Assembly: GCF_004341515.1 (NCBI RefSeq)
Contig: NZ_SLZF01000008.1
Span: 248,001-312,000, forward strand
DNA from: Allobosea sp. BK604
Lineage (GTDB): Bacteria; Pseudomonadota; Alphaproteobacteria; Rhizobiales; Beijerinckiaceae
DNA: 64,000 nt
Direction of reading: 5' to 3'
Shown here one piece after another: positions 1-64,000 of the stretch (its first letter is position 1; each line of letters opens with the position of its first letter). The notes under the pieces are model-generated. The model did not search any database. It saw only the letters and a list, made by a program, of their open reading frames with translations, and was not told where the DNA came from. A program made the position numbers and the translations under genes.

Positions 1-667
1 TCACCGCCTCGCGATAGACCCAGTGATAGGCGGTCAGCGCCGAGACCTCGCGCAGCATCGTCGTCCATTGGAAATAGTCGAGCGAGCCGCCGACCTGCTC
101 GTTCTCCGGCAGCAGGACATGGTATTTCACGTCGAGGATACGCGCGGTGTTGTCGGCGCGCTCGACATACATGCCGAGCCGCGAGAACCAGTAGCCGTCG
201 TCGCGCAGCATGGTGCGATAGGCCGACCCGTCGAAGACCAGCGAGACATTCTTCACCCATTCGAGGAAGCGGGCGAATTCCTCGCGGTCCATGCGCTTCT
301 TCTCGAAGCGTTGCAACTCGAGCCAGGCGCTGTTCAGCGCATCCCACATTTCCGAGGTTAGCGCTGTGCGCACGGCGCGCGCATTCGAGCGGGCGAGGGC
401 GAAGCAGTTGCGGATCGAAGAGGGGTTGTCGGGGTTGAAGGTCAGGAAGTCGCAGACATTGCGCTCATTGGCCTCGCCATAGGCCTTGGCGAAGGTGTCC
501 TCGCAGCCGGCGGTCGCGACCGCGCTCTGCCATTCCGTGCCGGCGCCGCCATAGGAGGAGGGCAGGTTGGTCAGGCGTGTCGTCGCGTCGAGGATGCGGG
601 CGAGGTATTCGGCCCGCTCGACATAGCGGGACACCCAGTAGAGGCTGTCGGCGGTGCGCGAGAGCAT
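1..667 (-). CDS. alpha-E domain protein (DUF403), 3' end cut by window
   Basis: The minus-strand frame begins MLSRTADSLYWVSRYVERAE, the hallmark N-terminus of alpha-E proteins (COG2307), and still reads AYHWVYREAV where it leaves the window, so about 222 residues are visible and the C-terminus is missing. The family is an all-helical partner of circularly permuted ATP-grasp proteins; its biochemical role is not established, but the pair recurs with a transglutaminase-like and a proteasome-like gene and is thought to make or modify a peptide. The ATP-grasp gene lies 67 bases upstream on the same strand, so the two probably share a transcript. An ATG at 738 runs into a stop, which leaves 667 as the first workable start; its ribosome site is weak. 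Confidence 0.88.
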   Translation of the reverse strand, partial: MLSRTADSLYWVSRYVERAEYLARILDATTRLTNLPSSYGGAGTEWQSAVATAGCEDTFAKAYGEANERNVCDFLTFNPDNPSSIRNCFALARSNARAVRTALTSEMWDALNSAWLELQRFEKKRMDREEFARFLEWVKNVSLVFDGSAYRTMLRDDGYWFSRLGMYVERADNTARILDVKYHVLLPENEQVGGSLDYFQWTTMLREVSALTAYHWVYREAV

Positions 668-734
668 GGTCAGGTCAGGCCTTTTCGCAGCGTGCGGGGC
701 GATGGTCTGGTTGGGGCCGTTCCAGGTCTTTCCC

Positions 735-2150
735 TCATGCATCGATCACCCAGGTGTCCTTGGTGCCGCCGCCCTGGCTGGAATTGACCACGAGCGAGCC
801 TTCCTTCAGCGCGACGCGGGTCAGGCCTCCCGGCACGCAGGAGATGCCGTTGGCGCCGGAGAGCACATAGGGGCGCAGATCGACATGGCGCGGCGCGACG
901 CCGGAGGCGACGAAGGTCGGGCAGGTCGAGAGCGCCAGCGTCGGCTGAGCGATGAAGCCTTCCGGGTGACTCTTGAGCTTGCGCCGGAAGGTCTCGATCT
1001 GCGCCTTGTTGGCATGGGGGCCGACCAGCATGCCGTAACCGCCGGAGCCGTTGACCTCCTTGACGACGAGCTTCTCAAGGTTGTCGAGCACATAGGCATT
1101 GGCCTCGGGCTCGCGGCAGCGGAAGGTCGGGACGTTCTTCAGGATCGGCTCCTCGCCGGTGAAGAATTTCACGATCTCCGGCATGTAGCTGTAGACCGCC
1201 TTGTCGTCGGCGACACCGGTGCCGACCGCATTGGCGAGCGTGACATTGCCCGCCTTATAGGCGCCGATGATGCCGGGCACGCCGAGCACGGAATCGCCGC
1301 GGAAGACGAGCGGATCGATGAAGTCGTCGTCGATGCGGCGGTAGATCACGTCGACGCGCTTTGGCCCCTGTGTCGTCCGCATGTAGACGACGTCGTCCTT
1401 GACCAGGAGGTCCGAACCCTCGACCAGCTCGATGCCGAGCTTGTCGGCGAGGAACGAGTGCTCGTAGAAGGCCGAATTGTATTGGCCGGGCGTCAGCAGG
1501 CAGATCGACGGGTCGGAAGGGGCGCTGCGCGGCGCGACCGAGCGCAGGGTCGCAAGAAGCTGATCCGGGTAGTTATCGACCGGCGCCACGCGATGCATCG
1601 CGAAGAGCTCGGGGAACAGCCTGAGCATCACCTCGCGGTTCTCGAGCATGTAGGAAACGCCCGACGGCGTGCGGGCATTGTCTTCCAGCACGTAGAACGT
1701 ATCGGCGTCGACGCGCACCACATCGATGCCGGCAATGTGGCAGTAGATGCCGTGCGGCACCTGGAAATCGACCATCTGCAGCTGGTAGCACGCGTTACGA
1801 TAGACCAGGTCGGGCGGGATGATGCCGGCCTTCAGGCATTCCTTCGGGCCATAGACATCGGCCAGGAACATATTGAGCGCGGTGACGCGCTGGCGCAGGC
1901 CCTTTTCCAGCTTGCTCCATTCCGGCTTGGTCAGGACGCGCGGGATGATGTCGAAGGGGATCAGCCGCTCGGTCGATTCCTCGTCGCCATAGACGGCGAA
2001 GGTGATTCCGATGCGCCGGAAGAACAGCTCGGCCTGGCTGCGGCGCAGGGCGAGCATCTCTGGGGGAGCTTCCTTCAACCAGCGGTCGAGCGCGTCGTAA
2101 GCCGGCCGTAACTCGGTCCCCATGCCGGTCATTTCGTCGAACGCGACCAT
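735..2150 (-). CDS. circularly permuted type 2 ATP-grasp protein
   Basis: This 471-residue protein (starting MVAFDEMTGMG) matches the circularly permuted ATP-grasp family (DUF404/DUF407, COG2308), predicted to ligate amino or carboxyl groups into a peptide-like product. A glycine-rich nucleotide-binding segment, VVKEVNGSGGYGML, lies near residues 360-372, and a conserved LRPYVLSG stretch lies near the C-terminus. The frame could extend 28 residues further upstream, but that part (rich in H, Q and R) does not look like the family, and 471 residues is the usual length. It precedes the alpha-E gene on the same strand, the standard pairing. The substrate is unknown. Confidence 0.9.
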   Translation of the reverse strand: MVAFDEMTGMGTELRPAYDALDRWLKEAPPEMLALRRSQAELFFRRIGITFAVYGDEESTERLIPFDIIPRVLTKPEWSKLEKGLRQRVTALNMFLADVYGPKECLKAGIIPPDLVYRNACYQLQMVDFQVPHGIYCHIAGIDVVRVDADTFYVLEDNARTPSGVSYMLENREVMLRLFPELFAMHRVAPVDNYPDQLLATLRSVAPRSAPSDPSICLLTPGQYNSAFYEHSFLADKLGIELVEGSDLLVKDDVVYMRTTQGPKRVDVIYRRIDDDFIDPLVFRGDSVLGVPGIIGAYKAGNVTLANAVGTGVADDKAVYSYMPEIVKFFTGEEPILKNVPTFRCREPEANAYVLDNLEKLVVKEVNGSGGYGMLVGPHANKAQIETFRRKLKSHPEGFIAQPTLALSTCPTFVASGVAPRHVDLRPYVLSGANGISCVPGGLTRVALKEGSLVVNSSQGGGTKDTWVIDA

Positions 2151-2361
2151 GTCAGGCTTTTTCCCCGTTTCGATCAACCTATGCGCATTCGCGATAGTTC
2201 GAAAAGGGGGAGATTGGTGATGCCTTTGGCGCATCTGCCCTTTTCATAGGCAGCATCGCCTGGCCGCCGGAACAACCGGTGCATCGCGATCTCAACGCAT
2301 TCCTGCGCCATTCTCGCCGTGCCGCGGGCGACCGCGAGATCGGTTGTCTACGGCCGGTTTC

Positions 2362-2378
2362 TGGCATAATGTATGCCA
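2362..2378. promoter_or_regulatory. operator dyad TGGCAT-N5-ATGCCA at the sucCD-like promoter
   Basis: Perfect inverted repeat TGGCAT-aatgt-ATGCCA, 46 bases before the start of the SucC-like gene. A TATAAA at 2381-2386 is a good -10 candidate, and TTTCTG (2358-2363) sits 17 bases upstream as a weak -35, so the dyad would fill the promoter spacer, as expected for a repressor site. The same dyad occurs at 5524, 18141 and 22282. Which regulator binds it is inferred; the two GntR proteins in the window are the best candidates. Confidence 0.72.
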
Positions 2379-2423
2379 ATTATAAAACGATGCCGCTCAC
2401 GGCACGATCAGAGGGAGCGAACC

Positions 2424-3593
2424 ATGAAGATCCATGAGTTCCAGGCGAAGCAGTTGCTGGCCCCCTACGGGCTGCAGGTGCCGGAGGGCGGCGTCGCGAT
2501 CACCGCGCCGGAAGCCGGCGACATAGCGCGGCGCCTGGGCGGGCCGGTGGTGGTCAAGGCCCAGATCCAGGCCGGTGGCCGCCAGAAGGCCGGCGGCGTG
2601 CATCAGGTCGATGCCGCGGAGGCGGCGGAAAGCGTCGCCGGGCGGCTGCTCGGGCGCAAGCTGGTGACAGCGCAGACCGGTCGTAACGGCGAGATGGTCA
2701 AGCGCCTCCTGATCGAGACCGCGATCGCGGCGAAGCGCGAACTGCACCTTGCCCTGCTGGTCGATTCCTCGTCCGGCGAACTGATGCTGATCGGCAGCGC
2801 CAAGGGCGGCGCCGATATCGAGGAGCAGGCAGCACGCGGCGAGATCAAGGTGAATCAGCTCAGGCTCGGCGCCGGAAGCGAGCCGCGGAAGCAGGAGATC
2901 GCCCGGTTCCTCTCCGAGCTCGGGCTGGACGGCGCCCTGCAGGAGCAGGGCTGCGCGCTGGTCGACGGCCTGCGACGGGCCTTCCTCGAGCTCGATGCCA
3001 GCCTGATCGAGATCAACCCGCTGGCGGTCACGGAGCAGGGCGGCCTGGTCGCGCTCGACGTCAAGATGATGCTCGACGACAACGCGATGTTCCGCCACCC
3101 CGACCTCGCGGCGCTGCGCGAAGAGGACGAGGCCAGCGCCGCCGAATTGCAGGCGCAGCGCCACCAGCTCAACTATGTCCAGCTCGATGGCGATATCGGC
3201 CTGGTGGCGAACGGGGCGGGGCTCGGCCTCGCGACGCTCGACATGGTCGTCGCCGCCAAGGGTCGGCCTGCCAATTTCATGGATATCCGCACCACCGCCA
3301 AGAGCCTCGACATCGCCCAGGGCTTCCGGCTCCTGCTCGACAATCCGGCGACCAAGGCGCTCCTGATCAATGTCCATGGCGGCGGCATGCAGCCTTGCGA
3401 CACGATCGCCGAGGGGCTCGGAGTCGCCATGCGGCGCAGCGGCCGCAAACTGCCCCTGGTGGTGCGCCTCGCCGGCAACAATGCGGATTTCGCCCGCTCT
3501 CGCTTCAAGAATTTCGGCTGCGAGATCGTCGATTGCCCGGACATGTGGAGCGCGGCCTCGACCGCCGTCGCCATCGCAGCGAAAGGAGCCTGA
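2424..3593 (+). CDS. SucC/MtkA-like ATP-grasp beta subunit of an ADP/GDP-forming acid-CoA ligase
   Basis: The 389-residue protein starts MKIHEFQAKQLL after a GAGGGAGCGAACC leader and has the two-part SucC architecture: an N-terminal ATP-grasp fold (GGRQKAGGV near residue 50, EINPLAVTEQGG near 196, then DDNAMFRHPD) and a C-terminal ligase domain. Such subunits join a dicarboxylate to CoA with an NTP. It differs from the ordinary SucC at 14496-15692: the substrate/phosphate loop near residue 316 reads NVHGGGMQPCD, against [10 protein letters not shown] in the other copy, so one residue is inserted and several are changed. Malate (MtkA), oxalate or another C2-C4 acid are possible substrates; no malyl-CoA lyase is seen nearby. 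It pairs with the next gene, 3 bases downstream. Confidence 0.8.
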   Translation: MKIHEFQAKQLLAPYGLQVPEGGVAITAPEAGDIARRLGGPVVVKAQIQAGGRQKAGGVHQVDAAEAAESVAGRLLGRKLVTAQTGRNGEMVKRLLIETAIAAKRELHLALLVDSSSGELMLIGSAKGGADIEEQAARGEIKVNQLRLGAGSEPRKQEIARFLSELGLDGALQEQGCALVDGLRRAFLELDASLIEINPLAVTEQGGLVALDVKMMLDDNAMFRHPDLAALREEDEASAAELQAQRHQLNYVQLDGDIGLVANGAGLGLATLDMVVAAKGRPANFMDIRTTAKSLDIAQGFRLLLDNPATKALLINVHGGGMQPCDTIAEGLGVAMRRSGRKLPLVVRLAGNNADFARSRFKNFGCEIVDCPDMWSAASTAVAIAAKGA

Positions 3594-3596
3594 GCC

Positions 3597-4478
3597 ATGG
3601 CCGTCTTCCTCGATCGCGACACGCGCGTCGTCTGCCAGGGCATGACCGGCTGGGCCGGCACCCACCATGTGGCGCGCATGATGGAATATGGCACGCAGGT
3701 CGTCGGCGGCGTCACGCCTGGCAAGGGCGGGCGTTCGCATCTGAACTTGCCGGTCTATGACAAGGTCGCGCAATCGCGGCGCGAGACCGGCGCCAATGCC
3801 AGCATCGTCTTCGTCCCGCCTGCCAATGCCGCCGCTGCCATGCTGGAGGCGATCGAAGCGGAGATGCCGCTCGTCGTCACCGTCACAGAGCGGGTGCCGA
3901 CGCTCGACATGGTCAGGGTCAAGGATGCGCTCAAGGGCTCGCGCACCACGCTGGTCGGGGCCAATTCGCAGGGCGTCCTGGTGCCCGGCATCGGCAAGCT
4001 CGGCGTGATGGCGACCGGCAGCGAGCGGCCGGGCGGGATCGGCATCGTCTCGCGCTCGGCCTCGCTCACCAGTGAGGTCGTGGCGCAGATCACGGCCGTC
4101 GGCCTCGGCCAGTCGACCACCGTCGGGGTCGGCGGCGACCCGATCCACGGCATCGGCATGCGTGACTGTCTCGACCTGCTGCTCAAGGATGCCGATACCG
4201 AGGGCGTGGTCCTGATCGGCGAGATCGGCGGGACCGAAGAGGAGGAGGTCGCGGACTATATTGCCGGGCTGAAGCCCTCCAAGCCGATCGTCGCGCTGAT
4301 CGTCGGTCGCGAGGCGCCGCCCGAGCGGCGCATGGGCCATGCCGGCGCGCTGACATTGGGTGGACGCGGCGATGCCGCGAGCAAGATCAAGGCGCTGGAG
4401 GCGGCCGGCGTGCGCATCGCGCCGAGCGCGCATCTGGTCGGCGAGACGATCCGGCAGGCGCTGGCGGACCGGGATTAG
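3597..4478 (+). CDS. SucD/MtkB-like CoA-binding alpha subunit, divergent active site
   Basis: 293 residues with an N-terminal CoA-binding Rossmann domain and a C-terminal ligase domain that carries the phosphohistidine (H248 in [10 protein letters not shown]). It should form the alpha half of the CoA ligase with the gene just upstream. The loop that normally reads GPNCPG (with the CoA-contacting cysteine) reads GANSQG at residues 121-126, losing both prolines and the cysteine; the other SucD in this window keeps GPNCPG. This points to a changed substrate rather than a second housekeeping succinyl-CoA synthetase. The annotation of malate-CoA ligase is possible but not shown by the sequence. 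Confidence 0.8.
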   Translation: MAVFLDRDTRVVCQGMTGWAGTHHVARMMEYGTQVVGGVTPGKGGRSHLNLPVYDKVAQSRRETGANASIVFVPPANAAAAMLEAIEAEMPLVVTVTERVPTLDMVRVKDALKGSRTTLVGANSQGVLVPGIGKLGVMATGSERPGGIGIVSRSASLTSEVVAQITAVGLGQSTTVGVGGDPIHGIGMRDCLDLLLKDADTEGVVLIGEIGGTEEEEVADYIAGLKPSKPIVALIVGREAPPERRMGHAGALTLGGRGDAASKIKALEAAGVRIAPSAHLVGETIRQALADRD

Positions 4479-4503
4479 CCTCGTTGAGAAGGGAGGGCGC
4501 TCC

Positions 4504-5334
4504 TCAATCCCGCTTCGGCAGACGGCCGCCGATGGAGGCGGTGATCTCGTCGGCGGCCCGGCGCACCAGCGGGCCGAACTCGTCGAGCTTGCGCGCGGTG
4601 ATGCGCACGCTCGGTCCCGAGGTCGAGACGGCGGCGATCGCCTCGCCATGCTCGTTGAAGATCGGCGCGGCGACGCAGCGCATCCCAAGTGTGCGCTCCT
4701 CGTCGTCGAGGGCCCAGCCGCGCCGGCGGCTCTCGTCGAGCTCGCGCATCAGCAGGGCGAACTCCGTGCGGGTCTTTTCGGTGAAGCGCTCGAGCCGGCG
4801 CATGCCGCAGATCTGGCGCACGCGGTGCTCGGGCAATTCGGCGAGCAGCGCCTTGCCGACGCCGGATGCATGCATGGCGCCGCGGCTGCCGGCCCGGAAG
4901 AAGGCACGTAAGGTGTCATGGCTCTCGACCTGCGAGATGAAGACGACCTCGCCATCGTCCTCGATGCCGAGATTGACGGTCTCGCCGGTCTTTTCCATCA
5001 GGTCGCGCATGGTGAGGCGGCCCATGCTGGCGATGCGGCGGTTGCGCAGGAAGGCCGAGCCGATCTTGAAGGTCTCGACCCCGATCAGCCAGGAGCCGCG
5101 CTCGATCTCGTGCAGCACGAAGCCGCGGCTCTCCAGCGTCAGCAGGAGGCGGTGCACCGTCGAGACGGAAAAGCCGGATTTGCGGGCGAGGTCCGTCAGC
5201 GTCAGGCCGTCCTCCTCAGCCAGCATGGCAAGGAGGGACAGGCCGCGGTCGAGCGCCTGGACCGAGCCGCCGGTCATCGCCGCCTTCAGCGAGCGCGGGC
5301 GGCCGCGGGTCTTGCGTTGATCTGTCAGGGTCAT
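4504..5334 (-). CDS. IclR-family transcriptional regulator
   Basis: 276 residues from the ATG at 5334 (MTLTDQRKTRGRPRSL). A winged helix-turn-helix (LTDLARKSGFSVSTVHRLL, residues about 45-65) is followed by the IclR effector domain with the typical MHASGVGKALLAELP segment and a C-terminal APIFNEHGEAIAAVSTSGP stretch. A longer frame adds 27 residues (MFWKIISVLIG...) that read through AT-rich promoter DNA and are not family-like. It is transcribed away from gcl across an AT-rich gap of about 235 bases. In enterobacteria the IclR protein AllR represses gcl and senses glyoxylate; a similar local role is likely here but inferred from position. Confidence 0.9.
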   Translation of the reverse strand: MTLTDQRKTRGRPRSLKAAMTGGSVQALDRGLSLLAMLAEEDGLTLTDLARKSGFSVSTVHRLLLTLESRGFVLHEIERGSWLIGVETFKIGSAFLRNRRIASMGRLTMRDLMEKTGETVNLGIEDDGEVVFISQVESHDTLRAFFRAGSRGAMHASGVGKALLAELPEHRVRQICGMRRLERFTEKTRTEFALLMRELDESRRRGWALDDEERTLGMRCVAAPIFNEHGEAIAAVSTSGPSVRITARKLDEFGPLVRRAADEITASIGGRLPKRD

Positions 5335-5569
5335 GGCCGGGCTCCGTTCATCGGCTCCAGGAAAGCACGTCCTGGGATAAGAGCCAATTAGAACTGAAAT
5401 TATTTTCCAAAACACCCAATCCGTGATTTCTGGAATAAATATATCTCATTGATTTATATTGATATTTCTATTTTCAATTAGCTGCGAAAAAACATTCTGA
5501 AAAAAATTGACGCCACGGCGCTTTTGGCATCTGGTATGCCAATCGAGCATCTCTTCAGGAGGCTGCGCC
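5335..5569. promoter_or_regulatory. AT-rich divergent promoter region between iclR and gcl
   Basis: 235 non-coding bases much richer in A+T than their surroundings. GAAA-TTA-TTTC around 5396-5406 and ATTTCTGGAATAAAT around 5429-5443 are dyad-like and resemble the AT-rich boxes bound by IclR proteins, but neither is a perfect repeat. TTGACG at 5507-5512 is a -35 candidate for gcl; a convincing -10 is not visible because the operator dyad at 5524-5542 covers that place. Expected function: iclR autoregulation and gcl control. Confidence 0.5.
5524..5542. promoter_or_regulatory. operator dyad TTGGCAT-N5-ATGCCAA at the gcl promoter
   Basis: Perfect 7-base inverted repeat TTGGCAT-ctggt-ATGCCAA, ending 27 bases before the gcl start and lying 11 bases after the TTGACG box at 5507. 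It is the longest perfect member of the four-site family. Its position across the expected -10 or early transcript suits a repressor. Confidence 0.75.
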
Positions 5570-7342
5570 ATGGCGAAGATGAGGGCCGTCGAGGCCGCTG
5601 TCAGGGTTCTGGAACGCGAGGGCGTCACGCAAGCCTTCGGGGTGCCGGGCGCGGCGATCAATCCGCTCTATGCGGCGCTGAAGAGCCGGCAAAGCATCGA
5701 CCATATCCTGGCACGCCATGTCGAGGGCGCCTCACATATGGCCGAGGGCTATACCAGGGCCAAGGCCGGCAATATCGGCGTCTGCATCGGCACATCCGGA
5801 CCCGCCGGCACCGACATGATCACCGGCCTCTATTCGGCCATCGCCGATTCGATCCCGATCCTCTGCATCACCGGCCAGGCGCCGCGGGCGCGGCTCTACA
5901 AGGAGGATTTCCAGGCGGTCGATATCGAGGCGATCGCGAAGCCGGTGACCAAATGGGCGGTGACCGTGCGCGAGCCGGCGCTGGTGCCGCGCGTCTTCCA
6001 GCAGGCCTTCCACCTGATGCGCTCGGGCCGGCCTGGCCCGGTACTGATCGACCTGCCGGTCGATGTCCAGATGGCCGAGATCGAATTCGACGACGAGACC
6101 TATGAGCCGCTGCCGGTCTACAAGCCCGCAGCCTCGCGCCGCCAGATCGAGAAGGCGATGGCGATGCTGGACGCGGCCGAGCGGCCGCTGATCGTCGCCG
6201 GCGGCGGCGTCATCAATGCCGATGCCTCCGAGCTCCTGGTCGAGTTCGCCGAGCTGACCGGGGTCCCGGTCGTGCCGACCCTGATGGGCTGGGGCGCGAT
6301 TCCAGACGACCATCCCCTGATGGCCGGCATGGTCGGCCTACAGACGAGCCATCGCTACGGCAATGCGACGATGCTCGCCTCCGACTTCGTCATCGGCATT
6401 GGCAATCGCTGGGCCAACCGCCACACAGGCTCGATCGAGACCTACACCAAGGGCCGCACGTTCGTTCACGTCGATATCGAGCCGACACAGATCGGCCGTG
6501 TCTTCAATCCGGATTACGGCATCGTCTCGGACGCCAAGGCGGCGCTCGAGCTCTTCGTCGACGTGGCGCGCGAGCGGGAGGGCAAGGGGCTGCTGAAGAA
6601 CCGCAGCGACTGGGCCCAGGATTGCCGCGAGCGGCGCGCGACCATGCTTCGCAAGAGCCATTTCGACAACGTGCCGCTGAAGCCGCAGCGGGTCTATGAG
6701 GAGATGAACGAGGCCTTCGGCCGCGACACCTGCTACATCTCGACCATCGGGCTGTCGCAGATCGCCGGGGCGCAGTTCCTGCGTGTCTATAATCCGCGCA
6801 ACTGGATCAATTGCGGCCAGGCCGGCCCGCTCGGCTGGACGCTGCCGGCGGCGCTCGGCGTGCGCGCCGCCGATCCCGAGCGCGAGATCGTCGCGCTCTC
6901 CGGCGATTACGACTTCCAGTTCCTGATCGAGGAGCTCGCGGTCGGGGCGCAGTTCAAGCTGCCCTACATCCATGTCGTCGTGAACAATTCCTATCTCGGC
7001 CTGATCCGCCAGGCGCAGCGCGGCTTCGACATGGATTTCCAGGTCCAGCTCGCCTTCGACAACATCAATGCGCCCGATCTCGCCGGTTATGGCGTCGACC
7101 ATGTCGCGGTCGCCGAAGGGCTCGGCTGCAAGGCGATCCGGGTGAAGAGCCCGAACGAGTTCAAGGCCGCCTTCGCCCAGGCCAAGGCCTGGCTCAAGGA
7201 GCATCAGGTTCCGGTGGTGATGGAGTTCATCCTGGAGCGCGTCACCAACATCGCGATGGGCACCGAGATCGACAATATCGTCGAGTTCGAGGAGGTGCTC
7301 GACCTGCCTCTGCCCGAGCCCGTGCTGCAGCCGGCCCAATAA
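5570..7342 (+). CDS. gcl: glyoxylate carboligase (tartronate-semialdehyde synthase)
   Basis: 590 residues, start [17 protein letters not shown] behind a clear AGGAGG. A three-domain thiamine diphosphate enzyme that joins two glyoxylates to tartronate semialdehyde plus CO2. Decisive is V51 (RHVEGASH), the valine that replaces the usual catalytic glutamate only in Gcl; the C-terminal ThDP/Mg motif GDYDFQF...NNSYLGL is near residues 443-473. Length equals the Escherichia coli enzyme (about 593). It heads an apparent operon gcl-hyi-glxR-panE-like-pyk-FAH with gaps of 19-63 bases, and its promoter carries the shared operator. Confidence 0.96.
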
Positions 7343-7375
7343 TCCCGATCATCAGCGCCACCAGGGGAGAGACCC

Positions 7376-8161
7376 ATGCCTCGTTTCGCCGCCAACCTGA
7401 CGATGCTGTTCAACGAGCTGCCCTTCCTGGAACGCTTCCAGGCGGCAGCGGAATGCGGCTTCCGCGGCGTCGAGTACCTGTTCCCCTACGAGCACGACAA
7501 ATACGAGCTGGCCGGGCGTATGAAGCGCTGGAACCTGACGCAGGTGCTGCACAACCTGCCGGCGGGCGACTGGGCCAAGGGCGAGCGCGGGATCGCGATC
7601 CTGCCGGACCGGGTGAGCGAGTTCCAGCGCGGCGTGTTCCAGGCGATCGACTATGCCACCATGCTCGGCTGCAAGCAGGTGAACTGCCTCGTCGGCATCG
7701 CGCCGAAAGGGAGCGATCCCGCCAGGCTGCACGAGACGCTGGTCAACAACCTGCGCTTCGCCGCCCATGAGCTGAACCAGGAGGGCATCGCGCTCCTGGT
7801 CGAGCCGATCAACACCCGCGACATCCCCGGCTTCTTCCTCAACACGACGAAGCAGGCGCTTGACCTGCTCGATGATGTCGAGTCGCCAAACCTCTTCATC
7901 CAGTACGACATCTACCACATGCAGATCATGGAGGGGGATCTGGCCCGCACGATCGAGGCCAATCTCGACAAGATCGGCCATATCCAGCTCGCCGACAATC
8001 CCGGCCGCAACGAGCCCGGCACCGGCGAGATCAACTTCCCGTTCCTCTACCGGCATCTCGACGCCATCGGCTACGGTGGCTGGGTCGGCTGCGAATACAA
8101 GCCCGCCCGCAGCACCCGCGACGGCCTGATCTGGCTGCCGGGGCACCCTTTGGCTGCGTGA
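7376..8161 (+). CDS. hyi: hydroxypyruvate isomerase
   Basis: 261 residues; a xylose-isomerase-like TIM barrel that interconverts hydroxypyruvate and tartronate semialdehyde. The two catalytic/metal glutamates are at E143 (LLVEPINTRD) and E240 (VGCEYKPA), exactly where they fall in the E. coli enzyme. Start at 7376 follows CAGGGGAGAGACCC. It lies 33 bases after gcl and 50 before glxR, the classical glycerate-pathway order. Confidence 0.95.
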   Translation: MPRFAANLTMLFNELPFLERFQAAAECGFRGVEYLFPYEHDKYELAGRMKRWNLTQVLHNLPAGDWAKGERGIAILPDRVSEFQRGVFQAIDYATMLGCKQVNCLVGIAPKGSDPARLHETLVNNLRFAAHELNQEGIALLVEPINTRDIPGFFLNTTKQALDLLDDVESPNLFIQYDIYHMQIMEGDLARTIEANLDKIGHIQLADNPGRNEPGTGEINFPFLYRHLDAIGYGGWVGCEYKPARSTRDGLIWLPGHPLAA

Positions 8162-8211
8162 CGGGCAGACGGACGGTCGACGTTCTCAAGTCGAACGGAG
8201 GATAAGCGACT

Positions 8212-9102
8212 ATGGCGAATATCGGCTTCATCGGGCTCGGCATCATGGGCCGCCCAATGGCGGAACATCTGATCACGGGCGGCCATACGCTGCACGTCTC
8301 GAGCCATCACAAGGCGCCGGATGCGGAGCTGCAGGCGAAGGCGGTCACGGTCCACCCGACGCCGAAGGCGGTCGCGGCGGCGAGCGAGATCGTCATCCTG
8401 ATGCTGCCGGATACGCCGCAGGTGGAGGAGGTGCTGTTCGGCACCAATGGCGTCGCGCTCGGTCTCAGCAAGGGCAGCATCGTCGTCGACATGAGCTCGA
8501 TCTCGCCGATGGCGACGAAGGAGTTCGCCAGGAAGATCGAGGCCCAGGGGAGCCAGTATCTCGACGCGCCGGTCTCCGGCGGCGAGGTCGGCGCCAAGGC
8601 GGCGAGCCTGACCATCATGGTCGGCGGGCCGCAGGAGGCGTTCGACAAGGTCAAGCCGCTCTTCGAGCTGATGGGCAAGAACATCACGCTGGTCGGCGGC
8701 AATGGCGACGGCCAGACCACCAAGGTCGCCAACCAGATCATCGTGGCGCTGACCATCGAGGCGGTCGCCGAGGCGCTGCTCTTCGCCTCCAAGGCGGGAG
8801 CGGACCCCGCCAAGGTGCGCCAGGCGCTGATGGGCGGCTTCGCCTCCTCGAAGATCCTCGAGATCCACGGCGAGCGCATGGTCAAGCGCACCTTCAATCC
8901 GGGCTTCCGCATCGGGCTGCACCAAAAGGACCTCAACCTCGCGCTGCAGAGCGCCCGGTCGATCGGCGTGTCGCTGCCGAACACGGCAACCGCGCAGGAA
9001 CTGTTCAACGCCTGCGTCGCCCATGGCGGCAAGGACTGGGATCACTCGGCCATGGTGCGGGCGCTGGAGATCATGGCGAACCACCAGGTCGCGAGTTCAT
9101 AA
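8212..9102 (+). CDS. glxR: 2-hydroxy-3-oxopropionate (tartronate semialdehyde) reductase
   Basis: 296 residues of the beta-hydroxyacid dehydrogenase family. GFIGLGIMGRPMA at residues 5-17 is the dinucleotide-binding loop, DAPVSGGEVGA near 118-128 the substrate loop, and K171 (TTKVANQ) the catalytic lysine. It reduces tartronate semialdehyde to D-glycerate with NAD(P)H. Part of the gcl operon, directly followed (19 bases) by the PanE-like gene. Confidence 0.94.
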   Translation: MANIGFIGLGIMGRPMAEHLITGGHTLHVSSHHKAPDAELQAKAVTVHPTPKAVAAASEIVILMLPDTPQVEEVLFGTNGVALGLSKGSIVVDMSSISPMATKEFARKIEAQGSQYLDAPVSGGEVGAKAASLTIMVGGPQEAFDKVKPLFELMGKNITLVGGNGDGQTTKVANQIIVALTIEAVAEALLFASKAGADPAKVRQALMGGFASSKILEIHGERMVKRTFNPGFRIGLHQKDLNLALQSARSIGVSLPNTATAQELFNACVAHGGKDWDHSAMVRALEIMANHQVASS

Positions 9103-9121
9103 GAGCAAGAAAGGAAGGCCC

Positions 9122-10150
9122 ATGAAGATCTGCATCTACGGCGCCGGAGCGATCGGCGGCTATATGGGTGTGATGCTCAAGCGCGGCGGGCTCGATGTCT
9201 CGCTGGTCGCGCGCGGCGCCCATCTCGACGCGATCAAATCCAGGGGCCTCACCCTCGTCACCAAGACCGAGACGATCACCGAGCATATGCCGGCGAGCCG
9301 GGATCCGCGCGATCTCGGCCGCCAGGACGTGGTGATCATCGCGCTCAAGGCGCATCAGGCCTGGGAATCGGCCGAGGATCTGAAGCCGCTGCTCGGGCCG
9401 CAGACCGCGGTCGTCACCGCCCAGAACGGCGTGCCCTGGTGGTATTTCCACGGGCTGGAAGGGCCGCATGCCGATCTGCGCCTGCGCAGCGTCGACCCCG
9501 GCGACCGGCAGTGGAACGCGATCGGCCCCGAGCGCGTCATCGGCTGCACGGTCTATCCGGCGACGGAGATCACCGAGCCCGGCGTGATCAAGCATATCTA
9601 TGGCGACCAGTTCGGGCTCGGCGAGCCCAATCGCCAGGAAAGCGCGCGGCTGGCGCGTTTCGCCGACGCGATCGCCGCCGGCGGGATGAAGCCGCGCGTG
9701 TTCACCGATATCCGCGACGACATCTGGCTGAAGCTTTGGGGCAATCTCTGCTTCAATCCGATCTCGGCCTTGACCCATGCGACGCTCGATATCGTCGCGA
9801 CGGAGCCGGGCACCCGGGCGCTTGCCCGCAACATGATGCTGGAGGCACAGGAGATCGGCGAGACGCTCGGCGCGCGCTTCCGTGTCGATGTCGACCGCCG
9901 CATCGACGGGGCGGCCGGCGTCGGCGCCCATCGCACCTCGATGCTGCAGGACCTGGACAAGGGCCGGCCGCTGGAAATCGACGCACTGCTAACCGCCGTC
10001 CAGGAAATGGGCCGGCTGGTCGGGGTTCACACTCCCTATATCGACGCCGTGCTAGGGCTCGTGCAGCAGATGGGGCGTGCGAAGGGCGTCTACCCAACCT
10101 TCCCGGAGCAGGTCTCCGTGGTGGACGATCGCCAGTTGGTCGCCTCATGA
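9122..10150 (+). CDS. PanE/ApbA-family reductase, candidate oxalyl-CoA reductase
   Basis: 342 residues from ATG 9122, behind AAGGAAGGCCC. The N-terminal Rossmann motif is IYGAGAIGGYMG (residues 5-16), and the C-terminal ketopantoate-reductase-type helical domain has the catalytic lysine at about K204 (DDIWLKLWGNLCFNP). Nominally 2-dehydropantoate 2-reductase, but the NGVPWWYFHG loop (102-111) and an insertion before WNAIGPERVIG distinguish it from biosynthetic PanE. In Methylobacterium extorquens a PanE paralogue (panE2) is the oxalyl-CoA reductase that makes glyoxylate. Its place inside a gcl operon, in the same cluster as frc and oxc, supports that role here. It sits where a glycerate kinase gene is often found. 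Family call firm; substrate inferred. Confidence 0.85.
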   Translation: MKICIYGAGAIGGYMGVMLKRGGLDVSLVARGAHLDAIKSRGLTLVTKTETITEHMPASRDPRDLGRQDVVIIALKAHQAWESAEDLKPLLGPQTAVVTAQNGVPWWYFHGLEGPHADLRLRSVDPGDRQWNAIGPERVIGCTVYPATEITEPGVIKHIYGDQFGLGEPNRQESARLARFADAIAAGGMKPRVFTDIRDDIWLKLWGNLCFNPISALTHATLDIVATEPGTRALARNMMLEAQEIGETLGARFRVDVDRRIDGAAGVGAHRTSMLQDLDKGRPLEIDALLTAVQEMGRLVGVHTPYIDAVLGLVQQMGRAKGVYPTFPEQVSVVDDRQLVAS

Positions 10151-10213
10151 TGCGAGAGCCGGTAGGGTCGGCGCGGATTCGCGCCGCCCGAGCCAAAGCA
10201 TTGTGAGGATACC

Positions 10214-11626
10214 GTGAAAAGAGATCGACGCGCCAAGATCGTTGCGACACTTGGGCCTGCAAGTTCGGATGCCGAGACGATTCGCCGCCTGTTCCATGCT
10301 GGCGTCGACGTGTTCCGGCTGAATTTCAGCCATGGCACCAAGGATGATCACCGCGCGCGCTACGACATCATCCGCGGGCTGGAGAAGGAGGCGAATTATC
10401 CGATCGCCATCCTGCAGGACCTGCAGGGGCCGAAGATCCGGCTCGGCGCGGTGCAGGACGGCAAGCAGATGCTGGCGACGGGCTCGTCGATCAAGCTCGT
10501 GCTCGACAAGGCGGCGAGTGATGCGCAGCACCTGCATCTGCCGCATGCGGAAATTTTCGAGGCAGTGCTGCCCGGCCACAACCTGCTCGTCGATGATGGC
10601 AAGGTGAGGCTGCAGGTCACCGGCTGCACCAACGACATGATCGAGGCCAAGGTCATCACCGGCGGCGTGGTCAGCGACCGCAAGGGCGTCAACCTGCCCG
10701 ATACCGTGCTGCAGCTCTCGCCGATCACGGCGAAGGACCGCGAGGACCTGGCATTCGGCCTGGAGCTCGGCGTCGACTGGGTCGCCTTCTCCTTCGTGCA
10801 GCGCGCCTCCGATCTGATCGAGGCGCATCAACTGGTCGGCGGCCGCGCCGGCGTGATGTCGAAGATCGAGAAGCCCTCGGCCCTGAATGCCATCGACGAC
10901 ATCATTGCGCTCTCGGACGCGGTGATGGTGGCGCGCGGCGATCTCGGCGTCGAAATCCCGACCGAAGACGTGCCGGGCGCGCAGAAGGACCTGGTGCGCC
11001 TCTGCCGTCTCGCCGGCAAGCCCGTGATCATCGCGACGCAGATGCTGGAATCGATGATCCAGACGCCGACGCCGACCCGCGCGGAAGCGTCCGACGTCGC
11101 GACCGGCATCTATGACGGCGCCGATGCGGTGATGCTCTCGGCCGAGAGCGCGTCCGGCCAGTTCCCGCTCCAGGCGGTCGAGACCATGGACCGGATCATC
11201 CGCCGCACCGAGAAGCACCATTCCTACCGCCCGATCATCGAGGCGTTGAAGCCGACGGTCGAGCCGCTGCCGCAGCATGCGGTCGCCGCCGCGGCGGCAC
11301 AGGTCGCCGATGTGATTGGTGCCTCCGCCATCGTCGCCTTCACCGAGAAGGGCACGACAGCCTATCGCATCGCGCGCCAGCGCCCGGCAGTGCCGATCCT
11401 CGGCCTGACGCCGCAGCTCGAGACGGCGCGCCGGCTCGCGCTGCTCTGGGGCACCTACAGCATCCAGACCGAAGAGGTCTCGGATTATTCCGAGATGGTT
11501 GACCATGCCGTCGCCGAGGCGCTCAAGGCCGAATACGTCAAGCGCGGCGAGCAACTCGTCGTCGTCGCCGGCGTGCCGTTCCGGCGCGCGGGCAGCACCA
11601 ATAATCTGAGGGTGGTGGCGGTCTGA
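10214..11626 (+). CDS. pyk: pyruvate kinase
   Basis: 470 residues starting at a GTG (10214) after GTGAGGATACC; the N-terminus RRAKIVATLGPASSD is diagnostic. It converts PEP and ADP to pyruvate and ATP. Visible landmarks: RLNFSHG near residue 36, the K/Mg site region SKIEKPSALNAIDDI near 217, ARGDLGVEIP near 240, and MLSAESASGQFP near 307. The C-terminal allosteric domain is full length. Position after the glycerate-pathway genes suggests a copy dedicated to the flow glycerate to 2-phosphoglycerate to PEP to pyruvate; this may not be the only pyk in the genome. Confidence 0.95.
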   Translation: MKRDRRAKIVATLGPASSDAETIRRLFHAGVDVFRLNFSHGTKDDHRARYDIIRGLEKEANYPIAILQDLQGPKIRLGAVQDGKQMLATGSSIKLVLDKAASDAQHLHLPHAEIFEAVLPGHNLLVDDGKVRLQVTGCTNDMIEAKVITGGVVSDRKGVNLPDTVLQLSPITAKDREDLAFGLELGVDWVAFSFVQRASDLIEAHQLVGGRAGVMSKIEKPSALNAIDDIIALSDAVMVARGDLGVEIPTEDVPGAQKDLVRLCRLAGKPVIIATQMLESMIQTPTPTRAEASDVATGIYDGADAVMLSAESASGQFPLQAVETMDRIIRRTEKHHSYRPIIEALKPTVEPLPQHAVAAAAAQVADVIGASAIVAFTEKGTTAYRIARQRPAVPILGLTPQLETARRLALLWGTYSIQTEEVSDYSEMVDHAVAEALKAEYVKRGEQLVVVAGVPFRRAGSTNNLRVVAV

Positions 11627-11670
11627 GGCCACCAGCCTCCGCACGCCGCCGCCAGAGAGGGAGAGAGACA

Positions 11671-12492
11671 ATGTCCAACTCACCGATCCGGCTTGCGGCG
11701 GAGCAGAATGGCGGCGGAGCGGCCCATTGGGTCCGCTTCGCCTGGAATGGCGGCGAGGGCTTCGGCCTCGTCGATGGCGAGGCGATCGCCATTCACGACG
11801 GTGACATGTTCGCCGGTGCAGAACCGACCGGCGAGCGCGTGCCGCTCGCCGAGGTGGCGCTGCTGCCGCCGGTGGCGCCGTCGAAGATCATCGCACTCTG
11901 GAACAATTTCCACGCGCTTGCCGGCAAGCTCTCAATGCCGGTGCCGCCGGAGCCGCTCTACCTGATGAAGGCGCCGTCCAGCATCGCGGCTCCCGGCGCG
12001 ACGATCCCGCGCCCGGCCTCCTATGCCGGCAAGGTGGTCTATGAGGGCGAGCTCGGCATCGTCATTGGCAAGCCGTGCAGCCGGGTCAGCCCAGAGCAGG
12101 CCGGTGCCCATATCTTCGGCTATACCTGCGTCAACGACATCACCGCCGCCGATCTGATCGCGGCCGACCCAACCTTCTCGCAATGGGTCAGGGCCAAGAG
12201 CTTCGACGGGTTCGGACCGTTCGGTCCGGTGGTGGCGAGCGGCATCGATCCGAGCGCGCTCACGATCCGCACCTTGCTCAACGGGCAGGAGCGTCAGAAC
12301 TATCCGGTCGCGGACATGATCTTCCCGCCGCATGAGCTGGTCAGCCGCATCTCGCACGACATGACCCTGCTTCCGGGGGATCTGATCTGCTGCGGCACCT
12401 CGCTCGGCGTCGGCTCGATCAAGGATCCGACCAATACGATCGAGGTGACGATCGACGGCATCGGCACGCTCAGCAACGGCTTCGTGCAGTAG
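11671..12492 (+). CDS. fumarylacetoacetate hydrolase (FAH) family protein
   Basis: 273 residues after a GAGAGGGAGAGAGACA leader. The C-terminal FAH fold has the metal-binding acidic set: VYEGELGIVIGKP (two glutamates near residues 126-128), then VNDITAADL (aspartate near 155). Members split C-C bonds of acylpyruvates, decarboxylate oxaloacetate or isomerise ring-cleavage products. It is the last gene of the gcl operon, 44 bases after pyk. Nothing in the sequence fixes the substrate; oxaloacetate or another 2-oxo acid would suit the pathway. Confidence 0.87.
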   Translation: MSNSPIRLAAEQNGGGAAHWVRFAWNGGEGFGLVDGEAIAIHDGDMFAGAEPTGERVPLAEVALLPPVAPSKIIALWNNFHALAGKLSMPVPPEPLYLMKAPSSIAAPGATIPRPASYAGKVVYEGELGIVIGKPCSRVSPEQAGAHIFGYTCVNDITAADLIAADPTFSQWVRAKSFDGFGPFGPVVASGIDPSALTIRTLLNGQERQNYPVADMIFPPHELVSRISHDMTLLPGDLICCGTSLGVGSIKDPTNTIEVTIDGIGTLSNGFVQ

Positions 12493-12503
12493 CTTGCCCT
12501 AAC

Positions 12504-12595
12504 CCGTCATTGCGAGGAGGCGTAGCCGACGAAGCGATCCAGGGGGACGTAGAGCACGGTTGCACCGGATTGCTTCGCTGCGCTCGCAATGACGG
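12504..12595. repeat. dispersed palindromic repeat, family A copy 1
   Basis: About 92 bases with complementary ends: CCGTCATTGCGAGGAGGCG at the left and GCTCGCAATGACGG at the right, with GATCCAGGGGGACG and GGATTGCTTCGCTGCG inside. Two more copies lie at 42789-42874 and 43960-44051. It sits between convergent FAH and GntR genes, where it may fold into a bidirectional terminator. Common intergenic element type in Hyphomicrobiales; not a coding region. Confidence 0.85.
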
Positions 12596-12601
12596 GGAGC
12601 C

Positions 12602-13327
12602 TCACTCGAAAATGTCGGCGTGCTCTTCGACATAGGCTGCGAGGCCGAGCGTGTGGTCGCGCGACAATTCCTCGGCTGCCGCCAGATCGCGCTTCTCCAG
12701 CGCTTCGATGATCCTGAGATGGTCGACGATCGAGCGGCTGGCGCGGTCGTCGCGGCCGATGGTCATCTGGCGGATGCCCCGCACGTGCAGCAGCAGGTTG
12801 TCGGTCATCTCGATCAGCAATTGCGATTTGCTGAGGCCGATCAGCGCCTGGTGGAAGGCGAGGTTGGCCGATGAATATTCGGCCGCATGGTCGGACGGCT
12901 TGTGGGCGTCGCCGAAGGCCTTGAAGAGCGTGCGCAGCTCGGCGATCTCGGCATCGGTCGCGCGCTGCACGGCAAGCCGCACCGCCATGCTCTCCAGCGC
13001 CGCCCAGGCCTGGATCATCTCGACGACTTCGTTCTTGGTCTTCTTCAGCACCATGATGCCGCGGCGCGGCAGCGACTTCACGAAGCCTTCCTGCTCCAGC
13101 ATGGCCACCGCTTCGCGCACCGGCGTGCGGCTGACGCCGAGCTTCTCCGAAAGCTGGCGCTCGTCGATCCAGGTCGGCTCGCGCGAGCCATAGATATCCA
13201 TGTTGATGATTGCCTGCTTCAGCGCGGCATAGACCTTGGTCTTGAAGGTCTCTTCGGGCGCGAAGCGCTCGAGCACGAGCTTCTGCGTGACGGCGTCGGA
13301 TGAAGACGTCTGCCTTGGCGCTCTCAA
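12602..13327 (-). CDS. GntR-family (FCD domain) transcriptional regulator
   Basis: 241 residues. Winged helix near residues 30-90 (RQLSEKLGVSRTPVREAVAML, recognition helix), then an all-helical FCD effector domain with metal-ligand histidines (LAFHQALIG, IVDHLRIIEAL, RDHTLGL). The start is a TTG at 13327 preceded by AGGAG at 9 bases; the nearest upstream ATG runs into a stop. It is clearly paralogous to the GntR protein at 21445-22131: both share RTPxREA, RRGI plus a KKTK/RKTK stretch, and WAALESMAxRL. Likely a regulator of the oxalate/glyoxylate genes and a candidate binder of the TGGCAT-N5-ATGCCA sites; ligand unknown. Confidence 0.92.
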   Translation of the reverse strand: MRAPRQTSSSDAVTQKLVLERFAPEETFKTKVYAALKQAIINMDIYGSREPTWIDERQLSEKLGVSRTPVREAVAMLEQEGFVKSLPRRGIMVLKKTKNEVVEMIQAWAALESMAVRLAVQRATDAEIAELRTLFKAFGDAHKPSDHAAEYSSANLAFHQALIGLSKSQLLIEMTDNLLLHVRGIRQMTIGRDDRASRSIVDHLRIIEALEKRDLAAAEELSRDHTLGLAAYVEEHADIFE

Positions 13328-13442
13328 CGGTTGCTACTCCTGCATGAACGGGCCGGATATCCGCGAGTCGGCGGCCCGTTGCTGCAGATGCTCTAACAGC
13401 TAGACGGCTCGGTTTGAAATGCCGGATATGCGCCGGAACGCT

Positions 13443-13486
13443 GCATTTTCCTAAAACCGCAAATCCACTTTTCGGGCCGATGCGCT
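13443..13486. repeat. dispersed palindromic repeat, family C copy 1
   Basis: GCATTTTCCTAAAACCGC through TTCGGGCCGATGCGCT. A close relative occurs at 48490-48535, with the same core (CTAAAA, CGCAA, TTCGGGCCGA, GCGCT). Non-coding, upstream of the GntR gene. Confidence 0.65.
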
Positions 13487-13491
13487 AAACG

Positions 13492-13527
13492 CCAGCGGCA
13501 TCCCGGCCGAGGCCGGGATGCCGCTGG
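13492..13527 (-). terminator. strong hairpin downstream of sucD
   Basis: A perfect 16-base stem CCAGCGGCATCCCGGC / GCCGGGATGCCGCTGG with a 4-base loop at 13508-13511. It lies 28 bases after the sucD stop on the minus strand. There is only a short T-containing stretch after it, so it may end transcription or protect the 3' end. Confidence 0.75.
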
Positions 13528-13554
13528 GAAGCTTTCGCAGAACCGGGAGCCGGC

Positions 13555-14484
13555 TCAGAACGACCATTCGATCTCGGCGCAGCGCTTCTGCACCGCGGGC
13601 TCGCCATTGAGCAGTTCGACCAGCGTCTTGCCGAGCCGGGCAGGCGAGGGCGAGACGCGGATGCCGGCCGCTTCCATGGCGGCGATCTTGTCTTCCGCGC
13701 CGCCCTTGCCGCCGGAGATGATGGCGCCGGCATGGCCCATGCGGCGGCCGGGAGGGGCCGTGCGGCCGGCGATGAAGCCGACCATCGGCTTGGAGCGGCC
13801 GCGCTTGGCTTCGTCCCTGAGGAATTGCGCAGCGTCCTCCTCGGCCGAGCCGCCGATCTCGCCGATCATCACGATCGACTCGGTCTTCGGATCGGCAAGG
13901 AAAAGCTCGAGCACCTCGATGAATTCGGTGCCCTTGACCGGATCGCCGCCGATGCCGACCGCTGTAGTCTGGCCGAGTCCCTCGCGCGTGGTCTGGAACA
14001 CCGCCTCATAGGTCAGCGTGCCCGAGCGCGAGACGATGCCGACCGACCCCCGCTTGAAGATATTGGCCGGCATGATGCCGATCTTGGCTTCGCCCGCGGT
14101 GACGATACCCGGGCAGTTCGGCCCGACGAGGCGCGATTTCGAGCCCGAGAGCATGCGCTTGACCTTGACCATGTCCATCACCGGGATGCCTTCGGTGATG
14201 CAGACGATCAGCGGGATCTCGGCCTGGATCGCCTCGCAGATCGCATCCGCCGCGCCCGGAGGCGGCACGTAGACGACGGAGGCATCGGCGCCGGTCTTGT
14301 CGCGGGCTTCCGCGACCGTGTTGAAGACCGGCAGGTTGAGATGGGTCTGGCCGCCCTTGCCGGGCGCGACGCCGCCGACCATGCGGGTGCCGTAGGCGAT
14401 GGCCTGCTCGGAATGGAAGGTGCCGTTCTTGCCGGTGAAGCCCTGGCAGATGACCTTGGTGTTCTTGTCGATCATGATAGCCAT
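13555..14484 (-). CDS. sucD: succinyl-CoA synthetase alpha subunit type
   Basis: 309 residues from ATG 14484 ([15 protein letters not shown], with GAGGGGG upstream), 11 bases after the sucC stop. Canonical SucD: CoA loop GPNCPG at residues 121-126 and phosphohistidine H251 ([10 protein letters not shown]), with glutamate in IGEIGGS near 209. With SucC it interconverts succinate plus CoA and succinyl-CoA with NTP. The usual TCA neighbours (mdh, sucA, sucB) are absent; instead it closes the acyl-CoA ligase operon next to frc/oxc. It may supply succinyl-CoA as CoA donor for oxalate, or have shifted substrate while keeping the motifs. Confidence 0.92.
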
Positions 14485-14495
14485 GGTTGTCCCCC

Positions 14496-15692
14496 TCAAC
14501 CCTTGCGCACGGCGGCGACGATCTTCTGGGCGGCGTCATCGAGGTCGTCGGCCGGGATGACGTTCAGGCCCGAGGAGCGGATAATCTCCTTGCCTTCTTC
14601 GACATTGGTGCCTTCGAGCCGCACAACGAGCGGCACTTCGAGGCCGACCGTCTTCACCGCGGCGATGACGCCACGCGCGATGACGTCGCATTTCATGATG
14701 CCGCCGAAGATGTTGACGAGGATGCCCTTCACGTTCGGATCGGCGGTGATGATCTTGAAGGCGGCGGTGACCTTTTCCTCACTCGCTCCGCCGCCGACAT
14801 CGAGGAAGTTCGCCGGCGATTCCCCGTAGAGCTTGATGATGTCGAGCGTCGCCATGGCGAGGCCGGCGCCGTTGACCATGCAACCGATCGTGCCGTCGAG
14901 CGCGATATAGGCGAGGTCGTATTTGGACGCCTCGATCTCCTTGGCATCCTCCTCGGTCTCGTCGCGCAGCTTGAAGACGTCCGGGTGGCGATAAAGAGCG
15001 TTGTCGTCGAAGGAGATCTTGGCGTCGAGGCAGCGCAGCTTGCCGTCCTTGGTGACGATCAGCGGGTTGATCTCCAGCATCGCCATGTCCTTGGCGACGA
15101 AGGCGGCATAGAGCTTGTTGGTCAGGTCCTCGGCCTGCTTGGCGAGGTCGCCGCTGAGATGCAGCGCCTCCGCCACCGTCCGGCCGTGCAGCGGCATGAT
15201 GCCGGTCGCGGGATCGACCGAGAAGGTCTTGATCTTCTCCGGCGTGTCGTGGGCGACATCCTCGATATTCATGCCGCCTTCTGTGGAGACGACAAACGAG
15301 ATCCGCGAAGTCTCGCGGTCGACCAGCATCGACAAGTAGAATTCCTTGTCGATCAGCGAACCGTCCTCGATGTAGAGCCGGTTGACCTGCTTGCCGGCCG
15401 GGCCGGTCTGCACGGTGACGAGGGTATGGCCGAGCATCTGATGGACGAAAGCCTTGGCCTCGTCGATCGACTTCGCCAGGCGCACGCCGCCCTTTTCGCC
15501 GGCTTCGGGCTCCTTGAAGGTGCCCTTTCCGCGGCCGCCGGCATGGATCTGCGACTTCACCACCCAGACCGGGCCACGCAACTGCCTGGCGGCGGCTTCG
15601 GCATCTTCGGCCGTGAGCACGGGGTAGCCGTCGGGGACCGGCACGCCGAATTCCCGGAGCAGCCCCTTCGCCTGATATTCATGAATGTTCAT
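14496..15692 (-). CDS. sucC: succinyl-CoA synthetase beta subunit type
   Basis: 398 residues starting [15 protein letters not shown]-grasp domain with [16 protein letters not shown] near residue 50, [14 protein letters not shown] near 205 and [11 protein letters not shown] near 225; C-terminal ligase domain with [11 protein letters not shown] and [13 protein letters not shown]. All landmark segments look like ordinary alphaproteobacterial SucC, unlike the diverged copy at 2424-3593. It is followed by sucD and preceded, after 190 bases with two hairpins, by the fused CoA ligase. Confidence 0.93.
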
Positions 15693-15882
15693 TGCGATCT
15701 CTCTCGGAGTTCAGGGAGAGCGACCGGGGCCTTTCCGCGGCGCCGGCCATTCGGAAATAGAAGCCTGGATATTGGACAGGGCTGCCTCCCTCCCGCCGGG
15801 GGAGGGAGAAGCGACCGCGCGCTGCGCGGGGGCCGACGACGCGGGACGGAGTCCGGGCGTCGTCGGAGTCGGGTGGTTGCGC
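15693..15882. other. 190-base intercistronic spacer with two hairpins
   Basis: No gene. Two stable dyads are visible: CTCCCTCCC / GGGAGGGAG (15786-15808, 5-base loop) and CCGACGACGC / GCGTCGTCGG (15833-15866). They lie between the fused CoA ligase and sucC on the same strand and could partly end or process the transcript, so that the two parts are expressed at different levels. Confidence 0.55.
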
Positions 15883-18054
15883 TCAGCCCTTGATCAGGCC
15901 GGCGGCACGCGCCCACTTGTACTTGGCGCCGAGCACCTCGACGGGCGTCTCCGTGGTGTACGGATAGGCCACGATGCCGTGGTCGTAGAGCTTCTCGCAG
16001 GCCTTCTCGACCTCGACATCGCCGACGAGCGAGGCGACGATCGGCTTGTCGATGCCCTTGGCGCGCGCCTCGGTGACGACCTCGATCATCTTGTCGGCGA
16101 AGACCAGCGGCGGCGTCACGATCGTGTGCCAGTAGCCGAGGATGAGCGCGTGGATGCGCTCGTCGTTGAGGCCGAGGCGGACCGTGTTCTGGTAGGTCAG
16201 CGGCGGCTCGCCGCCGGTGATGTCGACCGGATTGCCGGCCGCGCCGAAGGGCGGGATGAACTTGCGGAAGGCCGCGTCGAGATCCTCCGGCATCTTCATC
16301 AGGGTGAGGCCGTTGTCGAAGCAGGCGTCGGAAAGCAGCACGCCCGAGCCGCCGGCGCCGGTGATGATGACGACGTTCTCGCCCTTGGGGGCAGGCAGGA
16401 CCTGCACGCCGCGGGCATATTCGAGCATGCCACGCAGCGAGGGGGCGCGGATGACGCCCGAGGCCTTGAGGATGTCGTCATAGATCTTGTCGTTGCCGGC
16501 GAGCGCGCCGGTATGGGAGGCAGCGGCCTTGGCGCCATAGGCGGTGCGGCCGGCCTTGAGCACGATCACCGGCTTCTTCTTCGAGACGCGCTCGGCGACC
16601 TCGGAGAAGGCGCGGCCGTCCTTCAGGTCCTCGCAATGCATCGCGATCACCGAGGTGTTCGGATCCTGCTCGAAGAAGGTCAGCAGATCGTCCTCGTCGA
16701 GGTCCGACTTGTTGCCGAGGCCGACGATCGAGGAGACGCCCATCTTGGTCGAGCGGGCGAAGCCGATGATCGACATGCCGACGCCGCCGGACTGCGAGGA
16801 GAGGGCCGCCTTGCCCTTGACGTCGAAGGCCGTGCAGAAGGTCGCGCAGAGATTTTCCGGCGTATAGTAGAAGCCGTAGATGTTCGGCCCCATGATGCGG
16901 ACATTGTGCTTGCGGGCAGTGGCGAGCAGCTCCTCCTGCAGCTCCGGCTCGCCGGACTCGGCGAAGCCCGAGGGGATCATCACGGCGCCGGGAACACCCT
17001 TGCGGCCGACTTCGTCCATGGCGCCGTTGCAGAGCTTGGCCGGCACGGCAAAGACCGCGACATCGACCACACCGTCATAGTCGAGGATCGACTTATAGGC
17101 CTTGATGCCCTCGATCGTGTCGGCCTTCGGGTGCACCGGAACGATCGTGCCCTTGTAGCCGCCATTGATCAGGTTCTTCATCACCGAGTTGCCGATCTTG
17201 CCGGCTTCGTTCGAGGCGCCGATCACCGCCACCGCCTTGGGGTGGAAGATGCGGTTCATCGCCGTGACGATCGCGTCCTGATCCGGGCGGAAGCGCTCCT
17301 TGCGCGCCTCGAAATTGCAGACGATACGGGCATCGACCGCGGTCGCGGCCGATTTGGTGGCGAAGACCGGGTTGAGGTCGAGTTCCTCGATCTCCGGGAA
17401 ATCGTCGAGCAGGGCCGAGACCTGGACGAGGATCGCGGCGAGCGCCTTGCGGTTGACGGGATCGCCGCCGCGCACGCCATCGAGCATCTCCTTGGCCTTG
17501 ATCGAGCCGATCATGTCGAGCGCCTGGGCTTCGTTCACCGGCGCGAGACGGAAGGTCAGGTCCTTGAGAACCTCGACCAGGACGCCGCCGAGGCCGAAGG
17601 CGACGAGCTTGCCGAAGGACGGGTCGGTGATCGCGCCGACCAGCGTCTCGGTCGCGCCCGAGGGCAGCATCTGCTGGACCTGGATGCCCTCGACCTTGGC
17701 ATCAGCCTTGTACTTCTTGGCGTTTGCCAGGATCGTGTCATGGGCGGAGCGCGCCTCGGCGTCGCTCTTCACGCCAACGATGACGCCACCGGCATCGGTC
17801 TTGTGCAGGATATCGGCGGAGACGATCTTCATTACCACCGGGTAGCCCATGCCGGAGGCGAGCTTCACCGCCTCGTCGGCGGATTTGGCCAGGCCTTCCT
17901 TCGGCAGGGGAATGTCGTAGGCATCGCAGACCAGCTTGGCCTCCGGTGCCGTCAGGCCGGTGCGGCCATCGGCCTTCACGCCGTCGAGAACTTTGCGTAC
18001 CGTCGCCTTGTCGGCTTCGCGCTGATCGATTTTCAGGGCTGCTTGCTGCACCAT
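15883..18054 (-). CDS. fused NDP-forming acyl-CoA synthetase (acetate--CoA ligase family)
   Basis: 723 residues from ATG 18054 (MVQQAALKIDQREADK, GGGAGG upstream). An N-terminal ATP-grasp (SucC-like) half comes first, roughly residues 20-240, then a CoA-binding domain (HPKAVAVIGASNEAGKIG near 270), a succinyl-CoA-ligase-like flavodoxin domain (SSQSGGVGMS) and the phosphohistidine H514 (AAASHTGALAG). Such one-chain enzymes couple acyl-CoA to ATP synthesis, or the reverse, with acetate, formate-like or other small acids. Context (operator upstream, frc-oxc next door) suggests a small acid from oxalate metabolism, such as oxalate or formate; that is inferred. The longer frame upstream of 18054 runs through the operator and is not coding. 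Confidence 0.9.
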   Translation of the reverse strand: MVQQAALKIDQREADKATVRKVLDGVKADGRTGLTAPEAKLVCDAYDIPLPKEGLAKSADEAVKLASGMGYPVVMKIVSADILHKTDAGGVIVGVKSDAEARSAHDTILANAKKYKADAKVEGIQVQQMLPSGATETLVGAITDPSFGKLVAFGLGGVLVEVLKDLTFRLAPVNEAQALDMIGSIKAKEMLDGVRGGDPVNRKALAAILVQVSALLDDFPEIEELDLNPVFATKSAATAVDARIVCNFEARKERFRPDQDAIVTAMNRIFHPKAVAVIGASNEAGKIGNSVMKNLINGGYKGTIVPVHPKADTIEGIKAYKSILDYDGVVDVAVFAVPAKLCNGAMDEVGRKGVPGAVMIPSGFAESGEPELQEELLATARKHNVRIMGPNIYGFYYTPENLCATFCTAFDVKGKAALSSQSGGVGMSIIGFARSTKMGVSSIVGLGNKSDLDEDDLLTFFEQDPNTSVIAMHCEDLKDGRAFSEVAERVSKKKPVIVLKAGRTAYGAKAAASHTGALAGNDKIYDDILKASGVIRAPSLRGMLEYARGVQVLPAPKGENVVIITGAGGSGVLLSDACFDNGLTLMKMPEDLDAAFRKFIPPFGAAGNPVDITGGEPPLTYQNTVRLGLNDERIHALILGYWHTIVTPPLVFADKMIEVVTEARAKGIDKPIVASLVGDVEVEKACEKLYDHGIVAYPYTTETPVEVLGAKYKWARAAGLIKG

Positions 18055-18140
18055 GATCAATTTCCTCCCGTGGAAATCTTGTCGCCGGTCCGGTCTTGCG
18101 TGGTGCCCTTTCGCGGGCTGCTCACTCGGCCGGCGTGATA

Positions 18141-18159
18141 TTGGCATTTGGCATGCCAA
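18141..18159. promoter_or_regulatory. operator dyad TTGGCAT-N5-ATGCCAA upstream of the fused CoA ligase
   Basis: Perfect repeat TTGGCAT-ttggc-ATGCCAA, 87 bases before the CoA-ligase start on the minus strand. A TTGACA at 18170-18175 (read on the minus strand) is a good -35 box; the dyad begins 10 bases after it and would cover the -10 position, as at gcl. No good TATAAT is visible. Confidence 0.75.
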
Positions 18160-18284
18160 TCATGAATACTGTCAAGTAGGAAAAGCGGCCTGATCAGATT
18201 TTGATCGAGATTGTCCTTTTCCTACCGCCACATAGACTTTTAGCCGAGGCCGCGGCGTTTCTGCGGCCGGAGGCGTCGTCGGAA

Positions 18285-18324
18285 GAAAAAAGGGGCGGAA
18301 CCTCGCTTTCGGAGGTGCCGCCCC
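18285..18324 (-). terminator. intrinsic terminator of the gntR-oxc-frc operon
   Basis: On the minus strand a GC-rich stem (GGGGCGG pairing with CCGCCCC, extended by ACCTC/GAGGT with one mismatch, 7-base loop) is followed by TTTTTTCTTCC. It lies about 40 bases after the frc stop: a textbook Rho-independent terminator. Confidence 0.88.
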
Positions 18325-18364
18325 AAGTCGCTCTCGAGGAGGTCGAGGAGCGGTCGGGAAACGG

Positions 18365-19639
18365 TTACTCGGCTGCAGCTCGCGTCACCGCGCCGGTCGC
18401 GCCGGATTCGGTGATCGAGGCGATGCGGGCTTCGTCGAATTTCAGCACGTCGCGCAGCACCTCTTCGGTGTGCTCGCCAAGCAGGGGCGAGCGCTTCACC
18501 TCGGTCGGGCTGTTCGACAGCTTGATCGGATTTCCGACGGAGAGGTACTTGCCGCGGGTCGGATGATCGACCTCGACGACCGTGCCGGTGTCACGCAACG
18601 ACTTCTCCTCGGCGATCTCCTTCATGGACAGGATCGGCCCGCAGGGGATGTCGTACTCGTTGAGAAGGTCCATGGCCTCGAACTTGGTCTTGGTCATGGT
18701 CCATTGCTCGATCCGCCCGAAGATCTCGTTCAGGCGCGGCAGGCGGGCCGGCGGCTTGGCGTAGTTCGGGTCGGTCTTCCAGGTTGGCTCGCCGATGACG
18801 TCGCAGATCTTCTCCCAGACCGGGGCCTGGGTGATGAAGTAGATATAAGCGTTGGGATCGGTCTCCCAGCCCTTGCACTTCAGGATGCGGCCGGGCTGGC
18901 CGCCGCCGGAATCGTTGCCGGCGCGCGGCACGGCATCGCCGAAGGGCAGGCCCTCGCCGAACTGGCTGTATTCCTTGAGCGGCCCGTGATCGAGGCGCTG
19001 CTGGTCGCGCAGCTTGACGCGGCAGAGGTTGAGCACGCCGTCCTGCATCGCGCAGTCGACCTTCTGGCCGAGGCCGGAATGGGTGCGGTGATAGAGCGCC
19101 GTGACGATGCCGAGCGCGAGGTGCAGGCCGGTGCCGGAATCGCCGATCTGGGCACCGGTGACGAGCGGCAAGCCATCGCGGAAGCCGGTGGTCGAGGCGG
19201 CGCCGCCGGCGCATTGCGCGACGTTCTCGTAGACCTTGCAATCCTCGTAGGGGCCGGGGCCGAAGCCCTTGACCGAGGCGACGATCAGCCGGGGATTGGT
19301 GGCGTGGATCTTCTCCCAGGTCAGGCCCATGCGGTCGAGCACGCCCGGCGCGAAATTCTCGACGAGAACGTCGCAGATCTTCACCATCTCCCAGAGCACT
19401 TCCATGCCCTTGGGGTTCTTGGTGTCGAGCGTGATCGAGCGCTTGTTGTGGTTCAGCATCGTGAAATAGAGGCTGTCCGCATCCGGCACGTCGCAGAGCT
19501 GGCCGCGCGTGATGTCGCCGGTGCCGGGACGCTCGACCTTGATCACGTCGGCGCCGAACCAGGCGAGAAGCTGCGTGCAGGTCGGCCCCGACTGGACATG
19601 GGTGAAATCGAGAATCTTGACGCCTTCGAGCGCTTTCAT
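18365..19639 (-). CDS. frc: formyl-CoA:oxalate CoA-transferase
   Basis: 424 residues of the class III CoA-transferase (CaiB/BaiF) family. N-terminus [20 protein letters not shown], with Q16 in the CoA site; the aspartate that forms the acyl-anhydride intermediate is D167 ([10 protein letters not shown]); [12 protein letters not shown] follows near 205. Length matches Oxalobacter Frc (428). It transfers CoA from formyl-CoA (or succinyl-CoA in related enzymes) to oxalate. It lies 14 bases after oxc on the same strand, a diagnostic pairing. Start ATG 19639 follows GGGAG. Confidence 0.95.
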
Positions 19640-19653
19640 TTTTGAATACTCCC

Positions 19654-21390
19654 TTATTTCTTCTTGAGTGCGCTTTGCGGATTCAGATTGCCGATGCGGC
19701 CGCTTTCGCTGCCGGCGGTCGGGTCGATCACCGCGTTGATCAGGGTCGGCTTGCCGGAATCCATGGCGGCATCGACCGCGCGCTTGAGCTCGTCCGGGGT
19801 CGTCACGTTGACGCCGACGCCGCCGAAAGCCTCCATCATCTTGTCGTAGCGCGAGTCCTTGACGAAGACGGTCGTGCCCGGGTCGCGGCCGTTCGGATCG
19901 GTGTCGGTGCCGCGGTAGATGCCGTTATTGTTGAAGATGACGATGCAGACCGGCAGCTCGTACCGGCAGATCGTCTCGACCTCCATGCCGGAGAAGCCGA
20001 AGGCAGAATCGCCTTCCACAGCGAGGACCGGCTTTCCGGTCTCGATCGCGGCGGCGATCGCGAAGCCCATGCCGATGCCCATCACGCCCCAGGTGCCGAC
20101 ATCCAGGCGCTTGCGCGGCTGGTACATGTCGATGATGCCGCGGGCGAGGTCGAGCGTGTTGGCGCCCTCGTTGACCAGGATCGCGTCCGGACGCTCCTTG
20201 ATGACCGTGCGCAGGGCACCGAGCGCGCCATGGAAATCCATCGGGGCCGAGTTCTTCATCAGCCGCGGCGCCATCTTGGCGATGTTCTCGTCACGCTTGG
20301 TGGTGACGGTGGAGATCCAGTCCGCCGGCGGCTTCGACCAGCTGCCGCCCATGCCGTCGAGCAGAGCATCGACGCAGGAGCCGATATCGCCGACCACGGG
20401 GGCGACGATCTCGACATTCGAGTCCATTTCCTTGGGCTCGATATCGATCTGGATGAACTGCTTCGGCGCGTCGCCCCAGGTCTTGCCCTTGCCGTGCGAG
20501 AGCAGCCAGTTGAGCCGGGCGCCGATCAGCATGACGACGTCGGAATCCTTCAGCACGGTCGAGCGCGCTGCGCCGGCCGATTGCGGATGGGTATCGGGCA
20601 GGAGGCCCTTGGCCATGCTCATCGGCAGGAAGGGAACGCCGCTCTTTTCGACCAGCGCGCGGATCGCGTCATCGGCCTGGGCATAGGCCGCGCCCTTGCC
20701 GAGGATGATCAGCGGGCGCTTGGCGCCCTTGAGCACGTCGAGCGCTCGCTTGATCGCTGAAGGGGCGGGGATCTGAGCAGGTGCAGCATCGATAACCTTG
20801 ACCAGCGACTTCTCGCCGGCCTCGGCATCCATCACCTGGCCGAACAGCTTGGCCGGCAGATCGAGATAGACGCCGCCGGGGCGGCCGGAGACGGCGGCGC
20901 GTATCGCGCGGGCGACACCGATGCCGATATCGGCGGCGTGCAGCACGCGGAAGGCGGCCTTGCACAGCGGTTTCGCAATCGCGAGCTGATCCATCTCCTC
21001 ATAGTCGCCCTGCTGCAGGTCGACGATCTCGCGCTCGGACGAGCCGGAGATCAGGATCATCGGGAAGCAGTTGGTCGTGGCGTTCGCCAGAGCGGTCAGG
21101 CCGTTGAGGAAGCCGGGCGCCGAGACCGTCAGGCAGATGCCCGGCTGCTTGCTCAGGAAGCCGGCGATCGCGGCGGCGTTGCCGGCATTCTGCTCATGCC
21201 GGAACGAAATGACGCGGATGCCCTCGGCCTGGGCCATGCGGCCGAAATCCGTGATCGGGATGCCGGGGACGCCATAAATCGTCTCCACGCCGTTGAGCTT
21301 GAGCGCGTCGATGATCAGATGGAAGCCGTCGGTCAGCTCGCGTTCAGTCTCGGGGGCATTCGAAGCTATGCTTTGTACAACTGCGGACAT
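19654..21390 (-). CDS. oxc: oxalyl-CoA decarboxylase
   Basis: 578 residues; a thiamine diphosphate enzyme that converts oxalyl-CoA to formyl-CoA and CO2. Catalytic E66 ([12 protein letters not shown]) in the N-terminal domain; ThDP/Mg motif [14 protein letters not shown]...NNNGIYRG near residues 460-500; [11 protein letters not shown] just before it. N-terminal [17 protein letters not shown] and a length near 568 fit the family. With frc it forms the formyl-CoA/oxalyl-CoA cycle of oxalate breakdown. It follows the GntR gene after 54 bases and is probably co-transcribed from the 22.2 kb promoter region. Confidence 0.96.
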
Positions 21391-21444
21391 ACCGCTTTCT
21401 CCCTAGCGTTGTTTCTTGTTTGTCGCGTCGTTTCTTGTTCTTGC

Positions 21445-22131
21445 TCAGTCGAGCTGAACGAACTGCTCGACGTGATCCCTGAGCTTGAGCGTGTGCTCGC
21501 GCACGAGCCGCTCGGCGCGTTCGCCGTTGCGCGCTTCCAGCGCCTCGACGATTTCCTTGTGGTCGATGATCGAGCGGCGGGCGCGATCCTTCTCGAAGAT
21601 CGTGCGCTGGCGGATCGCCCTGACATGGGTGAAGAGGCCGCTGGTGATGTCGCCGATCAGCTTGCAGCCCGAGAGCGAGATGATCGCGGCATGGAAGCGG
21701 ATATTGGCGTCGGAATACTCGCCCATATGCGCATCGATATCGGCGCTGTCGAATGTGTCGACGAGCCCGTGCAGGCCGGCGATCTGACTGTCTGAGGCGA
21801 CCTGCGTCACCAGGCGCGCCGCCATGCTCTCGAGCGCGGCCCAGACCGTGATCATCTCGAGGATCTCGGCCTTGGTCTTGCGCACGATATAGATGCCGCG
21901 GCGCGGCGCGATCCGAACCAGGCCTTCCTGCTCGAGCTGTGCGAGGGCTTCGCGCAGCGGCGTGCGGCTGACGCCGAACTGCAGCGACAGCGCGCGCTCG
22001 TCGAGTCTGAGCTCGGCGCCGGCGTCATAGATCTTCATCGTGCCGATCGCCGCTTTCAGAGCATCATAAGTGCGGCTCTTGAGGCTCTGCACCTCTTCGA
22101 TCGGTTGGATGTCTAAGCGCGCTCTGGCCAT
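21445..22131 (-). CDS. GntR-family (FCD domain) regulator of the oxalate genes
   Basis: 228 residues: winged helix (ERALSLQFGVSRTPLREALAQL, residues about 45-66) followed by an FCD domain with metal-ligand histidines (IRFHAAIIS, IIDHKEIVEAL, REHTLKL). Paralogue of the GntR protein at 12602-13327. It is the first gene of the gntR-oxc-frc operon and diverges from tctA across a 266-base region with one full and one partial operator, the arrangement expected of a local, self-regulating repressor. The effector could be oxalyl-CoA, oxalate or glyoxylate; not visible from sequence. Confidence 0.93.
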   Translation of the reverse strand: MARARLDIQPIEEVQSLKSRTYDALKAAIGTMKIYDAGAELRLDERALSLQFGVSRTPLREALAQLEQEGLVRIAPRRGIYIVRKTKAEILEMITVWAALESMAARLVTQVASDSQIAGLHGLVDTFDSADIDAHMGEYSDANIRFHAAIISLSGCKLIGDITSGLFTHVRAIRQRTIFEKDRARRSIIDHKEIVEALEARNGERAERLVREHTLKLRDHVEQFVQLD

Positions 22132-22397
22132 CGCGAGCCCGGGTCCCCTGCCTTGTGTTTTGGCCGCATGAGCGCATTATAAGAATCTCATGCGGTGGTT
22201 TCTGGCATACCATATAATGAAAGAAACGGCACGCGCAATGCCCTATTTGCTGCAATAAAATTGCTGCAACGCAGCCATAAATGGCATATTGCATGCCAGT
22301 AAGTTTCATCCTAGGCTAGTTCGAATAAGGCCAGTCGGTTCCGCGTCTCGGTCATTGCGCGGTCCCAGAACCCGGCTAATTTTGGGGATGAAGCGCT
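22132..22397. promoter_or_regulatory. divergent promoter region of gntR-oxc-frc and tctA-tctC-tctB
   Basis: 266 non-coding bases with an AT-rich centre. Toward gntR, TTGCGC and TATATG with about 16 bases between are a possible promoter; just after it lies TGGTATGCCA (22203-22212 on the other strand, TGGCATACCA), a near-palindromic relative of the operator core. The full operator is at 22282-22298. Toward tctA no convincing -10/-35 pair was found by eye. Confidence 0.55.
22282..22298. promoter_or_regulatory. operator dyad TGGCAT-N5-ATGCCA between gntR and tctA
   Basis: Perfect repeat TGGCAT-attgc-ATGCCA, 100 bases before tctA and 151 before gntR. Fourth member of the family; all four fit TGGCAT-NNKGY-ATGCCA. 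Confidence 0.74.
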
Positions 22398-23912
22398 ATG
22401 GAAGAACTGAATGCCCTATTCGGTGGATTCGCTGTTGCACTGAGCGCCTACCATGTCCTGCTCATGGTGATCGGCATCACGCTCGGTGTGATCATCGGCG
22501 TTCTGCCGGGCCTGGGCGGCGCCAACGGCGTCGCCATTCTCCTGCCACTGACCTTCACCATGTCGCCGACCTCGGCGATCATCCTCCTGACCAGTATCTA
22601 CTGGGGCGCGCTGTTCGGCGGCGCCATCACCTCGATCCTGTTCAATATCCCGGGCGAGCCCTGGTCGGTCGCAACGACCTTCGACGGCCACCCGATGGCG
22701 CAGAAGGGCAAGGCCGACGAGGCTCTTGTCGGCGCCTTCACCTCGTCCTTCGTCGGCGCGATCTTCGCCGTGTGCCTGATCACCTTCCTGGCGCCGGTGG
22801 TCGCCAAATTCGCGTTGAGATTTGGCCCGGCCGAATTCTTCGCGGTGCAATTCCTCACCTTCGCCAGCTTCATCGGCATGGGCCGCGGCTCGGCCTGGAA
22901 GACGGTCGCCTCGATGTGCCTGGGCTTCGCGCTCGCCTCCGTCGGCCTCGACAACGTCACCGGCACCCTGCGCATGACTTTCGGCCAGGACGAGCTGCTC
23001 AATGGCTTCAAGTTCCTCGTCGCCGTCATCGGCCTGTTCGGCATCGGCGAGATCCTGTCCTCGATGGAGGATGGCCTCAAGTTCAACGGCGCCGCCGCCA
23101 AGCTGCGCATGGATGCGGTCATCCGCACCTGGAAGCAGCTGCCCAAGATGACCATGACCTTCCTGCGCAGCTGCATCGTCGGCTGCTGGATGGGCATCAC
23201 GCCGGGCGGCGCGACGCCGGCCTCGTTCATGGGCTATGGCATCGCCAAGCGCCTGTCGAAGCGGGGTGACAATTTCGGCAAGGGCGAGCTCGAGGGCGTC
23301 GTGGCGCCCGAGACCGCCGCCCATGCCGCTGGCACCGCCGCGCTGCTGCCGATGCTGACCCTCGGCATTCCCGGCTCGCCGACCGCGGCTGTGCTGCTCG
23401 GCGGCCTGTTGATCTGGGGCCTGCAGCCCGGCCCGCTGCTCTTCGTAGAGCAGAAGGACTTCGTCTGGGGCCTGATCGCCTCGATGTATCTCGGCAACGT
23501 CGTCGGCCTGATCATGGTGCTGACCTGCGTGCCGCTCTTCGCTGCGATCCTGCGCGTGCCGTTCTCGATCATCGCGCCGGCCATCGTCTTCGTCTGCGCC
23601 ATCGGTGCCTACACCGTGAACAACGCGATGTTCGACGTCTGGATGATGCTGGTCTTCGGTGTCCTGGGCTATCTCTTCAACAAGCTGCGCTATCCGCTGC
23701 CGCCGCTGGTCCTGGCGCTGGTCCTGGGTGACCAGGCCGAGAGCTCCTTCCGTCAGGCGATGCTCGTCTCGCAGGGCCATGTCGGGGTGTTCTGGTCGAA
23801 CTGGCTGTGTGGCGGGATCATGACGCTCGGCCTCGTCATGGCCTTCTGGCCGGCCTTCCAGGCGCTGCGGGCCAAGCTCGCGGGAAACGGCGCGGTGGCG
23901 CGCCCGGCCTGA
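22398..23912 (+). CDS. tctA: tripartite tricarboxylate transporter, large membrane subunit TctA
   Basis: 504 residues, very hydrophobic, with roughly 10-12 membrane helices. The TctA signature GVLPGLGGANGVAILLPLTF lies near residues 35-55, and a second inverted copy, GITPGGATPASFMGYG, near 268-284, reflecting the internal repeat of the family. It forms the cation-driven pore of a binding-protein-dependent carboxylate importer with TctB and TctC. The gene order A-C-B differs from the more usual C-B-A. Its promoter region is shared with gntR-oxc-frc, so oxalate or a related small carboxylate is a likely substrate (inference). Confidence 0.94.
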   Translation: MEELNALFGGFAVALSAYHVLLMVIGITLGVIIGVLPGLGGANGVAILLPLTFTMSPTSAIILLTSIYWGALFGGAITSILFNIPGEPWSVATTFDGHPMAQKGKADEALVGAFTSSFVGAIFAVCLITFLAPVVAKFALRFGPAEFFAVQFLTFASFIGMGRGSAWKTVASMCLGFALASVGLDNVTGTLRMTFGQDELLNGFKFLVAVIGLFGIGEILSSMEDGLKFNGAAAKLRMDAVIRTWKQLPKMTMTFLRSCIVGCWMGITPGGATPASFMGYGIAKRLSKRGDNFGKGELEGVVAPETAAHAAGTAALLPMLTLGIPGSPTAAVLLGGLLIWGLQPGPLLFVEQKDFVWGLIASMYLGNVVGLIMVLTCVPLFAAILRVPFSIIAPAIVFVCAIGAYTVNNAMFDVWMMLVFGVLGYLFNKLRYPLPPLVLALVLGDQAESSFRQAMLVSQGHVGVFWSNWLCGGIMTLGLVMAFWPAFQALRAKLAGNGAVARPA

Positions 23913-23927
23913 AGCGCGACGAGTAGC

Positions 23928-23951
23928 GTGGCCGCGCCAAAGCGCGGCCAC
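23928..23951 (+). other. intercistronic hairpin between tctA and tctC
   Basis: A 9-base perfect stem GTGGCCGCG / CGCGGCCAC with a 6-base loop, 15 bases after the tctA stop, with no T-run. It may stabilise or process the mRNA so that the binding protein is made in different amounts from the membrane subunits. Confidence 0.55.
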
Positions 23952-24053
23952 TGACGACGAAACGTCGTCCAAGAATGTCCTCGGGGAGGGGACGCCAACA
24001 AAAAGACTTCATGACTGCCAACCGCGGCATCCAAGCCGCCACCAAGGAGAAGC

Positions 24054-25076
24054 ATGATGATCCGGAGGGGAACGTTTAAGGTCACGGGCATTGCGGGGGC
24101 ACTGGCGCTGGGCGCTGGTTTGGCCTCGCCGGCCCTGGCGCAAGGGTGGGAACCGCAGAAGCCGGTGACGCTGATCATCCCGGCGGGCACGGGCGGCGGC
24201 GCCGACCAGATGGCGCGCTTCATTCAGGGCGTCGTCCAGAAGCACAACCTGATGAAGCAGCCGCTCATCGTCATCAACAAGGGCGGCGGCGCCGGCGCCG
24301 AAGGCTTCCTGGAGATGAAGGCGAGCGCGGCCGACCCGCACAAGATCGCCATCACCCTGTCGAACCTGTTCACCACGCCGCTCGGCACCGGCTCGCCGTT
24401 CAACTGGAAGGACATGAAGCCGGTCTCGATGCTGGCGCTCGACCAGTTCGTGCTGTGGACGAATAGCGAGAAGCCCTACAAGACCACGAAGGACTATATC
24501 GACGCGGTCAAGGCAGGCGAGGATCGCCAGTTCAAGATGGGCGGCACCGGCTCCAAGCAGGAAGACCAAATCGTCACGGCGGCGATCGAGCAGCAGACCG
24601 GCGGCAAGAAGTTCACCTATGTGCCTTATGCCGGCGGCGGCCAGGTCGCGGTGCAGCTCGTCGGCAACCATGTCGACTCGACCGTGAACAACCCGATCGA
24701 GGCCGTGGCGCAATGGCGCGCCGGGCAGTTGCGCCCGCTCTGCATCTTCGATGCGCAGCGCTCGAGCTACACCGCCAAGGTCACCGAGAAGGAAGCCTGG
24801 AGCGACATCCCGACCTGCAAGGATTCGGGCCTGCCGGTCGAATACCAGATGCTGCGCGGCATCTTCACCACGAAGAACGCGACGCCGGCGCAGGTGAACT
24901 TCTATGTCGACCTGATGAAGAAGGTGATGGCGACCCCGGACTGGAAGGAATTCATGGAGAAGGGCGCCTTCAACCAGACCTTCATGAGCGGCCCCGACTT
25001 CGAGAAGTGGCTGACCAGCGCCGAGGCGCAGCATGCCGACCTGATGAAGAAGGCCGGCTTCCTCGCGACGCAGTAA
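24054..25076 (+). CDS. tctC: tripartite tricarboxylate transporter substrate-binding protein TctC
   Basis: 340 residues with a cleavable signal peptide (charged MMIRRGTFK, hydrophobic GIAGALALGAGLA, cleavage after SPALAQ). The mature protein begins GWEPQKPVTLIIPAGTGGGADQMAR, the carboxylate-binding P-loop of TctC/Bug proteins, and a second conserved GGTGSKQEDQ loop is near 163. It is the periplasmic receptor delivering the carboxylate to TctAB. Two adjacent ATGs (24054, 24057) are possible; the AGGAG at 24045 fits 24057 slightly better. Confidence 0.93.
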   Translation: MMIRRGTFKVTGIAGALALGAGLASPALAQGWEPQKPVTLIIPAGTGGGADQMARFIQGVVQKHNLMKQPLIVINKGGGAGAEGFLEMKASAADPHKIAITLSNLFTTPLGTGSPFNWKDMKPVSMLALDQFVLWTNSEKPYKTTKDYIDAVKAGEDRQFKMGGTGSKQEDQIVTAAIEQQTGGKKFTYVPYAGGGQVAVQLVGNHVDSTVNNPIEAVAQWRAGQLRPLCIFDAQRSSYTAKVTEKEAWSDIPTCKDSGLPVEYQMLRGIFTTKNATPAQVNFYVDLMKKVMATPDWKEFMEKGAFNQTFMSGPDFEKWLTSAEAQHADLMKKAGFLATQ

Positions 25077-25196
25077 CCGCAGCGACCTGATCGAACCGGA
25101 TCGCGAGCGGGCAGGGCCTCTCGCGATCCGCAGGCACCAACCAATCACCGCGGCGCTGGCGCGATCGAACGTGAGATCCAGCGAGGAGCAAGGCAA

Positions 25197-25709
25197 ATGA
25201 GCAGCAACGAAGAAGCCGAAGGCCGTCCGCTCGCCAGTTACCGCACGCTGGATATTGCGGTCGCGATCTTCTTCCTGATCGTCTGCGCGATCGTGATGAC
25301 CGACAGCCTGCGCCTCGGCATCTCCTGGAAGCCGAACGAGGGGCCGATGCCCGGCCTGTTCCCGTTCTACATCGTCGTGGCGATGGGTATCGCCAGCATC
25401 ATCAACCTTGCCAAGGCGCTGCCGCATACCGAAGATGGCGGGGAGACGGCGGTGACCTCCGTCGGCCTCGGACGCATGGCGGCGATCTTCGTTCCAGCCG
25501 TCATCTTCGTCCTGGCGACGAACTTTATAGGCATCTACGTTTCGGCCGCGATCTATATCGGCAGCTTCATGGTGTTCTTCGGCAAGTTCCCGGTCTGGAA
25601 GGCGGCCGTGATCTCCCTCGCGATCGCGATCGTCAATTTCATGATGTTCGAGGTCTGGTTCCTGGTGCCGCTGCCGAAGGGGCCGCTGGAGGCCGCACTC
25701 GGCTACTAG
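25197..25709 (+). CDS. tctB: tripartite tricarboxylate transporter small membrane subunit TctB
   Basis: 170 residues after GCGAGGAGCAAGGCAA. Four membrane helices are visible (about residues 19-36, 55-70, 92-130 as two, 137-155). The loop SWKPNEGPMPGLFPFY after helix 1 is typical of TctB (a G-x-x-P-G-x-F-P pattern). It completes the tctA-tctC-tctB operon, closed by a hairpin at 25716. Confidence 0.92.
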   Translation: MSSNEEAEGRPLASYRTLDIAVAIFFLIVCAIVMTDSLRLGISWKPNEGPMPGLFPFYIVVAMGIASIINLAKALPHTEDGGETAVTSVGLGRMAAIFVPAVIFVLATNFIGIYVSAAIYIGSFMVFFGKFPVWKAAVISLAIAIVNFMMFEVWFLVPLPKGPLEAALGY

Positions 25710-25715
25710 AGTATT

Positions 25716-25738
25716 TCCGCGTTTCGTCGAAACGCGGA
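25716..25738 (+). terminator. hairpin downstream of tctB
   Basis: Stem TCCGCGTTTCG / CGAAACGCGGA around a single T (effective loop 3 bases or more), 6 bases after the tctB stop and followed by CGTTTC. The core resembles part of repeat family B (GATTCGAGGAAACGCGG at 52.6 kb), so it may be a piece of that element serving as a terminator. Confidence 0.6.
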
Positions 25739-25819
25739 CGTTTCATCAGCGATGATGCGGCGGAGGGGCCGCGGCCGGGAGGGGGCCGCGGCCTTTGTCA
25801 TGGGATCAGCGCTTCAACC

Positions 25820-26335
25820 TCACGGCTTGGGCACGACGACCGTGAAATAGGGGGCCGGGGGTGGCTTGTCGGCGCCGGTGAGGGGTGGGGCGGCGAGCTC
25901 GACCGGCTTGAGCCCCTTGAGATAGCGGGCGAGATCGCGCGCGTCAGTGTCGTTCAACGCGGCATAGGACATCCAGGGCATGGCCGGCGCCAGCATCCGG
26001 CCGTCGGGACGTACGCCGGTGCGGACCGCGCGGATGATCTCGGCCTCGCTCCAGTTGCCGAGGCCGGTCTGCTTGTCCGGCGTCAGGTTCGGCGGGTAGA
26101 AGGTGCCGAGACCGGGGATCTGGAAGCCGATCTGCGAGCCGGCGAGCTTGCGGGCTTCGTCGGGCTTGCCGGCCAGGGCGCCCGGGGTATGGCAGCCGCC
26201 GCAATCCATGATGCGGGAGAGATATTCGCCGCGCGACATCGTGCGCTGCTCCTGCTGTGCAGAAAGCGGTGCCACGGTGAAGGCGAGCAATATGGCGAGG
26301 CCGGCGCAGAGCCGGTTCCGGGCATGCGTCATCAT
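25820..26335 (-). CDS. class I c-type cytochrome, exported
   Basis: 171 residues: a signal peptide (LCAGLAILLAFTVAPLSAQ), one haem motif CGGCH near residue 45, and the methionine ligand likely in APAMPW near 117. A single-haem periplasmic electron carrier or subunit. It follows the TetR gene by 31 bases on the same strand and probably ends a three-gene operon (SnoaL-like, TetR, cytochrome). The last 30 residues are proline-rich. Start at 26335 or the adjacent ATG at 26332, behind GGAGG. Confidence 0.88.
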   Translation of the reverse strand: MMTHARNRLCAGLAILLAFTVAPLSAQQEQRTMSRGEYLSRIMDCGGCHTPGALAGKPDEARKLAGSQIGFQIPGLGTFYPPNLTPDKQTGLGNWSEAEIIRAVRTGVRPDGRMLAPAMPWMSYAALNDTDARDLARYLKGLKPVELAAPPLTGADKPPPAPYFTVVVPKP

Positions 26336-26366
26336 CTGTCCTCCAGGGGAATCGGCGGTTGGCTCG

Positions 26367-26984
26367 TCAGTCTCGCGGGGCCGGTCGTCGTGCCGCGTCC
26401 ACGAGGGCCTTTATGGCCCAATCCTTCACCTTGCGGGCATCGGCATCGCCGAGCTGCAGCACGTCCTTGAAGACCACCATCGCCTCCGTGCCGATCACCA
26501 GCGCGAGCGCCTTGCGCAGGCGGTCGAGCGCGGCCGGCTCGAACTCGCCCTCGCTCGGCTGCAGCGCGGCCTCTATCAGCGGCGTGCGACGATTCTGCCG
26601 GCGCGGCACGTCGTCATTCTCGTTGCCGATACCGCGCTGCAGGCTGTGCACCAGCATCATCCTGAGCGGCGCCTCGTTGGCAAGGATCATGTCGTGCAGC
26701 GCCGTATCGACCTTGCGAAGCCGGGCGACCGGATCGCGCGTCGTCCCGTCCGCGAACAGTTCGTCGGCGCTCGGGATGGCGATATCGAGCGAGGCGTCGA
26801 GCAGGAGCGCCTCGACATTCGGGAAATAGCGATAGGCCGTCGCCCGCGAGACCAAAGCCTCCTCGGCGATCTCCTCCAGGCTCGGCCTGCGGCCCTGCCG
26901 CATCAGCCGCGCGGCCGCCTGGAGCAGGTCCTTGCGGGTGCGCGACTTCTGGTTCGGGCGCCCGGCTCGTTCGCTGTCGCTCAT
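26367..26984 (-). CDS. TetR-family transcriptional regulator
   Basis: 205 residues from ATG 26984 (MSDSERAGRPNQKSRTRKDL). The helix-turn-helix SLEEIAEEALVSRATAYRYF lies at about residues 34-53; the C-terminal helical ligand domain is not close to any named subgroup. The open frame continues 108 residues upstream but only as an out-of-frame shadow of the SnoaL-like gene. Its start lies one base after the stop of that gene, so translation is probably coupled. It likely regulates its own operon through the dyad at 27457-27472. Confidence 0.9.
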   Translation of the reverse strand: MSDSERAGRPNQKSRTRKDLLQAAARLMRQGRRPSLEEIAEEALVSRATAYRYFPNVEALLLDASLDIAIPSADELFADGTTRDPVARLRKVDTALHDMILANEAPLRMMLVHSLQRGIGNENDDVPRRQNRRTPLIEAALQPSEGEFEPAALDRLRKALALVIGTEAMVVFKDVLQLGDADARKVKDWAIKALVDAARRPAPRD

Positions 26985-26985
26985 T

Positions 26986-27408
26986 TCAGTCCTGAGGCAG
27001 TTGCCGGATGATCGCCGCCAGGTCGAGCCAGACATTCTCGCGCCTGATGTCGCCGCTTGCGGCGAACTCGACGACATGCAGCAGCCTGAACTCGAGCGGG
27101 CGGTTGCGCCCGTCGAGGCCGAAGGGTTTGCCGGGGGCCTTGCCGCTCCAGAGCGATTCATCGACGAGGAAATCCTCGCCATAGAGCCGGCGCAAGCATT
27201 GCACCTTGCTGTCGGCGAGGTCGACGAACATCGTCTCGTAGAAGCGGCGCGCGCCTTCGCGGCCGCGGGTGGGTCCAAGCGGCCAGCCGACGATATCGTG
27301 CTCGGCATCCTCGGTCAGTGTCGCCAGCACGCCCTCGACATCGTCTTCATGCTCGAAGCCGAAATGCTCGTCGATCTTGGCATCCATCTCCGCAGGCGTC
27401 AGCGCCAT
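26986..27408 (-). CDS. SnoaL-like / NTF2-fold protein
   Basis: 140 residues with the cone-shaped NTF2-like pattern: an N-terminal helix (DAKIDEHFGFEHEDDVEGVLATLTEDA cut short here: residues 9-35), then strands DIVGWP, FLVDESLWSGK, EFRLLHVVEFAASGDIRREN. Members are small-molecule isomerases, cyclases or hydrolases, or simply binding proteins. It is the first gene of the operon with TetR and cytochrome c. No catalytic residues can be assigned with confidence. Start ATG 27408 follows GAGGA. Confidence 0.8.
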   Translation of the reverse strand: MALTPAEMDAKIDEHFGFEHEDDVEGVLATLTEDAEHDIVGWPLGPTRGREGARRFYETMFVDLADSKVQCLRRLYGEDFLVDESLWSGKAPGKPFGLDGRNRPLEFRLLHVVEFAASGDIRRENVWLDLAAIIRQLPQD

Positions 27409-27449
27409 GGCCCGATCCTCCCCGACGATCGGCGTTGATGATACTTGGT

Positions 27450-27478
27450 TTTATAATGAGATTTTTGTCTCACGTCAA
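27450..27478 (-). promoter_or_regulatory. sigma70-type promoter with TGAGA-N6-TCTCA operator in its spacer
   Basis: Read on the minus strand: -35 TTGACG (27473-27478), exactly 17 bases, -10 TATAAA (27450-27455). The spacer contains a perfect dyad, TGAGA-N6-TCTCA (27457-27472). A further half site, GAGTCTCATTA, lies just upstream (about 27483-27493). Placed before the SnoaL-TetR-cytochrome operon, it fits autorepression by the TetR protein. Confidence 0.78.
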
Positions 27479-27674
27479 TATCGAGTCTCATTACGCGCAA
27501 GGCGTCATTCCCCACGCGCTGCTGTATGCAATGCTGCTGCGCAGATGCGGGACCGTCGCAGGGAAAGGGCGCCGTTCCACCCTTCAGCAACGGGCGCCTT
27601 GTCGTCAGGCGGTCCCGCGTCTGCGTAGCGGCACTTCGCGCCGCGGTGCGCACGGGATGACGCGCGGGGGCGGG

Positions 27675-28439
27675 CTAAATGAACTTCAGCCCTTTCAGGC
27701 TGGCATGCCCGTCCTTGCCGACGATGATGTGGTCGTGGACGGCGATGCCGAGGGGCTTGGCCGTCTCGATGATCTGCTGGGTCATCAGGATATCGGCGCG
27801 CGAGGGCGTCGGGTCGCCGGAGGGATGGTTGTGGACCAGGATGACCGCGCTCGCCGAAAGTTCGAGCGCGCGTTTCACCACCTCGCGCGGATAAACCGGC
27901 GTGTGGTCGACCGTGCCGGTCTGCTGCACCTCGTCGGCGATCAGCGCGTTCTTCTTGTCGAGGAAGAGGATGCGGAACTGCTCGCGCTCGGCGAAGGCCA
28001 TCGCCATGCGGCAATAGTCGATGACCGAGGACCAGGAGGAGAGCACCGGCCGCTTGGCGACCTTGCCCTTGGCCATGCGCTGCAGGGCGGCGGCGACGAT
28101 CTTGAGATCGAGCGCCACGCTCTCGCCGACGCCCTTGACTTCGGTGAGGCGCGGGACCGGCGCGCCAAGCACCTCGGCGAAGGAGCCGAAGCGCTGGATC
28201 AAGTCCTTGGCGAGCGGCTTGACGTCGCGCTGCGGGATCGAACGGAAGAGCAGGAGCTCGAGCAGCTCGTAATCGGGCAGGGCATCGGGCCCCGCTTCCT
28301 GGAAGCGACCGCGCAGGCGCTCGCGATGCCCCTGATAATGCGGGGGGACGGCAATGTCCGAGAGGACGCCTGGCAGGGGCGGGGCCTTGGCCTTGCGCCC
28401 GCGGGTATTGCGAGGGCCTTGGTCGCCCTCGCTGCTCAT
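27675..28439 (-). CDS. radC: RadC/JAB-domain protein
   Basis: 254 residues. An N-terminal helix-hairpin-helix part ([20 protein letters not shown], near residues 95-115) precedes the JAB/MPN metallopeptidase fold with [14 protein letters not shown] near residues 204-217, which holds the zinc ligands. Despite the name, a repair role for RadC is not supported; the biochemical function is open. Its start overlaps the map stop by 4 bases (ATGA), so the two are co-translated. Non-coding DNA between 27479 and 27674 holds nested inverted repeats (for example GGGACCG/CGGTCCC) that could end transcription. Confidence 0.93.
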
Positions 28440-29260
28440 CGGGCGGCGAGCGGGTTGTCGCGGCCCGTCGGCGAGAGCGTGAAGATCTCGCAGCCGGTCT
28501 CGGTGACGCCGACCGTGTGCTCGAACTGGGCCGAGAGCGAGCGGTCGCGGGTCACGGCGGTCCAGCCATCGGAGAGCACCTTCACGCCCGCCTTGCCGAG
28601 ATTGATCATCGGCTCGATGGTGAAGATCATGCCGGGCTTCAGCGTGACGCCTTCGCCGGGGCTGCCATAGTGCAGGATGTTCGGCGCATCGTGGAAGAGC
28701 TGGCCGACGCCATGGCCGCAGAAATCGCGCACCACGGAACAGCGCTCGGCCTCGGCATAGCGCTGGATGGCGAAGCCGATATCGCCGGTCGTGGCGCCGG
28801 CGCGCACGGCCTTGATGCCGCGCAGCAGGCTCTCATAGGTGATCTCGACCAGCCGCTCCGCCTTGCGCGGGATCTCGCCGACGCCGTACATCCGGCTGGA
28901 ATCGCCGTGCCAGCCATCGACGATCAGGGTGTAGTCGATATTGAGGATATCGCCTTCGCGCAGCGGCTTGTCGTCCGGGATGCCGTGACAGACGACATGG
29001 TTGATCGAAGTGCAGATCGACTTGGTGTAGCCGCGATAGAACAGGGTCGCGGGAAAGGCGCCATTGTCCATGGCGAACTGGAAGGCGAGATCGTCGAGCT
29101 GCTGCGTGGTCACGCCCGGCTTGACGTAGCCGCCGAGCATGTCGAGTCCCTGCGCGGTCAGACGGCCGGCCTTGTGCATGGCCGCGAAGGCGTCGGGGCC
29201 ATGGAGTTTGATCACGGGATCGCGCATCCGCGACCGCCCCAATGTCTCGTCGAATGTCAT
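28436..29260 (-). CDS. map: type I methionine aminopeptidase
   Basis: 274 residues from ATG 29260 ([15 protein letters not shown]); a TTG three codons upstream (29269) sits closer to the AGGAG and is an alternative. It removes N-terminal methionine. All five metal ligands are seen: two aspartates in [16 protein letters not shown], the histidine in [11 protein letters not shown], the glutamate in FTIEPMI and the last in [10 protein letters not shown]. Overlaps radC. Confidence 0.95.
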
Positions 29261-29355
29261 GATGGGCAAGCTGCTCCTTGCTCGCCATTATCTATTGTCT
29301 TTGGCCGCGGGTGCAAGGTTATTGCGCGTGCACACGCTCTGATCGTCGGCCGCGC

Positions 29356-29895
29356 TCAGGCCCGGTCGATCCAGGCGCGGGTCTGCTGGAGCATCTCGTC
29401 CGACAGCTCCAGATCGTCGCTGAGCCGCGCCAGGATCACCGCGCCGACCATGGCCGCCCAGGAGCCGATCGCGGCGCGGCGCTTCTCCTCCCCGGTTGCG
29501 CCGGGCGCGCTGCGGCTCAGCCGCTCGATCTGCCGCCTCAGCCCGGCCGTCATGGCCGCGCGCGCCTGCGGCGACTGGCGGATCGTCTCGGCGCCGAGCC
29601 CGGCAGTGGTGCAGCCGCCGGAGAGATCGGCGCAATGGCCGGGCGCCAGATAGCCCTCGGCGAAGCGGGCGAGGTCGATCTCGCCCGAGCCGGGTGCGAG
29701 GGCATGGGCCAGCGTCTCGGCGATGAGATCGTCCTTCGACTCGAAATGCCCGTAGAAGCCGCCATGGGTCAGGCCGGCGGCCTTCATCACCTCGGCCACC
29801 GTGACGGATTCGAAGCCGCGGGCCCGGAACAGCCTGCCGGCCTCCTCCAGGATCCTCTGCCGGTTCAACGCCATCTGCTCGCGGCTGACTTTCAT
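29356..29895 (-). CDS. TetR-family transcriptional regulator
   Basis: 179 residues from ATG 29895 (MKVSREQMALNRQRIL, AGGAG upstream). Helix-turn-helix VTVAEVMKAAGLTHGGFYGHF at about residues 29-49, of the subgroup whose recognition helix reads LTHGGFYGHF, often found beside short-chain dehydrogenases and reactive-electrophile defence genes. It diverges from the SDR gene at 30003, with two related dyads between them. A longer upstream frame runs through the operator DNA and is not coding. Confidence 0.92.
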   Translation of the reverse strand: MKVSREQMALNRQRILEEAGRLFRARGFESVTVAEVMKAAGLTHGGFYGHFESKDDLIAETLAHALAPGSGEIDLARFAEGYLAPGHCADLSGGCTTAGLGAETIRQSPQARAAMTAGLRRQIERLSRSAPGATGEEKRRAAIGSWAAMVGAVILARLSDDLELSDEMLQQTRAWIDRA

Positions 29896-29926
29896 CACGT
29901 TCTCCTGATCGTGCTTGACAGCATAC

Positions 29927-29966
29927 ATGATGACGATCATCAATGCACATATATGATCGTGGTCAT
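29927..29966. promoter_or_regulatory. paired operator-like dyads between tetR and the SDR gene
   Basis: ATGATGACGATCAT (29927-29940) and ATGATCGTGGTCAT (29953-29966) are imperfect palindromes. Turned over, the first differs from the second at only two positions. They lie 26 bases apart in the 107-base divergent gap, as expected for a TetR protein controlling both directions. Confidence 0.6.
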
Positions 29967-30002
29967 GAATAATTCCCGGCCACATGCTTCAGGAGAAGTC
30001 CC

Positions 30003-30791
30003 ATGACCGTTCATCCCGCTGTCCTGATCACCGGCGCCTCGACCGGCATCGGCGCCGTCTATGCCGATCGCTTCGCCGGGCGCGGCCATGACCTCGTGCT
30101 GGTGGCGCGCGACCTTGCCCGCATGGAGGCGCTGGCCGAGCGCCTGCGCCGTGAGACCGGTGTCGCAGTCGACATCATCAAGGCCGATCTTACCGATGCC
30201 GCCGATCTCGCCACGATCGAGACGCGGCTGCGCGAGGACGCGCGCATCGGGGTGCTCGTCAACAATGCCGGTGCTGGCGCGGCCGGCGGCTTCCTCGAGC
30301 AGACCCCGGATGATCTGACCAAGCTGATCAATCTCAACGTCGTGGCGCTCACCCGGCTCGCCAATGCCGTCGCGCCGCGCTTCGCCAGGGAAGGGCAGGG
30401 CGCCATCGTCAATCTCGCCTCGGTCGTCGGGCTCGCGCCGGAGATCGGCATGAGCGTCTATGGCGCGACCAAGGCCTTCGTTCTTTTCCTGACGCAGGGC
30501 CTTAATCTCGAGCTCGGCCCGAAGGGCGTCTATGTCCAGGCCGTGCTGCCGGCCGCCACCCGCACCGAGATCTGGGAGCGCTCCGGCCGCGACGTGAACA
30601 CGATCCAGGGCGTGATGGAGGTCGATGCGCTGGTGGATGCCGCGCTCGTCGGCTTCGACCGGCGCGAGACCGTCACCATCCCGCCGCTGCAGGATCTCGG
30701 CCAGTGGATCGCCTTCGATCAGGCCCGGCAGGCGATGGTGCCGAATTTCCTGCAATCCGAGCCGGCCGAGCGCTATCGCAAGGCCGCCTGA
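30003..30791 (+). CDS. short-chain dehydrogenase/reductase
   Basis: 262 residues after AGGAGAAGTCCC. Cofactor loop GASTGIGAVYA near residue 10-20, NNAGAGAAG near 86, catalytic serine in NLASVVG near 138 and Y-x-x-x-K in YGATKAF near 153-157. Classical SDR of the DltE-like group; an NAD(P)-linked oxidoreductase with unknown substrate. Divergent from, and probably repressed by, the TetR protein at 29356-29895. Confidence 0.92.
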   Translation: MTVHPAVLITGASTGIGAVYADRFAGRGHDLVLVARDLARMEALAERLRRETGVAVDIIKADLTDAADLATIETRLREDARIGVLVNNAGAGAAGGFLEQTPDDLTKLINLNVVALTRLANAVAPRFAREGQGAIVNLASVVGLAPEIGMSVYGATKAFVLFLTQGLNLELGPKGVYVQAVLPAATRTEIWERSGRDVNTIQGVMEVDALVDAALVGFDRRETVTIPPLQDLGQWIAFDQARQAMVPNFLQSEPAERYRKAA

Positions 30792-30798
30792 GGCCGGT

Positions 30799-31416
30799 TC
30801 AGAGGATCAGGCTCAGCCCCGTCGCCGTCAGCGCGGCGATCCAGAGCGCGTCGAGATTGATCCAGCCGCGCCGGAGGATGCCGACGCCGAGCCATTCGAA
30901 CACGGCCGCCGCGATTGCGGCCGTGACCGCCAGCATTGCCGCCATGTGCAGGCCGATGGCAGCGAGCGAGACCGGCAGCGAGCCGGCCGCGGTCAGCTCG
31001 CGCGCCGGGGTCGCCGCGAGGCAGAGCGGGATGATGACCGGCACGAGCATCAGCCCGGCGCCATGGCTCGTCGCCATCAGGAAGGACCAGAGGCCGAGGC
31101 CGGCGAGCCCGGTCTGCATGCCCACCCGCACGCGATGGCGGTGGCCATAGAGCATGTGCCAGGCGGCCCACAAGATCAGCAACGTGCCGGAGATCAGCCG
31201 GAGCAGATGCGGGTCGACCACCATGCCGAGGGCGACGACGAGCGCCACCACGACCGCGACCGAGAGGGCATGACCGAGCGCGATCGGCAGGAGCGACAGC
31301 CACATCGCGCGGCGGCTGTCGCGGTTGAGGCCAAGCGCGACGGCGAAGAGCCAGCCCATGGCCGGGTTGAGGCCATGGAAGGCGCCGAGCCCTGCGAGCA
31401 CGAGCCAGGGCGACAT
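30799..31416 (-). CDS. integral membrane protein, NicO/RcnA-like features
   Basis: 205 residues, about six membrane helices. Histidines in GAFHGLNPAMGWL (near 13), IALGHALS (near 46) and AWHMLYGHRHR (near 85) are spaced as in nickel/cobalt or sulfite-type exporters, but no family is certain. It lies 36 bases after the selenium-binding-protein gene on the same strand and may handle a metal, or sulfur chemistry, for it. Family assignment is tentative. Confidence 0.65.
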   Translation of the reverse strand: MSPWLVLAGLGAFHGLNPAMGWLFAVALGLNRDSRRAMWLSLLPIALGHALSVAVVVALVVALGMVVDPHLLRLISGTLLILWAAWHMLYGHRHRVRVGMQTGLAGLGLWSFLMATSHGAGLMLVPVIIPLCLAATPARELTAAGSLPVSLAAIGLHMAAMLAVTAAIAAAVFEWLGVGILRRGWINLDALWIAALTATGLSLIL

Positions 31417-31452
31417 CTCACGTGCGCCCCGCCCGGGCGCAGACGGAGCGCA

Positions 31453-32847
31453 TCAGGGATAGCAATAGGAATCGGACGAGCAGTCGCCGCCCTCCAGCCT
31501 GACCTGATGCGGCCGATGCCCTTTCGGCCAGTCGACGAAGAACTTTTCGTCGAAGCGGATGCCGCCATTCTCACCGGCATTGAGCTTCACCATCCAGCCG
31601 TCGATCCCGTCAGGATAGAATTGCGGGTCGATCGCGCCATAGAGCGAGTTGGTGAAATAGATACGCTTGCCGTCGCGGCTGATCTCGACCATTTGCGGGC
31701 CGCCATTGAGCTTGCCGTTCTTGGAGCCGGGATGGCCGGCGCGCGAGACGATGCCGCCGATCCGCACGCGGCCGGTCTCGACCGGCTTGAACGGGTCGGA
31801 GACGTCGTACTGGATCATGTCGCCGGTGCCCCAGCAGGAGACATAGAGGAATCGGTCATCCATCGAGAGGTCGATATCGGTGACGAGCGGGGCGACGGCG
31901 CCAAAGCCCTTCAGGACCGGCGGCAGCAGCGCGGGATCGGCCGGCTCGGCCGGGATCTCGATCACCTTCTTGACCGCCCATTTGCCGTCGTCGCGATACC
32001 ACGTCCAGATCGAGGCCGAGAGATCCTTCAGGCTGATGACGCAGCCGACGAAGCCATAGGCCTTGCGCGGATCGTGGGCGGGCCTGAGCTCGAAGACGAG
32101 CTGGTGCTCCTCGCCGAAATCGATCTCCTGCACATGCTTGCGCTTGTGCAGGTCCCAGAAATGCAGGCGCCTTCCGTATTTGCTGCCGAGCAGCACCTCG
32201 GGCACCAGCCCGTTCTCGAACGTGTCGGGCGTGCCCCATTCGCTGGTGATCATCGTGTCATGGCCGAGATGCCACCAGAAATCATAGGCGAGCTTCTGCG
32301 GGCCGCGCTCCATCTCCCATTGGCCCATCACGTCGAAGCTGACGGGATCGATCAGGAAGATGCCGCCCGGCTCCTTGCCCTCGGCATTCCCGAGCGCGTT
32401 GACGTAGATGCCCTCCGGCCCGCAATGGATCGTGTGCAGGCGGGAATAGCCGGCCCGCTCGGCGATCTCCTCGGGCTCGATCACCTTGACGATCTTCGGC
32501 TGACGCGGCTCGGGCCTGGTGTCGATGATGTGCAGCCGCGACGAACGCAGGCCGGGCACGATGAGATAGCGCCGTTCCATATGCGGATGCGGCGCGTTCG
32601 GGCACAGGCAGGAGGAGCAGGCGTTCCAGCCGAAATGATGCAGCTCGTCGCCAATATTCGGCATCTCGACCTGGCCGACGATGCGAGAATAGCTCGGGGA
32701 GCCCGGGTCGAGATCGACCACGGCGATGGTGTCGGGCTTTTGGCGCTCCGGATCGAACGCCGCGACATAGGCCAGGGTCTCGACCGGGGCCTTGGCCGCG
32801 AGCCGGGGCGAAGGATAGAACGAGGGATCAGGTCGCCAGCTTGCCAT
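31453..32847 (-). CDS. selenium-binding protein (SBP56) family, methanethiol oxidase type
   Basis: 464 residues from ATG 32847 (MASWRPDPSFYPSPRLAAKAP, GGGAG upstream). A seven-bladed beta-propeller: ELHHFGWNACSSCLC (CxxC near residue 78), LHTIHCGPEGIYVNALG near 140, EWGTPDTFENGLVP near 195, RLHFWDLHKRKHVQEID near 220. Bacterial relatives (MtoX) oxidise methanethiol to formaldehyde, H2S and H2O2 using copper. There is no signal peptide, which differs from periplasmic MtoX and leaves the location open. Likely operon with the membrane protein downstream. Confidence 0.9.
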   Translation of the reverse strand: MASWRPDPSFYPSPRLAAKAPVETLAYVAAFDPERQKPDTIAVVDLDPGSPSYSRIVGQVEMPNIGDELHHFGWNACSSCLCPNAPHPHMERRYLIVPGLRSSRLHIIDTRPEPRQPKIVKVIEPEEIAERAGYSRLHTIHCGPEGIYVNALGNAEGKEPGGIFLIDPVSFDVMGQWEMERGPQKLAYDFWWHLGHDTMITSEWGTPDTFENGLVPEVLLGSKYGRRLHFWDLHKRKHVQEIDFGEEHQLVFELRPAHDPRKAYGFVGCVISLKDLSASIWTWYRDDGKWAVKKVIEIPAEPADPALLPPVLKGFGAVAPLVTDIDLSMDDRFLYVSCWGTGDMIQYDVSDPFKPVETGRVRIGGIVSRAGHPGSKNGKLNGGPQMVEISRDGKRIYFTNSLYGAIDPQFYPDGIDGWMVKLNAGENGGIRFDEKFFVDWPKGHRPHQVRLEGGDCSSDSYCYP

Positions 32848-33119
32848 GATCAGTCTCCCGAGCACCCCCCAGCGCCCCGGACGAAATCTCACTCTATAGC
32901 CGCCGGGCGCGAATGTCCCGGGCCGGCGCGGGCGCGGAAGGATTAGTCGCCTGGCAGGAGAGGGGCATCGGCTGGGGCCGGACTGTCACGGTGCCGTCAT
33001 ATATCGCCGCCTCGCGTAACGTTCCGTTCGCGTTGTTGCGGTTCGATGATTGTCTGATTCGGCCGAATCTCGGCATGGTGCCGGCTCGATCGATTTGCAT
33101 ATGCCTAAGGAGACGACTT

Positions 33120-36100
33120 ATGAATGCGCGCGCGGGCGGACGTGGTGCAGGCATAAGATATATCAGAAGGGGAGCCTTGCTCGCGAGCGTCAGCGCCGCG
33201 GCTCTCGCCTGCTGGCTGCCCTGCGCAGCGCTGGCGGCGGATTTCACGGCCGGAACCGACCAGCAGTTCCGGGACGCGATCGCGGCGGCCAATGCCAGCC
33301 CCGATGCCAGCTCGACGATACGGCTCACCGGCAGCTTCGCGATCTCGGGTGCGAGCATCACGGCGCTGACCAAGCCGATCACGATCGATACGCAGGGCTT
33401 CACCCTGTCGGGCACCGACGGCACGGGCGCCATCGGCCTCAACATCGTCGCGGCGGTCCCCGGAGGCAATCCGGTCACGTTTTTCGGCACGCTCCGGGGC
33501 GCCGACAGCGCCGCCGCAGTCGCGGCCCAGGTCGGCATGGGCAACCAACGGATCGGCCTCATCAATAACGGCACGATTGCCGGCGGTAATGGCACCAGCA
33601 ACAACGTGCTCAACGGAGGCGGCGCGGGTATCCGGTTCAACAACCCGAATGCGCCGATCATCAACAACGGCACCATTCAGGGCGGCAACAGCATAGCCGG
33701 CTCGGGCGGCGCGGGTGTCGATCTTGCCGGCACCATCGTCCCTGCCACATTGGAAAACAACGGCACGATCCGCGGCGGAAATGGTCCGGCGAATGGCGCC
33801 AACAGCGCCGGGGTGGGTGTCATCTCCCGCATTGGCGTCAGTCAGATCACCAATAACGGCCCTGGCGTGATCGAAGGCGGAGCGGGTGCCTTTGCGATTA
33901 CCAGCATCGGCAACACCGCCAATATCAACCTCATCAACAGCGGCATCATCCGGGCCGGGGCCGGGCAGGATACTGCGATCACGCTGGCTTCGACGGCGAC
34001 GACCGGCGTGATCAATCTGGAGCTTCGGGACGGCTCGCAGATCTTCGGCAACGTGATCGGCAACGCGACCGCCCTTACCGACAGCCTGACGCTCTCGGGC
34101 ACGGGCAGCAACAGCCTCGACATTTCGCAATACCGGAATTTCGACAGTTTCCAGAAGACGGGCACCGGCACCTGGACCCTGACCGGGGCCGGCGTCGGCG
34201 CGATGCCCTGGGTGGTCCAGCAGGGCACGCTCCTGGTGAACGGCACGACGACTGGTGACATTGGCGTCCTTCCGACCGGGACGATCGGCGGATCGGGAAC
34301 CATCAACGGAAACGTTCAGCTCTCACCCGGTGCAGCCAGCCTGAATCCGGGCGGAGCCTTGTCGACGCCGGGTACGCTGACCATCAATGGCGCTCTGTTA
34401 ATGGGTCCCGGCTCGAGCCTGAATTTCGAGGTCGGGCAAATCGGTACCGGCCCGCTCAACGACCTCCTCAACATCAACGGCGACTTGACCCCGACGCTCG
34501 GGGCAGTCGTCAACGTGGCGACGACGCCTGGTGGTACCAGCGATCCCGGCCTCTATCGGCTCATCAACTATACCGGTGCGTTCCTCGGCAGTTTGACGCT
34601 GGGTTCGGCCCCGTCGCCCGACTTCAGCCTGCAGACCGTGGTCCCGGGCCAGATCAACCTGATCAACACCGGCGGGCTGGTGCTGCGCTTCTGGGACGGC
34701 CCGGCCGGGCATGGCGACAACCTCATCGGTGGCGGTACAGGAATCTGGCAGGATTCGACCGGCAACAGCAACTGGACGCTCCCTGACGGGAGCGTGAACG
34801 CTCCCTATCCGACGGGCGCGTTTGCGGTGTTCCAGGGGACGCCGGGCACGGTCACGGTCGATACCACCGGCGGGCCGGTCGTCGCCGCCGGCATGCAGTT
34901 CCTCGTCGACAACTACATCATCCAGGGCGGCGACATCACCTTGCTCGGCCCGCAGGCAACGATCCGCGTCGGCGACGGCACCGCGGCGAGCTCGGGGTAT
35001 TTCGCGAGGATCGCCTCGAACCTGACCGGCAACACCCAGCTGGTGAAGGCCGATCTTGGCTCGCTCATCCTCTCCGGCGAGAACACCTATACCGGCGGCA
35101 CGCTGATCTCCGGCGGCACCTTGGTGATCGGCGATGGCGGTACGACCGGCTCGATCGTAGGCGACGTTACGAACAATAACGCGCTCGTCTTCAACCGCTC
35201 GAATGCCATGACCTTCGACGGGGTGATCTCGGGCAGCGGCTTCGTCGCACAGGCGGGCACCGGCACGACGACGCTCACCGGCGTCAACACCTATTCCGGC
35301 GGCACCGTGATCGGGCTGGGCACGTTGATCGGCTCTGCAACGAGCTTCGGCAGCGGCGGGATCGGCAATAACAGCGCGCTCGTCATCGACCAGCCCAGCG
35401 ATGCCAGCTTCGCCAACGCGATCAGCGGCACCGGCTCCTTCACCAAGCGCGGCGCCGGCACGCTCGCGCTGACCGGAGCCAACACCTATGCCGGCGGCAC
35501 GACGATCGAGGCCGGCACCCTGCAGCTCGGCGCTGGCGGCATGGCCGGCTCGATCACGGGCGACGTCGTGAATAACGGCACGCTCGCCTTCAACCGCTCG
35601 GATACCGTCACCTTCACCGGCGCGATCTCGGGCAGCGGCGCGCTGCGCCAGGACGGCTCCGGCACGGTGATCCTGACGGGCGCGAACAGCTATGGCGGCG
35701 GCACCACGATCGCGGCCGGCACCTTGCAGATCGGCAATGGCGGCACGGACGGCTCGATCAGCGGCGACGTGGTGAACAACGGCACGCTCGCCGTCAACCG
35801 CACGAATATCGTCTCGTTGTCCGGTGCGATCTCGGGCAGCGGCGCGTTGCAACAGATCGGCACGGGCACAACGGTGTTGACCGGTGCGAACACCTATACC
35901 GGTGGCACGACGATCGCTGCCGGCACCCTGCAGCTCGGCAATGGCGGTACCACCGGTTCGATCATCGGGGATGTGGTCAATAACGGCACGCTGGAAATCC
36001 AGCGGACGGGCGCGCTCACCCTTGCCGGTGCGATTTCCGGCACGGGCGGGGTGGCGCTGAACGGTGCCGTCACGCTGACACTCACCGGTGCCAATACCTA

Positions 36101-38024
36101 TCGCGGCGGCACGCAGATCGTGAACGGCACGGTCATCGGCTCTGCGACGAGCTTTGGCAGCGGCTCGATCAGCAATTTTGGCAATCTGATCATCGACCAG
36201 CCGACCGACGCGACCTTGGTCAACGCGATCAATGGCAATGGCACCTTTACCAAGCGCGGCGCCGGCAATCTCAACTTCACCGGCGGCGGCGGACTCTTTG
36301 GCCCGACCACGGTCGAGGCCGGCAAGCTTTCGGTCAATAATGCGTTCACTTTCTCGCCGGTCACGGTGCTCAGCGGCGCAGCGCTTGGCGGCAACGGCAC
36401 AGTCGGCACCACCACCGTCCAGTCCGGCGCGACCATCGCGCCCGGCAACTCGATCGGCACACTCAACGTCAACGGCAACCTGACGCTGGCGCCGGGCTCG
36501 ACCTACGAGGTCGAGCTGGCCGGCAACGGCACCTCCGACCGGATCGCCGTGACCGGGATCGCCACGGCCAGCGGCAGTCAGGTCGGCGTCAGCGCGCTCG
36601 ATCCACAGACGAGCTATATCAACGGCCAGCGCTACACGATCCTGACCGCGACCGGTGGTGTCGCCGGCAGCGCGCCCGGCGCCGTCTCGCGTTCGGCCTT
36701 CCTCGATCTCACGGTGGATAAGCAACCGAACCAGGTCGATCTCGTCATCGCGGTCAAGGGCACGCCCCCGGTGACGCCCCCCACCGATCCGGTGACGCCG
36801 ACCGATCCCGGTACTCCGCCGGTCACGCCGCCGGTCACGCCGCCCGCTCCGCCGCCGCTCGTCTTCCAGACGGTGGCGCAGACCGGCAACCAGTACGCCA
36901 CGGCGCTCGCCCTCAACAGCCTGCCGCAGGTTGGCGGGACGCTGGCGCTCTATAACAGCCTGCTGGTGCTGGACGCGCCGACGGCCCGCGCCGCCTTCGA
37001 CGCGCTCTCGGGCGATGCGCATGCTTCTGCCAAGACGGCGCTGGTCGAGGAAAGCTGGCTGCTGCGCAACGCGATGAACGACCGGCTGCGCTCGGCCTTC
37101 GGTGGTGTCGGCGCGGCGCCGATGGCGACGATGAGCTACGGCTTCACCGCCGATCTTGCCCCCGCCGTGAAGGGGCCGATGCCGAGGCTGGCGCCGGCCG
37201 AGCGCTTCGCCGTCTGGGGCCAGGGCTATGGCGCCTGGGGCCGGACCGATACCGATCGCAACGCCGCCAAGCTCACCCGCTCGACCGGCGGCTTCCTTGT
37301 TGGTGCCGATGTCGCGGTGTTCGACACGATGCGCGTCGGCCTGCTCGCCGGCTATAGCCGCAGCGAGTTCGACGCCAAGGGCCGGCTCTCCTCGGGCGAG
37401 AGCGACAACTACCATCTCGGCCTCTATGGCGGCGGCCAGTGGGGTGCGCTCAGCCTGCGTACCGGTGCAAGCTACACCTGGCATGAGATCGACACCTCGC
37501 GCATCGTCGCCTTCCCGGGCTTCGGCAACAGCCTGAGGGCCGATTACAATGCCGGCACGGCGCAGGTCTTCGGCGAGCTCGGCTATCGCTTCGATGTCGG
37601 ACAGGTCGCGCTCGAACCCTTCGCCGGCCTCGCCTATGTCAATCTGCACACCGACGGCTTCAACGAGATCGGCGGCGCCGCGGCACTCAACGGCCGCAGC
37701 GACGACACCAGCCTCGGTTACTCCACGCTCGGCCTGCGCGCCTCGACCTCCTTCGCGCTCTCGGGCATGGACCTCACCCTGCGCGGCGGCCTCGCCTGGC
37801 GTCACGCCTTCGGGCATGTCGATCCGGCCGCTACGCTCGCCTTCGCCGGCTCCGGCGCCTTCACCGTCGCCGGCCTGCCGATCGCCAGGGACGCCGCGCT
37901 CGTCGAAGCCGGGCTCGACCTTGCCATCAGCAAGAGTGCGACCTTGGGCGTCTCCTATACTGGCCAACTCGCCCAGGATGCCCAGGACCACGCGTTCAAG
38001 GCCAACCTCGCGTGGAAATTCTAG
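33120..38024 (+). CDS. large autotransporter with PATR-type passenger repeats
   Basis: 1634 residues from ATG 33120 (TAAGGAGACGACTT upstream). A long signal sequence (LLASVSAAALACWLPCAALAA) leads to a passenger of GNG/NGGT-rich beta-helix repeats, first irregular (INNGTIAGGN, ENNGTIRGGN), then six regular repeats (35082-36296). A proline/threonine linker (residues about 1214-1247, repeating VTPP) precedes a C-terminal beta-barrel of about 270 residues (RFAVWGQGYGAWG to NLAWKF, ending in the required aromatic F). It is a type Va secreted surface protein, probably an adhesin; no protease triad is visible. The long frame opposite it is a shadow. Confidence 0.93.
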   Translation: MNARAGGRGAGIRYIRRGALLASVSAAALACWLPCAALAADFTAGTDQQFRDAIAAANASPDASSTIRLTGSFAISGASITALTKPITIDTQGFTLSGTDGTGAIGLNIVAAVPGGNPVTFFGTLRGADSAAAVAAQVGMGNQRIGLINNGTIAGGNGTSNNVLNGGGAGIRFNNPNAPIINNGTIQGGNSIAGSGGAGVDLAGTIVPATLENNGTIRGGNGPANGANSAGVGVISRIGVSQITNNGPGVIEGGAGAFAITSIGNTANINLINSGIIRAGAGQDTAITLASTATTGVINLELRDGSQIFGNVIGNATALTDSLTLSGTGSNSLDISQYRNFDSFQKTGTGTWTLTGAGVGAMPWVVQQGTLLVNGTTTGDIGVLPTGTIGGSGTINGNVQLSPGAASLNPGGALSTPGTLTINGALLMGPGSSLNFEVGQIGTGPLNDLLNINGDLTPTLGAVVNVATTPGGTSDPGLYRLINYTGAFLGSLTLGSAPSPDFSLQTVVPGQINLINTGGLVLRFWDGPAGHGDNLIGGGTGIWQDSTGNSNWTLPDGSVNAPYPTGAFAVFQGTPGTVTVDTTGGPVVAAGMQFLVDNYIIQGGDITLLGPQATIRVGDGTAASSGYFARIASNLTGNTQLVKADLGSLILSGENTYTGGTLISGGTLVIGDGGTTGSIVGDVTNNNALVFNRSNAMTFDGVISGSGFVAQAGTGTTTLTGVNTYSGGTVIGLGTLIGSATSFGSGGIGNNSALVIDQPSDASFANAISGTGSFTKRGAGTLALTGANTYAGGTTIEAGTLQLGAGGMAGSITGDVVNNGTLAFNRSDTVTFTGAISGSGALRQDGSGTVILTGANSYGGGTTIAAGTLQIGNGGTDGSISGDVVNNGTLAVNRTNIVSLSGAISGSGALQQIGTGTTVLTGANTYTGGTTIAAGTLQLGNGGTTGSIIGDVVNNGTLEIQRTGALTLAGAISGTGGVALNGAVTLTLTGANTYRGGTQIVNGTVIGSATSFGSGSISNFGNLIIDQPTDATLVNAINGNGTFTKRGAGNLNFTGGGGLFGPTTVEAGKLSVNNAFTFSPVTVLSGAALGGNGTVGTTTVQSGATIAPGNSIGTLNVNGNLTLAPGSTYEVELAGNGTSDRIAVTGIATASGSQVGVSALDPQTSYINGQRYTILTATGGVAGSAPGAVSRSAFLDLTVDKQPNQVDLVIAVKGTPPVTPPTDPVTPTDPGTPPVTPPVTPPAPPPLVFQTVAQTGNQYATALALNSLPQVGGTLALYNSLLVLDAPTARAAFDALSGDAHASAKTALVEESWLLRNAMNDRLRSAFGGVGAAPMATMSYGFTADLAPAVKGPMPRLAPAERFAVWGQGYGAWGRTDTDRNAAKLTRSTGGFLVGADVAVFDTMRVGLLAGYSRSEFDAKGRLSSGESDNYHLGLYGGGQWGALSLRTGASYTWHEIDTSRIVAFPGFGNSLRADYNAGTAQVFGELGYRFDVGQVALEPFAGLAYVNLHTDGFNEIGGAAALNGRSDDTSLGYSTLGLRASTSFALSGMDLTLRGGLAWRHAFGHVDPAATLAFAGSGAFTVAGLPIARDAALVEAGLDLAISKSATLGVSYTGQLAQDAQDHAFKANLAWKF
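35082..36296 (+). repeat. six in-frame passenger repeats, mostly 204 bases
   Basis: Units begin at AAC/AAT-ACCTAT (protein NTYxGGT) at 35082, 35286, 35481, 35685, 35889 and 36093, so the period is 204, 195, 204, 204 and 204 bases. Each codes for about 68 residues with the pattern NTYTGGT-IxxGTLxxGxGG-GSIxGDVxNNGTL-FxR-TxxxAISGSGxLxxxGTG-LTGA. High identity makes the tract prone to unequal recombination. Confidence 0.85.
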
Positions 38025-38171
38025 GGCGAGCCGCAGGCTGTCCAATCGCGGGGAGCGCCGAAGTCGCGCTCCGGGCCTGGCCATCATGGCGGTCCAGTCC
38101 GGATGCCAGGGCGGGGGCACACGCCATCAATGCACTGGCATCCGCGCGGTTTGACGTGTATCAGGCCGCCA

Positions 38172-39023
38172 ATGGCAGTTAACGATCTTCAATCCGTCGA
38201 GGCGCAACCTTTCGGAAGCTTTGCTCCGCAAGGCCTCGCCGCCCGGATCATCCGCTGGACGCGCGGCGCCCCGAACAGCTTCTTCGGCCGCAGGCTTGCT
38301 TACGGCCTGCGTCGTATCGGCCTGCGCTCGCTCGACGGCAAGCCTGTCGATATCGAGGCTCTCGGCGCGCGCATGCGGCTCTTTCCCGAGGGCAATGTCT
38401 GCGAGAAGCGTGTGCTGTTCACGCCGCAATATTTCGATCCTGTCGAGCTTGGCGTGCTGGCCTCGCGGGTGCGTGACGGCTTCCGCTTCATCGATATCGG
38501 CGCGAATATCGGCGCCTATTCGCTGTTCGTCGCGGCCCAGGCCGGGCCGGGCGCGCGCATCCTCGCCGTCGAGCCGCAGCCCGACGTGTTCTCGCGCCTG
38601 ACCTATAATATCGCGCAGAATCCGTTCGGCACGATCAAGGCAGTGGCCTGCGCCCTCGCCGACAAGCCGGGCGAACTCACCCTGTTCATCGACCTGGTCA
38701 ATCGCGGCGAATCCAGCGTCCGCATCCTGAACTCGAGCACGAGCAGCACCATCAAGGTGCCGGCGACGACGCTGCTGGCGCTCGCCGAGGGCGAGGGCTA
38801 CGACCGGCTCGACGCGATCAAGCTCGATGTCGAGGGCGCCGAGGACCTGATCCTCGAGCCCTTCCTGCGCGATGCGCCGGAATCGCTCTGGCCGAAGCTG
38901 ATCCTGATCGAGGATTCGCGCCTGCGCTGGCAGAGCGACCTCACCCAGCTCCTGACCCAGCGCGGTTACGAGCTGTTGCTGCAGACCCGCATGAACCTCA
39001 TCTTCGAACGCAAGACGGGCTGA
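38172..39023 (+). CDS. FkbM-family methyltransferase
   Basis: 283 residues from ATG 38172. SAM-binding motif I is FIDIGANIGAYS near residue 110 and the acidic motif II is AVEPQPDVFSRL near 134; DAIKLDVEGAEDLIL near 215 is the FkbM signature. It methylates a hydroxyl group, typically on a sugar. It lies 148 bases after the autotransporter on the same strand, but no glycosyltransferase is nearby. Ribosome site weak; the longer upstream frame looks non-coding. Confidence 0.9.
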   Translation: MAVNDLQSVEAQPFGSFAPQGLAARIIRWTRGAPNSFFGRRLAYGLRRIGLRSLDGKPVDIEALGARMRLFPEGNVCEKRVLFTPQYFDPVELGVLASRVRDGFRFIDIGANIGAYSLFVAAQAGPGARILAVEPQPDVFSRLTYNIAQNPFGTIKAVACALADKPGELTLFIDLVNRGESSVRILNSSTSSTIKVPATTLLALAEGEGYDRLDAIKLDVEGAEDLILEPFLRDAPESLWPKLILIEDSRLRWQSDLTQLLTQRGYELLLQTRMNLIFERKTG

Positions 39024-39246
39024 GGCTTCAGGCCTCAGCACAGCTTCCGACGCATGGCGGGCGTGTCCTGCACGGCGTGCCGCCAGCTTGAGCGTTTTGC
39101 GGCAAACCCCTAGCTCTTAACCGCGGCCTTGGCAGCAGAGCTCGGGCCGTCTTTCGCCATCCCATCTATCGGCGGGCAGGGCCGGCGAGGGGAACTATCA
39201 CGACGGCCGTCCGCGCAAGCTGCGGGGCGGCAACAAGGAGCCGGCC

Positions 39247-40011
39247 ATGACCGCGACCGACGCATCCCTCAAGCATCCCACCGTCACCGCGGCCATCCTG
39301 GTGATTGGCGACGAGATTCTGTCCGGCCGGACCAAGGACAAGAATATCGGCTATATCGCCGAGTACCTGACCAATATCGGCATCGAGTTGCGCGAAGTCC
39401 GCGTCGTGCCCGACCTGATGGACGAGATCGTCTCGTCGCTGAACGCCCTGCGCGCCCGCTACACCTATGTCTTCACCACCGGCGGCATCGGCCCGACCCA
39501 TGACGACATCACTGCCGATTCGGTCGCGGCCGCCTTCGGCGTCGCGATCGACCATGATCCGCGCGCGATCGAGATGCTGTCCGAGCGCTTCCCGGCCGAT
39601 CAGCTCAACGAGGCGCGGCTGCGCATGGCCCGCATCCCGGCCGGGGCCGAGCTGATCGCCAATTCCGTCTCGAAGGCGCCGGGCTTCAATATCGGCAATG
39701 TCTTCGTCATGGCCGGCGTGCCGGCGATCATGCAGGCCATGCTCGATGTCGTCGGCCCGACATTGAAGACCGGCACCAAGATCCTCTCCGAGACGGTGCG
39801 CGCCGGTCTGCGCGAGGGCGATATCGGCACCCAGCTCGGTGAGATCGCCAAGGCACATCCCGCGGTCGCAATCGGCTCCTATCCATTCTGGTCGGAGACG
39901 GGGCCGGATACCAATGTCGTGGTGCGCTCGCGCAATCCCGAAAAGCTCGCTGAGGCGGTCGCCGCGGTGAAGTCGATGATCGAAGCAGAGCAGACACGTT
40001 TGCGGGGATAG
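39247..40011 (+). CDS. molybdopterin-binding / CinA N-terminal domain protein
   Basis: 254 residues after AAGGAGCCGGCC. The MoCF-biosynthesis fold with AILVIGDEILSGRTKDKN (near 16-33) and TTGGIGPTHDDITAD (near 77-91) is that of the N-terminal half of CinA; the nicotinamide-nucleotide amidase half is absent. In CinA this domain acts as an ADP-ribose pyrophosphatase. Usually labelled competence/damage-inducible protein A, although competence is not implied. Nothing notable was seen in the 223 bases upstream. Confidence 0.9.
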   Translation: MTATDASLKHPTVTAAILVIGDEILSGRTKDKNIGYIAEYLTNIGIELREVRVVPDLMDEIVSSLNALRARYTYVFTTGGIGPTHDDITADSVAAAFGVAIDHDPRAIEMLSERFPADQLNEARLRMARIPAGAELIANSVSKAPGFNIGNVFVMAGVPAIMQAMLDVVGPTLKTGTKILSETVRAGLREGDIGTQLGEIAKAHPAVAIGSYPFWSETGPDTNVVVRSRNPEKLAEAVAAVKSMIEAEQTRLRG

Positions 40012-40333
40012 AAGGCCTACGCCGCAACCTATGGGGGGTGGTTTCTTCGGTGCTATACTGCTTTTCGTGGCCGGCGGAGAGCTGCCGGTTCGCCTCTATA
40101 CTGCCTTCCCCTGACACGCGGGTTTTCCTTTGCGGAAATATTTGAGCGTAGCTCGAATACATTAGAATTATTACTAATAAACGAATCATCAACCAAACGC
40201 ATGCAACCTATTCTTGCGGGCGACATTGTCGCGCGTGTTCATTCCGGCATGCGCGGGGGCGCCTGTGCCGGCATGTCCGGCTGCGCCTGTCCGGGTTGCG
40301 GCCCGGCGGCGCTTCCGTTCTACAGGGGGCAGC
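40012..40333. other. 322-base gap upstream of the chemoreceptor gene
   Basis: No gene. An AT-rich patch at 40135-40195 (TTGAGC, ATACATTAGAATTATTACTAATAAACG) may hold the promoter. TGCTATACTGC and TCTATACTGCC recur 38 bases apart, and GCGCCTGTGCCGGCATGTCCGGC / GCGCCTGTCCGG is a short GC-rich direct repeat. No operator or terminator is convincing. Confidence 0.4.
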
Positions 40334-42169
40334 ATGGCACATCTTCTCGGCCTGTTTTCGAACAGGCATCTCGCCGCGCAGGTCGCGGCGATCAATCGCT
40401 CGCAGGCCGTGATCGAATTCGACCTCACCGGCAAGATCCTTAACGCGAACGAGAATTTCCTGGCCGTGCTGGGCTACACGCTCGATGAGATCAAGGGCCA
40501 GCATCACCGCATGTTCGTCGATCCGGCCGAGCGCGAGAGCGCGGCCTATCGCCAGTTCTGGGAAGCGCTGGGGCGCGGCGAGTACTCCTCCGGCCAGTAC
40601 CTGCGCTTCGGAAAGGGCGGCAAGGAGGTCTGGATCCAGGCGAGCTACAACCCGATCCTCGGGGCGGGCGGCAGGCCGGTCGGCGTGATCAAATACGCTT
40701 TCGACATCACCGCGCAGAAGGAGCGCCTCGCCGATCTCGAGGGCCAGCAGGCCGCGATCAGCAAGGCGCAGGCGGTGATCGAGTTCGATCTCACCGGCAA
40801 GATCCTGACCGCCAACGACAATTTCCTGGCCGTGCTCGGCTATTCGCTGGACGAGATCAAGGGCCAGCACCATCGCATGTTCGTCGATCCGGCGGAGCGC
40901 GAGAGCGCGGCCTATCGCCAGTTCTGGGAACGGCTCGGTCGCGGCGAATACGATGCGGCGCAGTATCGCCGCATTGGCAAGGGCGGCAAGGAGATCTGGA
41001 TCCAGGCCTCCTATAATCCGATCTTCGATTCGAAGGGGCGGCCCTACAAGGTGGTGAAATTCGCCACCGACATCACCGCGACCTTTCGTGGCAAGCAGCT
41101 CGAGGCGGCGGTCAGGGAGACCAGCGAGGTCATCGCCCGCGCCAAGGGCAAGGATCTGACCGGGCGCATTCCGCTCGGCGGCAAGAGCGGCGAGATCGCC
41201 CAGCTCTGCACCGGCGTCAACGACCTGCTCGACACGCTCGCCGAGGTCGTCGGCTCGGTGCGCGAGGTAGCGCAACAGATCGCGGCGGCATCCGGCAAGA
41301 TCTCGGCCGACAGCGCCCAGCTCGCCGAGCGCACCGAAGCCAACGCGTCGAGCCTGCAGCAGACCGCGGCGACGACGGAGGAGCTCGCGGCCTCGGTCAA
41401 GCACAGCGCCGGCCATTCGCGCACGGCGGTCGAGCTCGGCCACGAGGCGCGCAGCGTCGCCGAGCGTGGCGGCGCTATTGTCGGCGAGGCGGTCGGCGCC
41501 ATGGGGCGGATCGAGCAGGCCTCCTCCGGTATTTCCGAGATCATCGCGATGATCGACGAGATCGCCTTCCAGACCAATCTCCTGGCGCTCAACGCCGCGG
41601 TCGAGGCAGCACGGGCCGGCGATGCCGGGCGCGGCTTCGCCGTGGTCGCGACCGAGGTGAGGGCGCTCGCCGCCCGCTGCTCGGAATCGGCCAATGGCGT
41701 GAAGTCGTTGATCGCCAATTCGAGCGAGCAGATCCAGTCCGGCGTCACCCTGGTCAAGACTGCCGGCACGACGCTGCAGGAGATCGTCTCGGCGGCGAGC
41801 CGCGTCGCCGCCACTGTCAACGAGATCTCCGCCGCGACGACCGAGCAGGCCAACGGTATCGACGAGATGGCGCGCACCGTCGCGCATATGGACGAGATCA
41901 CCCAGCAGAACTCGCTGCTGGCCGATGCCAGCGCCAAGGTGGCGCAGGAGCTCAGGCAGGATACCGAGCGGCTTTCGGCCATGGTCGCGGCCTTCAGGCT
42001 CGGCGGCGCCGGACAGGGTTCCGAGGTGCAGGTCTCGCGCCAGCTGCGCGAGACGGCGCCGCATCTCGCCGGATCCGCTGCGGTCCGTCCTCCCGTCATG
42101 GCCAGTGGCGCAGCAAGGCCGAGGCGCGTCGCCGGCAGTGGCGGCGGCGATGGCTGGGAAGAGTTCTAG
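40334..42169 (+). CDS. cytosolic methyl-accepting chemotaxis protein with two PAS domains
   Basis: 611 residues from ATG 40334 (AGGGGGCAGC upstream). No membrane helix. Two nearly identical PAS/PAC units at about residues 20-140 and 142-262 (each with [34 protein letters not shown] or [12 protein letters not shown]), a short HAMP-like linker, then the signalling hairpin with [18 protein letters not shown] near 412-430. It ends GDGWEEF, the W-x-x-F type pentapeptide tether used by CheR/CheB. PAS domains of this group often bind haem or flavin and sense redox or oxygen; the ligand is unknown. Confidence 0.93.
40409..41140 (+). repeat. tandem duplication of the PAS-coding segment (366-base period)
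   Basis: The segment beginning GTGATCGAATTCGA at 40409 is repeated from 40775 (GTGATCGAGTTCGA). Long stretches are identical, such as GAGATCAAGGGCCAGCA and GCGAGAGCGCGGCCTATCG. A recent in-frame domain duplication. Confidence 0.85.
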
Positions 42170-42269
42170 CGCGTCCTTCTGGGGATGGAGCCGGCCGCGC
42201 TCTTGCCACGGCCGCGCTTATCGGCTTTGCGGAATGGTCGAGAGTTTTGACCAGCCGTGAGGGCGACTA

Positions 42270-42779
42270 ATGGCCGAACCCAGCTCCAACAAGGCCTTCC
42301 CGGTCTCCTGGGACCAGTTTCACCGCGATGCGCGCGCGCTCGCCTGGCGGCTGGCCGAGAAGGGGCCGTTCGAGGCGATCGTCTGCATCACCCGCGGCGG
42401 GCTGGTGCCGGCCGCGATCATCTGCCGGGAGCTCGGCCTGCGCCTGATCGAGACGGTCTGCATCGCGAGCTATCACGACTACAAGAACCAGTCCGAGCTC
42501 GTCGTGCTGAAGGATGTCGCGCCCTCGATCAAGGCGATCGGCGACGGACAGGGCAAGGGCGTGCTCGTGGTCGACGACCTCACCGATACCGGCAAGACCG
42601 CCAAGGTGGTGCGCGAGATGCTTCCCAACGCGCATTTCGCGACGGTCTATGCCAAGCCCGCCGGCGTGCCGACGATCGACACTTTCGTCACCGAGGTCAG
42701 CCAGGACACCTGGATCTATTTCCCCTGGGACATGGGGCTCGCCTATGTCGAGCCGATCGCCAAGGACCATAAGGGCTAG
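42270..42779 (+). CDS. gpt: xanthine(-guanine) phosphoribosyltransferase
   Basis: 169 residues. PRPP-binding signature [15 protein letters not shown] near residues 93-107 and TRGGLVPAA near 41-49; C-terminal [10 protein letters not shown] is typical of XGPRT. It salvages xanthine and guanine to XMP and GMP. Length close to the E. coli enzyme (152) with a short N-terminal addition. Confidence 0.93.
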
Positions 42780-42788
42780 GCGACGCTA

Positions 42789-42874
42789 CCGTCGTTGCGA
42801 GCGCAGCGAAACAATCCAGGGGGACTGCGCGAGGCCCTGGGATTGCTTCGTCGCTTCGCTCCTCTCAATGACGG
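42789..42874. repeat. dispersed palindromic repeat, family A copy 2
   Basis: CCGTCGTTGCGAGCGCAGCG at the left and CTCTCAATGACGG at the right, with ATCCAGGGGGACTG and GGATTGCTTCGTCGC inside; the most degenerate of the three copies. It sits between the convergent gpt and EamA genes, a likely two-way terminator site. Confidence 0.8.
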
Positions 42875-42883
42875 ACGCTTGCT

Positions 42884-43807
42884 CTAAGCCACACTCTTCG
42901 ACCTGAGCGCGATGACCATGCCGGTGATGGCGAGCGCCATGCCGGCGGTCTCGGTCAGGGAGGCCTTCTCGCCGAGCAGCAAGGTGCCGGAGATCGCGGT
43001 GACGACCGGCACCAGCGGCAGGAACAGCGCGGCGCGTCCGGCGCCGAGGATCGCCACCGCCTGGGTGTAGAGAAAGAGCGCGGCAGCGCCGACGATCACG
43101 CCCTGGTAGAGCGCCTGCAGCGCGATCGCCCCCCAGGCCACATGACCGAGATTGACCGGCATGGCGAGCGCCATGATCGGCAAGAGCGGCACCGAGAGCA
43201 GGCAGGTCGCCATCGTCACTTCGATCGCATCCGCGCCCCAGCGCCTGGCCAGCAGGCCGAAGATCGACCAGAGCAGCGCGATCAGGACGAAGAGCAGGTC
43301 GCCGATCCAGGCGCCTTCGCGCGTCGGGGTGTTGCCGAGCGCCTCCAGGGAGAACAGCCCGACGCCGAGCAGGATGACGCCAAGGCCCGCAAGACGGCCC
43401 GGACCCGGGCGCTCGGCGAGCACGAACCAGGCGAGCAGCGCGGTGCAGACCGGGATCAGCCCCGGCGAGATCACCGCGGAATGCAGCGCCGGCGCGAAAT
43501 GTGCGCCGCCGACGAGAAGGGCGCTATAGCTCGGGCCGATCAGCGCGGTCAGGATCAGCGCCCGTTTCCAGCCGAGCCGCCCGACCGGGAAGGGTTTTAG
43601 CCGCTTCAGCGCGAAGGGCAGCAGTACCAGCGAGGCGGCGAGGAAGCGCAGGATGGTGACATCGGCGGCAGAAAGCCCATCGGCTACCGATTGCCGCGAG
43701 ACCACCGACTGCACGCCCCAGATCAGCGAGGCCAGCGCCCCGCAGGCGAAGCCGAGCCAGAGGCGGCCGCCGGCGGGCTGGGGAATCGAGGGGGAGGTGG
43801 CGGTCAC
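42884..43807 (-). CDS. EamA/DMT-family membrane transporter
   Basis: About 307 residues if the GTG at 43807 (VTATSPSIPQPAGGRLWLG) is used. The ten-helix, two-EamA-repeat pattern is clear: GALASLIWGVQSVVSRQSV at helix 1, FLAASLVLLPFAL, then the second repeat from GAWIGDLLFVLIALLWS to the C-terminus AGMALAITGMVIAL. Probable exporter of amino acids or other metabolites. The open frame extends to 43984, but its first part runs inside repeat A copy 3; ATG 43930 is a weaker alternative. Confidence 0.87.
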   Translation of the reverse strand: MTATSPSIPQPAGGRLWLGFACGALASLIWGVQSVVSRQSVADGLSAADVTILRFLAASLVLLPFALKRLKPFPVGRLGWKRALILTALIGPSYSALLVGGAHFAPALHSAVISPGLIPVCTALLAWFVLAERPGPGRLAGLGVILLGVGLFSLEALGNTPTREGAWIGDLLFVLIALLWSIFGLLARRWGADAIEVTMATCLLSVPLLPIMALAMPVNLGHVAWGAIALQALYQGVIVGAAALFLYTQAVAILGAGRAALFLPLVPVVTAISGTLLLGEKASLTETAGMALAITGMVIALRSKSVA

Positions 43808-43959
43808 GGGGCGGTTCCGGCGGAAAGCCGGCTTATGCGGGCGGCGCCAGGTCCCGGCAAGGCTATGCGGGCCGTAAGGCTCCACGCTCCGCGCATGGGC
43901 GAGGACAGAGTTTCGGTACAGGCCAGACATCGATTGAAGCGGCGGGGGACGCCGCCACG

Positions 43960-44051
43960 CGTCATTGCGAGCGTAGCGAAGCAATCCAGGGGCAGCAGCG
44001 CTCTACGTCCCCCTGGATTGCTTCGTCGGCTCCGCCTCCTCGCAATGACGG
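43960..44051. repeat. dispersed palindromic repeat, family A copy 3
   Basis: CGTCATTGCGAGCGTAGCG and CTCCTCGCAATGACGG at the ends; GCAATCCAGGGGCAGC and CCCCTGGATTGCTTCG inside form the arms. It separates the EamA gene from the serine hydrolase gene. Best preserved copy. Confidence 0.87.
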
Positions 44052-44104
44052 CGGTGAGATCGCGGCCGAAGCGTCCAGCAGCCTCTACCTCACCCGTCAA
44101 AGCC

Positions 44105-45223
44105 TCAATCCAGCGCCGCCACCAGCCGCTCGCAGAAGCCCTGCGTCGCCTTGCCGTCGATCCAGCGGATCACGGCGAGGATGTCATGCGCCGGATCGAC
44201 CCAGATCACGTTGCTGCCCGCGCCCAGCGCCGAGAAGGCCCTCGCCGGCAGCTTCGGATTGGCGGCCGGCCCGGTGTTCAGCCACCAGAGGAAGCCGTAA
44301 TTCGCCAGGGTCGTCGAGGGCGTCAGCGACATCTCGACCCAGTCCGGCGAGAGCAGCTGCTTGCCGTCCCATTCGCCCCGGCGCGCCATCAGCAGGCCAA
44401 AGCGGGCATGGTCGCGCGCGCCGATGAAGAGCCCGCCGCCCCAATGCCCGCCGCCGGGCACCGATTGCATGCGCTTGCCGTCGATGTCGACGAAGGAATT
44501 CTGGTAGCCTTCCCAGCGCCAGTCCTGGCTGGCGCCGATCGGGTCCATGATGCGCTCGCGCAGCACCTCCGGCAGCGGCCGGCGGAAGAGCCTGAGCAGG
44601 GCATAACCCAACACGTTCACGCGCACGTCGTTATATTCGTAGAACGAGCCCGGCGCGTTCAGCTCGCGGCGCTGGCCCTTGCGGCTATTGTCGGCTCCGG
44701 GGCCGATCTGGCGGTTATGGTCGACCTGGTCGGACTTGCCGAAGATCTCGCCCTGCCATTCGCTCGACTGGTGCAGCAGATGGCGCCAGGTGACCTCAGC
44801 ATTATGGGCGCCTTCGAAGACCGGCCCGTCGACGCTCCCCGCCACCGGCTCGTCGAGATCGCGCATCAGGCCATCCCCGAAGGCGACGCCCGCCAGCACC
44901 GAGAGATAGCTCTTGGCGATCGAGAAGGTCATGTCGGTGCGGTTGGTGTCGCCCCATTCGGCGACGATCTTGCCGCCCTTGAGCACGAGCCCGGCCGGCC
45001 CGCCGCGCTCCTTGACCGGCCCGACGACCTCGCTCCAGGGCCCGGTCTCGTTCCACTCGACATTCCCGACATAGGAACCGTCGGGATAGTAGAGGCTCCT
45101 GGGCCACGGCGACTCGCTGGCGATGGCGAAGTCGATGGCTTCCTGCAGCCGGGCGGGAGAGAAACCGGCGTCGGACGGGGCGAGGGTGGGCCAGGGCGCG
45201 GTGGCGGGGGGCGGCGTGGTCAA
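44105..45223 (-). CDS. beta-lactamase-family serine hydrolase
   Basis: About 372 residues if a TTG at 45223 (LTTPPPATAPWPTL) behind AAGGA is the start; the N-terminus is uncertain. The S-x-x-K motif FSIAKSYLS is near residue 100, Y-x-N in YEYNDVRVN near 196 and a HWGGGLFIG glycine-rich segment stands in the third motif region. Class C-type fold (AmpC/EstB/DAP relatives): an esterase or peptidase; true beta-lactamase activity is not implied. No clear signal peptide with this start. Confidence 0.85.
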   Translation of the reverse strand: MTTPPPATAPWPTLAPSDAGFSPARLQEAIDFAIASESPWPRSLYYPDGSYVGNVEWNETGPWSEVVGPVKERGGPAGLVLKGGKIVAEWGDTNRTDMTFSIAKSYLSVLAGVAFGDGLMRDLDEPVAGSVDGPVFEGAHNAEVTWRHLLHQSSEWQGEIFGKSDQVDHNRQIGPGADNSRKGQRRELNAPGSFYEYNDVRVNVLGYALLRLFRRPLPEVLRERIMDPIGASQDWRWEGYQNSFVDIDGKRMQSVPGGGHWGGGLFIGARDHARFGLLMARRGEWDGKQLLSPDWVEMSLTPSTTLANYGFLWWLNTGPAANPKLPARAFSALGAGSNVIWVDPAHDILAVIRWIDGKATQGFCERLVAALD

Positions 45224-45578
45224 GATGGGAGGGTCCTTGGGCGTTGGCTGTGCAGGATGTGCTGATAGCACGGCGTTCGACTGATTGGGGAAGATTGGCC
45301 GTGTTCGAAGCCGCCGCGCGCCAGTGCGGGCGTGGGGGGCATGGCCGAGGGGCGCGACCATCCCTTCTCCCCCTGCAGGAGAAGGTGGCCGCGCAGCGGC
45401 CGGATGAGGAGGCGCGCTGTCGCTTCCGGTCAGCGGCGGTTGAGACGGAGCGCGGCAAGTGTCGCGCGACCCCTCACCCCAACCCTCTCCCGCAGGGGGA
45501 GAGGGAGCAGGTCGTGGCCTTCATCCGGTCCCGGCGATACCCGCACGCTCTTGCACACCATGGCCAAGGCGCCGCTCC
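45224..45578. other. 355-base gap with two palindromic repeat pieces
   Basis: No gene. CCTTCTCCCCCTGCAGGAGAAGG (45363-45385 region; stem CCTTCTCC/GGAGAAGG) followed by TGGCCGCGCAGCGGCC, and CCCTCTCCCGCAGGGGGAGAGGG (45484-45506), preceded by CCCCTCACCCCAA. These are members of a widespread GC-rich intergenic repeat type. Lying upstream of the hydrolase gene and after the AAA gene, they may end transcription. Confidence 0.55.
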
Positions 45579-46337
45579 TCACTCCTCCAGCATCGTCTCC
45601 ACGAAGGTCCCAGGATCCACGCAGAACTCCCGGATGATGCGGAAATGCTGGGTCTGCTCGATCGTCACGGGCTCGAGTCCGTATTTGCCGAGGCCGAGCA
45701 GGCGGGCGCCGGGATAGGCCATCAGCATCGGCGCATGCGTCGCCATGATCACCTGGCATTGGCCGAGCCGGTCCATCCGGCGCAGCAGCTTGAGGAACTC
45801 GATCTGGCGGGAAGGAGAGAGCGCCGATTCCGGCTCGTCGAAGATGAAGATGCCGCGGCGCTGGCAGCGCTCCTCGAAAAAGCGCAAAAAGCCCTCGCCA
45901 TGCGAATGGGAGAGGAAATCGGGCGGCCGATAGCCGAAGTCGGTCGCGGCCTCGTCGAGGTAACGAGCGACGGAGAAGAAGGATTCGGCGCGGAAAAACC
46001 AGCCGTCGGTCACCTTCGGCAGCCAGCTTGCCTTGAGCGCGCCGGATAGCTGCCCGCCCATCGTTTCGCTGGCCTGCGAATGGTCGACCGGCCGGTAGCC
46101 CTTGCCGCCGCCGGCCTCGTCATAGCCGGCGAGCGCGGCGATGCCTTCGAGCAGGGTCGATTTGCCGGTGCCGTTCTCGCCGACAATGATGGTGATGGCA
46201 CGGTCGAAATCGAGCTCGAAGCCGTCGCCCAGGAAGGGCAGGCAGAACGGATAGGCCTCGGCATCCGGCACCAGCGCGGGGTCGAGCCAGATGCGCCTGA
46301 GATAGGGGGCGGGCAGGCGGGACGGTCGGCTTCGCAT
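45579..46337 (-). CDS. AAA/ABC-type ATPase (AAA_21-like)
   Basis: 252 residues from ATG 46337 (MRSRPSRLPAPYLRRIW). Walker A GENGTGKST near residue 52-60, ABC-like signature region, Walker B IFIFDEPESALSPSRQ near 165, then a switch histidine in MATHAPML near 200. A soluble, stand-alone ATPase of the RecF/SMC-like group, without membrane or nuclease partner next door, so not a classical transporter or OLD defence protein. Role unknown. Confidence 0.86.
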   Translation of the reverse strand: MRSRPSRLPAPYLRRIWLDPALVPDAEAYPFCLPFLGDGFELDFDRAITIIVGENGTGKSTLLEGIAALAGYDEAGGGKGYRPVDHSQASETMGGQLSGALKASWLPKVTDGWFFRAESFFSVARYLDEAATDFGYRPPDFLSHSHGEGFLRFFEERCQRRGIFIFDEPESALSPSRQIEFLKLLRRMDRLGQCQVIMATHAPMLMAYPGARLLGLGKYGLEPVTIEQTQHFRIIREFCVDPGTFVETMLEE

Positions 46338-46401
46338 GGCAGGCCTTGGGCGGTGGGCGGTGCAACCTGGAGTACGAGTTACAGCCTCGTCCGTCACGCC
46401 C

Positions 46402-47076
46402 TTATTCGAGCAGGGCTGCGATCGCGCCATAGCCGCGCGCCTTCGCATGCTGGAGCGGCGTGACGCCCTGCCGGTCGGCGATGCGGCGATCGGCGCCGGC
46501 GGTGACCAGGGCCCGCACGGTCTCGACATGCCGTGGGCCGCCATCGCCCAGCACGACCGCCTCCATCAGCGCGGTCCAGCCGAGATTGTTGACATGGTCG
46601 AGCGGGGCGCCAGCCCTGATCAACTCGCGCACGACGCCGTCATGGCCGAGATGGGCGGCCGCGATCAGCGCGGTGCCGTCATAGCGGCTGGTCACCAGGG
46701 CTGCCGAGGCGCCCGACGCTATCAGGGCCTTGAGCATCGGCTCGTCGTCACGCACGGAAGCGATGGTGACGGCATCATAGCGCTGGTCGTCGAGGAGCCC
46801 GGGCTGCGCGCCGGCGGCGATCAATAGCCGGGCGGCCTCGGCATGGCCGCGAAAGGTTGCGACATGGAGCGGCGTGCGGCCATTGCCGTCCCGCGCATCG
46901 AGCTCTGCCCTGGCCGTCACCAGCCGGCGGATTTCGGCGCCGTCGCCGGCGGCCGCTGCGGCGTGAAGCCCGCGATAGGCCGCAATCTCGGCCGCGCCGG
47001 GCGCAGTCTGAGCCGGGGCCTGTGCGCTCGACAGGGCGAGCGCGAGCGCCGCCGCGAGCGAGAGACGTCTCGCCAT
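46402..47076 (-). CDS. exported ankyrin-repeat protein
   Basis: 224 residues from ATG 47076 (GGGAGG upstream): signal peptide MARRLSLAAALALALSSAQ then about five ankyrin repeats (RTPLHVATFRGHAEAARLLI, GTALIAAAHLGHDGVVRELI, WTALMEAV, VTPLQHAKARGYGAIAALL). A periplasmic protein-protein interaction module of the type often found next to catalases or metal proteins; the partner is not evident here. The frame extends much further upstream, but only as a shadow of the diguanylate cyclase gene. Confidence 0.9.
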   Translation of the reverse strand: MARRLSLAAALALALSSAQAPAQTAPGAAEIAAYRGLHAAAAAGDGAEIRRLVTARAELDARDGNGRTPLHVATFRGHAEAARLLIAAGAQPGLLDDQRYDAVTIASVRDDEPMLKALIASGASAALVTSRYDGTALIAAAHLGHDGVVRELIRAGAPLDHVNNLGWTALMEAVVLGDGGPRHVETVRALVTAGADRRIADRQGVTPLQHAKARGYGAIAALLE

Positions 47077-47247
47077 CACCTTCCTCCCGCCGCCCGTTCC
47101 GGGCTTGTCCTGCGCAGGTTCGGCCAGCTCGGCGCGTTCGGCAAGAGCCGGACCGGCGTTGCCGAGGGGTGAAGGCATTAACCAGCCCTTTACCCGCGCT
47201 TGCTCAGCTGCCGCAAGACGAACGCTCTTCTCCGCGAGGCCGGGACC

Positions 47248-48477
47248 ATGGAGATGTCCGTACCCGCAGCGCTCCATGAGCGCGACCGCCTCGATGCGCT
47301 GGCTCGCTACGATATTCTCGACACGCCGGACGAAGAGGCCTTCGACCGGATCACGCGCCTGGTGCGGCGCGTGCTGAAGGTGCCGATGTCGACGGTGACC
47401 TTCCTCGATGGTCACCGGCAATGGTTCAAGTCGCGCCAGGGCGTCGCGGCCTGCGAGAGCGAGCGCCGCATCGCGCTGTGCGACATCACCATTCGCGAGA
47501 GCGCCCCGCTGATCGTGCCCGATACGCTTGCCGATGCGCGCTTCGCGAGCAATCCGCTGGTGCTGGGCCCGCCACATCTGCGCTTCTATGCCGGCGTGCC
47601 GCTGCGCAGCTCCGAGGGGCAGAATATCGGCACGCTCTGTGCCATGGACACGGTTCCGCGCCAGCTCGATTCCGACGCGATCGCGACCCTGTCCGACCTC
47701 GCCCTGATCGTGATGAACGAGCTCGAGCTGCGGCTGCTCGCTTCGACCGACGGGCTGACGGGCGCGCTCTCGCGCCGCGCTTTCCGCGAGGAGGCTACGC
47801 GCGCGCTCGCGCTCGCGCAGCGCCACCGCCATGAGGCGAGCTGCATCGCCTTCGACCTCGATCATTTCAAGGGGATCAACGATACGCATGGCCATGCCAC
47901 AGGCGATGCCGTGCTGGCTGGCAGCGCCGCGGCCTGCCGCGCGCTGCTGCGCCAGACCGATCTGTTCGGGCGGGTCGGCGGCGAGGAGTTCGTCGTGCTG
48001 CTGCCGCATACCGGCAAACAGGCGGCGCTCGCAGTCGCGGAAAAGCTGCGGGCCGGCATTGCCGCGCAACGCTTCAGCTGCGCCGAGGAGCCCTTCGCCG
48101 TCACGGCCAGTTTCGGCGTCGCGACCATCGGCCATGCCGCTGGGGATATCGACGCGGTGCTGGGTGCGGCCGATGCGGCGCTCTATGCCGCGAAGGCGGG
48201 CGGCCGCAATCGCTGCGTCACCAGCCCGGCGGGAAACATCGCCGATCCCGCATTCGGACGTCGTGTGCTGAAGGCGGGGCAGATCGTCTTCAATAGCGGT
48301 CGCTCGGTGATCGATTGCACCGTCCGGCGCCTCTCCGAGCAGGGCGCGAATATTGCGGTCATCAGCACGGCCGGCGTGCCGGAGCGCTTCAAGCTCGCCA
48401 TCGAGGCCGATGCCTTCTCGCGCTTCTGCGAGGTGGCGCGCAAAGCCGGAAGCGAGATCGACGTGCGGTTCGCCTAG
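47248..48477 (+). CDS. diguanylate cyclase: GAF-GGDEF with C-terminal PilZ-like domain
   Basis: 409 residues. A GAF sensor domain (about 25-165, with FYAGVPLRSSEGQNIGTLC), a GGDEF domain (about 170-335) with active-site GGEEF near 244 and a product-inhibition site RQTD exactly five residues before it, then a C-terminal stretch (about 343-409; GQIVFNSGRSVIDCTVRRLS, GVPERFKLAIEAD) that matches the alphaproteobacterial PilZ-like pattern. It should make cyclic di-GMP under control of a GAF ligand. The PilZ-like tail lacks a clear RxxxR motif in front of it, so it may be degenerate. ATG 47248 is chosen; ATG 47200 is possible. Confidence 0.9.
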   Translation: MEMSVPAALHERDRLDALARYDILDTPDEEAFDRITRLVRRVLKVPMSTVTFLDGHRQWFKSRQGVAACESERRIALCDITIRESAPLIVPDTLADARFASNPLVLGPPHLRFYAGVPLRSSEGQNIGTLCAMDTVPRQLDSDAIATLSDLALIVMNELELRLLASTDGLTGALSRRAFREEATRALALAQRHRHEASCIAFDLDHFKGINDTHGHATGDAVLAGSAAACRALLRQTDLFGRVGGEEFVVLLPHTGKQAALAVAEKLRAGIAAQRFSCAEEPFAVTASFGVATIGHAAGDIDAVLGAADAALYAAKAGGRNRCVTSPAGNIADPAFGRRVLKAGQIVFNSGRSVIDCTVRRLSEQGANIAVISTAGVPERFKLAIEADAFSRFCEVARKAGSEIDVRFA

Positions 48478-48489
48478 CTTCTTGTTTTC

Positions 48490-48535
48490 GCATCGGCTTT
48501 TCTAAAATCGCAAGCCAGTTTCGGGCCGACGCGCT
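48490..48535. repeat. dispersed palindromic repeat, family C copy 2
   Basis: GCATCGGCTTTTCTAAAATCG through TTTCGGGCCGACGCGCT; ends CATCGG and CCGACG are near-complementary. Counterpart of 13443-13486. It lies between the two diguanylate cyclase genes. Confidence 0.65.
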
Positions 48536-48669
48536 CGTCCGCGGCCGGCGCGGCTCCGGTGACGTCGCGGCCTTTGCCGGGGCCCGATCGCTAAAATGCG
48601 CGGCAATTCCGATACCCGTCCTAAAACCGGGCCTAGGTAGGAGACGGGCCCGGAAACACGGATGAAAAC

Positions 48670-49563
48670 ATGCCTAACCTGCTGATATCCCCGCTGAATC
48701 TGCTCCGTTCATCGCTGCTGTCTCAGGCTTTTGCCTCCTGCTTCGTCGCTACACATGTTCCGATCGTCTTCTTTCTCGCCTATGTCGCTGCCGGTGGAGA
48801 GATCAGCAGCCAGGCCGTGCTGATCGTCATTCTGCTCGCCACCATTCTCGGCACCGCGATCTCCTTCCTCCTGATGCGGCACCTGCTGGCGCCGCTGAGC
48901 CATGTCGTCACCGAGCTCAGGGCCTACCGCACCGAGGCCAGGCGGCCGGAATTCGAGATCGTCCGCAATGACGAGATCGGCAAGTTGATGGCGGAGGTCG
49001 GCAGCCTGATCGGCTCGCTCGAGGACAAGCTTTCCCGGCTCAGGCGCCAGGCCCATACGGACGCGTTGACCGGGCTCGGCAATCGCCGCTGGCTCTCCGA
49101 GGTCGTCAACGCGGAAATCGCCAAGTCGCGGCGCAGCAAGCAGCCGCTTTCGGTGATCGCCTTCGATCTCGATCACTTCAAGAAGGTCAATGACGAGTTC
49201 GGCCATGATGTCGGCGACGAGGTTCTCGTGGCCGTGGCCGCGGTGGCGCGCGAGACGCTGCGCTCCTACGACCTGATCGCCCGCCTCGGCGGCGAGGAAT
49301 TCTGCGCGTTCCTGCCTGGCTGTGACATCGCCAGCGCCGCCGCGACGGCCGAGCGCATGCGCGAGGCGATCGCGGCCGTGCGGCTCGACAAGATGGGTGG
49401 GCGCGGCTTCACCTCGAGCTTCGGCGTGCATGAGGCGGATCTGCAGAGGCAGCGCTTCCGCGACATGCTGAAATGCGCCGATGAACATCTCTACGCGGCC
49501 AAGAATATGGGCCGCAATCGCGTTAGCCTCCAGCCCATGCCGGAAGCAGTCGGCCCGGCCTGA
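48670..49563 (+). CDS. membrane-bound diguanylate cyclase (HAMP-GGDEF)
   Basis: 297 residues: two N-terminal membrane helices (about 22-42 and 48-68) with a very short periplasmic loop, a HAMP linker, then a GGDEF domain starting DALTGLGNRRWL near 130. Active site GGEEF near 213 and product-inhibition site RSYD five residues earlier, so both activity and feedback look intact. It makes cyclic di-GMP. Same strand as the GAF-GGDEF-PilZ gene but 192 bases away. Confidence 0.92.
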   Translation: MPNLLISPLNLLRSSLLSQAFASCFVATHVPIVFFLAYVAAGGEISSQAVLIVILLATILGTAISFLLMRHLLAPLSHVVTELRAYRTEARRPEFEIVRNDEIGKLMAEVGSLIGSLEDKLSRLRRQAHTDALTGLGNRRWLSEVVNAEIAKSRRSKQPLSVIAFDLDHFKKVNDEFGHDVGDEVLVAVAAVARETLRSYDLIARLGGEEFCAFLPGCDIASAAATAERMREAIAAVRLDKMGGRGFTSSFGVHEADLQRQRFRDMLKCADEHLYAAKNMGRNRVSLQPMPEAVGPA

Positions 49564-49718
49564 GGCGCGCAGGCGGCGGCGATGGAAACAGTCCATTGCC
49601 GCCTCTGCAATTGTCGGCAGGTCCGAAACTTGCTTGCCTCTCTCCCTATTCGAAGAGAGCATGATGTCCTCCGAAAACCGCTTCGCAATTTTCGGCATCA
49701 GGCTTCGGGAGAGCGGCG

Positions 49719-52547
49719 ATGGCGGAACTCAGCATGGTGGGGCCGGCGGTCTTGAGCGCGGCCGATCTGGCGGTGGAGCTGACGGCGTCGATCGCTCAGG
49801 CCAGGCGGGACGCGCGCGAGGATCCGTTCGGCAATCCCGTGCTGCGCGTGACGCTCTCGCTGACCCGGCGGATGGATCGCGGCGAGATCACGCTCGACAG
49901 CGCTGCCGCGCTGATCCGGCATCTTGGGCGCGAGGCGATCGCCGAGCGGGCCCAGCGCGTCGCCCGCTATGTCGGCTATGAGCCCGGCGGCGAGGCCGCT
50001 TTCGCTGATGTGGCGGAGCGATTGGCAGGTGATGTCGAGACTGCGGCCGAGCCGTTCGAGGCCTATGGGGCGAGCCTGGCAAGACCGCGTTTCGCAGCTG
50101 TGTTCACAGCCCACCCGACCTTCGGCATGAGCCGCAAGGTCGCGCATGCGCTGGCCGATCTCGCCTCTGGCGGGAAGCGGGACGAGGTGTTTTCGGCTGA
50201 GGACCTGTCGTTCCGGCCGGATGCGACGATCACCTTGCAGGATGAGTTCGAGCAGGCGCGCTTTTCCGTGCGCCATGCGCGCGATGCGATCGACCGGTTC
50301 AACGCCGCGCTGCTCGCGGAGGCACGGGCGCGCTGGCCGGAGCGCTGGCGCGAGCTGGCGCCGCGGCCGATCATCCTCGCCTCGTGGGTCGGCTGCGATA
50401 CGGATGGGCGCACCGATATCGGCTGGTGGGATACGCTGCGCTACCGGCTGGAATCGAAGCGTGGCCAGTTTTTCCGCATGCTGGAGAAGCTGCCGGAGAC
50501 GAGTGCGACGACGGAGGTGAGGGCGCTGGTCGGCGCCGCCCTGGCCGCGGTCGAGCGGCAGCTTGCTCTGGCGCCGCCGATCTCGTCGCAGCCGAAGCTG
50601 GAGGCGCTGCGGGCTTTCGCGCTGGCGCTGATCGGCGAGCGCGAGGCGGCGCTGCCGGAGGCCTCGAGGCTGCTCGCGGCGCTCGACAGGGCGATCGAAG
50701 CGGCCGAGGACGAAGAGACGGTGATGGCGCTCGCTCTGGCGCGGGCCGGGGTGGTGGCGCATGGCGTCTCGATCGCGCTGCCGCATTTCCGATTGAACGC
50801 CTCGCAGCTCCACAATGCGATGCGCGGCACGATCCATCTCGACGAGGAACCGAGCCTGCCGGCGCAACGGCGTGCCTTCCTGAGCGCGATCAATGCCGAG
50901 CTGGCCAAGGTGGAGCCGACGGCGGTCGATTTCGGGGCGCTCGCGGTCGAGCGTGCCTCGGCGACGCGGATGATGATGACGATCACGCAGATCGTGAAGC
51001 ATGTCGACGGCACGCGGCCGGTGCGCTTCCTCGTGGCCGAGACAGAGACGGGCTACACGCTGCTTTCGGCGCTCTGGCTGGCAAAGCGCTTCGGCATCGC
51101 CGAGCGGATCGAGATCTCGCCGCTGTTCGAGACTTCGGATGCGCTGGAACAGGGGCCGCGCATCATAGACGAAGCCCTGCGCAGCCCGCATTGGCGAGCC
51201 TATCTGAAGCGGCATGGCAGGCTCTGCATCCAGTTCGGCTATTCGGATTCGGGCCGCTATATCGGCCAGGTCGCGGCGACCTTCTGGGTCGAGCGGCTGA
51301 GGAGCCGGATCGGCGAATTGCTGGCGCGCTACGGGCTCACCGATATCGAGCTCGTCATCTTCGATACCCATGGCGAGTCGCCGGGCCGTGGCGCGCATCC
51401 CGACAGCCTCGCCGACCGCTTCGCCTATCTCGACCCTGCCTGGTCGCGCCGGGCCTTTGCGAAGGCGGGCATCGCGACGGTCGAGGAGACCAGCTTCCAG
51501 GGCAGCGACGGCTATATGCTGTTCGGCACGACCCAGCTCGCAGGCGCGACGGTGGCGCGCATCGCCGAAAGCGTCTTCGGCCTGCGTGAGGAGAGCGCCG
51601 AGGACCCGGTCTATGCCGAGCCGGATTTCGCCACCGAATTCTTCCAGACCGTCCGCGACGAGATGAACCAGCTCGTCGACGATCCCGGCTATGCGGCGCT
51701 GATCGGCACGTTCGGCCCCTCGCTGCTCGACAAGACCGGCTCGCGCCCGGCGGCGCGGCAGAGCGATGCCGGTGGGCCGGCGCGGATCCGACATCCGCGC
51801 GAGCTGCGCGCCATCCCCAACAACGCGATCCTGCAGCAGCTCGGCTGGATGGCGAACAGCATCCACGGGATCGGCCAAGCCGCTTCGCGCTCGCCGGACC
51901 TGTTCGGTGCGATGCGCGAGAAGTCGGAGCGCTTCGGCCGGGCCTATCGCCTCGCGAATTACGCGATGGCGCATAGCGACCTCGACGTGCTGCGCGCCTA
52001 TCTCGATACGCTCGATCCTGGCAGCTGGTTCGACCGCGCGCGGCGCACCGAGCGGGAGGGGCGGCGCGACGAATTGCTCGCGGTGGCCGAGGCCTTGGCC
52101 GGGCTCGACCTGGCGCCGGCGCTGCGGCGGCTGTTCTGGCGCTTCGCCGCAGACCGGCTGAAGCTGAAGGAAGCGGGCGGCGAGGCCCCGCACATGAAGG
52201 GCAGGCTGGTTGCGCTACATGCGTTGCGGCTGGCGCTGCTGCACAAGATCTGGCTCTCCGCGACGCATATCCCGGATTTCAGACCGCATCTCGGCGTCAC
52301 CCGCGAGGGGTTGATCGAGCGCATCTTGCGGCTCGATATTCCCGGGACCATAACGCTGCTCGGCGAGATCTTCCCGCTCAATCCCGATCCGACGACCGGG
52401 CTTGATTTCGGCGAGCCGCCGGGGCCGCGCGAAGGCGGCGCCTATGAGACGCTGCATCGCGATCTGGTCGCGCCGATGCGCCGGAGCTTTGAGCTCCTGC
52501 GCGAGATCTCAGGCGTGATTCAGCATGAGATCGGCGCGTTCGGTTAA
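49719..52547 (+). CDS. phosphoenolpyruvate carboxylase-like protein, altered active site
   Basis: 942 residues spanning the whole PEPC fold. Kept: the essential histidine H132 (VFTAHPTF), PLFETSD with its glutamate near 472, GYSDSG near 507-512 and RAIPNN near 700. Changed: GYSDS-AK/GK becomes GYSDSGR (Lys to Arg), the mobile loop FHGRGG-xxGRGG becomes FDTHGESPGRGAHP (near 548-561; one arginine lost, spacing altered), and SWMGGDRDG becomes SWVGCDTDG. These residues bind PEP and bicarbonate in known enzymes, so this may be a divergent PEPC or a relative with another reaction. The gene symbol is withheld for that reason. A downstream repeat (52548) may close the transcript. Confidence 0.8.
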   Translation: MAELSMVGPAVLSAADLAVELTASIAQARRDAREDPFGNPVLRVTLSLTRRMDRGEITLDSAAALIRHLGREAIAERAQRVARYVGYEPGGEAAFADVAERLAGDVETAAEPFEAYGASLARPRFAAVFTAHPTFGMSRKVAHALADLASGGKRDEVFSAEDLSFRPDATITLQDEFEQARFSVRHARDAIDRFNAALLAEARARWPERWRELAPRPIILASWVGCDTDGRTDIGWWDTLRYRLESKRGQFFRMLEKLPETSATTEVRALVGAALAAVERQLALAPPISSQPKLEALRAFALALIGEREAALPEASRLLAALDRAIEAAEDEETVMALALARAGVVAHGVSIALPHFRLNASQLHNAMRGTIHLDEEPSLPAQRRAFLSAINAELAKVEPTAVDFGALAVERASATRMMMTITQIVKHVDGTRPVRFLVAETETGYTLLSALWLAKRFGIAERIEISPLFETSDALEQGPRIIDEALRSPHWRAYLKRHGRLCIQFGYSDSGRYIGQVAATFWVERLRSRIGELLARYGLTDIELVIFDTHGESPGRGAHPDSLADRFAYLDPAWSRRAFAKAGIATVEETSFQGSDGYMLFGTTQLAGATVARIAESVFGLREESAEDPVYAEPDFATEFFQTVRDEMNQLVDDPGYAALIGTFGPSLLDKTGSRPAARQSDAGGPARIRHPRELRAIPNNAILQQLGWMANSIHGIGQAASRSPDLFGAMREKSERFGRAYRLANYAMAHSDLDVLRAYLDTLDPGSWFDRARRTEREGRRDELLAVAEALAGLDLAPALRRLFWRFAADRLKLKEAGGEAPHMKGRLVALHALRLALLHKIWLSATHIPDFRPHLGVTREGLIERILRLDIPGTITLLGEIFPLNPDPTTGLDFGEPPGPREGGAYETLHRDLVAPMRRSFELLREISGVIQHEIGAFG

Positions 52548-52646
52548 GAGCATTTTCGAGCGAAGTGGTTACCGGTTCGCGTGAAGAAAATGCGTCAAAA
52601 CAAAGGGATAGAGCATTTTCGCGATTCGAGGAAACGCGGAAATTCT
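52548..52646. repeat. dispersed composite palindromic repeat, family B copy 1
   Basis: GAGCATTTTCGAGCGAAGTG, then ACCGGTTCGCGTGAAGAAAATGC, then a second unit GAGCATTTTCGCGATTCGAG ending GAAACGCGGAAATT. An inverted relative is at 55671-55771. Element type frequent between genes in Hyphomicrobiales. Lies between convergent genes. Confidence 0.85.
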
Positions 52647-52663
52647 CTAAGAGCCCGCTGCGC

Positions 52664-52954
52664 TCATGCGGCCCGGTCGAGCGCGACCACGACATGGGTA
52701 TATTCGGGTTCCTGCGGGACGAGATTGGTGCGGGTCTCGTCGAGCCAGCTCGCCAGCTTGACCACCTGGCCGGTGCCCGGGTTCTCGTCCGCATCCTCGG
52801 TCGGCTCGATGATGGTGAGCCCGCCGGCATCGATGAAGAAAGTGTGCTCGCCGAACATCTGGCTGAGCTGGCCGATCACGGGGTGATTCTCCGGCACCGC
52901 CTGAGCGTTCAGCTGATGCAGGGCGCTGTCGATGCGTGCTTCCGTCAACTTCAT
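52664..52954 (-). CDS. conserved small hypothetical protein
   Basis: 96 residues from ATG 52954 (MKLTEARIDSALHQL; AAGGA seven bases upstream). Acidic, no membrane segment or signal peptide. Two parts are visible: an N-terminal helix with HPVIGQLSQMFGEHTFFID, and a strand-rich C-terminal part with GLTIIEPTEDADENPG. No family is recognised. The good ribosome site and sensible codon use support a real gene; it is isolated on the minus strand between ppc-like and the AMP ligase. Confidence 0.7.
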   Translation of the reverse strand: MKLTEARIDSALHQLNAQAVPENHPVIGQLSQMFGEHTFFIDAGGLTIIEPTEDADENPGTGQVVKLASWLDETRTNLVPQEPEYTHVVVALDRAA

Positions 52955-53187
52955 GATCCGTCCTTTCGCGAGGCGTTGTGACGTGTTGGCGGGCGAGAGA
53001 AGCGTCTGCCAACACGTCACAGACTAAGGGCAGAATTCGATGAGGAGCTGTCGCTGGTCTGGCGGTTCGGTGAAACCAATGCGACGGAAATATGGGCCGG
53101 GCGCGCGATAATGGGCGCGGCTCCATTGAAACCGATCCGCATCCCTCTAGGTTGAACCTCGAGGATGAAACAGCCGGGAGAAGCTGC

Positions 53188-54753
53188 ATGGCGGCCACGG
53201 AATTCGACGCGCGCGGCGCACGCATCACCCTGTTCCGTGCGCTGCTGCAGACGGTGGCGCGCCACGGCAAGGACCGCATCGCGCTGGAGGATCCGCAGCG
53301 CCAACCGATCAGTTATGGCAGGCTGGTGCTCGGCGCGCTCGTGCTCGGCCGCAAGCTCGCCAGCAAGACGGCGCCGCGCGACCGCGTCGGGCTGATGCTG
53401 CCCAATGTCCAGGGCATGGCGGTGGCCCTGTTCGGGCTCTCCGCCTATGGCCGCGTGCCGGCGCTGCTCAATTTCACGGCGGGACTGAAGAACCTGAAGG
53501 CGGCGGCCGAGCTTGCCGATCTCGCGACGATCGTGACCTCGCGCCGCTTCGTCGAGCAGGCCAAGCTCGACGACGAGATCGCCGCTCTCGGCGAGGGGCG
53601 GCAGATCGTCTACCTGGAGGAAACGCGGGAAGAGATCACCAGCCTGGACAAGCTCCGGGGCGCGCTGGCGAGCCTCGCGCCCGGCCTTGCATTGCGGACC
53701 TATGAAGCGCGGCCGGACGATCCGGCGGTGGTGCTCTTCACCTCCGGCACCGAGGGCAAGCCGAAAGGCGTGGTGCTAAGCCACGCCAACCTGGTCTCGA
53801 ACGCGCGCCAGGTCTTCGCCCTGGCAGACGGCATCCTGTCCGAGCGCGACATCTTCATGAATCCGCTGCCGGCCTTCCATTCCTTCGGATTGACCGCGGG
53901 CCTATTGGTGCCGCTGTTCCACGGCATGAAGGTCGTGCTCTATCCAAGCCCGCTGCATTACAAGCAGGTGCCGAAGCTGATCGGCGATACCGGCTGCACC
54001 TTCCTGCTCTCGACCGACACGTTCCTTCAGGGCTATGCGCGTGCTGCAGATCCGGGCGACCTGAAATCAGTGCGCTATGTCGTCGCCGGGGCCGAGCGGG
54101 TGAAGCCGCAGACGCGGGAGATGTGGGAGCCCTATGGCACCACGATCCTCGAAGGCTATGGCTGCACCGAATGTTCGCCGGTCATGGCCTGCAACACGCC
54201 GACGGGGACGCGCGCCGGCAGCGTCGGGCGGCTCTTGCCGGGCATCGAAGCGAAGCTCGAGCCGGTCGAAGGCATCACCGAGGGCGGCCGGCTCAGCGTC
54301 CGTGGCCCGAATGTCATGGCCGGCTATCTCAGCAGCGAGGCGGCGGGCGAGATCGTTCCGCCGGTCGGCGGCTGGCATGATACCGGCGATATCGTTGTGA
54401 TCGATGACGGCTTCATCACGATCAAGGGCCGGGCGAAGCGTTTCGCCAAGCTCGGCGGCGAGATGGTGTCGCTGGCGGCGGTCGAGTCGATGATCACCGG
54501 GCTCTGGCCCGGCTTCAACCATGTCGTGGTAGGCCTGCCGGACGCGCGCAAGGGCGAGCAGCTCGTGCTCGTCACCGAGATGCCCAATGCCGACAAGCGC
54601 GCCCTGCAGGAGACGGCGAAGGCGCAGGGCTTTCCCGAGCTCTGGGTGCCGCGCGCGATCCTGGTGACGAGCGCGATCCCCGTGCTCGGCAGCGGCAAGA
54701 TCGATTATGGCGGCACGCGCGAGCTCGCGCTCAACATGCGCCCGTTGTTATGA
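53188..54753 (+). CDS. AMP-dependent acyl-ACP/acyl-CoA synthetase, Aas-like, stand-alone
   Basis: 521 residues from ATG 53188 (GGGAG upstream). ANL-superfamily landmarks: the phosphate loop FTSGTEGKPKGV near residues 192-203, the FHSFGLT segment near 232, EGYGCTECSPV near 323, and TGDIVVIDDGFITIKGRAK near 400. The closest resemblance is to the ligase half of Aas (2-acylglycerophosphoethanolamine acyltransferase/acyl-ACP synthetase), for example ISYGRLVLGALVLGRKL and YPSPLHYKQVPKLI, but the acyltransferase half is missing. Probably activates fatty acids for phospholipid repair. Followed, with a 4-base overlap, by a DUF1190 protein. Confidence 0.88.
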   Translation: MAATEFDARGARITLFRALLQTVARHGKDRIALEDPQRQPISYGRLVLGALVLGRKLASKTAPRDRVGLMLPNVQGMAVALFGLSAYGRVPALLNFTAGLKNLKAAAELADLATIVTSRRFVEQAKLDDEIAALGEGRQIVYLEETREEITSLDKLRGALASLAPGLALRTYEARPDDPAVVLFTSGTEGKPKGVVLSHANLVSNARQVFALADGILSERDIFMNPLPAFHSFGLTAGLLVPLFHGMKVVLYPSPLHYKQVPKLIGDTGCTFLLSTDTFLQGYARAADPGDLKSVRYVVAGAERVKPQTREMWEPYGTTILEGYGCTECSPVMACNTPTGTRAGSVGRLLPGIEAKLEPVEGITEGGRLSVRGPNVMAGYLSSEAAGEIVPPVGGWHDTGDIVVIDDGFITIKGRAKRFAKLGGEMVSLAAVESMITGLWPGFNHVVVGLPDARKGEQLVLVTEMPNADKRALQETAKAQGFPELWVPRAILVTSAIPVLGSGKIDYGGTRELALNMRPLL

Positions 54754-55442
54754 CGCCACAATTCGGGAGCAATGCCCGCTCCATGATCATGACTGCTGCT
54801 TCGACCTTCGCCGCCACCTTGCGCGTCGCTGCGCTGCTGCCGGCTCTCTCCCTCACTGCGCCATCCGATCTCGCCGCGCAGGCGAGCGGCACGGTCTATG
54901 AGCGCCGCGACGAATGTATCGAGGTCGGCAAGCTCACGGCGGCGCAATGCGATTTCGCCTATCGCAACGCCCGCGCCGAATTCGAGCAGAAGGCGCCGCG
55001 CTATGTCTCGCGCGCCCTTTGCGAGCGCAGCCACAAGCGCTGCGGCGCGCAGGTGAGCTCGACCGGCGGCTGGGAATCCTTCGGCCGCGGCGGCGCGACC
55101 TATGTGCCGCGCTTCACCGGCGTGCGCGTGACGGGCGAGGGCACGGCAAGCCGGGCCTATCCCGTCGTCGAGGGCGCGACCAAGATCGCCTTCGCCGGCC
55201 GACAGGTGCTCTCGCTCGACGACAAGGTCGCGGGCCGGCGCGGCACGGTCGGCGTCGTCGCGGTCAGGGGCAATCACGGCCAGACGCTGCAGCACAATAC
55301 CGGCCCCTATATGAAGCGCGGCGACCGTGACGACACGGTGCGCGTGCCGATGGAGACCAAGAGCATCGGCTCGGATGTGCCGCCGGGGCTTTATGTCGAT
55401 CCCGATGGAGTCGAGTGGTACAAGCCGGCGCGGCGGCACTAA
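54750..55442 (+). CDS. DUF1190-family exported protein
   Basis: Up to 230 residues; ATG 54750 overlaps the upstream stop, while ATG 54783 (MIMTAASTFA) gives a more standard signal peptide (LRVAALLPALSLTAPSDLAAQ). The mature part begins with a cysteine-containing YERRDECIEVGKLTAAQCDFAYRNA-type segment and an AlCER..HKRCGAQV segment typical of DUF1190 (YgiB-like) proteins; four cysteines could form two disulfides. Function unknown in the family. Probably co-transcribed with the AMP ligase. Confidence 0.82.
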   Translation: MTPQFGSNARSMIMTAASTFAATLRVAALLPALSLTAPSDLAAQASGTVYERRDECIEVGKLTAAQCDFAYRNARAEFEQKAPRYVSRALCERSHKRCGAQVSSTGGWESFGRGGATYVPRFTGVRVTGEGTASRAYPVVEGATKIAFAGRQVLSLDDKVAGRRGTVGVVAVRGNHGQTLQHNTGPYMKRGDRDDTVRVPMETKSIGSDVPPGLYVDPDGVEWYKPARRH

Positions 55443-55475
55443 GGGCGTTTAGGCAGACGATCGATCTGCCGGGAA

Positions 55476-55562
55476 TGGTGCGGACGGCGGGACTCGAACC
55501 CGCAAGCCTTTGAGGGCGCAAGATTTTAAGTCTCGTGCGTCTACCAGTTTCGCCACGTCCGC
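55476..55562 (-). tRNA. tRNA-Leu (UAA anticodon)
   Basis: 87 bases on the minus strand including an encoded CCA. Acceptor stem GCGGACG pairs with CGTCCGC; D-arm GTGGCGAAACTGGTAGACGC; anticodon arm CGAGA-CTTAAAA-TCTTG with anticodon TAA; a long variable arm GCGCCCTCAAAGGC (class II tRNA); T-arm with GGTTCGAGTCC. All features fit leucine. Confidence 0.97.
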
Positions 55563-55670
55563 ATTCCAGCCGGAGCCGAATGGCCGGCTCCGATCCCGGG
55601 CAGCGGCCCGCTTGTGGAAGTGGACCGAGCCTGTCCGCAGGCGTAGCGAGCGCGAGCCCTGCGCGCAACT

Positions 55671-55771
55671 AGAACATTTCAGCGTTTCCTCGAAACGCGA
55701 AAATGCTCTATCTACTTGTTCTGTCGCATTTTCTTCACGCGAACCGGTGCCCACTTCGCTCGAAAATGCTT
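55671..55771. repeat. dispersed composite palindromic repeat, family B copy 2 (inverted)
   Basis: AACATTTCAGCGTTTCCTCG and CGAAACGCGAAAATGCTC, then CGCATTTTCTTCACGCGAACCG and CACTTCGCTCGAAAATGC: the same two units as 52548-52646 in reverse order and orientation. It touches the stop codon of the Gfo/Idh gene and may be its terminator. Confidence 0.85.
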
Positions 55772-56742
55772 TAGCTCGCGAGGATGGCCTCGACAATTTC
55801 CTGCACGTTCAGCGCCTCCTCCAGCGTCGCGAGCTGATGCGCCTGCCCGCGCGTCAGCTTCGCCACGCCGTCGAGCTGGCGCTTGAGTGCGAGCGGGCGC
55901 GCTTCGGCCTGTGGCAAGGCATCGGCAGCGCGCTGCCAGGAGCCGTCGGGCAGGCGGCGCTCGGCGAGCGACCAGTCGCAGAGGCGGACGGCGCCCTTGT
56001 CGCCCTCCAGCAGCCAGATGTTGTGGTCGTCCTTCGCCGTGGTGCCGACACTGCCCTTCAGCGTGACGGGCAGGCCGCCGGCCATCAGCGTCGCCTCGAT
56101 GCGGCGTTCGGACTTGTCGGTCTCGGGATAGGCGACGCTCGCCCTCAGGTCCTGCAGCGGCCCGCCGAGGCGGCGGCTGAGGAAGAGGAAATGCGAGACG
56201 ACCTCGCGGGTGAAGCCGCCCTGGGCGCGGCGGTCGAGCCAACCTGCGGCATCGGCCTGCCAGGAGCGCGGCCAATTCGCGAACGCGACCTCGATCTCGA
56301 TGCGCTGCGGCGTGCCGATCTCACCCTCGGCGATCCAGCGCTTGAGCTGGTCGACGGCGAGGGAGGAGGCGAAGGGGAAGTTGACCGCGCCCTTGCCCCC
56401 GGCTTCCGTGACGAAGGCGCGGGCATCGGCGACATCGACCGCGAGCGGCTTCTCGCAGAAGATCGCCTTGCCGGCGGCGAGCGCGGCGCGGGCATGACCG
56501 AGATGCGAGGCGGGCGGGGAGGCGATGTAGACGCAGTCGCTGGCGGCCATGATGGCGGCGGCATCGGGAAGGCGCGGCACATCGGGGAAGCTCGCGGCGA
56601 TGCGCTCCAGAGCGGCCGGCGCCGGGTCCCAGATCCCGGCGACGCGCCAGAGATCGGGCGTCTGCTGCAGGATAGCGCCGAGCAGGCGTTCGCCCATGAT
56701 GCCTGCGCCGATGATTCCAATCGAAACTCTGCTGTCGGTCAT
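55771..56742 (-). CDS. Gfo/Idh/MocA-family oxidoreductase
   Basis: 323 residues from ATG 56742 (MTDSRVSIGIIGAGIMGERLL); a GTG four codons upstream is an alternative. N-terminal Rossmann fold with GIIGAGIMG near 9-17, CEKPLAVDVADA near 92 (the family E-K-P motif with the lysine), then the C-terminal alpha/beta domain (GGFTREVVSHFLFL near 176, holding the conserved histidine). An NAD(P)-dependent sugar or polyol dehydrogenase-like enzyme; substrate unknown. Isolated between tRNA-Leu and the flagellar block. Confidence 0.9.
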   Translation of the reverse strand: MTDSRVSIGIIGAGIMGERLLGAILQQTPDLWRVAGIWDPAPAALERIAASFPDVPRLPDAAAIMAASDCVYIASPPASHLGHARAALAAGKAIFCEKPLAVDVADARAFVTEAGGKGAVNFPFASSLAVDQLKRWIAEGEIGTPQRIEIEVAFANWPRSWQADAAGWLDRRAQGGFTREVVSHFLFLSRRLGGPLQDLRASVAYPETDKSERRIEATLMAGGLPVTLKGSVGTTAKDDHNIWLLEGDKGAVRLCDWSLAERRLPDGSWQRAADALPQAEARPLALKRQLDGVAKLTRGQAHQLATLEEALNVQEIVEAILAS

Positions 56743-56845
56743 GGCTAGGCTCACTCTTCGGCGCTTGGCTGGCCGGGGCGAGATGCCGCCGGCGGATCGG
56801 CCGGAGTGGTAGTGGAAGCAGTGACGCTACGCCAGCGAGCGGCGC

Positions 56846-57427
56846 TCAGAGCGCCGCGTATTTCGCGCCGCAGAAGGTTTTGGCGTTGCCGGTCCATTGG
56901 CCGAACCCGGTCGCGACCATGTTGCGGATCACGGTGCAGACATATCGCTGCTGGGCCGGGTTGTTGTTCGGGCCGGCATGATAGCGCGCGACCGCCATGG
57001 TCCAGGTGTCGTGACGCGCCTTCAGGCGCTTCAGGAACTTGGCCGAATACTCGACGTTCTGGGCAGGGTCGAACATCGCATCCAGGCTGGGGAACTGGTC
57101 GCGGTGATAGTAGTGGTTGATCTGCATGCAGCCGATATCGATCAGCTTCTGCCCGCGGGCGCGGGCCGCGTTGAACTCGGCCAGCGCTTCCTCCTTGCTC
57201 TTCCCGAAGAAGGGGCGGCCATGGATGTTCAGCGCATAGGGCTGGAGCGAATCGCGCCGGCCGCTCTCGGTCAGGCCGACCGAATAGAGCACGCCGAGCG
57301 GGATGTCATAGGCCTTGGAGGCGCGCATCATATGCGCTTCGCAGACCGTCTGCGCCGCTGCCGGCGCCGTCAGGCTAAAGATAGAGATGAGGATCGCCGC
57401 CAGGGCGGCGGGTCTCTGCGACGTCAT
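56846..57427 (-). CDS. lytic transglycosylase (SltF-like), end of the flagellar block
   Basis: 193 residues from ATG 57427 (AAGGA, 8 bases spacing): signal peptide LAAILISIFSLTAPAAAQ, then an SLT domain with catalytic glutamate in VGLTESGRRDS near 45, GCMQINHYYH near 96 and ARYHAGPNN near 148. It cuts peptidoglycan to let the flagellar rod through, like Rhodobacter SltF. Its start lies inside the end of fliK in another frame (53-base overlap), which supports co-translation. Confidence 0.88.
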   Translation of the reverse strand: MTSQRPAALAAILISIFSLTAPAAAQTVCEAHMMRASKAYDIPLGVLYSVGLTESGRRDSLQPYALNIHGRPFFGKSKEEALAEFNAARARGQKLIDIGCMQINHYYHRDQFPSLDAMFDPAQNVEYSAKFLKRLKARHDTWTMAVARYHAGPNNNPAQQRYVCTVIRNMVATGFGQWTGNAKTFCGAKYAAL

Positions 57428-58718
57428 GCGTATCGTCCTTGTTGGGCGCATCCTGGGTCCAGCTCTGGCGACGGGCCTCATGGCCTTGCTCGCCCTGCCG
57501 GAACTCGTTGAAGCCGCGGCCGCCGCCATCGCGGCCATCCGGCGTCTGCTGAGGCTGGGCGCTGTCCTGGCGGTGAGCGGCTCGTTGCCAATCGCCCGGC
57601 ATGGAATCGACATGGACGGTCTCGACCGTGACGGCATCGGCCGAATAGCCGCTCGCCCGGATGACCTCGCGCAGCGCTTCCTTGTCCTGGCTGAGCATGG
57701 TCGCCGTCTCGGCGCGGCTGGCTTCGATACGCATCTCCATGCCGCCCTGCGACAGGCGCATCTTGATCGTGATCGTGCCGAGCTCGACCGGGCGCAGCTC
57801 GAGATGAAGCAGCTTGGTCGGCGAGGCGATCTCGCTCGACTTGACCGAGTCGAGCTCGGGGATCGCATCGGCGGCGCGCGAGGAGGCGACGAGCTCGGCG
57901 GCCGCCTGCCGGATTGGCTCGACGACTTGCTGGAACGGGGAGAGCCGGGTGACCGGCGGCAAATGCGTTTCCTGATGGGTGACGGCGATGGTGAGCGGGC
58001 TGCTGCCGCTTTCGCCGCCGTGCGCCGACTGAGCCTTCTCACCGTCTTCGGTTTGCGACTGCGCCGCGACGGCACCGGCTTCGGTCGTTGCCGGGGCCTT
58101 CGACGCGCCGGGGTCCTTGAGCGCGTCGGCGAACTGCGTCAGCAGCGAAAGATCGGGAGTCGGCGCCTTGTCCTGGCCGGGCATGGCGATGCCCGCTTCC
58201 GCCCGTGCATGCTGGCCGAACCTGCCGACATGGCTCGCGCCGGTGCCCTTTGGGGCGCTGCCGGTCAGAGCCTCGGCGAGCGCTGCCTCGGGCAGTGAGC
58301 CACGGAGGCCGCGGTCGGGGCGCGCTTCGCCCGGTTTGCCCGTGACGGCCGGCTTGCCGTCCGGCATCTGGAACGGACCAAGGAGCAGCCGTGCGGCGGT
58401 CGAATCCGCGGTTTGGGCCGGACCGGACGGCAAGGCGGGCTCGCTGCCTGGTGCGTCGGTCCTGAGCGTCTCCGCGAGGGCGGCGAGCGGCGCGTCGTTG
58501 GCCTTGCCCTGCTTGTCCGCCTGCTCCGCTTTTTCGGGCTTTTCCGGAGTATCAGCCTTGGCATGGGATTTCTTCGGGTCGAGGCCTTTCAGAAGGGCGC
58601 CGAAGGCGGAGCCGTGCTCGTCGCGGCCGGGGCGCTTGAGCTGGTCCTTTCCGGTTGCACCGGCGATGGTCTTGGCCGAGCGCGGATCGGGCCCGAGCGG
58701 CGTGTCGAGACGGTTCAT
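57375..58718 (-). CDS. fliK: flagellar hook-length control protein FliK
   Basis: 447 residues. A long, low-complexity N-terminal part rich in A, K, E, D and P (ruler region), then the compact C-terminal Flg_hook domain with LELRPVELGTITIKM near 313-327 and MEMRIEASRAETATML, which signals the secretion switch. It overlaps motC by 4 bases and the SltF-like gene by 53, all on the minus strand. Confidence 0.92.
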   Translation of the reverse strand: MNRLDTPLGPDPRSAKTIAGATGKDQLKRPGRDEHGSAFGALLKGLDPKKSHAKADTPEKPEKAEQADKQGKANDAPLAALAETLRTDAPGSEPALPSGPAQTADSTAARLLLGPFQMPDGKPAVTGKPGEARPDRGLRGSLPEAALAEALTGSAPKGTGASHVGRFGQHARAEAGIAMPGQDKAPTPDLSLLTQFADALKDPGASKAPATTEAGAVAAQSQTEDGEKAQSAHGGESGSSPLTIAVTHQETHLPPVTRLSPFQQVVEPIRQAAAELVASSRAADAIPELDSVKSSEIASPTKLLHLELRPVELGTITIKMRLSQGGMEMRIEASRAETATMLSQDKEALREVIRASGYSADAVTVETVHVDSMPGDWQRAAHRQDSAQPQQTPDGRDGGGRGFNEFRQGEQGHEARRQSWTQDAPNKDDTHDVAETRRPGGDPHLYL

Positions 58719-59923
58719 CGCGCCTTCTCTCCCTTGATCTGGACCTTGAGGAGGTTCTCGGCCTCGCCGAGGCCGCGTTCGGCCGCGGTCACGAGCGGCT
58801 TTTGTCCTGCGTCAAAACTCGGCGGCGGCGCGTCCTCTTTCGGGGTCTGCGTGGTCGGGGCCGGCCAATCGGTGATGCGGGTCGCGACGCGCAGAGCCGT
58901 ATCCAGGATCGGCTTGTCGGCAGCGGGCAGCTTGGCGGCGTCGATCGCCTTCAGGCTGCCGAGCGCGGTCTCTTCGCGATCGCTGGCGACGCGCGAGGCG
59001 GCGAGATAGAGCGCGGCGCGGCTCGCGGCCTCCTGGTCGGCGCCGGAGAGCTTTACCGCCTCCTCGGCGGCGCGGCGCGCCTGCTCGAAGCGGCCCCGGA
59101 TCAGGGCGTTGCGCGCGACGATCAGGAAGACCGAGCGCTGCTGCTCGCCGTCGAAGGCGCGCATGGTCGCGACGAGCTGGGGAAACTTGGCCGGGTCGCG
59201 GCCGACATCGAAGCGCACCAGCGCGGCGGCGAAGGACTGTCGGAAGCTCTCGGCATAGACCGAGTTCTCGAAGCGGCGCAGATATTGCGAGGTCGCCCGC
59301 TCCAGCCGCTCGAGATCGCTGATCTCGCCGGCGATGAAGATGGCCCGGCGCAGCGAGGCTTCCTCGACGAGCGTGCCCGGCGCGAGCAGCCGGGCCTGAT
59401 CGAGCAATTGCAGCGCGCGCTTCTGGTCGGTGCGGGCAACGAGATTGGCCTGTACGAGCGCGAGCTGGCCGCCGAGCGCATCGCTGAGACTGGCCGGATC
59501 GAGCGGCATCAGCAGGGCGCGGGCCTTGTCGCTGTCACCAAGGACATAGGCGAGCGCGCCCTGAGCCAGGCCTTGCGGCAGGCCGACGGGCTCGCCCTGT
59601 TTCAGCAGCTCGTTGAGGATACCGGGCTGGCCACCGCTGAGCACATAGAGCACGGCGGCGCGGGTATTGCGCGGGTCGTTCCAGGTGACGGGGGAGGCGC
59701 CGGCGAGCGGGGCCTCGATCTCACGCAGCAGGTTGCGCTGAGCGGCATGGGCGGCGCGGTTGCCTTGCGCCGCCTGGTTTTGCAGCGATTGCAGCGTGCG
59801 CACGAGCTGGAAGGGCTGCGGCTGCGCTGCGGCCGCAGCCGGCGCCTCGCTGGTCTCGGCCAGGGCCGGTGCCGCCGACAGGCAGAGCACGGATGCCAGC
59901 AGGACAGTGAGGCTTGGCCTCAT
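58715..59923 (-). CDS. motC: motility protein MotC
   Basis: 402 residues with a cleavable signal peptide (LTVLLASVLCLSAAPALAE) and a helical, TPR-like body rich in alanine and leucine; LPQGLAQGALAYVLGD near 113 and RRFENSVYAESFRQSF near 218 are the most family-like parts. In Sinorhizobium MotC is a periplasmic protein needed for rotation and bound to MotB. Its start overlaps the motB stop (ATGA), consistent with a shared transcript. Confidence 0.92.
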   Translation of the reverse strand: MRPSLTVLLASVLCLSAAPALAETSEAPAAAAAQPQPFQLVRTLQSLQNQAAQGNRAAHAAQRNLLREIEAPLAGASPVTWNDPRNTRAAVLYVLSGGQPGILNELLKQGEPVGLPQGLAQGALAYVLGDSDKARALLMPLDPASLSDALGGQLALVQANLVARTDQKRALQLLDQARLLAPGTLVEEASLRRAIFIAGEISDLERLERATSQYLRRFENSVYAESFRQSFAAALVRFDVGRDPAKFPQLVATMRAFDGEQQRSVFLIVARNALIRGRFEQARRAAEEAVKLSGADQEAASRAALYLAASRVASDREETALGSLKAIDAAKLPAADKPILDTALRVATRITDWPAPTTQTPKEDAPPPSFDAGQKPLVTAAERGLGEAENLLKVQIKGEKAR

Positions 59924-61218
59924 GTCCGCTTCTCTCGGACGAGGATTTCGATGCGGCGGTTCTCTGCGGCGGCGGGATCGGCGACCCGCAGCTTGCGGCT
60001 GGCATAGCCCTCGACATGCTCGATACGGGCCTCGTCGATGCCGCCGCGGATCAGCAGATCCTGGGCGGTATGGGCGCGGGCGGTCGAGAGCCGCCAGTTG
60101 TCGCCACCGCCGGAGCGATAAGGCCGGGCGTCGGTATGGCCGCGAATGATGATCGAGCCCTCGCGCTTGTTCAGCACGGTGGCGACGCGCTGCATGATAC
60201 TGACGGTCTCGCTGGCCGGTTCGGCCGAGCCGATGGCGAACATGCCGAAATTGGCATTGTCGGTCAGGCTGATCAGCACGCCCTCGTCGGTGCTGCGGAC
60301 CTCGACCTGCGGCGCATCCTGGCGCTTGCCGTCGCCCTTGCCGCTGGTGATCGCGCTCGCAATGGCGGCGGCGACGGCTTCGTCGGCCTTTTGCTGGGCC
60401 AGCGTCATGGCGGAGGCGGGCAGCTTTTCGCCCGGACGCGGCGTCATCGGCTGGCCCGTCCCGGTGCGCGCCGAGGCGGCGTTCTGGGCCTCAGCCCTGC
60501 GCTCGGCGGCGGAGGGCTGTTCCGCTGCGGGCTGGGCCGGCGCGGCCGCCTCGGATGCCGGCGGCTTGGCGGCAGTGGAGGCGACGACGGGCACTGTCGG
60601 GGCGACGACGGGCTTTGCCGCATTGTCGCTCGAAGGCGCGGCGGGATCGGGCTTGCCGGGTTGCTCGCCCTGGGGCACCTGGCGCCAGAAATTCGGATCG
60701 AACGGGTCGCGCAAGGCTTCGCCACCCTGCATGCCGGGCTTGCCGGTGGTGCCCAGCGTGATGGCAGAGGCGCGCTCCGCGCCGGGATTGGGTCGCGCGG
60801 CCGAGGCTTCGGCGAGGATGGCGTAGGGGTCTTCGAAAGGCGCGGAGGCCTGGGCGCTTTCCTGCAGCCTGGCGCTGGGATGGCGCTCGGGCGCCTTGCT
60901 CGTGGTGCCGGCGGACTTGCCGTCATGGCGGCTGGCATCGTCGACATCGCCGGGGTCGGTCGGCTGGGGATCGCGCACGCCCTTGCGGTCCTGGGTCACG
61001 TCGGAGAGGCGGATCGGGTTGAAATATTGCGCGACCGTGGTGCGGGTCTCGCGCGTGGTCGAGTTCACCAGCCAAAGCACGAGGAACAGCGCCATCATCG
61101 CCGTCATGAAATCGGCATGCGCGATCTTCCAGACGCCGCCCTTGGGGATGTCCGCGGTCCGGCTGCGCGAGCGCCGGATGATGATGAGGTCGGGACCGGT
61201 CTTTTCCATCTCGGGCAT
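59920..61218 (-). CDS. motB: flagellar stator protein MotB
   Basis: 432 residues. One membrane helix near 38-54 (DFMTAMMALFLVLWLVN) with the proton-carrying aspartate at its N-terminal edge (AHADFM), a long linker rich in A, P and S, and a C-terminal OmpA-like peptidoglycan-binding domain (GSIIIRGHTDARPYRSGG, STARAHTAQDLLIRGG). MotA is not in this block. Four-base overlap with motC. Confidence 0.94.
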   Translation of the reverse strand: MPEMEKTGPDLIIIRRSRSRTADIPKGGVWKIAHADFMTAMMALFLVLWLVNSTTRETRTTVAQYFNPIRLSDVTQDRKGVRDPQPTDPGDVDDASRHDGKSAGTTSKAPERHPSARLQESAQASAPFEDPYAILAEASAARPNPGAERASAITLGTTGKPGMQGGEALRDPFDPNFWRQVPQGEQPGKPDPAAPSSDNAAKPVVAPTVPVVASTAAKPPASEAAAPAQPAAEQPSAAERRAEAQNAASARTGTGQPMTPRPGEKLPASAMTLAQQKADEAVAAAIASAITSGKGDGKRQDAPQVEVRSTDEGVLISLTDNANFGMFAIGSAEPASETVSIMQRVATVLNKREGSIIIRGHTDARPYRSGGGDNWRLSTARAHTAQDLLIRGGIDEARIEHVEGYASRKLRVADPAAAENRRIEILVREKRT

Positions 61219-61262
61219 CAGGTCGAACTCAATCCGGAATCAATCAGGCAGGGATGTCGGGG

Positions 61263-61961
61263 TTACGCGTCGTCGTCGTGCGGGCCGGCAGAGACCACGG
61301 CCGGCCGGCGGCGCCGGTCGGGGCCCTGGCCTTCGAGCCGGGCGATCCAGGCCCCGATACGGGTCTCGATCATCGTCTCGCCGACGAGGATGGTGACCTC
61401 CGCCGCGTCGTTCTCCTCGAAGCTCACCGCGCGCTCGGGCGGGAACACGCGACGCAGCGTCTCGACCAGCATTTGGGGGCCGGCGACCCGGACGAGCGCG
61501 CCGTCAGTGCCGCTGAGCAGCGGCGTGATCTGCTCGATCAGGGCGCGGCTTGCGGCGGCGCGCAGCTCCGTTGCGAGGAAGGGGCGCAGCAGCCGGCCGA
61601 CCGTGTCGGCGATCCGCTCGCCGACGTCATCGAGCGCCTGCGGAACCTGGGCGGCCAGTACGGTGGCGACCTCGTCGGCCCAGGCCTGGCGAGCGCTTTC
61701 GAGCGCGGCGGCGTGCTCGGACTGCAGGCGTGCGAGCTGTTCCTCGGCCGCGAGCTGCGCCTCGACCCGCCCGGCTGCGCGGCCATTCTCGAAGATCTGC
61801 TCCAGATCCGGCGCCGGCTCGCGCGGCGGGGCCTTGGTCAGGAAGGAGGGGAGCTCGATCGGCGCGATCGCAGGAGCGGGTGCATCTGGGGTGATCTCGA
61901 CAATGTCGAGCTCGGAAATATCGAAGCTCGGGATGAATTCGGCGGCGGACCGGTGTTTCAT
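61263..61961 (-). CDS. FliH-like flagellar export stator protein
   Basis: 232 residues. An alanine/proline-rich N-terminus, a long helical middle (EQIFENGRAAGRVEAQLAA to WADEVATVLAAQV; FliH-type A/G repeats are only weakly visible) and a C-terminal alpha/beta part. Start overlaps the fliF stop by 4 bases, and the FliH position after fliF fits flagellar export apparatus. Sequence similarity to FliH is weak, so the name rests on position and general shape. Confidence 0.8.
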   Translation of the reverse strand: MKHRSAAEFIPSFDISELDIVEITPDAPAPAIAPIELPSFLTKAPPREPAPDLEQIFENGRAAGRVEAQLAAEEQLARLQSEHAAALESARQAWADEVATVLAAQVPQALDDVGERIADTVGRLLRPFLATELRAAASRALIEQITPLLSGTDGALVRVAGPQMLVETLRRVFPPERAVSFEENDAAEVTILVGETMIETRIGAWIARLEGQGPDRRRRPAVVSAGPHDDDA

Positions 61962-63586
61962 GCGGGTTCTCCCTCATGGATCCAGCGCTTGAGGATGGCG
62001 GCGGCCTGGGCCTCGTCGAAATCGATCAGCTGTTCGAGCTTCCTGGTCGGCGAGCGCTGGGCGGCGGCGGTGAGGTCCTCGATCAGGTTCAGCGGCGGGC
62101 CGGCATCGGCGAGCTGCGGCGGGGCGCTGGCGGTGATCGCCGGCGTCTCCGTCGCAGTGATCGCCGCCACATCGGTCTGCGGGCGCTTCAGGATGGCGTT
62201 GACGGCGGGGCGCAGGCCGAACCAGATGATCAGCGCGGCCAGGACGAGAATGGTGACGGCGTTGATCAAGGTGCCGGACTGGCGCATCAGCGCCTCGCCG
62301 ATACCGATTGGCGGCTCGGGCTCGAGGGTGCGGCTGCCCTGCAGGAAGTCGACGGCGAGCACCTTGATGTTGTCGCCGCGGGTATTGTTGGCGCCGGCGG
62401 CCGAGCTGACGACCTGCTTGACGTCCTCGAGGCGCCGCTCGATCGCATCCGGGCTCGGATCGGGGCCGAGGGATTCGATCAGGCGCGGCCGGTTGATCAG
62501 CACCGCGATCGACAGCTTGGCGATGGCATAGCCGTCGCTGACCGTGTTCACCTTGCGCGAGGAGATCTCGTAATTGGTCAGCTCCTCGCGGCGCTGCTTC
62601 TCCTCGCTCGAGCGCTGGCCGCCATCGGCGCGCACGGCACGCTCGGGCAGGTTCTGCTCGACCGTGGTCGGCTCCTGCGTGGCGGAGTTCTGCGAGACGT
62701 CGTTCTCGCGGACGACGCGCACCGAGCGCTCGACCTTCGAATCCGGGTTGAAGATGGTCTCGCTGGTTTCCTTGCGATCGGTGTTCAGGTCGGTCGCGAC
62801 GCTGATCTCGAAATTGGCGAGGCCGAGATAGGGCGTCAGCGCCTTGCGGACATTGTCCTGGATCTCCTGGTTGACCGTCTGCTGCAGGCCGTTGAGCTTG
62901 GCCGTGCCGCCGTTCTGGCCGGGCTCGCCGCCGGTGGCGAGCAGGGTGCCGTCGGTGTTGAGCACGGTGACCTTCTCGGCCGCGAGGCCGGGCACGGCGG
63001 AGGCGACGAGATGGCGGATCGCCTGGGCGATATTGCCGGCGCCCGAGGTCTCGGTGCGGACGACGACGCTGGCCGAGGCCGGCTGCTGGTCGCGGCGGAA
63101 GGAGCCCTTGTCGGCGAGGACGAGATGGACGCTCGCCGCCTTGACGCCGCGCATCAGCTGGATGGTGCGGGCGAGCTCGCCCTCCAGCGCGCGGACGCGG
63201 GTGATCTCCTGCATGAAGGAGGTCAGGCCGAGCGAGCCGAGCTTGTCGAAGAGCTCGTAGCCGGCGCTCGAGCTGCGCGGCAGGCCCTTCTCGGCGAGCA
63301 GCATGCGTGCCTGGGCCGCCTGCGACGGCTTCACCAGGATCTGGGTGCCTTCGGCATTGACGTCGAAGCGGATGCCGGATTCCTGCAACGCCGCGCCGAT
63401 GCGGTTGACGTCCTCGCGCTGCAGGCCGCCGTAGAGCACCGACATCTCGGGGCGGCTGAGATAGTAGGCGCTGACGGCGATCGTCGCGAGGACGAAGAGG
63501 CCGATGCCTGCCAGCGCCGCGAGGCGCTTGTAGCCGAGCTGCTGGAGGTTGAGCCAAATCTCTTCAGCGTATTGCCGACCCGGCAT
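61958..63586 (-). CDS. fliF: flagellar MS-ring protein FliF
   Basis: About 542 residues. Two membrane helices (near 22-42 and 432-452) flank the large periplasmic ring-building region: YLSRPEMSVLYGGLQ near 43, then the YscJ-like module with VLADKGSFRRDQQPASASVVV near 160 and a second module ending before a VNTVSDGYAIAKLSIAVL segment. The C-terminal FliG-binding tail (LEQLIDFDEAQAAAILKRW) is complete. The second ATG (63586) has AAGGA at proper distance; 63592 is also possible. Confidence 0.95.
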   Translation of the reverse strand: MPGRQYAEEIWLNLQQLGYKRLAALAGIGLFVLATIAVSAYYLSRPEMSVLYGGLQREDVNRIGAALQESGIRFDVNAEGTQILVKPSQAAQARMLLAEKGLPRSSSAGYELFDKLGSLGLTSFMQEITRVRALEGELARTIQLMRGVKAASVHLVLADKGSFRRDQQPASASVVVRTETSGAGNIAQAIRHLVASAVPGLAAEKVTVLNTDGTLLATGGEPGQNGGTAKLNGLQQTVNQEIQDNVRKALTPYLGLANFEISVATDLNTDRKETSETIFNPDSKVERSVRVVRENDVSQNSATQEPTTVEQNLPERAVRADGGQRSSEEKQRREELTNYEISSRKVNTVSDGYAIAKLSIAVLINRPRLIESLGPDPSPDAIERRLEDVKQVVSSAAGANNTRGDNIKVLAVDFLQGSRTLEPEPPIGIGEALMRQSGTLINAVTILVLAALIIWFGLRPAVNAILKRPQTDVAAITATETPAITASAPPQLADAGPPLNLIEDLTAAAQRSPTRKLEQLIDFDEAQAAAILKRWIHEGEPA

Positions 63587-63707
63587 GGCCATTCCTTCTG
63601 GAACTGGAAAAGCGAGAGCTTGGCGTGGCCCGAATGCCGGGAGCCGTTCTTCGACGCCACGCTATGCCCGGACTGTCGGCTGCGAGCCTTGCGCGGGTCT
63701 TGCGCTG

Positions 63708-63741
63708 CAAAAGAAAAGGCCACGCTCCGAAGAGCGTGGCC
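63708..63741 (-). terminator. intrinsic terminator after the flagellin gene
   Basis: Minus strand: a perfect 10-base stem GGCCACGCTC / GAGCGTGGCC with a 4-base loop, followed by TTTTCTTTTGC. It lies 28 bases after the flagellin stop. It separates flagellin from fliF, so fliF must have its own promoter in the short gap 63593-63707, or use read-through. Confidence 0.9.
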
Positions 63742-63768
63742 CGTTGTCGCGAGGCGTGGAGCCCGAGA

Positions 63769-64000
63769 TCAGCCGCGGAAGAGCGACAGGATGCTCTGGC
63801 TGTTGCCGTTGGCGATCGAGAGCGCCTGGATGCCGAGCTGCTGCTGGACCTGCAGAGCCTGGAGGCGGGTCGATTCGGCGTTCATGTCGGCGTCGACCAG
63901 CTGGCCGATACCGCGGTCGATCGAGTCGACCATCTTCTTCACGAAGTCCTGCTGACGATCGATGCGGTTCTTGATGGCGCCGAGATTGGTGGCGGCGTCA
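63769..64000 (-). CDS. flagellin, C-terminal end only
   Basis: About 77 C-terminal residues on the minus strand; the start lies beyond the window. The end reads AATNLGAIKNRIDRQQ, VDSIDRGIGQLVDADMN, ESTRLQALQVQQQLGIQAL and SIANGNSQSILSLFRG, the conserved D0/D1 C-terminal helix of flagellin that packs in the filament core. Which of several possible flagellins it is cannot be told. Confidence 0.93.
   Translation of the reverse strand, partial: DAATNLGAIKNRIDRQQDFVKKMVDSIDRGIGQLVDADMNAESTRLQALQVQQQLGIQALSIANGNSQSILSLFRG

Follow-up and report, generated by a model that had tools for sequence, protein, structure and literature searches.

Gene organisation of the locus

The window considered here, by which we mean the whole 64,000-nucleotide stretch of DNA that was analysed, carries a set of genes for the use of oxalate, glyoxylate and related acids, arranged as follows.

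2424..4478 (2424-3593 and 3597-4478), plus strand: sucCD-like CoA ligase pair
4504..5415, minus strand: IclR-family regulator divergent from gcl, above the cut-off of the BhcR model
5570..12492, plus strand: gcl, hyi, glxR, a panE-like gene, a pyruvate kinase gene and an FAH-family gene
12602..13327, minus strand: GntR1, a GntR/FCD regulator, last in the acsF-sucCD-gntR1 row
13555..18054, minus strand: sucD, sucC and a fused ADP-forming CoA ligase gene (acsF), its start at 18054 set by eye
18365..21390, minus strand: frc and oxc (formyl-CoA transferase and oxalyl-CoA decarboxylase), both above cut-off
21445..22131, minus strand: GntR2, a GntR/FCD regulator in front of oxc-frc
22398..25709, plus strand: tripartite transporter genes tctA (22398-23912), tctC (24054-25076) and tctB (25197-25709)

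TctA and TctB were identified by Pfam, and TctC was also matched. The sucCD-like pair at 2424-4478 qualifies under two succinate--CoA ligase models, PRK00696 and PRK05678, and not under the malate--CoA ligase model. By analogy with panE2, which is described as an oxalyl-CoA reductase in PMC12686821, the panE-like gene possibly encodes the same activity. In addition to the two GntR/FCD proteins, the BhcR-family IclR protein (4504-5415) is a third candidate regulator.

A dyad repeated at four promoters

The first-pass annotation had pointed to the dyad TGGCAT-N5-ATGCCA at four promoters of this locus and nowhere else in the window. Searching for TGGCATNNKGYATGCCA bore this out: exact matches were found at 2362-2378, 5525-5541, 18142-18158 and 22282-22298, with no further match in the window, and none of 100 dinucleotide shuffles gave four matches (mean 0.00), which excludes a chance origin. 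The intervals 5524-5542 and 18141-18159 proposed earlier are the second and third of these sites plus one flanking pair. The spacer is indeed constant, with five bases and a G in fourth position on the plus strand at all four sites. At the fused CoA ligase gene, which lies on the minus strand, the asymmetric spacer runs opposite to the direction of the gene, so the site has no fixed orientation with respect to the gene. The TTGAC boxes described before gcl and acsF are likewise present, as TTGACG at 5507-5512 and, on the minus strand, as TTGACA at 18175-18170. The partial relative reported at 22203 exists and forms part of a fuller site, TGGTTTCTGGCATACCA (22196-22212), which differs from the dyad at three positions and fits the three-half-site form TGGYNTNKGGYATRCCA described below without mismatch. 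The predicted regulatory features are:

2362..2378, plus strand: predicted operator before the sucCD-like pair, TGGCATAATGTATGCCA, exact match
5507..5512, plus strand: TTGACG, probable -35 of gcl; AATTGAC is invariant in 13 Bosea gcl promoters
5525..5541, plus strand: predicted operator before gcl, TGGCATCTGGTATGCCA, at the expected -10 position
18142..18158: predicted operator before acsF, TGGCATGCCAAATGCCA on the gene strand, 11 bases after TTGACA (18175-18170)
22196..22212: second predicted operator, gntR2 side, TGGTTTCTGGCATACCA, three-half-site form
22282..22298: predicted operator before tctA, TGGCATATTGCATGCCA, exact match

The 2362-2378 site probably covers the -10 element of the sucCD-like pair, and TTGTCT at 2344-2349 could be the matching -35; the core of the site is nearly invariant across nine aligned Bosea promoters. 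A possible promoter of tctA consists of the inner TTGCAT (22289) and TAGGCT 17 bases further on. At the gntR2-side operator TGGTTTCTGGCATACCATATAA is invariant in 13 Bosea genomes.

Three half-sites rather than two

The element is more than the single dyad first described. It comprises three half-sites, namely a 10-bp palindrome, TGGYATRCCA, and one more half-site 7 bp away; two copies of the unit TGGYAT overlap head to head and the third stands in tandem with one of them. In the full form, TGGYNT-N-TGGYATRCCA, the outer pair of half-sites is the dyad noted previously, and the inner half-site lies in the spacer, which accounts for the constant G. Column counts from sites picked with the three-half-site pattern are inflated. 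In the test blind to the spacer, among 59 places picked in this way, several per region and some overlapping, 50 carried the inner half-site, where about 14% would be expected.

Sites across the genome and in relatives

In the 7.63-Mb genome there are six exact dyads, and the reversed pattern does not occur. Allowing C/T and A/G at one base per half (TGGYAT-N5-ATRCCA) gives eight sites, every one of which precedes oxalate, glyoxylate or formate genes, so in this genome the motif in this form is not a feature of unrelated DNA. Four of them, unlinked to the window, lie before two oxalate/formate antiporter genes (model TIGR04259, 643-656 bits vs a cut-off of 335) and a formate dehydrogenase, the alpha subunit of which is encoded by the gene next after the NuoE/NuoF-like one (734 vs 666 bits). 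The predicted regulon is thus bigger than the four-unit one proposed initially, as the two antiporter genes and the formate dehydrogenase would also belong to it. In genome G332 all nine sites are likewise associated with genes of oxalate, glyoxylate or formate metabolism, the loosest being 0.8 kb upstream of an frc paralogue, and sites are kept at orthologous promoters across the aligned relatives (L138 is absent from the alignment of sucCD-like, acsF and antiporter promoters).

Looser searches of the same genome returned 24 one-mismatch sites, of which the two upstream of antiporter genes were the ones looked into; at two mismatches the motif gave 358 hits vs 88 for its reversed form, mostly composition background. 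The three-half-site pattern with one mismatch was found at 13 places on both strands, six of them already known sites. In one aligned antiporter row, L094, no site precedes the gene, which stands downstream of tctB in the same direction and possibly uses the tctB promoter. Overall, the sites very probably mark one coordinated programme of oxalate use.

Co-occurrence with GntR genes

Among 61 Bosea genomes, the 13 with full-length GntR2 and GntR1 hold 66 sites (4-9 each; 50 assigned to oxalate, glyoxylate or formate genes by annotation, 12 by contig position only and four, in G324, unlisted), and the other 48 hold 17 (0-2 each). The gcl promoter carries a site at no more than one mismatch in 13/13 Bosea genomes with the GntR genes and in 0/4 that have gcl without them. 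In Bosea, the genes for GntR1, GntR2 and the IclR protein occur together with the metabolic genes as a single cluster, so co-occurrence within the genus cannot separate them.

GntR matches were found at 96 places in 79 of the 297 genomes of the order; 60 stretches were hand-picked for spread, and all 67 GntR genes in them were used. A site at no more than one mismatch was present in 44 of the 67 gntR upstream regions, which lie beyond Bosea, compared with a mean of 0.27 and a maximum of two in dinucleotide shuffles; a reversed-sequence control was discarded because a reversed near-palindrome keeps a related motif. Fifteen of the 67 regions have no site within two mismatches. Some site-less gntR genes sit inside same-strand gene rows, which explains part of these 15 only. 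Either clade alone is found together with the site. Both GntR matches in the two f20 genomes belong to the GntR1 clade, whereas a lone match of GntR2 type (E <= 1e-50) is present in many other genomes; both f20 genomes have sites at acsF, fdsB and gntR, G231 also at an oxlT-like gene. Outside the order but within the class, the site was found at 2/2 f60 loci and 0/1 f66 loci; outside the class (f109), two of five loci showed a related, shifted sequence at one mismatch and three showed none. In a collection of named genomes 14 loci were found, 12 of them at 87-94% identity, and seven of those 12 are named Bosea.

The gcl gene is not always part of the regulon. Across the order six of the 30 gcl genes examined have the site, and of the 24 without it 12 are in GntR-bearing genomes of five genera (g41, g71, g115, g10 and g122), nine in genomes without such a GntR, and three are second gcl copies.

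The two GntR/FCD proteins

GntR1 and GntR2, which are 52% identical, both match the N-terminal winged-helix GntR domain (PF00392) and the C-terminal FCD domain (PF07729) above gathering score. In an alignment of 87 rows, from which two (one long-branch match and GntR3) were dropped, E45, R46, S55, R56, T57, P58, R60, R77 and G79 are invariant in 85/85 members of both clades. The FCD residues N143, H147, H191 and H213 are present in all 33 GntR1-like rows and in 50-52 of 52 GntR2-like rows, and a metal or ligand role for this (D or N)-x3-H, H, H set may be carried over by analogy with NanR (PMC8012715). A short inverted repeat, the kind of sequence that GntR/FCD regulators bind at their own promoters, is present at the gntR promoter as a putative binding site. 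GntR3, whose gene adjoins the formate dehydrogenase on contig C2, was set aside, being about 26-28% identical to GntR1 and GntR2.

Which protein reads the element

We propose, with a probability of roughly 0.85, that a GntR/FCD family for oxalate use, represented here by two paralogues acting by repression, has this element as its operator. The earlier suggestion that one of the two GntR/FCD regulators uses the site holds in so far as presence of the site tracks GntR/FCD genes, and does so better than it tracks the IclR gene. That the BhcR-like IclR protein divergent from gcl is the reader is accordingly improbable. Operators of IclR proteins are palindromes of similar length, the gene adjoins the gcl site and its product scores above the BhcR cut-off, and wherever an IclR at least 72% identical stands beside gcl (13 Bosea genomes, G231 and G318) the site is there too. 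BhcR itself binds the divergent promoter of its own gene, and this binding is sensitive to glyoxylate, as described from gel shifts in PMC11323563. Against this, all seven g67 genomes have a homologue (50-52%) beside gcl and no GntR match, and none has the site, the best match in their gcl regions being 3-5 mismatches away; Bosea G321, with a 46% IclR beside gcl, also lacks it, and on these absences we disfavoured the IclR protein. The site is equally missing at gcl in four genomes that combine a GntR with an IclR homologue (44-56%) next to gcl. These negatives concern only IclR genes beside gcl and homologues about half identical, in which specificity may have shifted. Conversely, an exact site stands at gcl in 3/3 g55 genomes whose 1.5-kb flank contains no IclR gene, and many gntR-oxc loci have the site with no IclR in the stretch. 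It is still more improbable, indeed barely credible, that the site is a sigma-54 promoter. The -24/-12 element of such promoters has GG-N10-GC spacing, which TGGCAT-N5-ATGC reproduces in the four window sequences; however, forms in relatives such as TGGTGTATGGTATACCA and TGGTATACC have no GC at the -12 place, the site is symmetric with a third half-site, a conserved TTGAC precedes it at gcl and acsF, and its presence tracks a GntR gene.

Within the GntR family, a single paralogue, most simply GntR2 beside oxc-frc, could read all sites while the other has a different operator, a possibility we regard as tentative. The gntR2-side operator falls inside a stretch of 23 bases that does not vary among 13 Bosea genomes, and no site immediately precedes the GntR1 gene, which ends the acsF row, in either the window or five annotated relatives. 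However, the contact positions of the helix-turn-helix do not differ between the clades, and genomes with the GntR1 clade alone retain sites at the acsF, fdsB and gntR promoters. The 52% identity, the common helix-turn-helix residues and the single-clade genomes with the site together suggest that both paralogues may bind. Two paralogues with the same DNA-reading head might then share every operator and integrate two signals, which is likewise a tentative proposal: GntR2, encoded with oxc-frc, and GntR1, encoded with CoA ligases, would sense different pathway intermediates, and mixed or competing dimers could weigh, for example, oxalate supply against glyoxylate or CoA-ester overflow.

It is unlikely that the regulator is a promoter-bound activator. 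GntR proteins of related pathways can work as activators, and PMC11323563 describes GlcC in this role for glcDEF, but the site lies 12 (gcl) or 11 (acsF) bases downstream of the conserved TTGAC hexamer, at the expected -10, where a bound protein should block polymerase. As the site overlaps probable promoter elements, which were assigned by eye, a repressor operator is most likely; the weaker assignment at fdsB and tctA makes activation possible there.

Proposed mechanism

Starting from the sites, their conservation, their three-part form and their co-occurrence with GntR genes, all of which were computed, we infer a model with binding, repression, two dimers, an effector and recognition by both paralogues. 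One dimer would very probably sit on the palindrome, and a second may occupy the third half-site. When no inducer is present, bound protein would cover the -10 region of gcl, acsF and the sucCD-like pair and the -35 region of tctA and the formate dehydrogenase genes, blocking transcription. The repressor would be released when a ligand derived from oxalate occupies the FCD pocket. One signal would thereby switch on uptake (TctABC and the antiporters), activation and decarboxylation (the CoA ligases and frc-oxc), reduction and assimilation (panE-like and gcl-hyi-glxR) and formate oxidation.

Comparison with known systems

The closest parallel is NanR of Escherichia coli, a GntR/FCD repressor of sialic acid genes with the operator (GGTATA)3 (PMC8012715). 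As described there, NanR is likewise an FCD-type GntR protein, its T-GGTAT-A half-site is the same word as here, its operator has more than two half-sites, and uptake and catabolism fall in one regulon; the NanR model is also the second best NCBIfam match of GntR2. Both proteins nevertheless stay far below the NanR cut-off of 260 bits (GntR2 75.4, GntR1 61.7), and the pathway is oxalate rather than sialic acid use. Here two half-sites are inverted and overlapping and the third makes one tandem pair with a 7-bp step, where NanR is described as using tandem GGTATA repeats. NanR is also described as needing a 32-residue N-terminal extension for cooperation, for which the GntR domain starts too early here, at least in GntR2 (residue 19; residue 30 in GntR1).

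GlcR of Paracoccus denitrificans, to judge from its description in PMC11323563, is a repressor of GntR type that comes from an alphaproteobacterium and serves a neighbouring C2 acid, but it regulates glycolate oxidase, a different gene set, with glycolate as ligand. A relative of the IclR-type BhcR of the same organism (PMC11323563) is encoded beside gcl in the window; BhcR differs in protein family, and distant homologues are found next to gcl where the site is absent. Oxalate use through frc, oxc and the antiporter OxlT is described in PMC12927642, and all three kinds of gene are under the site here; the terms regulator and GntR are absent from its main text. In passages of PMC8305402 the wording on GntR and on oxc-frc is unconnected. 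The literature searched, mostly without subscription papers, contained no report of a GntR protein linked to oxc-frc, and an earlier report is possible.

Significance

Judged from its sequence, this is probably a new regulon of a known kind, in a soil bacterium of the genus Bosea. It offers a family of regulators, an operator and a list of genes, all open to direct testing. Oxalate-degrading bacteria are relevant to soil carbon and mineral cycling, and the site can serve as a signature when genes for oxalate use, CoA ligases without a name among them, are sought in other genomes.

Probable operator sites in the window and the genome

The first-pass annotation had described four TGGCAT-N5-ATGCCA dyads. 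All four were recovered as exact matches, at 2362-2378, 5525-5541, 18142-18158 and 22282-22298 (mean in 100 shuffles, 0.00), and a weaker fifth site was found at 22196-22212, on the gntR2 side of the last. The window spans 248001-312000 of contig C8, and the relatives of this genome are probably Bosea. Searching the 7.63-Mb genome returned 6 copies of the exact form versus 0 of its reversed form; with C/T and A/G permitted at a single position in each half the count rose to 8, four of them in the window and the others as follows:

C1:556269 and C1:556341, 72 bases apart; upstream of an oxalate/formate antiporter gene
C1:795613; upstream of a second antiporter gene, 86% identical to the first
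C2:186853; upstream of a formate dehydrogenase operon

In profile searches both antiporters passed model TIGR04259, and the second gene of the dehydrogenase operon passed the formate dehydrogenase alpha model, the first being a NuoE/NuoF-like fusion. As all eight sites neighbour oxalate, glyoxylate or formate genes, 8/8 fit a single pathway. The co-regulated set proposed earlier is supported and extends beyond its four units, since the antiporter and formate dehydrogenase units also carry the site; the regulon is larger and better backed than was stated. A DctP-like TRAP-type gene (named by eye) and GntR3, a third gene of the GntR family, flank the formate dehydrogenase operator on its opposite side (locus L044, contig C2, about 5356-6767).

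Pathway logic makes the PanE-like gene of the ketopantoate-reductase family within the gcl row (9023-10150) a candidate for oxalyl-CoA reductase, the role that PMC12686821 describes for panE2. The same operator stands over acsF, which encodes a fused ADP-forming CoA ligase, and over two pairs of sucCD-like genes (2424-4478, 13555-18054); these are candidates for CoA ligases linked to oxalate, formate or glyoxylate. Against the malate--CoA ligase model, the beta subunit of the 2424-4478 pair scored 334 bits, far below the 604-bit cut-off. A GC-rich inverted repeat between convergent genes (12503-12597, ccgtcattgcgaggag... / ...ctcgcaatgacgg) resembles a terminator or a palindromic repeat of the dispersed type.

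Architecture of the probable operator

The spacer was analysed at 59 places, some overlapping, selected on the outer halves alone with at most 1 mismatch. KGY was present in 50 of them versus about 14% expected and, with the following AT, forms an extra TGGYAT half-site, inverted relative to the right-hand half and overlapping it. Read from sequence, the putative operator is thus an array of three half-sites: H1 (TGGYNT), H2 (TGGYAT) 7 bp on, and H3 (ATRCCA), sharing two bases with H2. Other families keep most strictly to H2-H3, TGGTATACCA, and their H1 frequently reads TGGTGT. Bosea genomes vary more in H2 than in H1 and H3, which are strict, and this explains the earlier description of a 5-base spacer with a constant G. 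Of the eight sites in this genome, two upstream of antiporter genes lack the KGY spacer (TGGCATTATGAATGCCA, TGGTATCTGTGATGCCA), and in a third, TGGTATATGTTATGCCA, T replaces the spacer G.

Regulator assignment

Three regulators encoded in the window were considered:

12602-13327, minus strand, GntR1, GntR/FCD family
21445-22131, minus strand, GntR2, paralogue of GntR1
4504-5415, minus strand, BhcR-like IclR, divergent from gcl

Within Bosea, the gcl site was found in 13/13 genomes with the GntR versus 0/4 without. In genus g67, where an IclR homologue adjoins gcl and no such GntR is present, it was found in 0/7 genomes. In genus g55 the exact site occurs in 3/3 genomes with no IclR in the flank. 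The GntR family matches site presence better than IclR does; close IclR relatives (72% or more) had the site every time, so this comparison rests on distant homologues. Only 6 of the 30 gcl genes examined carry the site, and it was absent from gcl in 12 genomes of five GntR-bearing genera, so gcl seems to be a regulon member in certain lineages only.

A tree split the GntR1 clade from the remainder, including GntR2 (branch 100/100, bootstrap not settled). Members of both groups adjoin oxc-frc with the same site, and the helix-turn-helix positions are common to both clades. The earlier inference of a shared GntR/FCD operator was borne out in that the site tracks GntR, its restriction to one of the two paralogues less so: the safest statement is that the putative reader belongs to the GntR/FCD family, and on present evidence both Bosea copies would be able to read the site.

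Conservation in Bosea and beyond

A full-length GntR2 occurs together with a GntR1 in 13/61 Bosea genomes, G355, whose GntR2 is truncated by a contig end, being counted outside these. The 13 hold 66 sites (4 to 9 per genome) and the remaining 48 hold 17 (0 to 2 per genome). In annotated relatives the sites lie at tctA/gntR2, gcl/iclR, sucC-like, acsF, formate dehydrogenase and antiporter promoters, or at the sucC/sucD row instead where acsF is missing; in G007, G024 and G346 acsF and the dehydrogenase point away from each other, and two sites occupy the interval between them. Aligned Bosea promoters conserve the site against largely diverged surrounding DNA, together with the TTGAC box at gcl and acsF. 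In one relative, locus L209 (G332 contig C7, 5943-10504) has an additional formyl-CoA transferase gene, 64% identical and scoring over the cut-off, as well as an oxalate/formate antiporter gene. Three copies of the operator lie close by: two upstream of the antiporter gene and one roughly 0.8 kb upstream of frc.

At E <= 1e-50, a GntR2 homologue was detected in 79 of the 297 genomes of the order. The best site upstream in gntR regions had 0 mismatches in 19/67, at most 1 in 44/67 and at most 2 in 52/67 (shuffle means 0.01, 0.27 and 2.98). Among other families of the class, the site was present at 2/2 loci in f60 and at 0/1 in f66. In f109, of the same phylum, shifted relatives of the site, TGGTATATCACATACTA and TGGTATGTGATATATCA, lie near GntR genes (L257 at 3552, L258 at 2316), which suggests that operator and regulator co-changed in another class.

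Proposed mechanism and known relatives

The operator was positioned relative to promoter elements read by eye:

gcl promoter, plus strand; TTGACG ends at 5512, site starts at 5525
acsF promoter, minus strand; TTGACA ends at 18170, site starts at 18158

Because the site comes just after TTGAC in both, the -10 element should fall inside it. At tctA and the own-genome dehydrogenase, an inner TTGCAT is followed exactly 17 bases on by TAGGCT or TAGAAT, so the site would cover the -35 element there. Either placement, over -10 at gcl and acsF or over -35 at tctA and the dehydrogenase, would suit a repressor. The FCD residues N143, H147, H191, H213 and R174 are conserved and would be compatible with a metal-bound carboxylate ligand, as described for NanR; oxalate or a product of it would be the natural guess.

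NanR is the nearest studied analogue found for the operator word (GGTATA) and multi-site binding. GntR2 scores below the cut-off of the NanR model and has no counterpart of NanR's extension; by this analogy it would work in part like NanR, yet is not NanR. Among solved chains, 7xp0, which bears only the name "Probable transcriptional regulator", is closest in sequence, and NanR 6on4 is a weak match. The predicted regulon appears to be new and the kind of regulator well known, the most unusual part being the two paralogues together with the three-half-site design.
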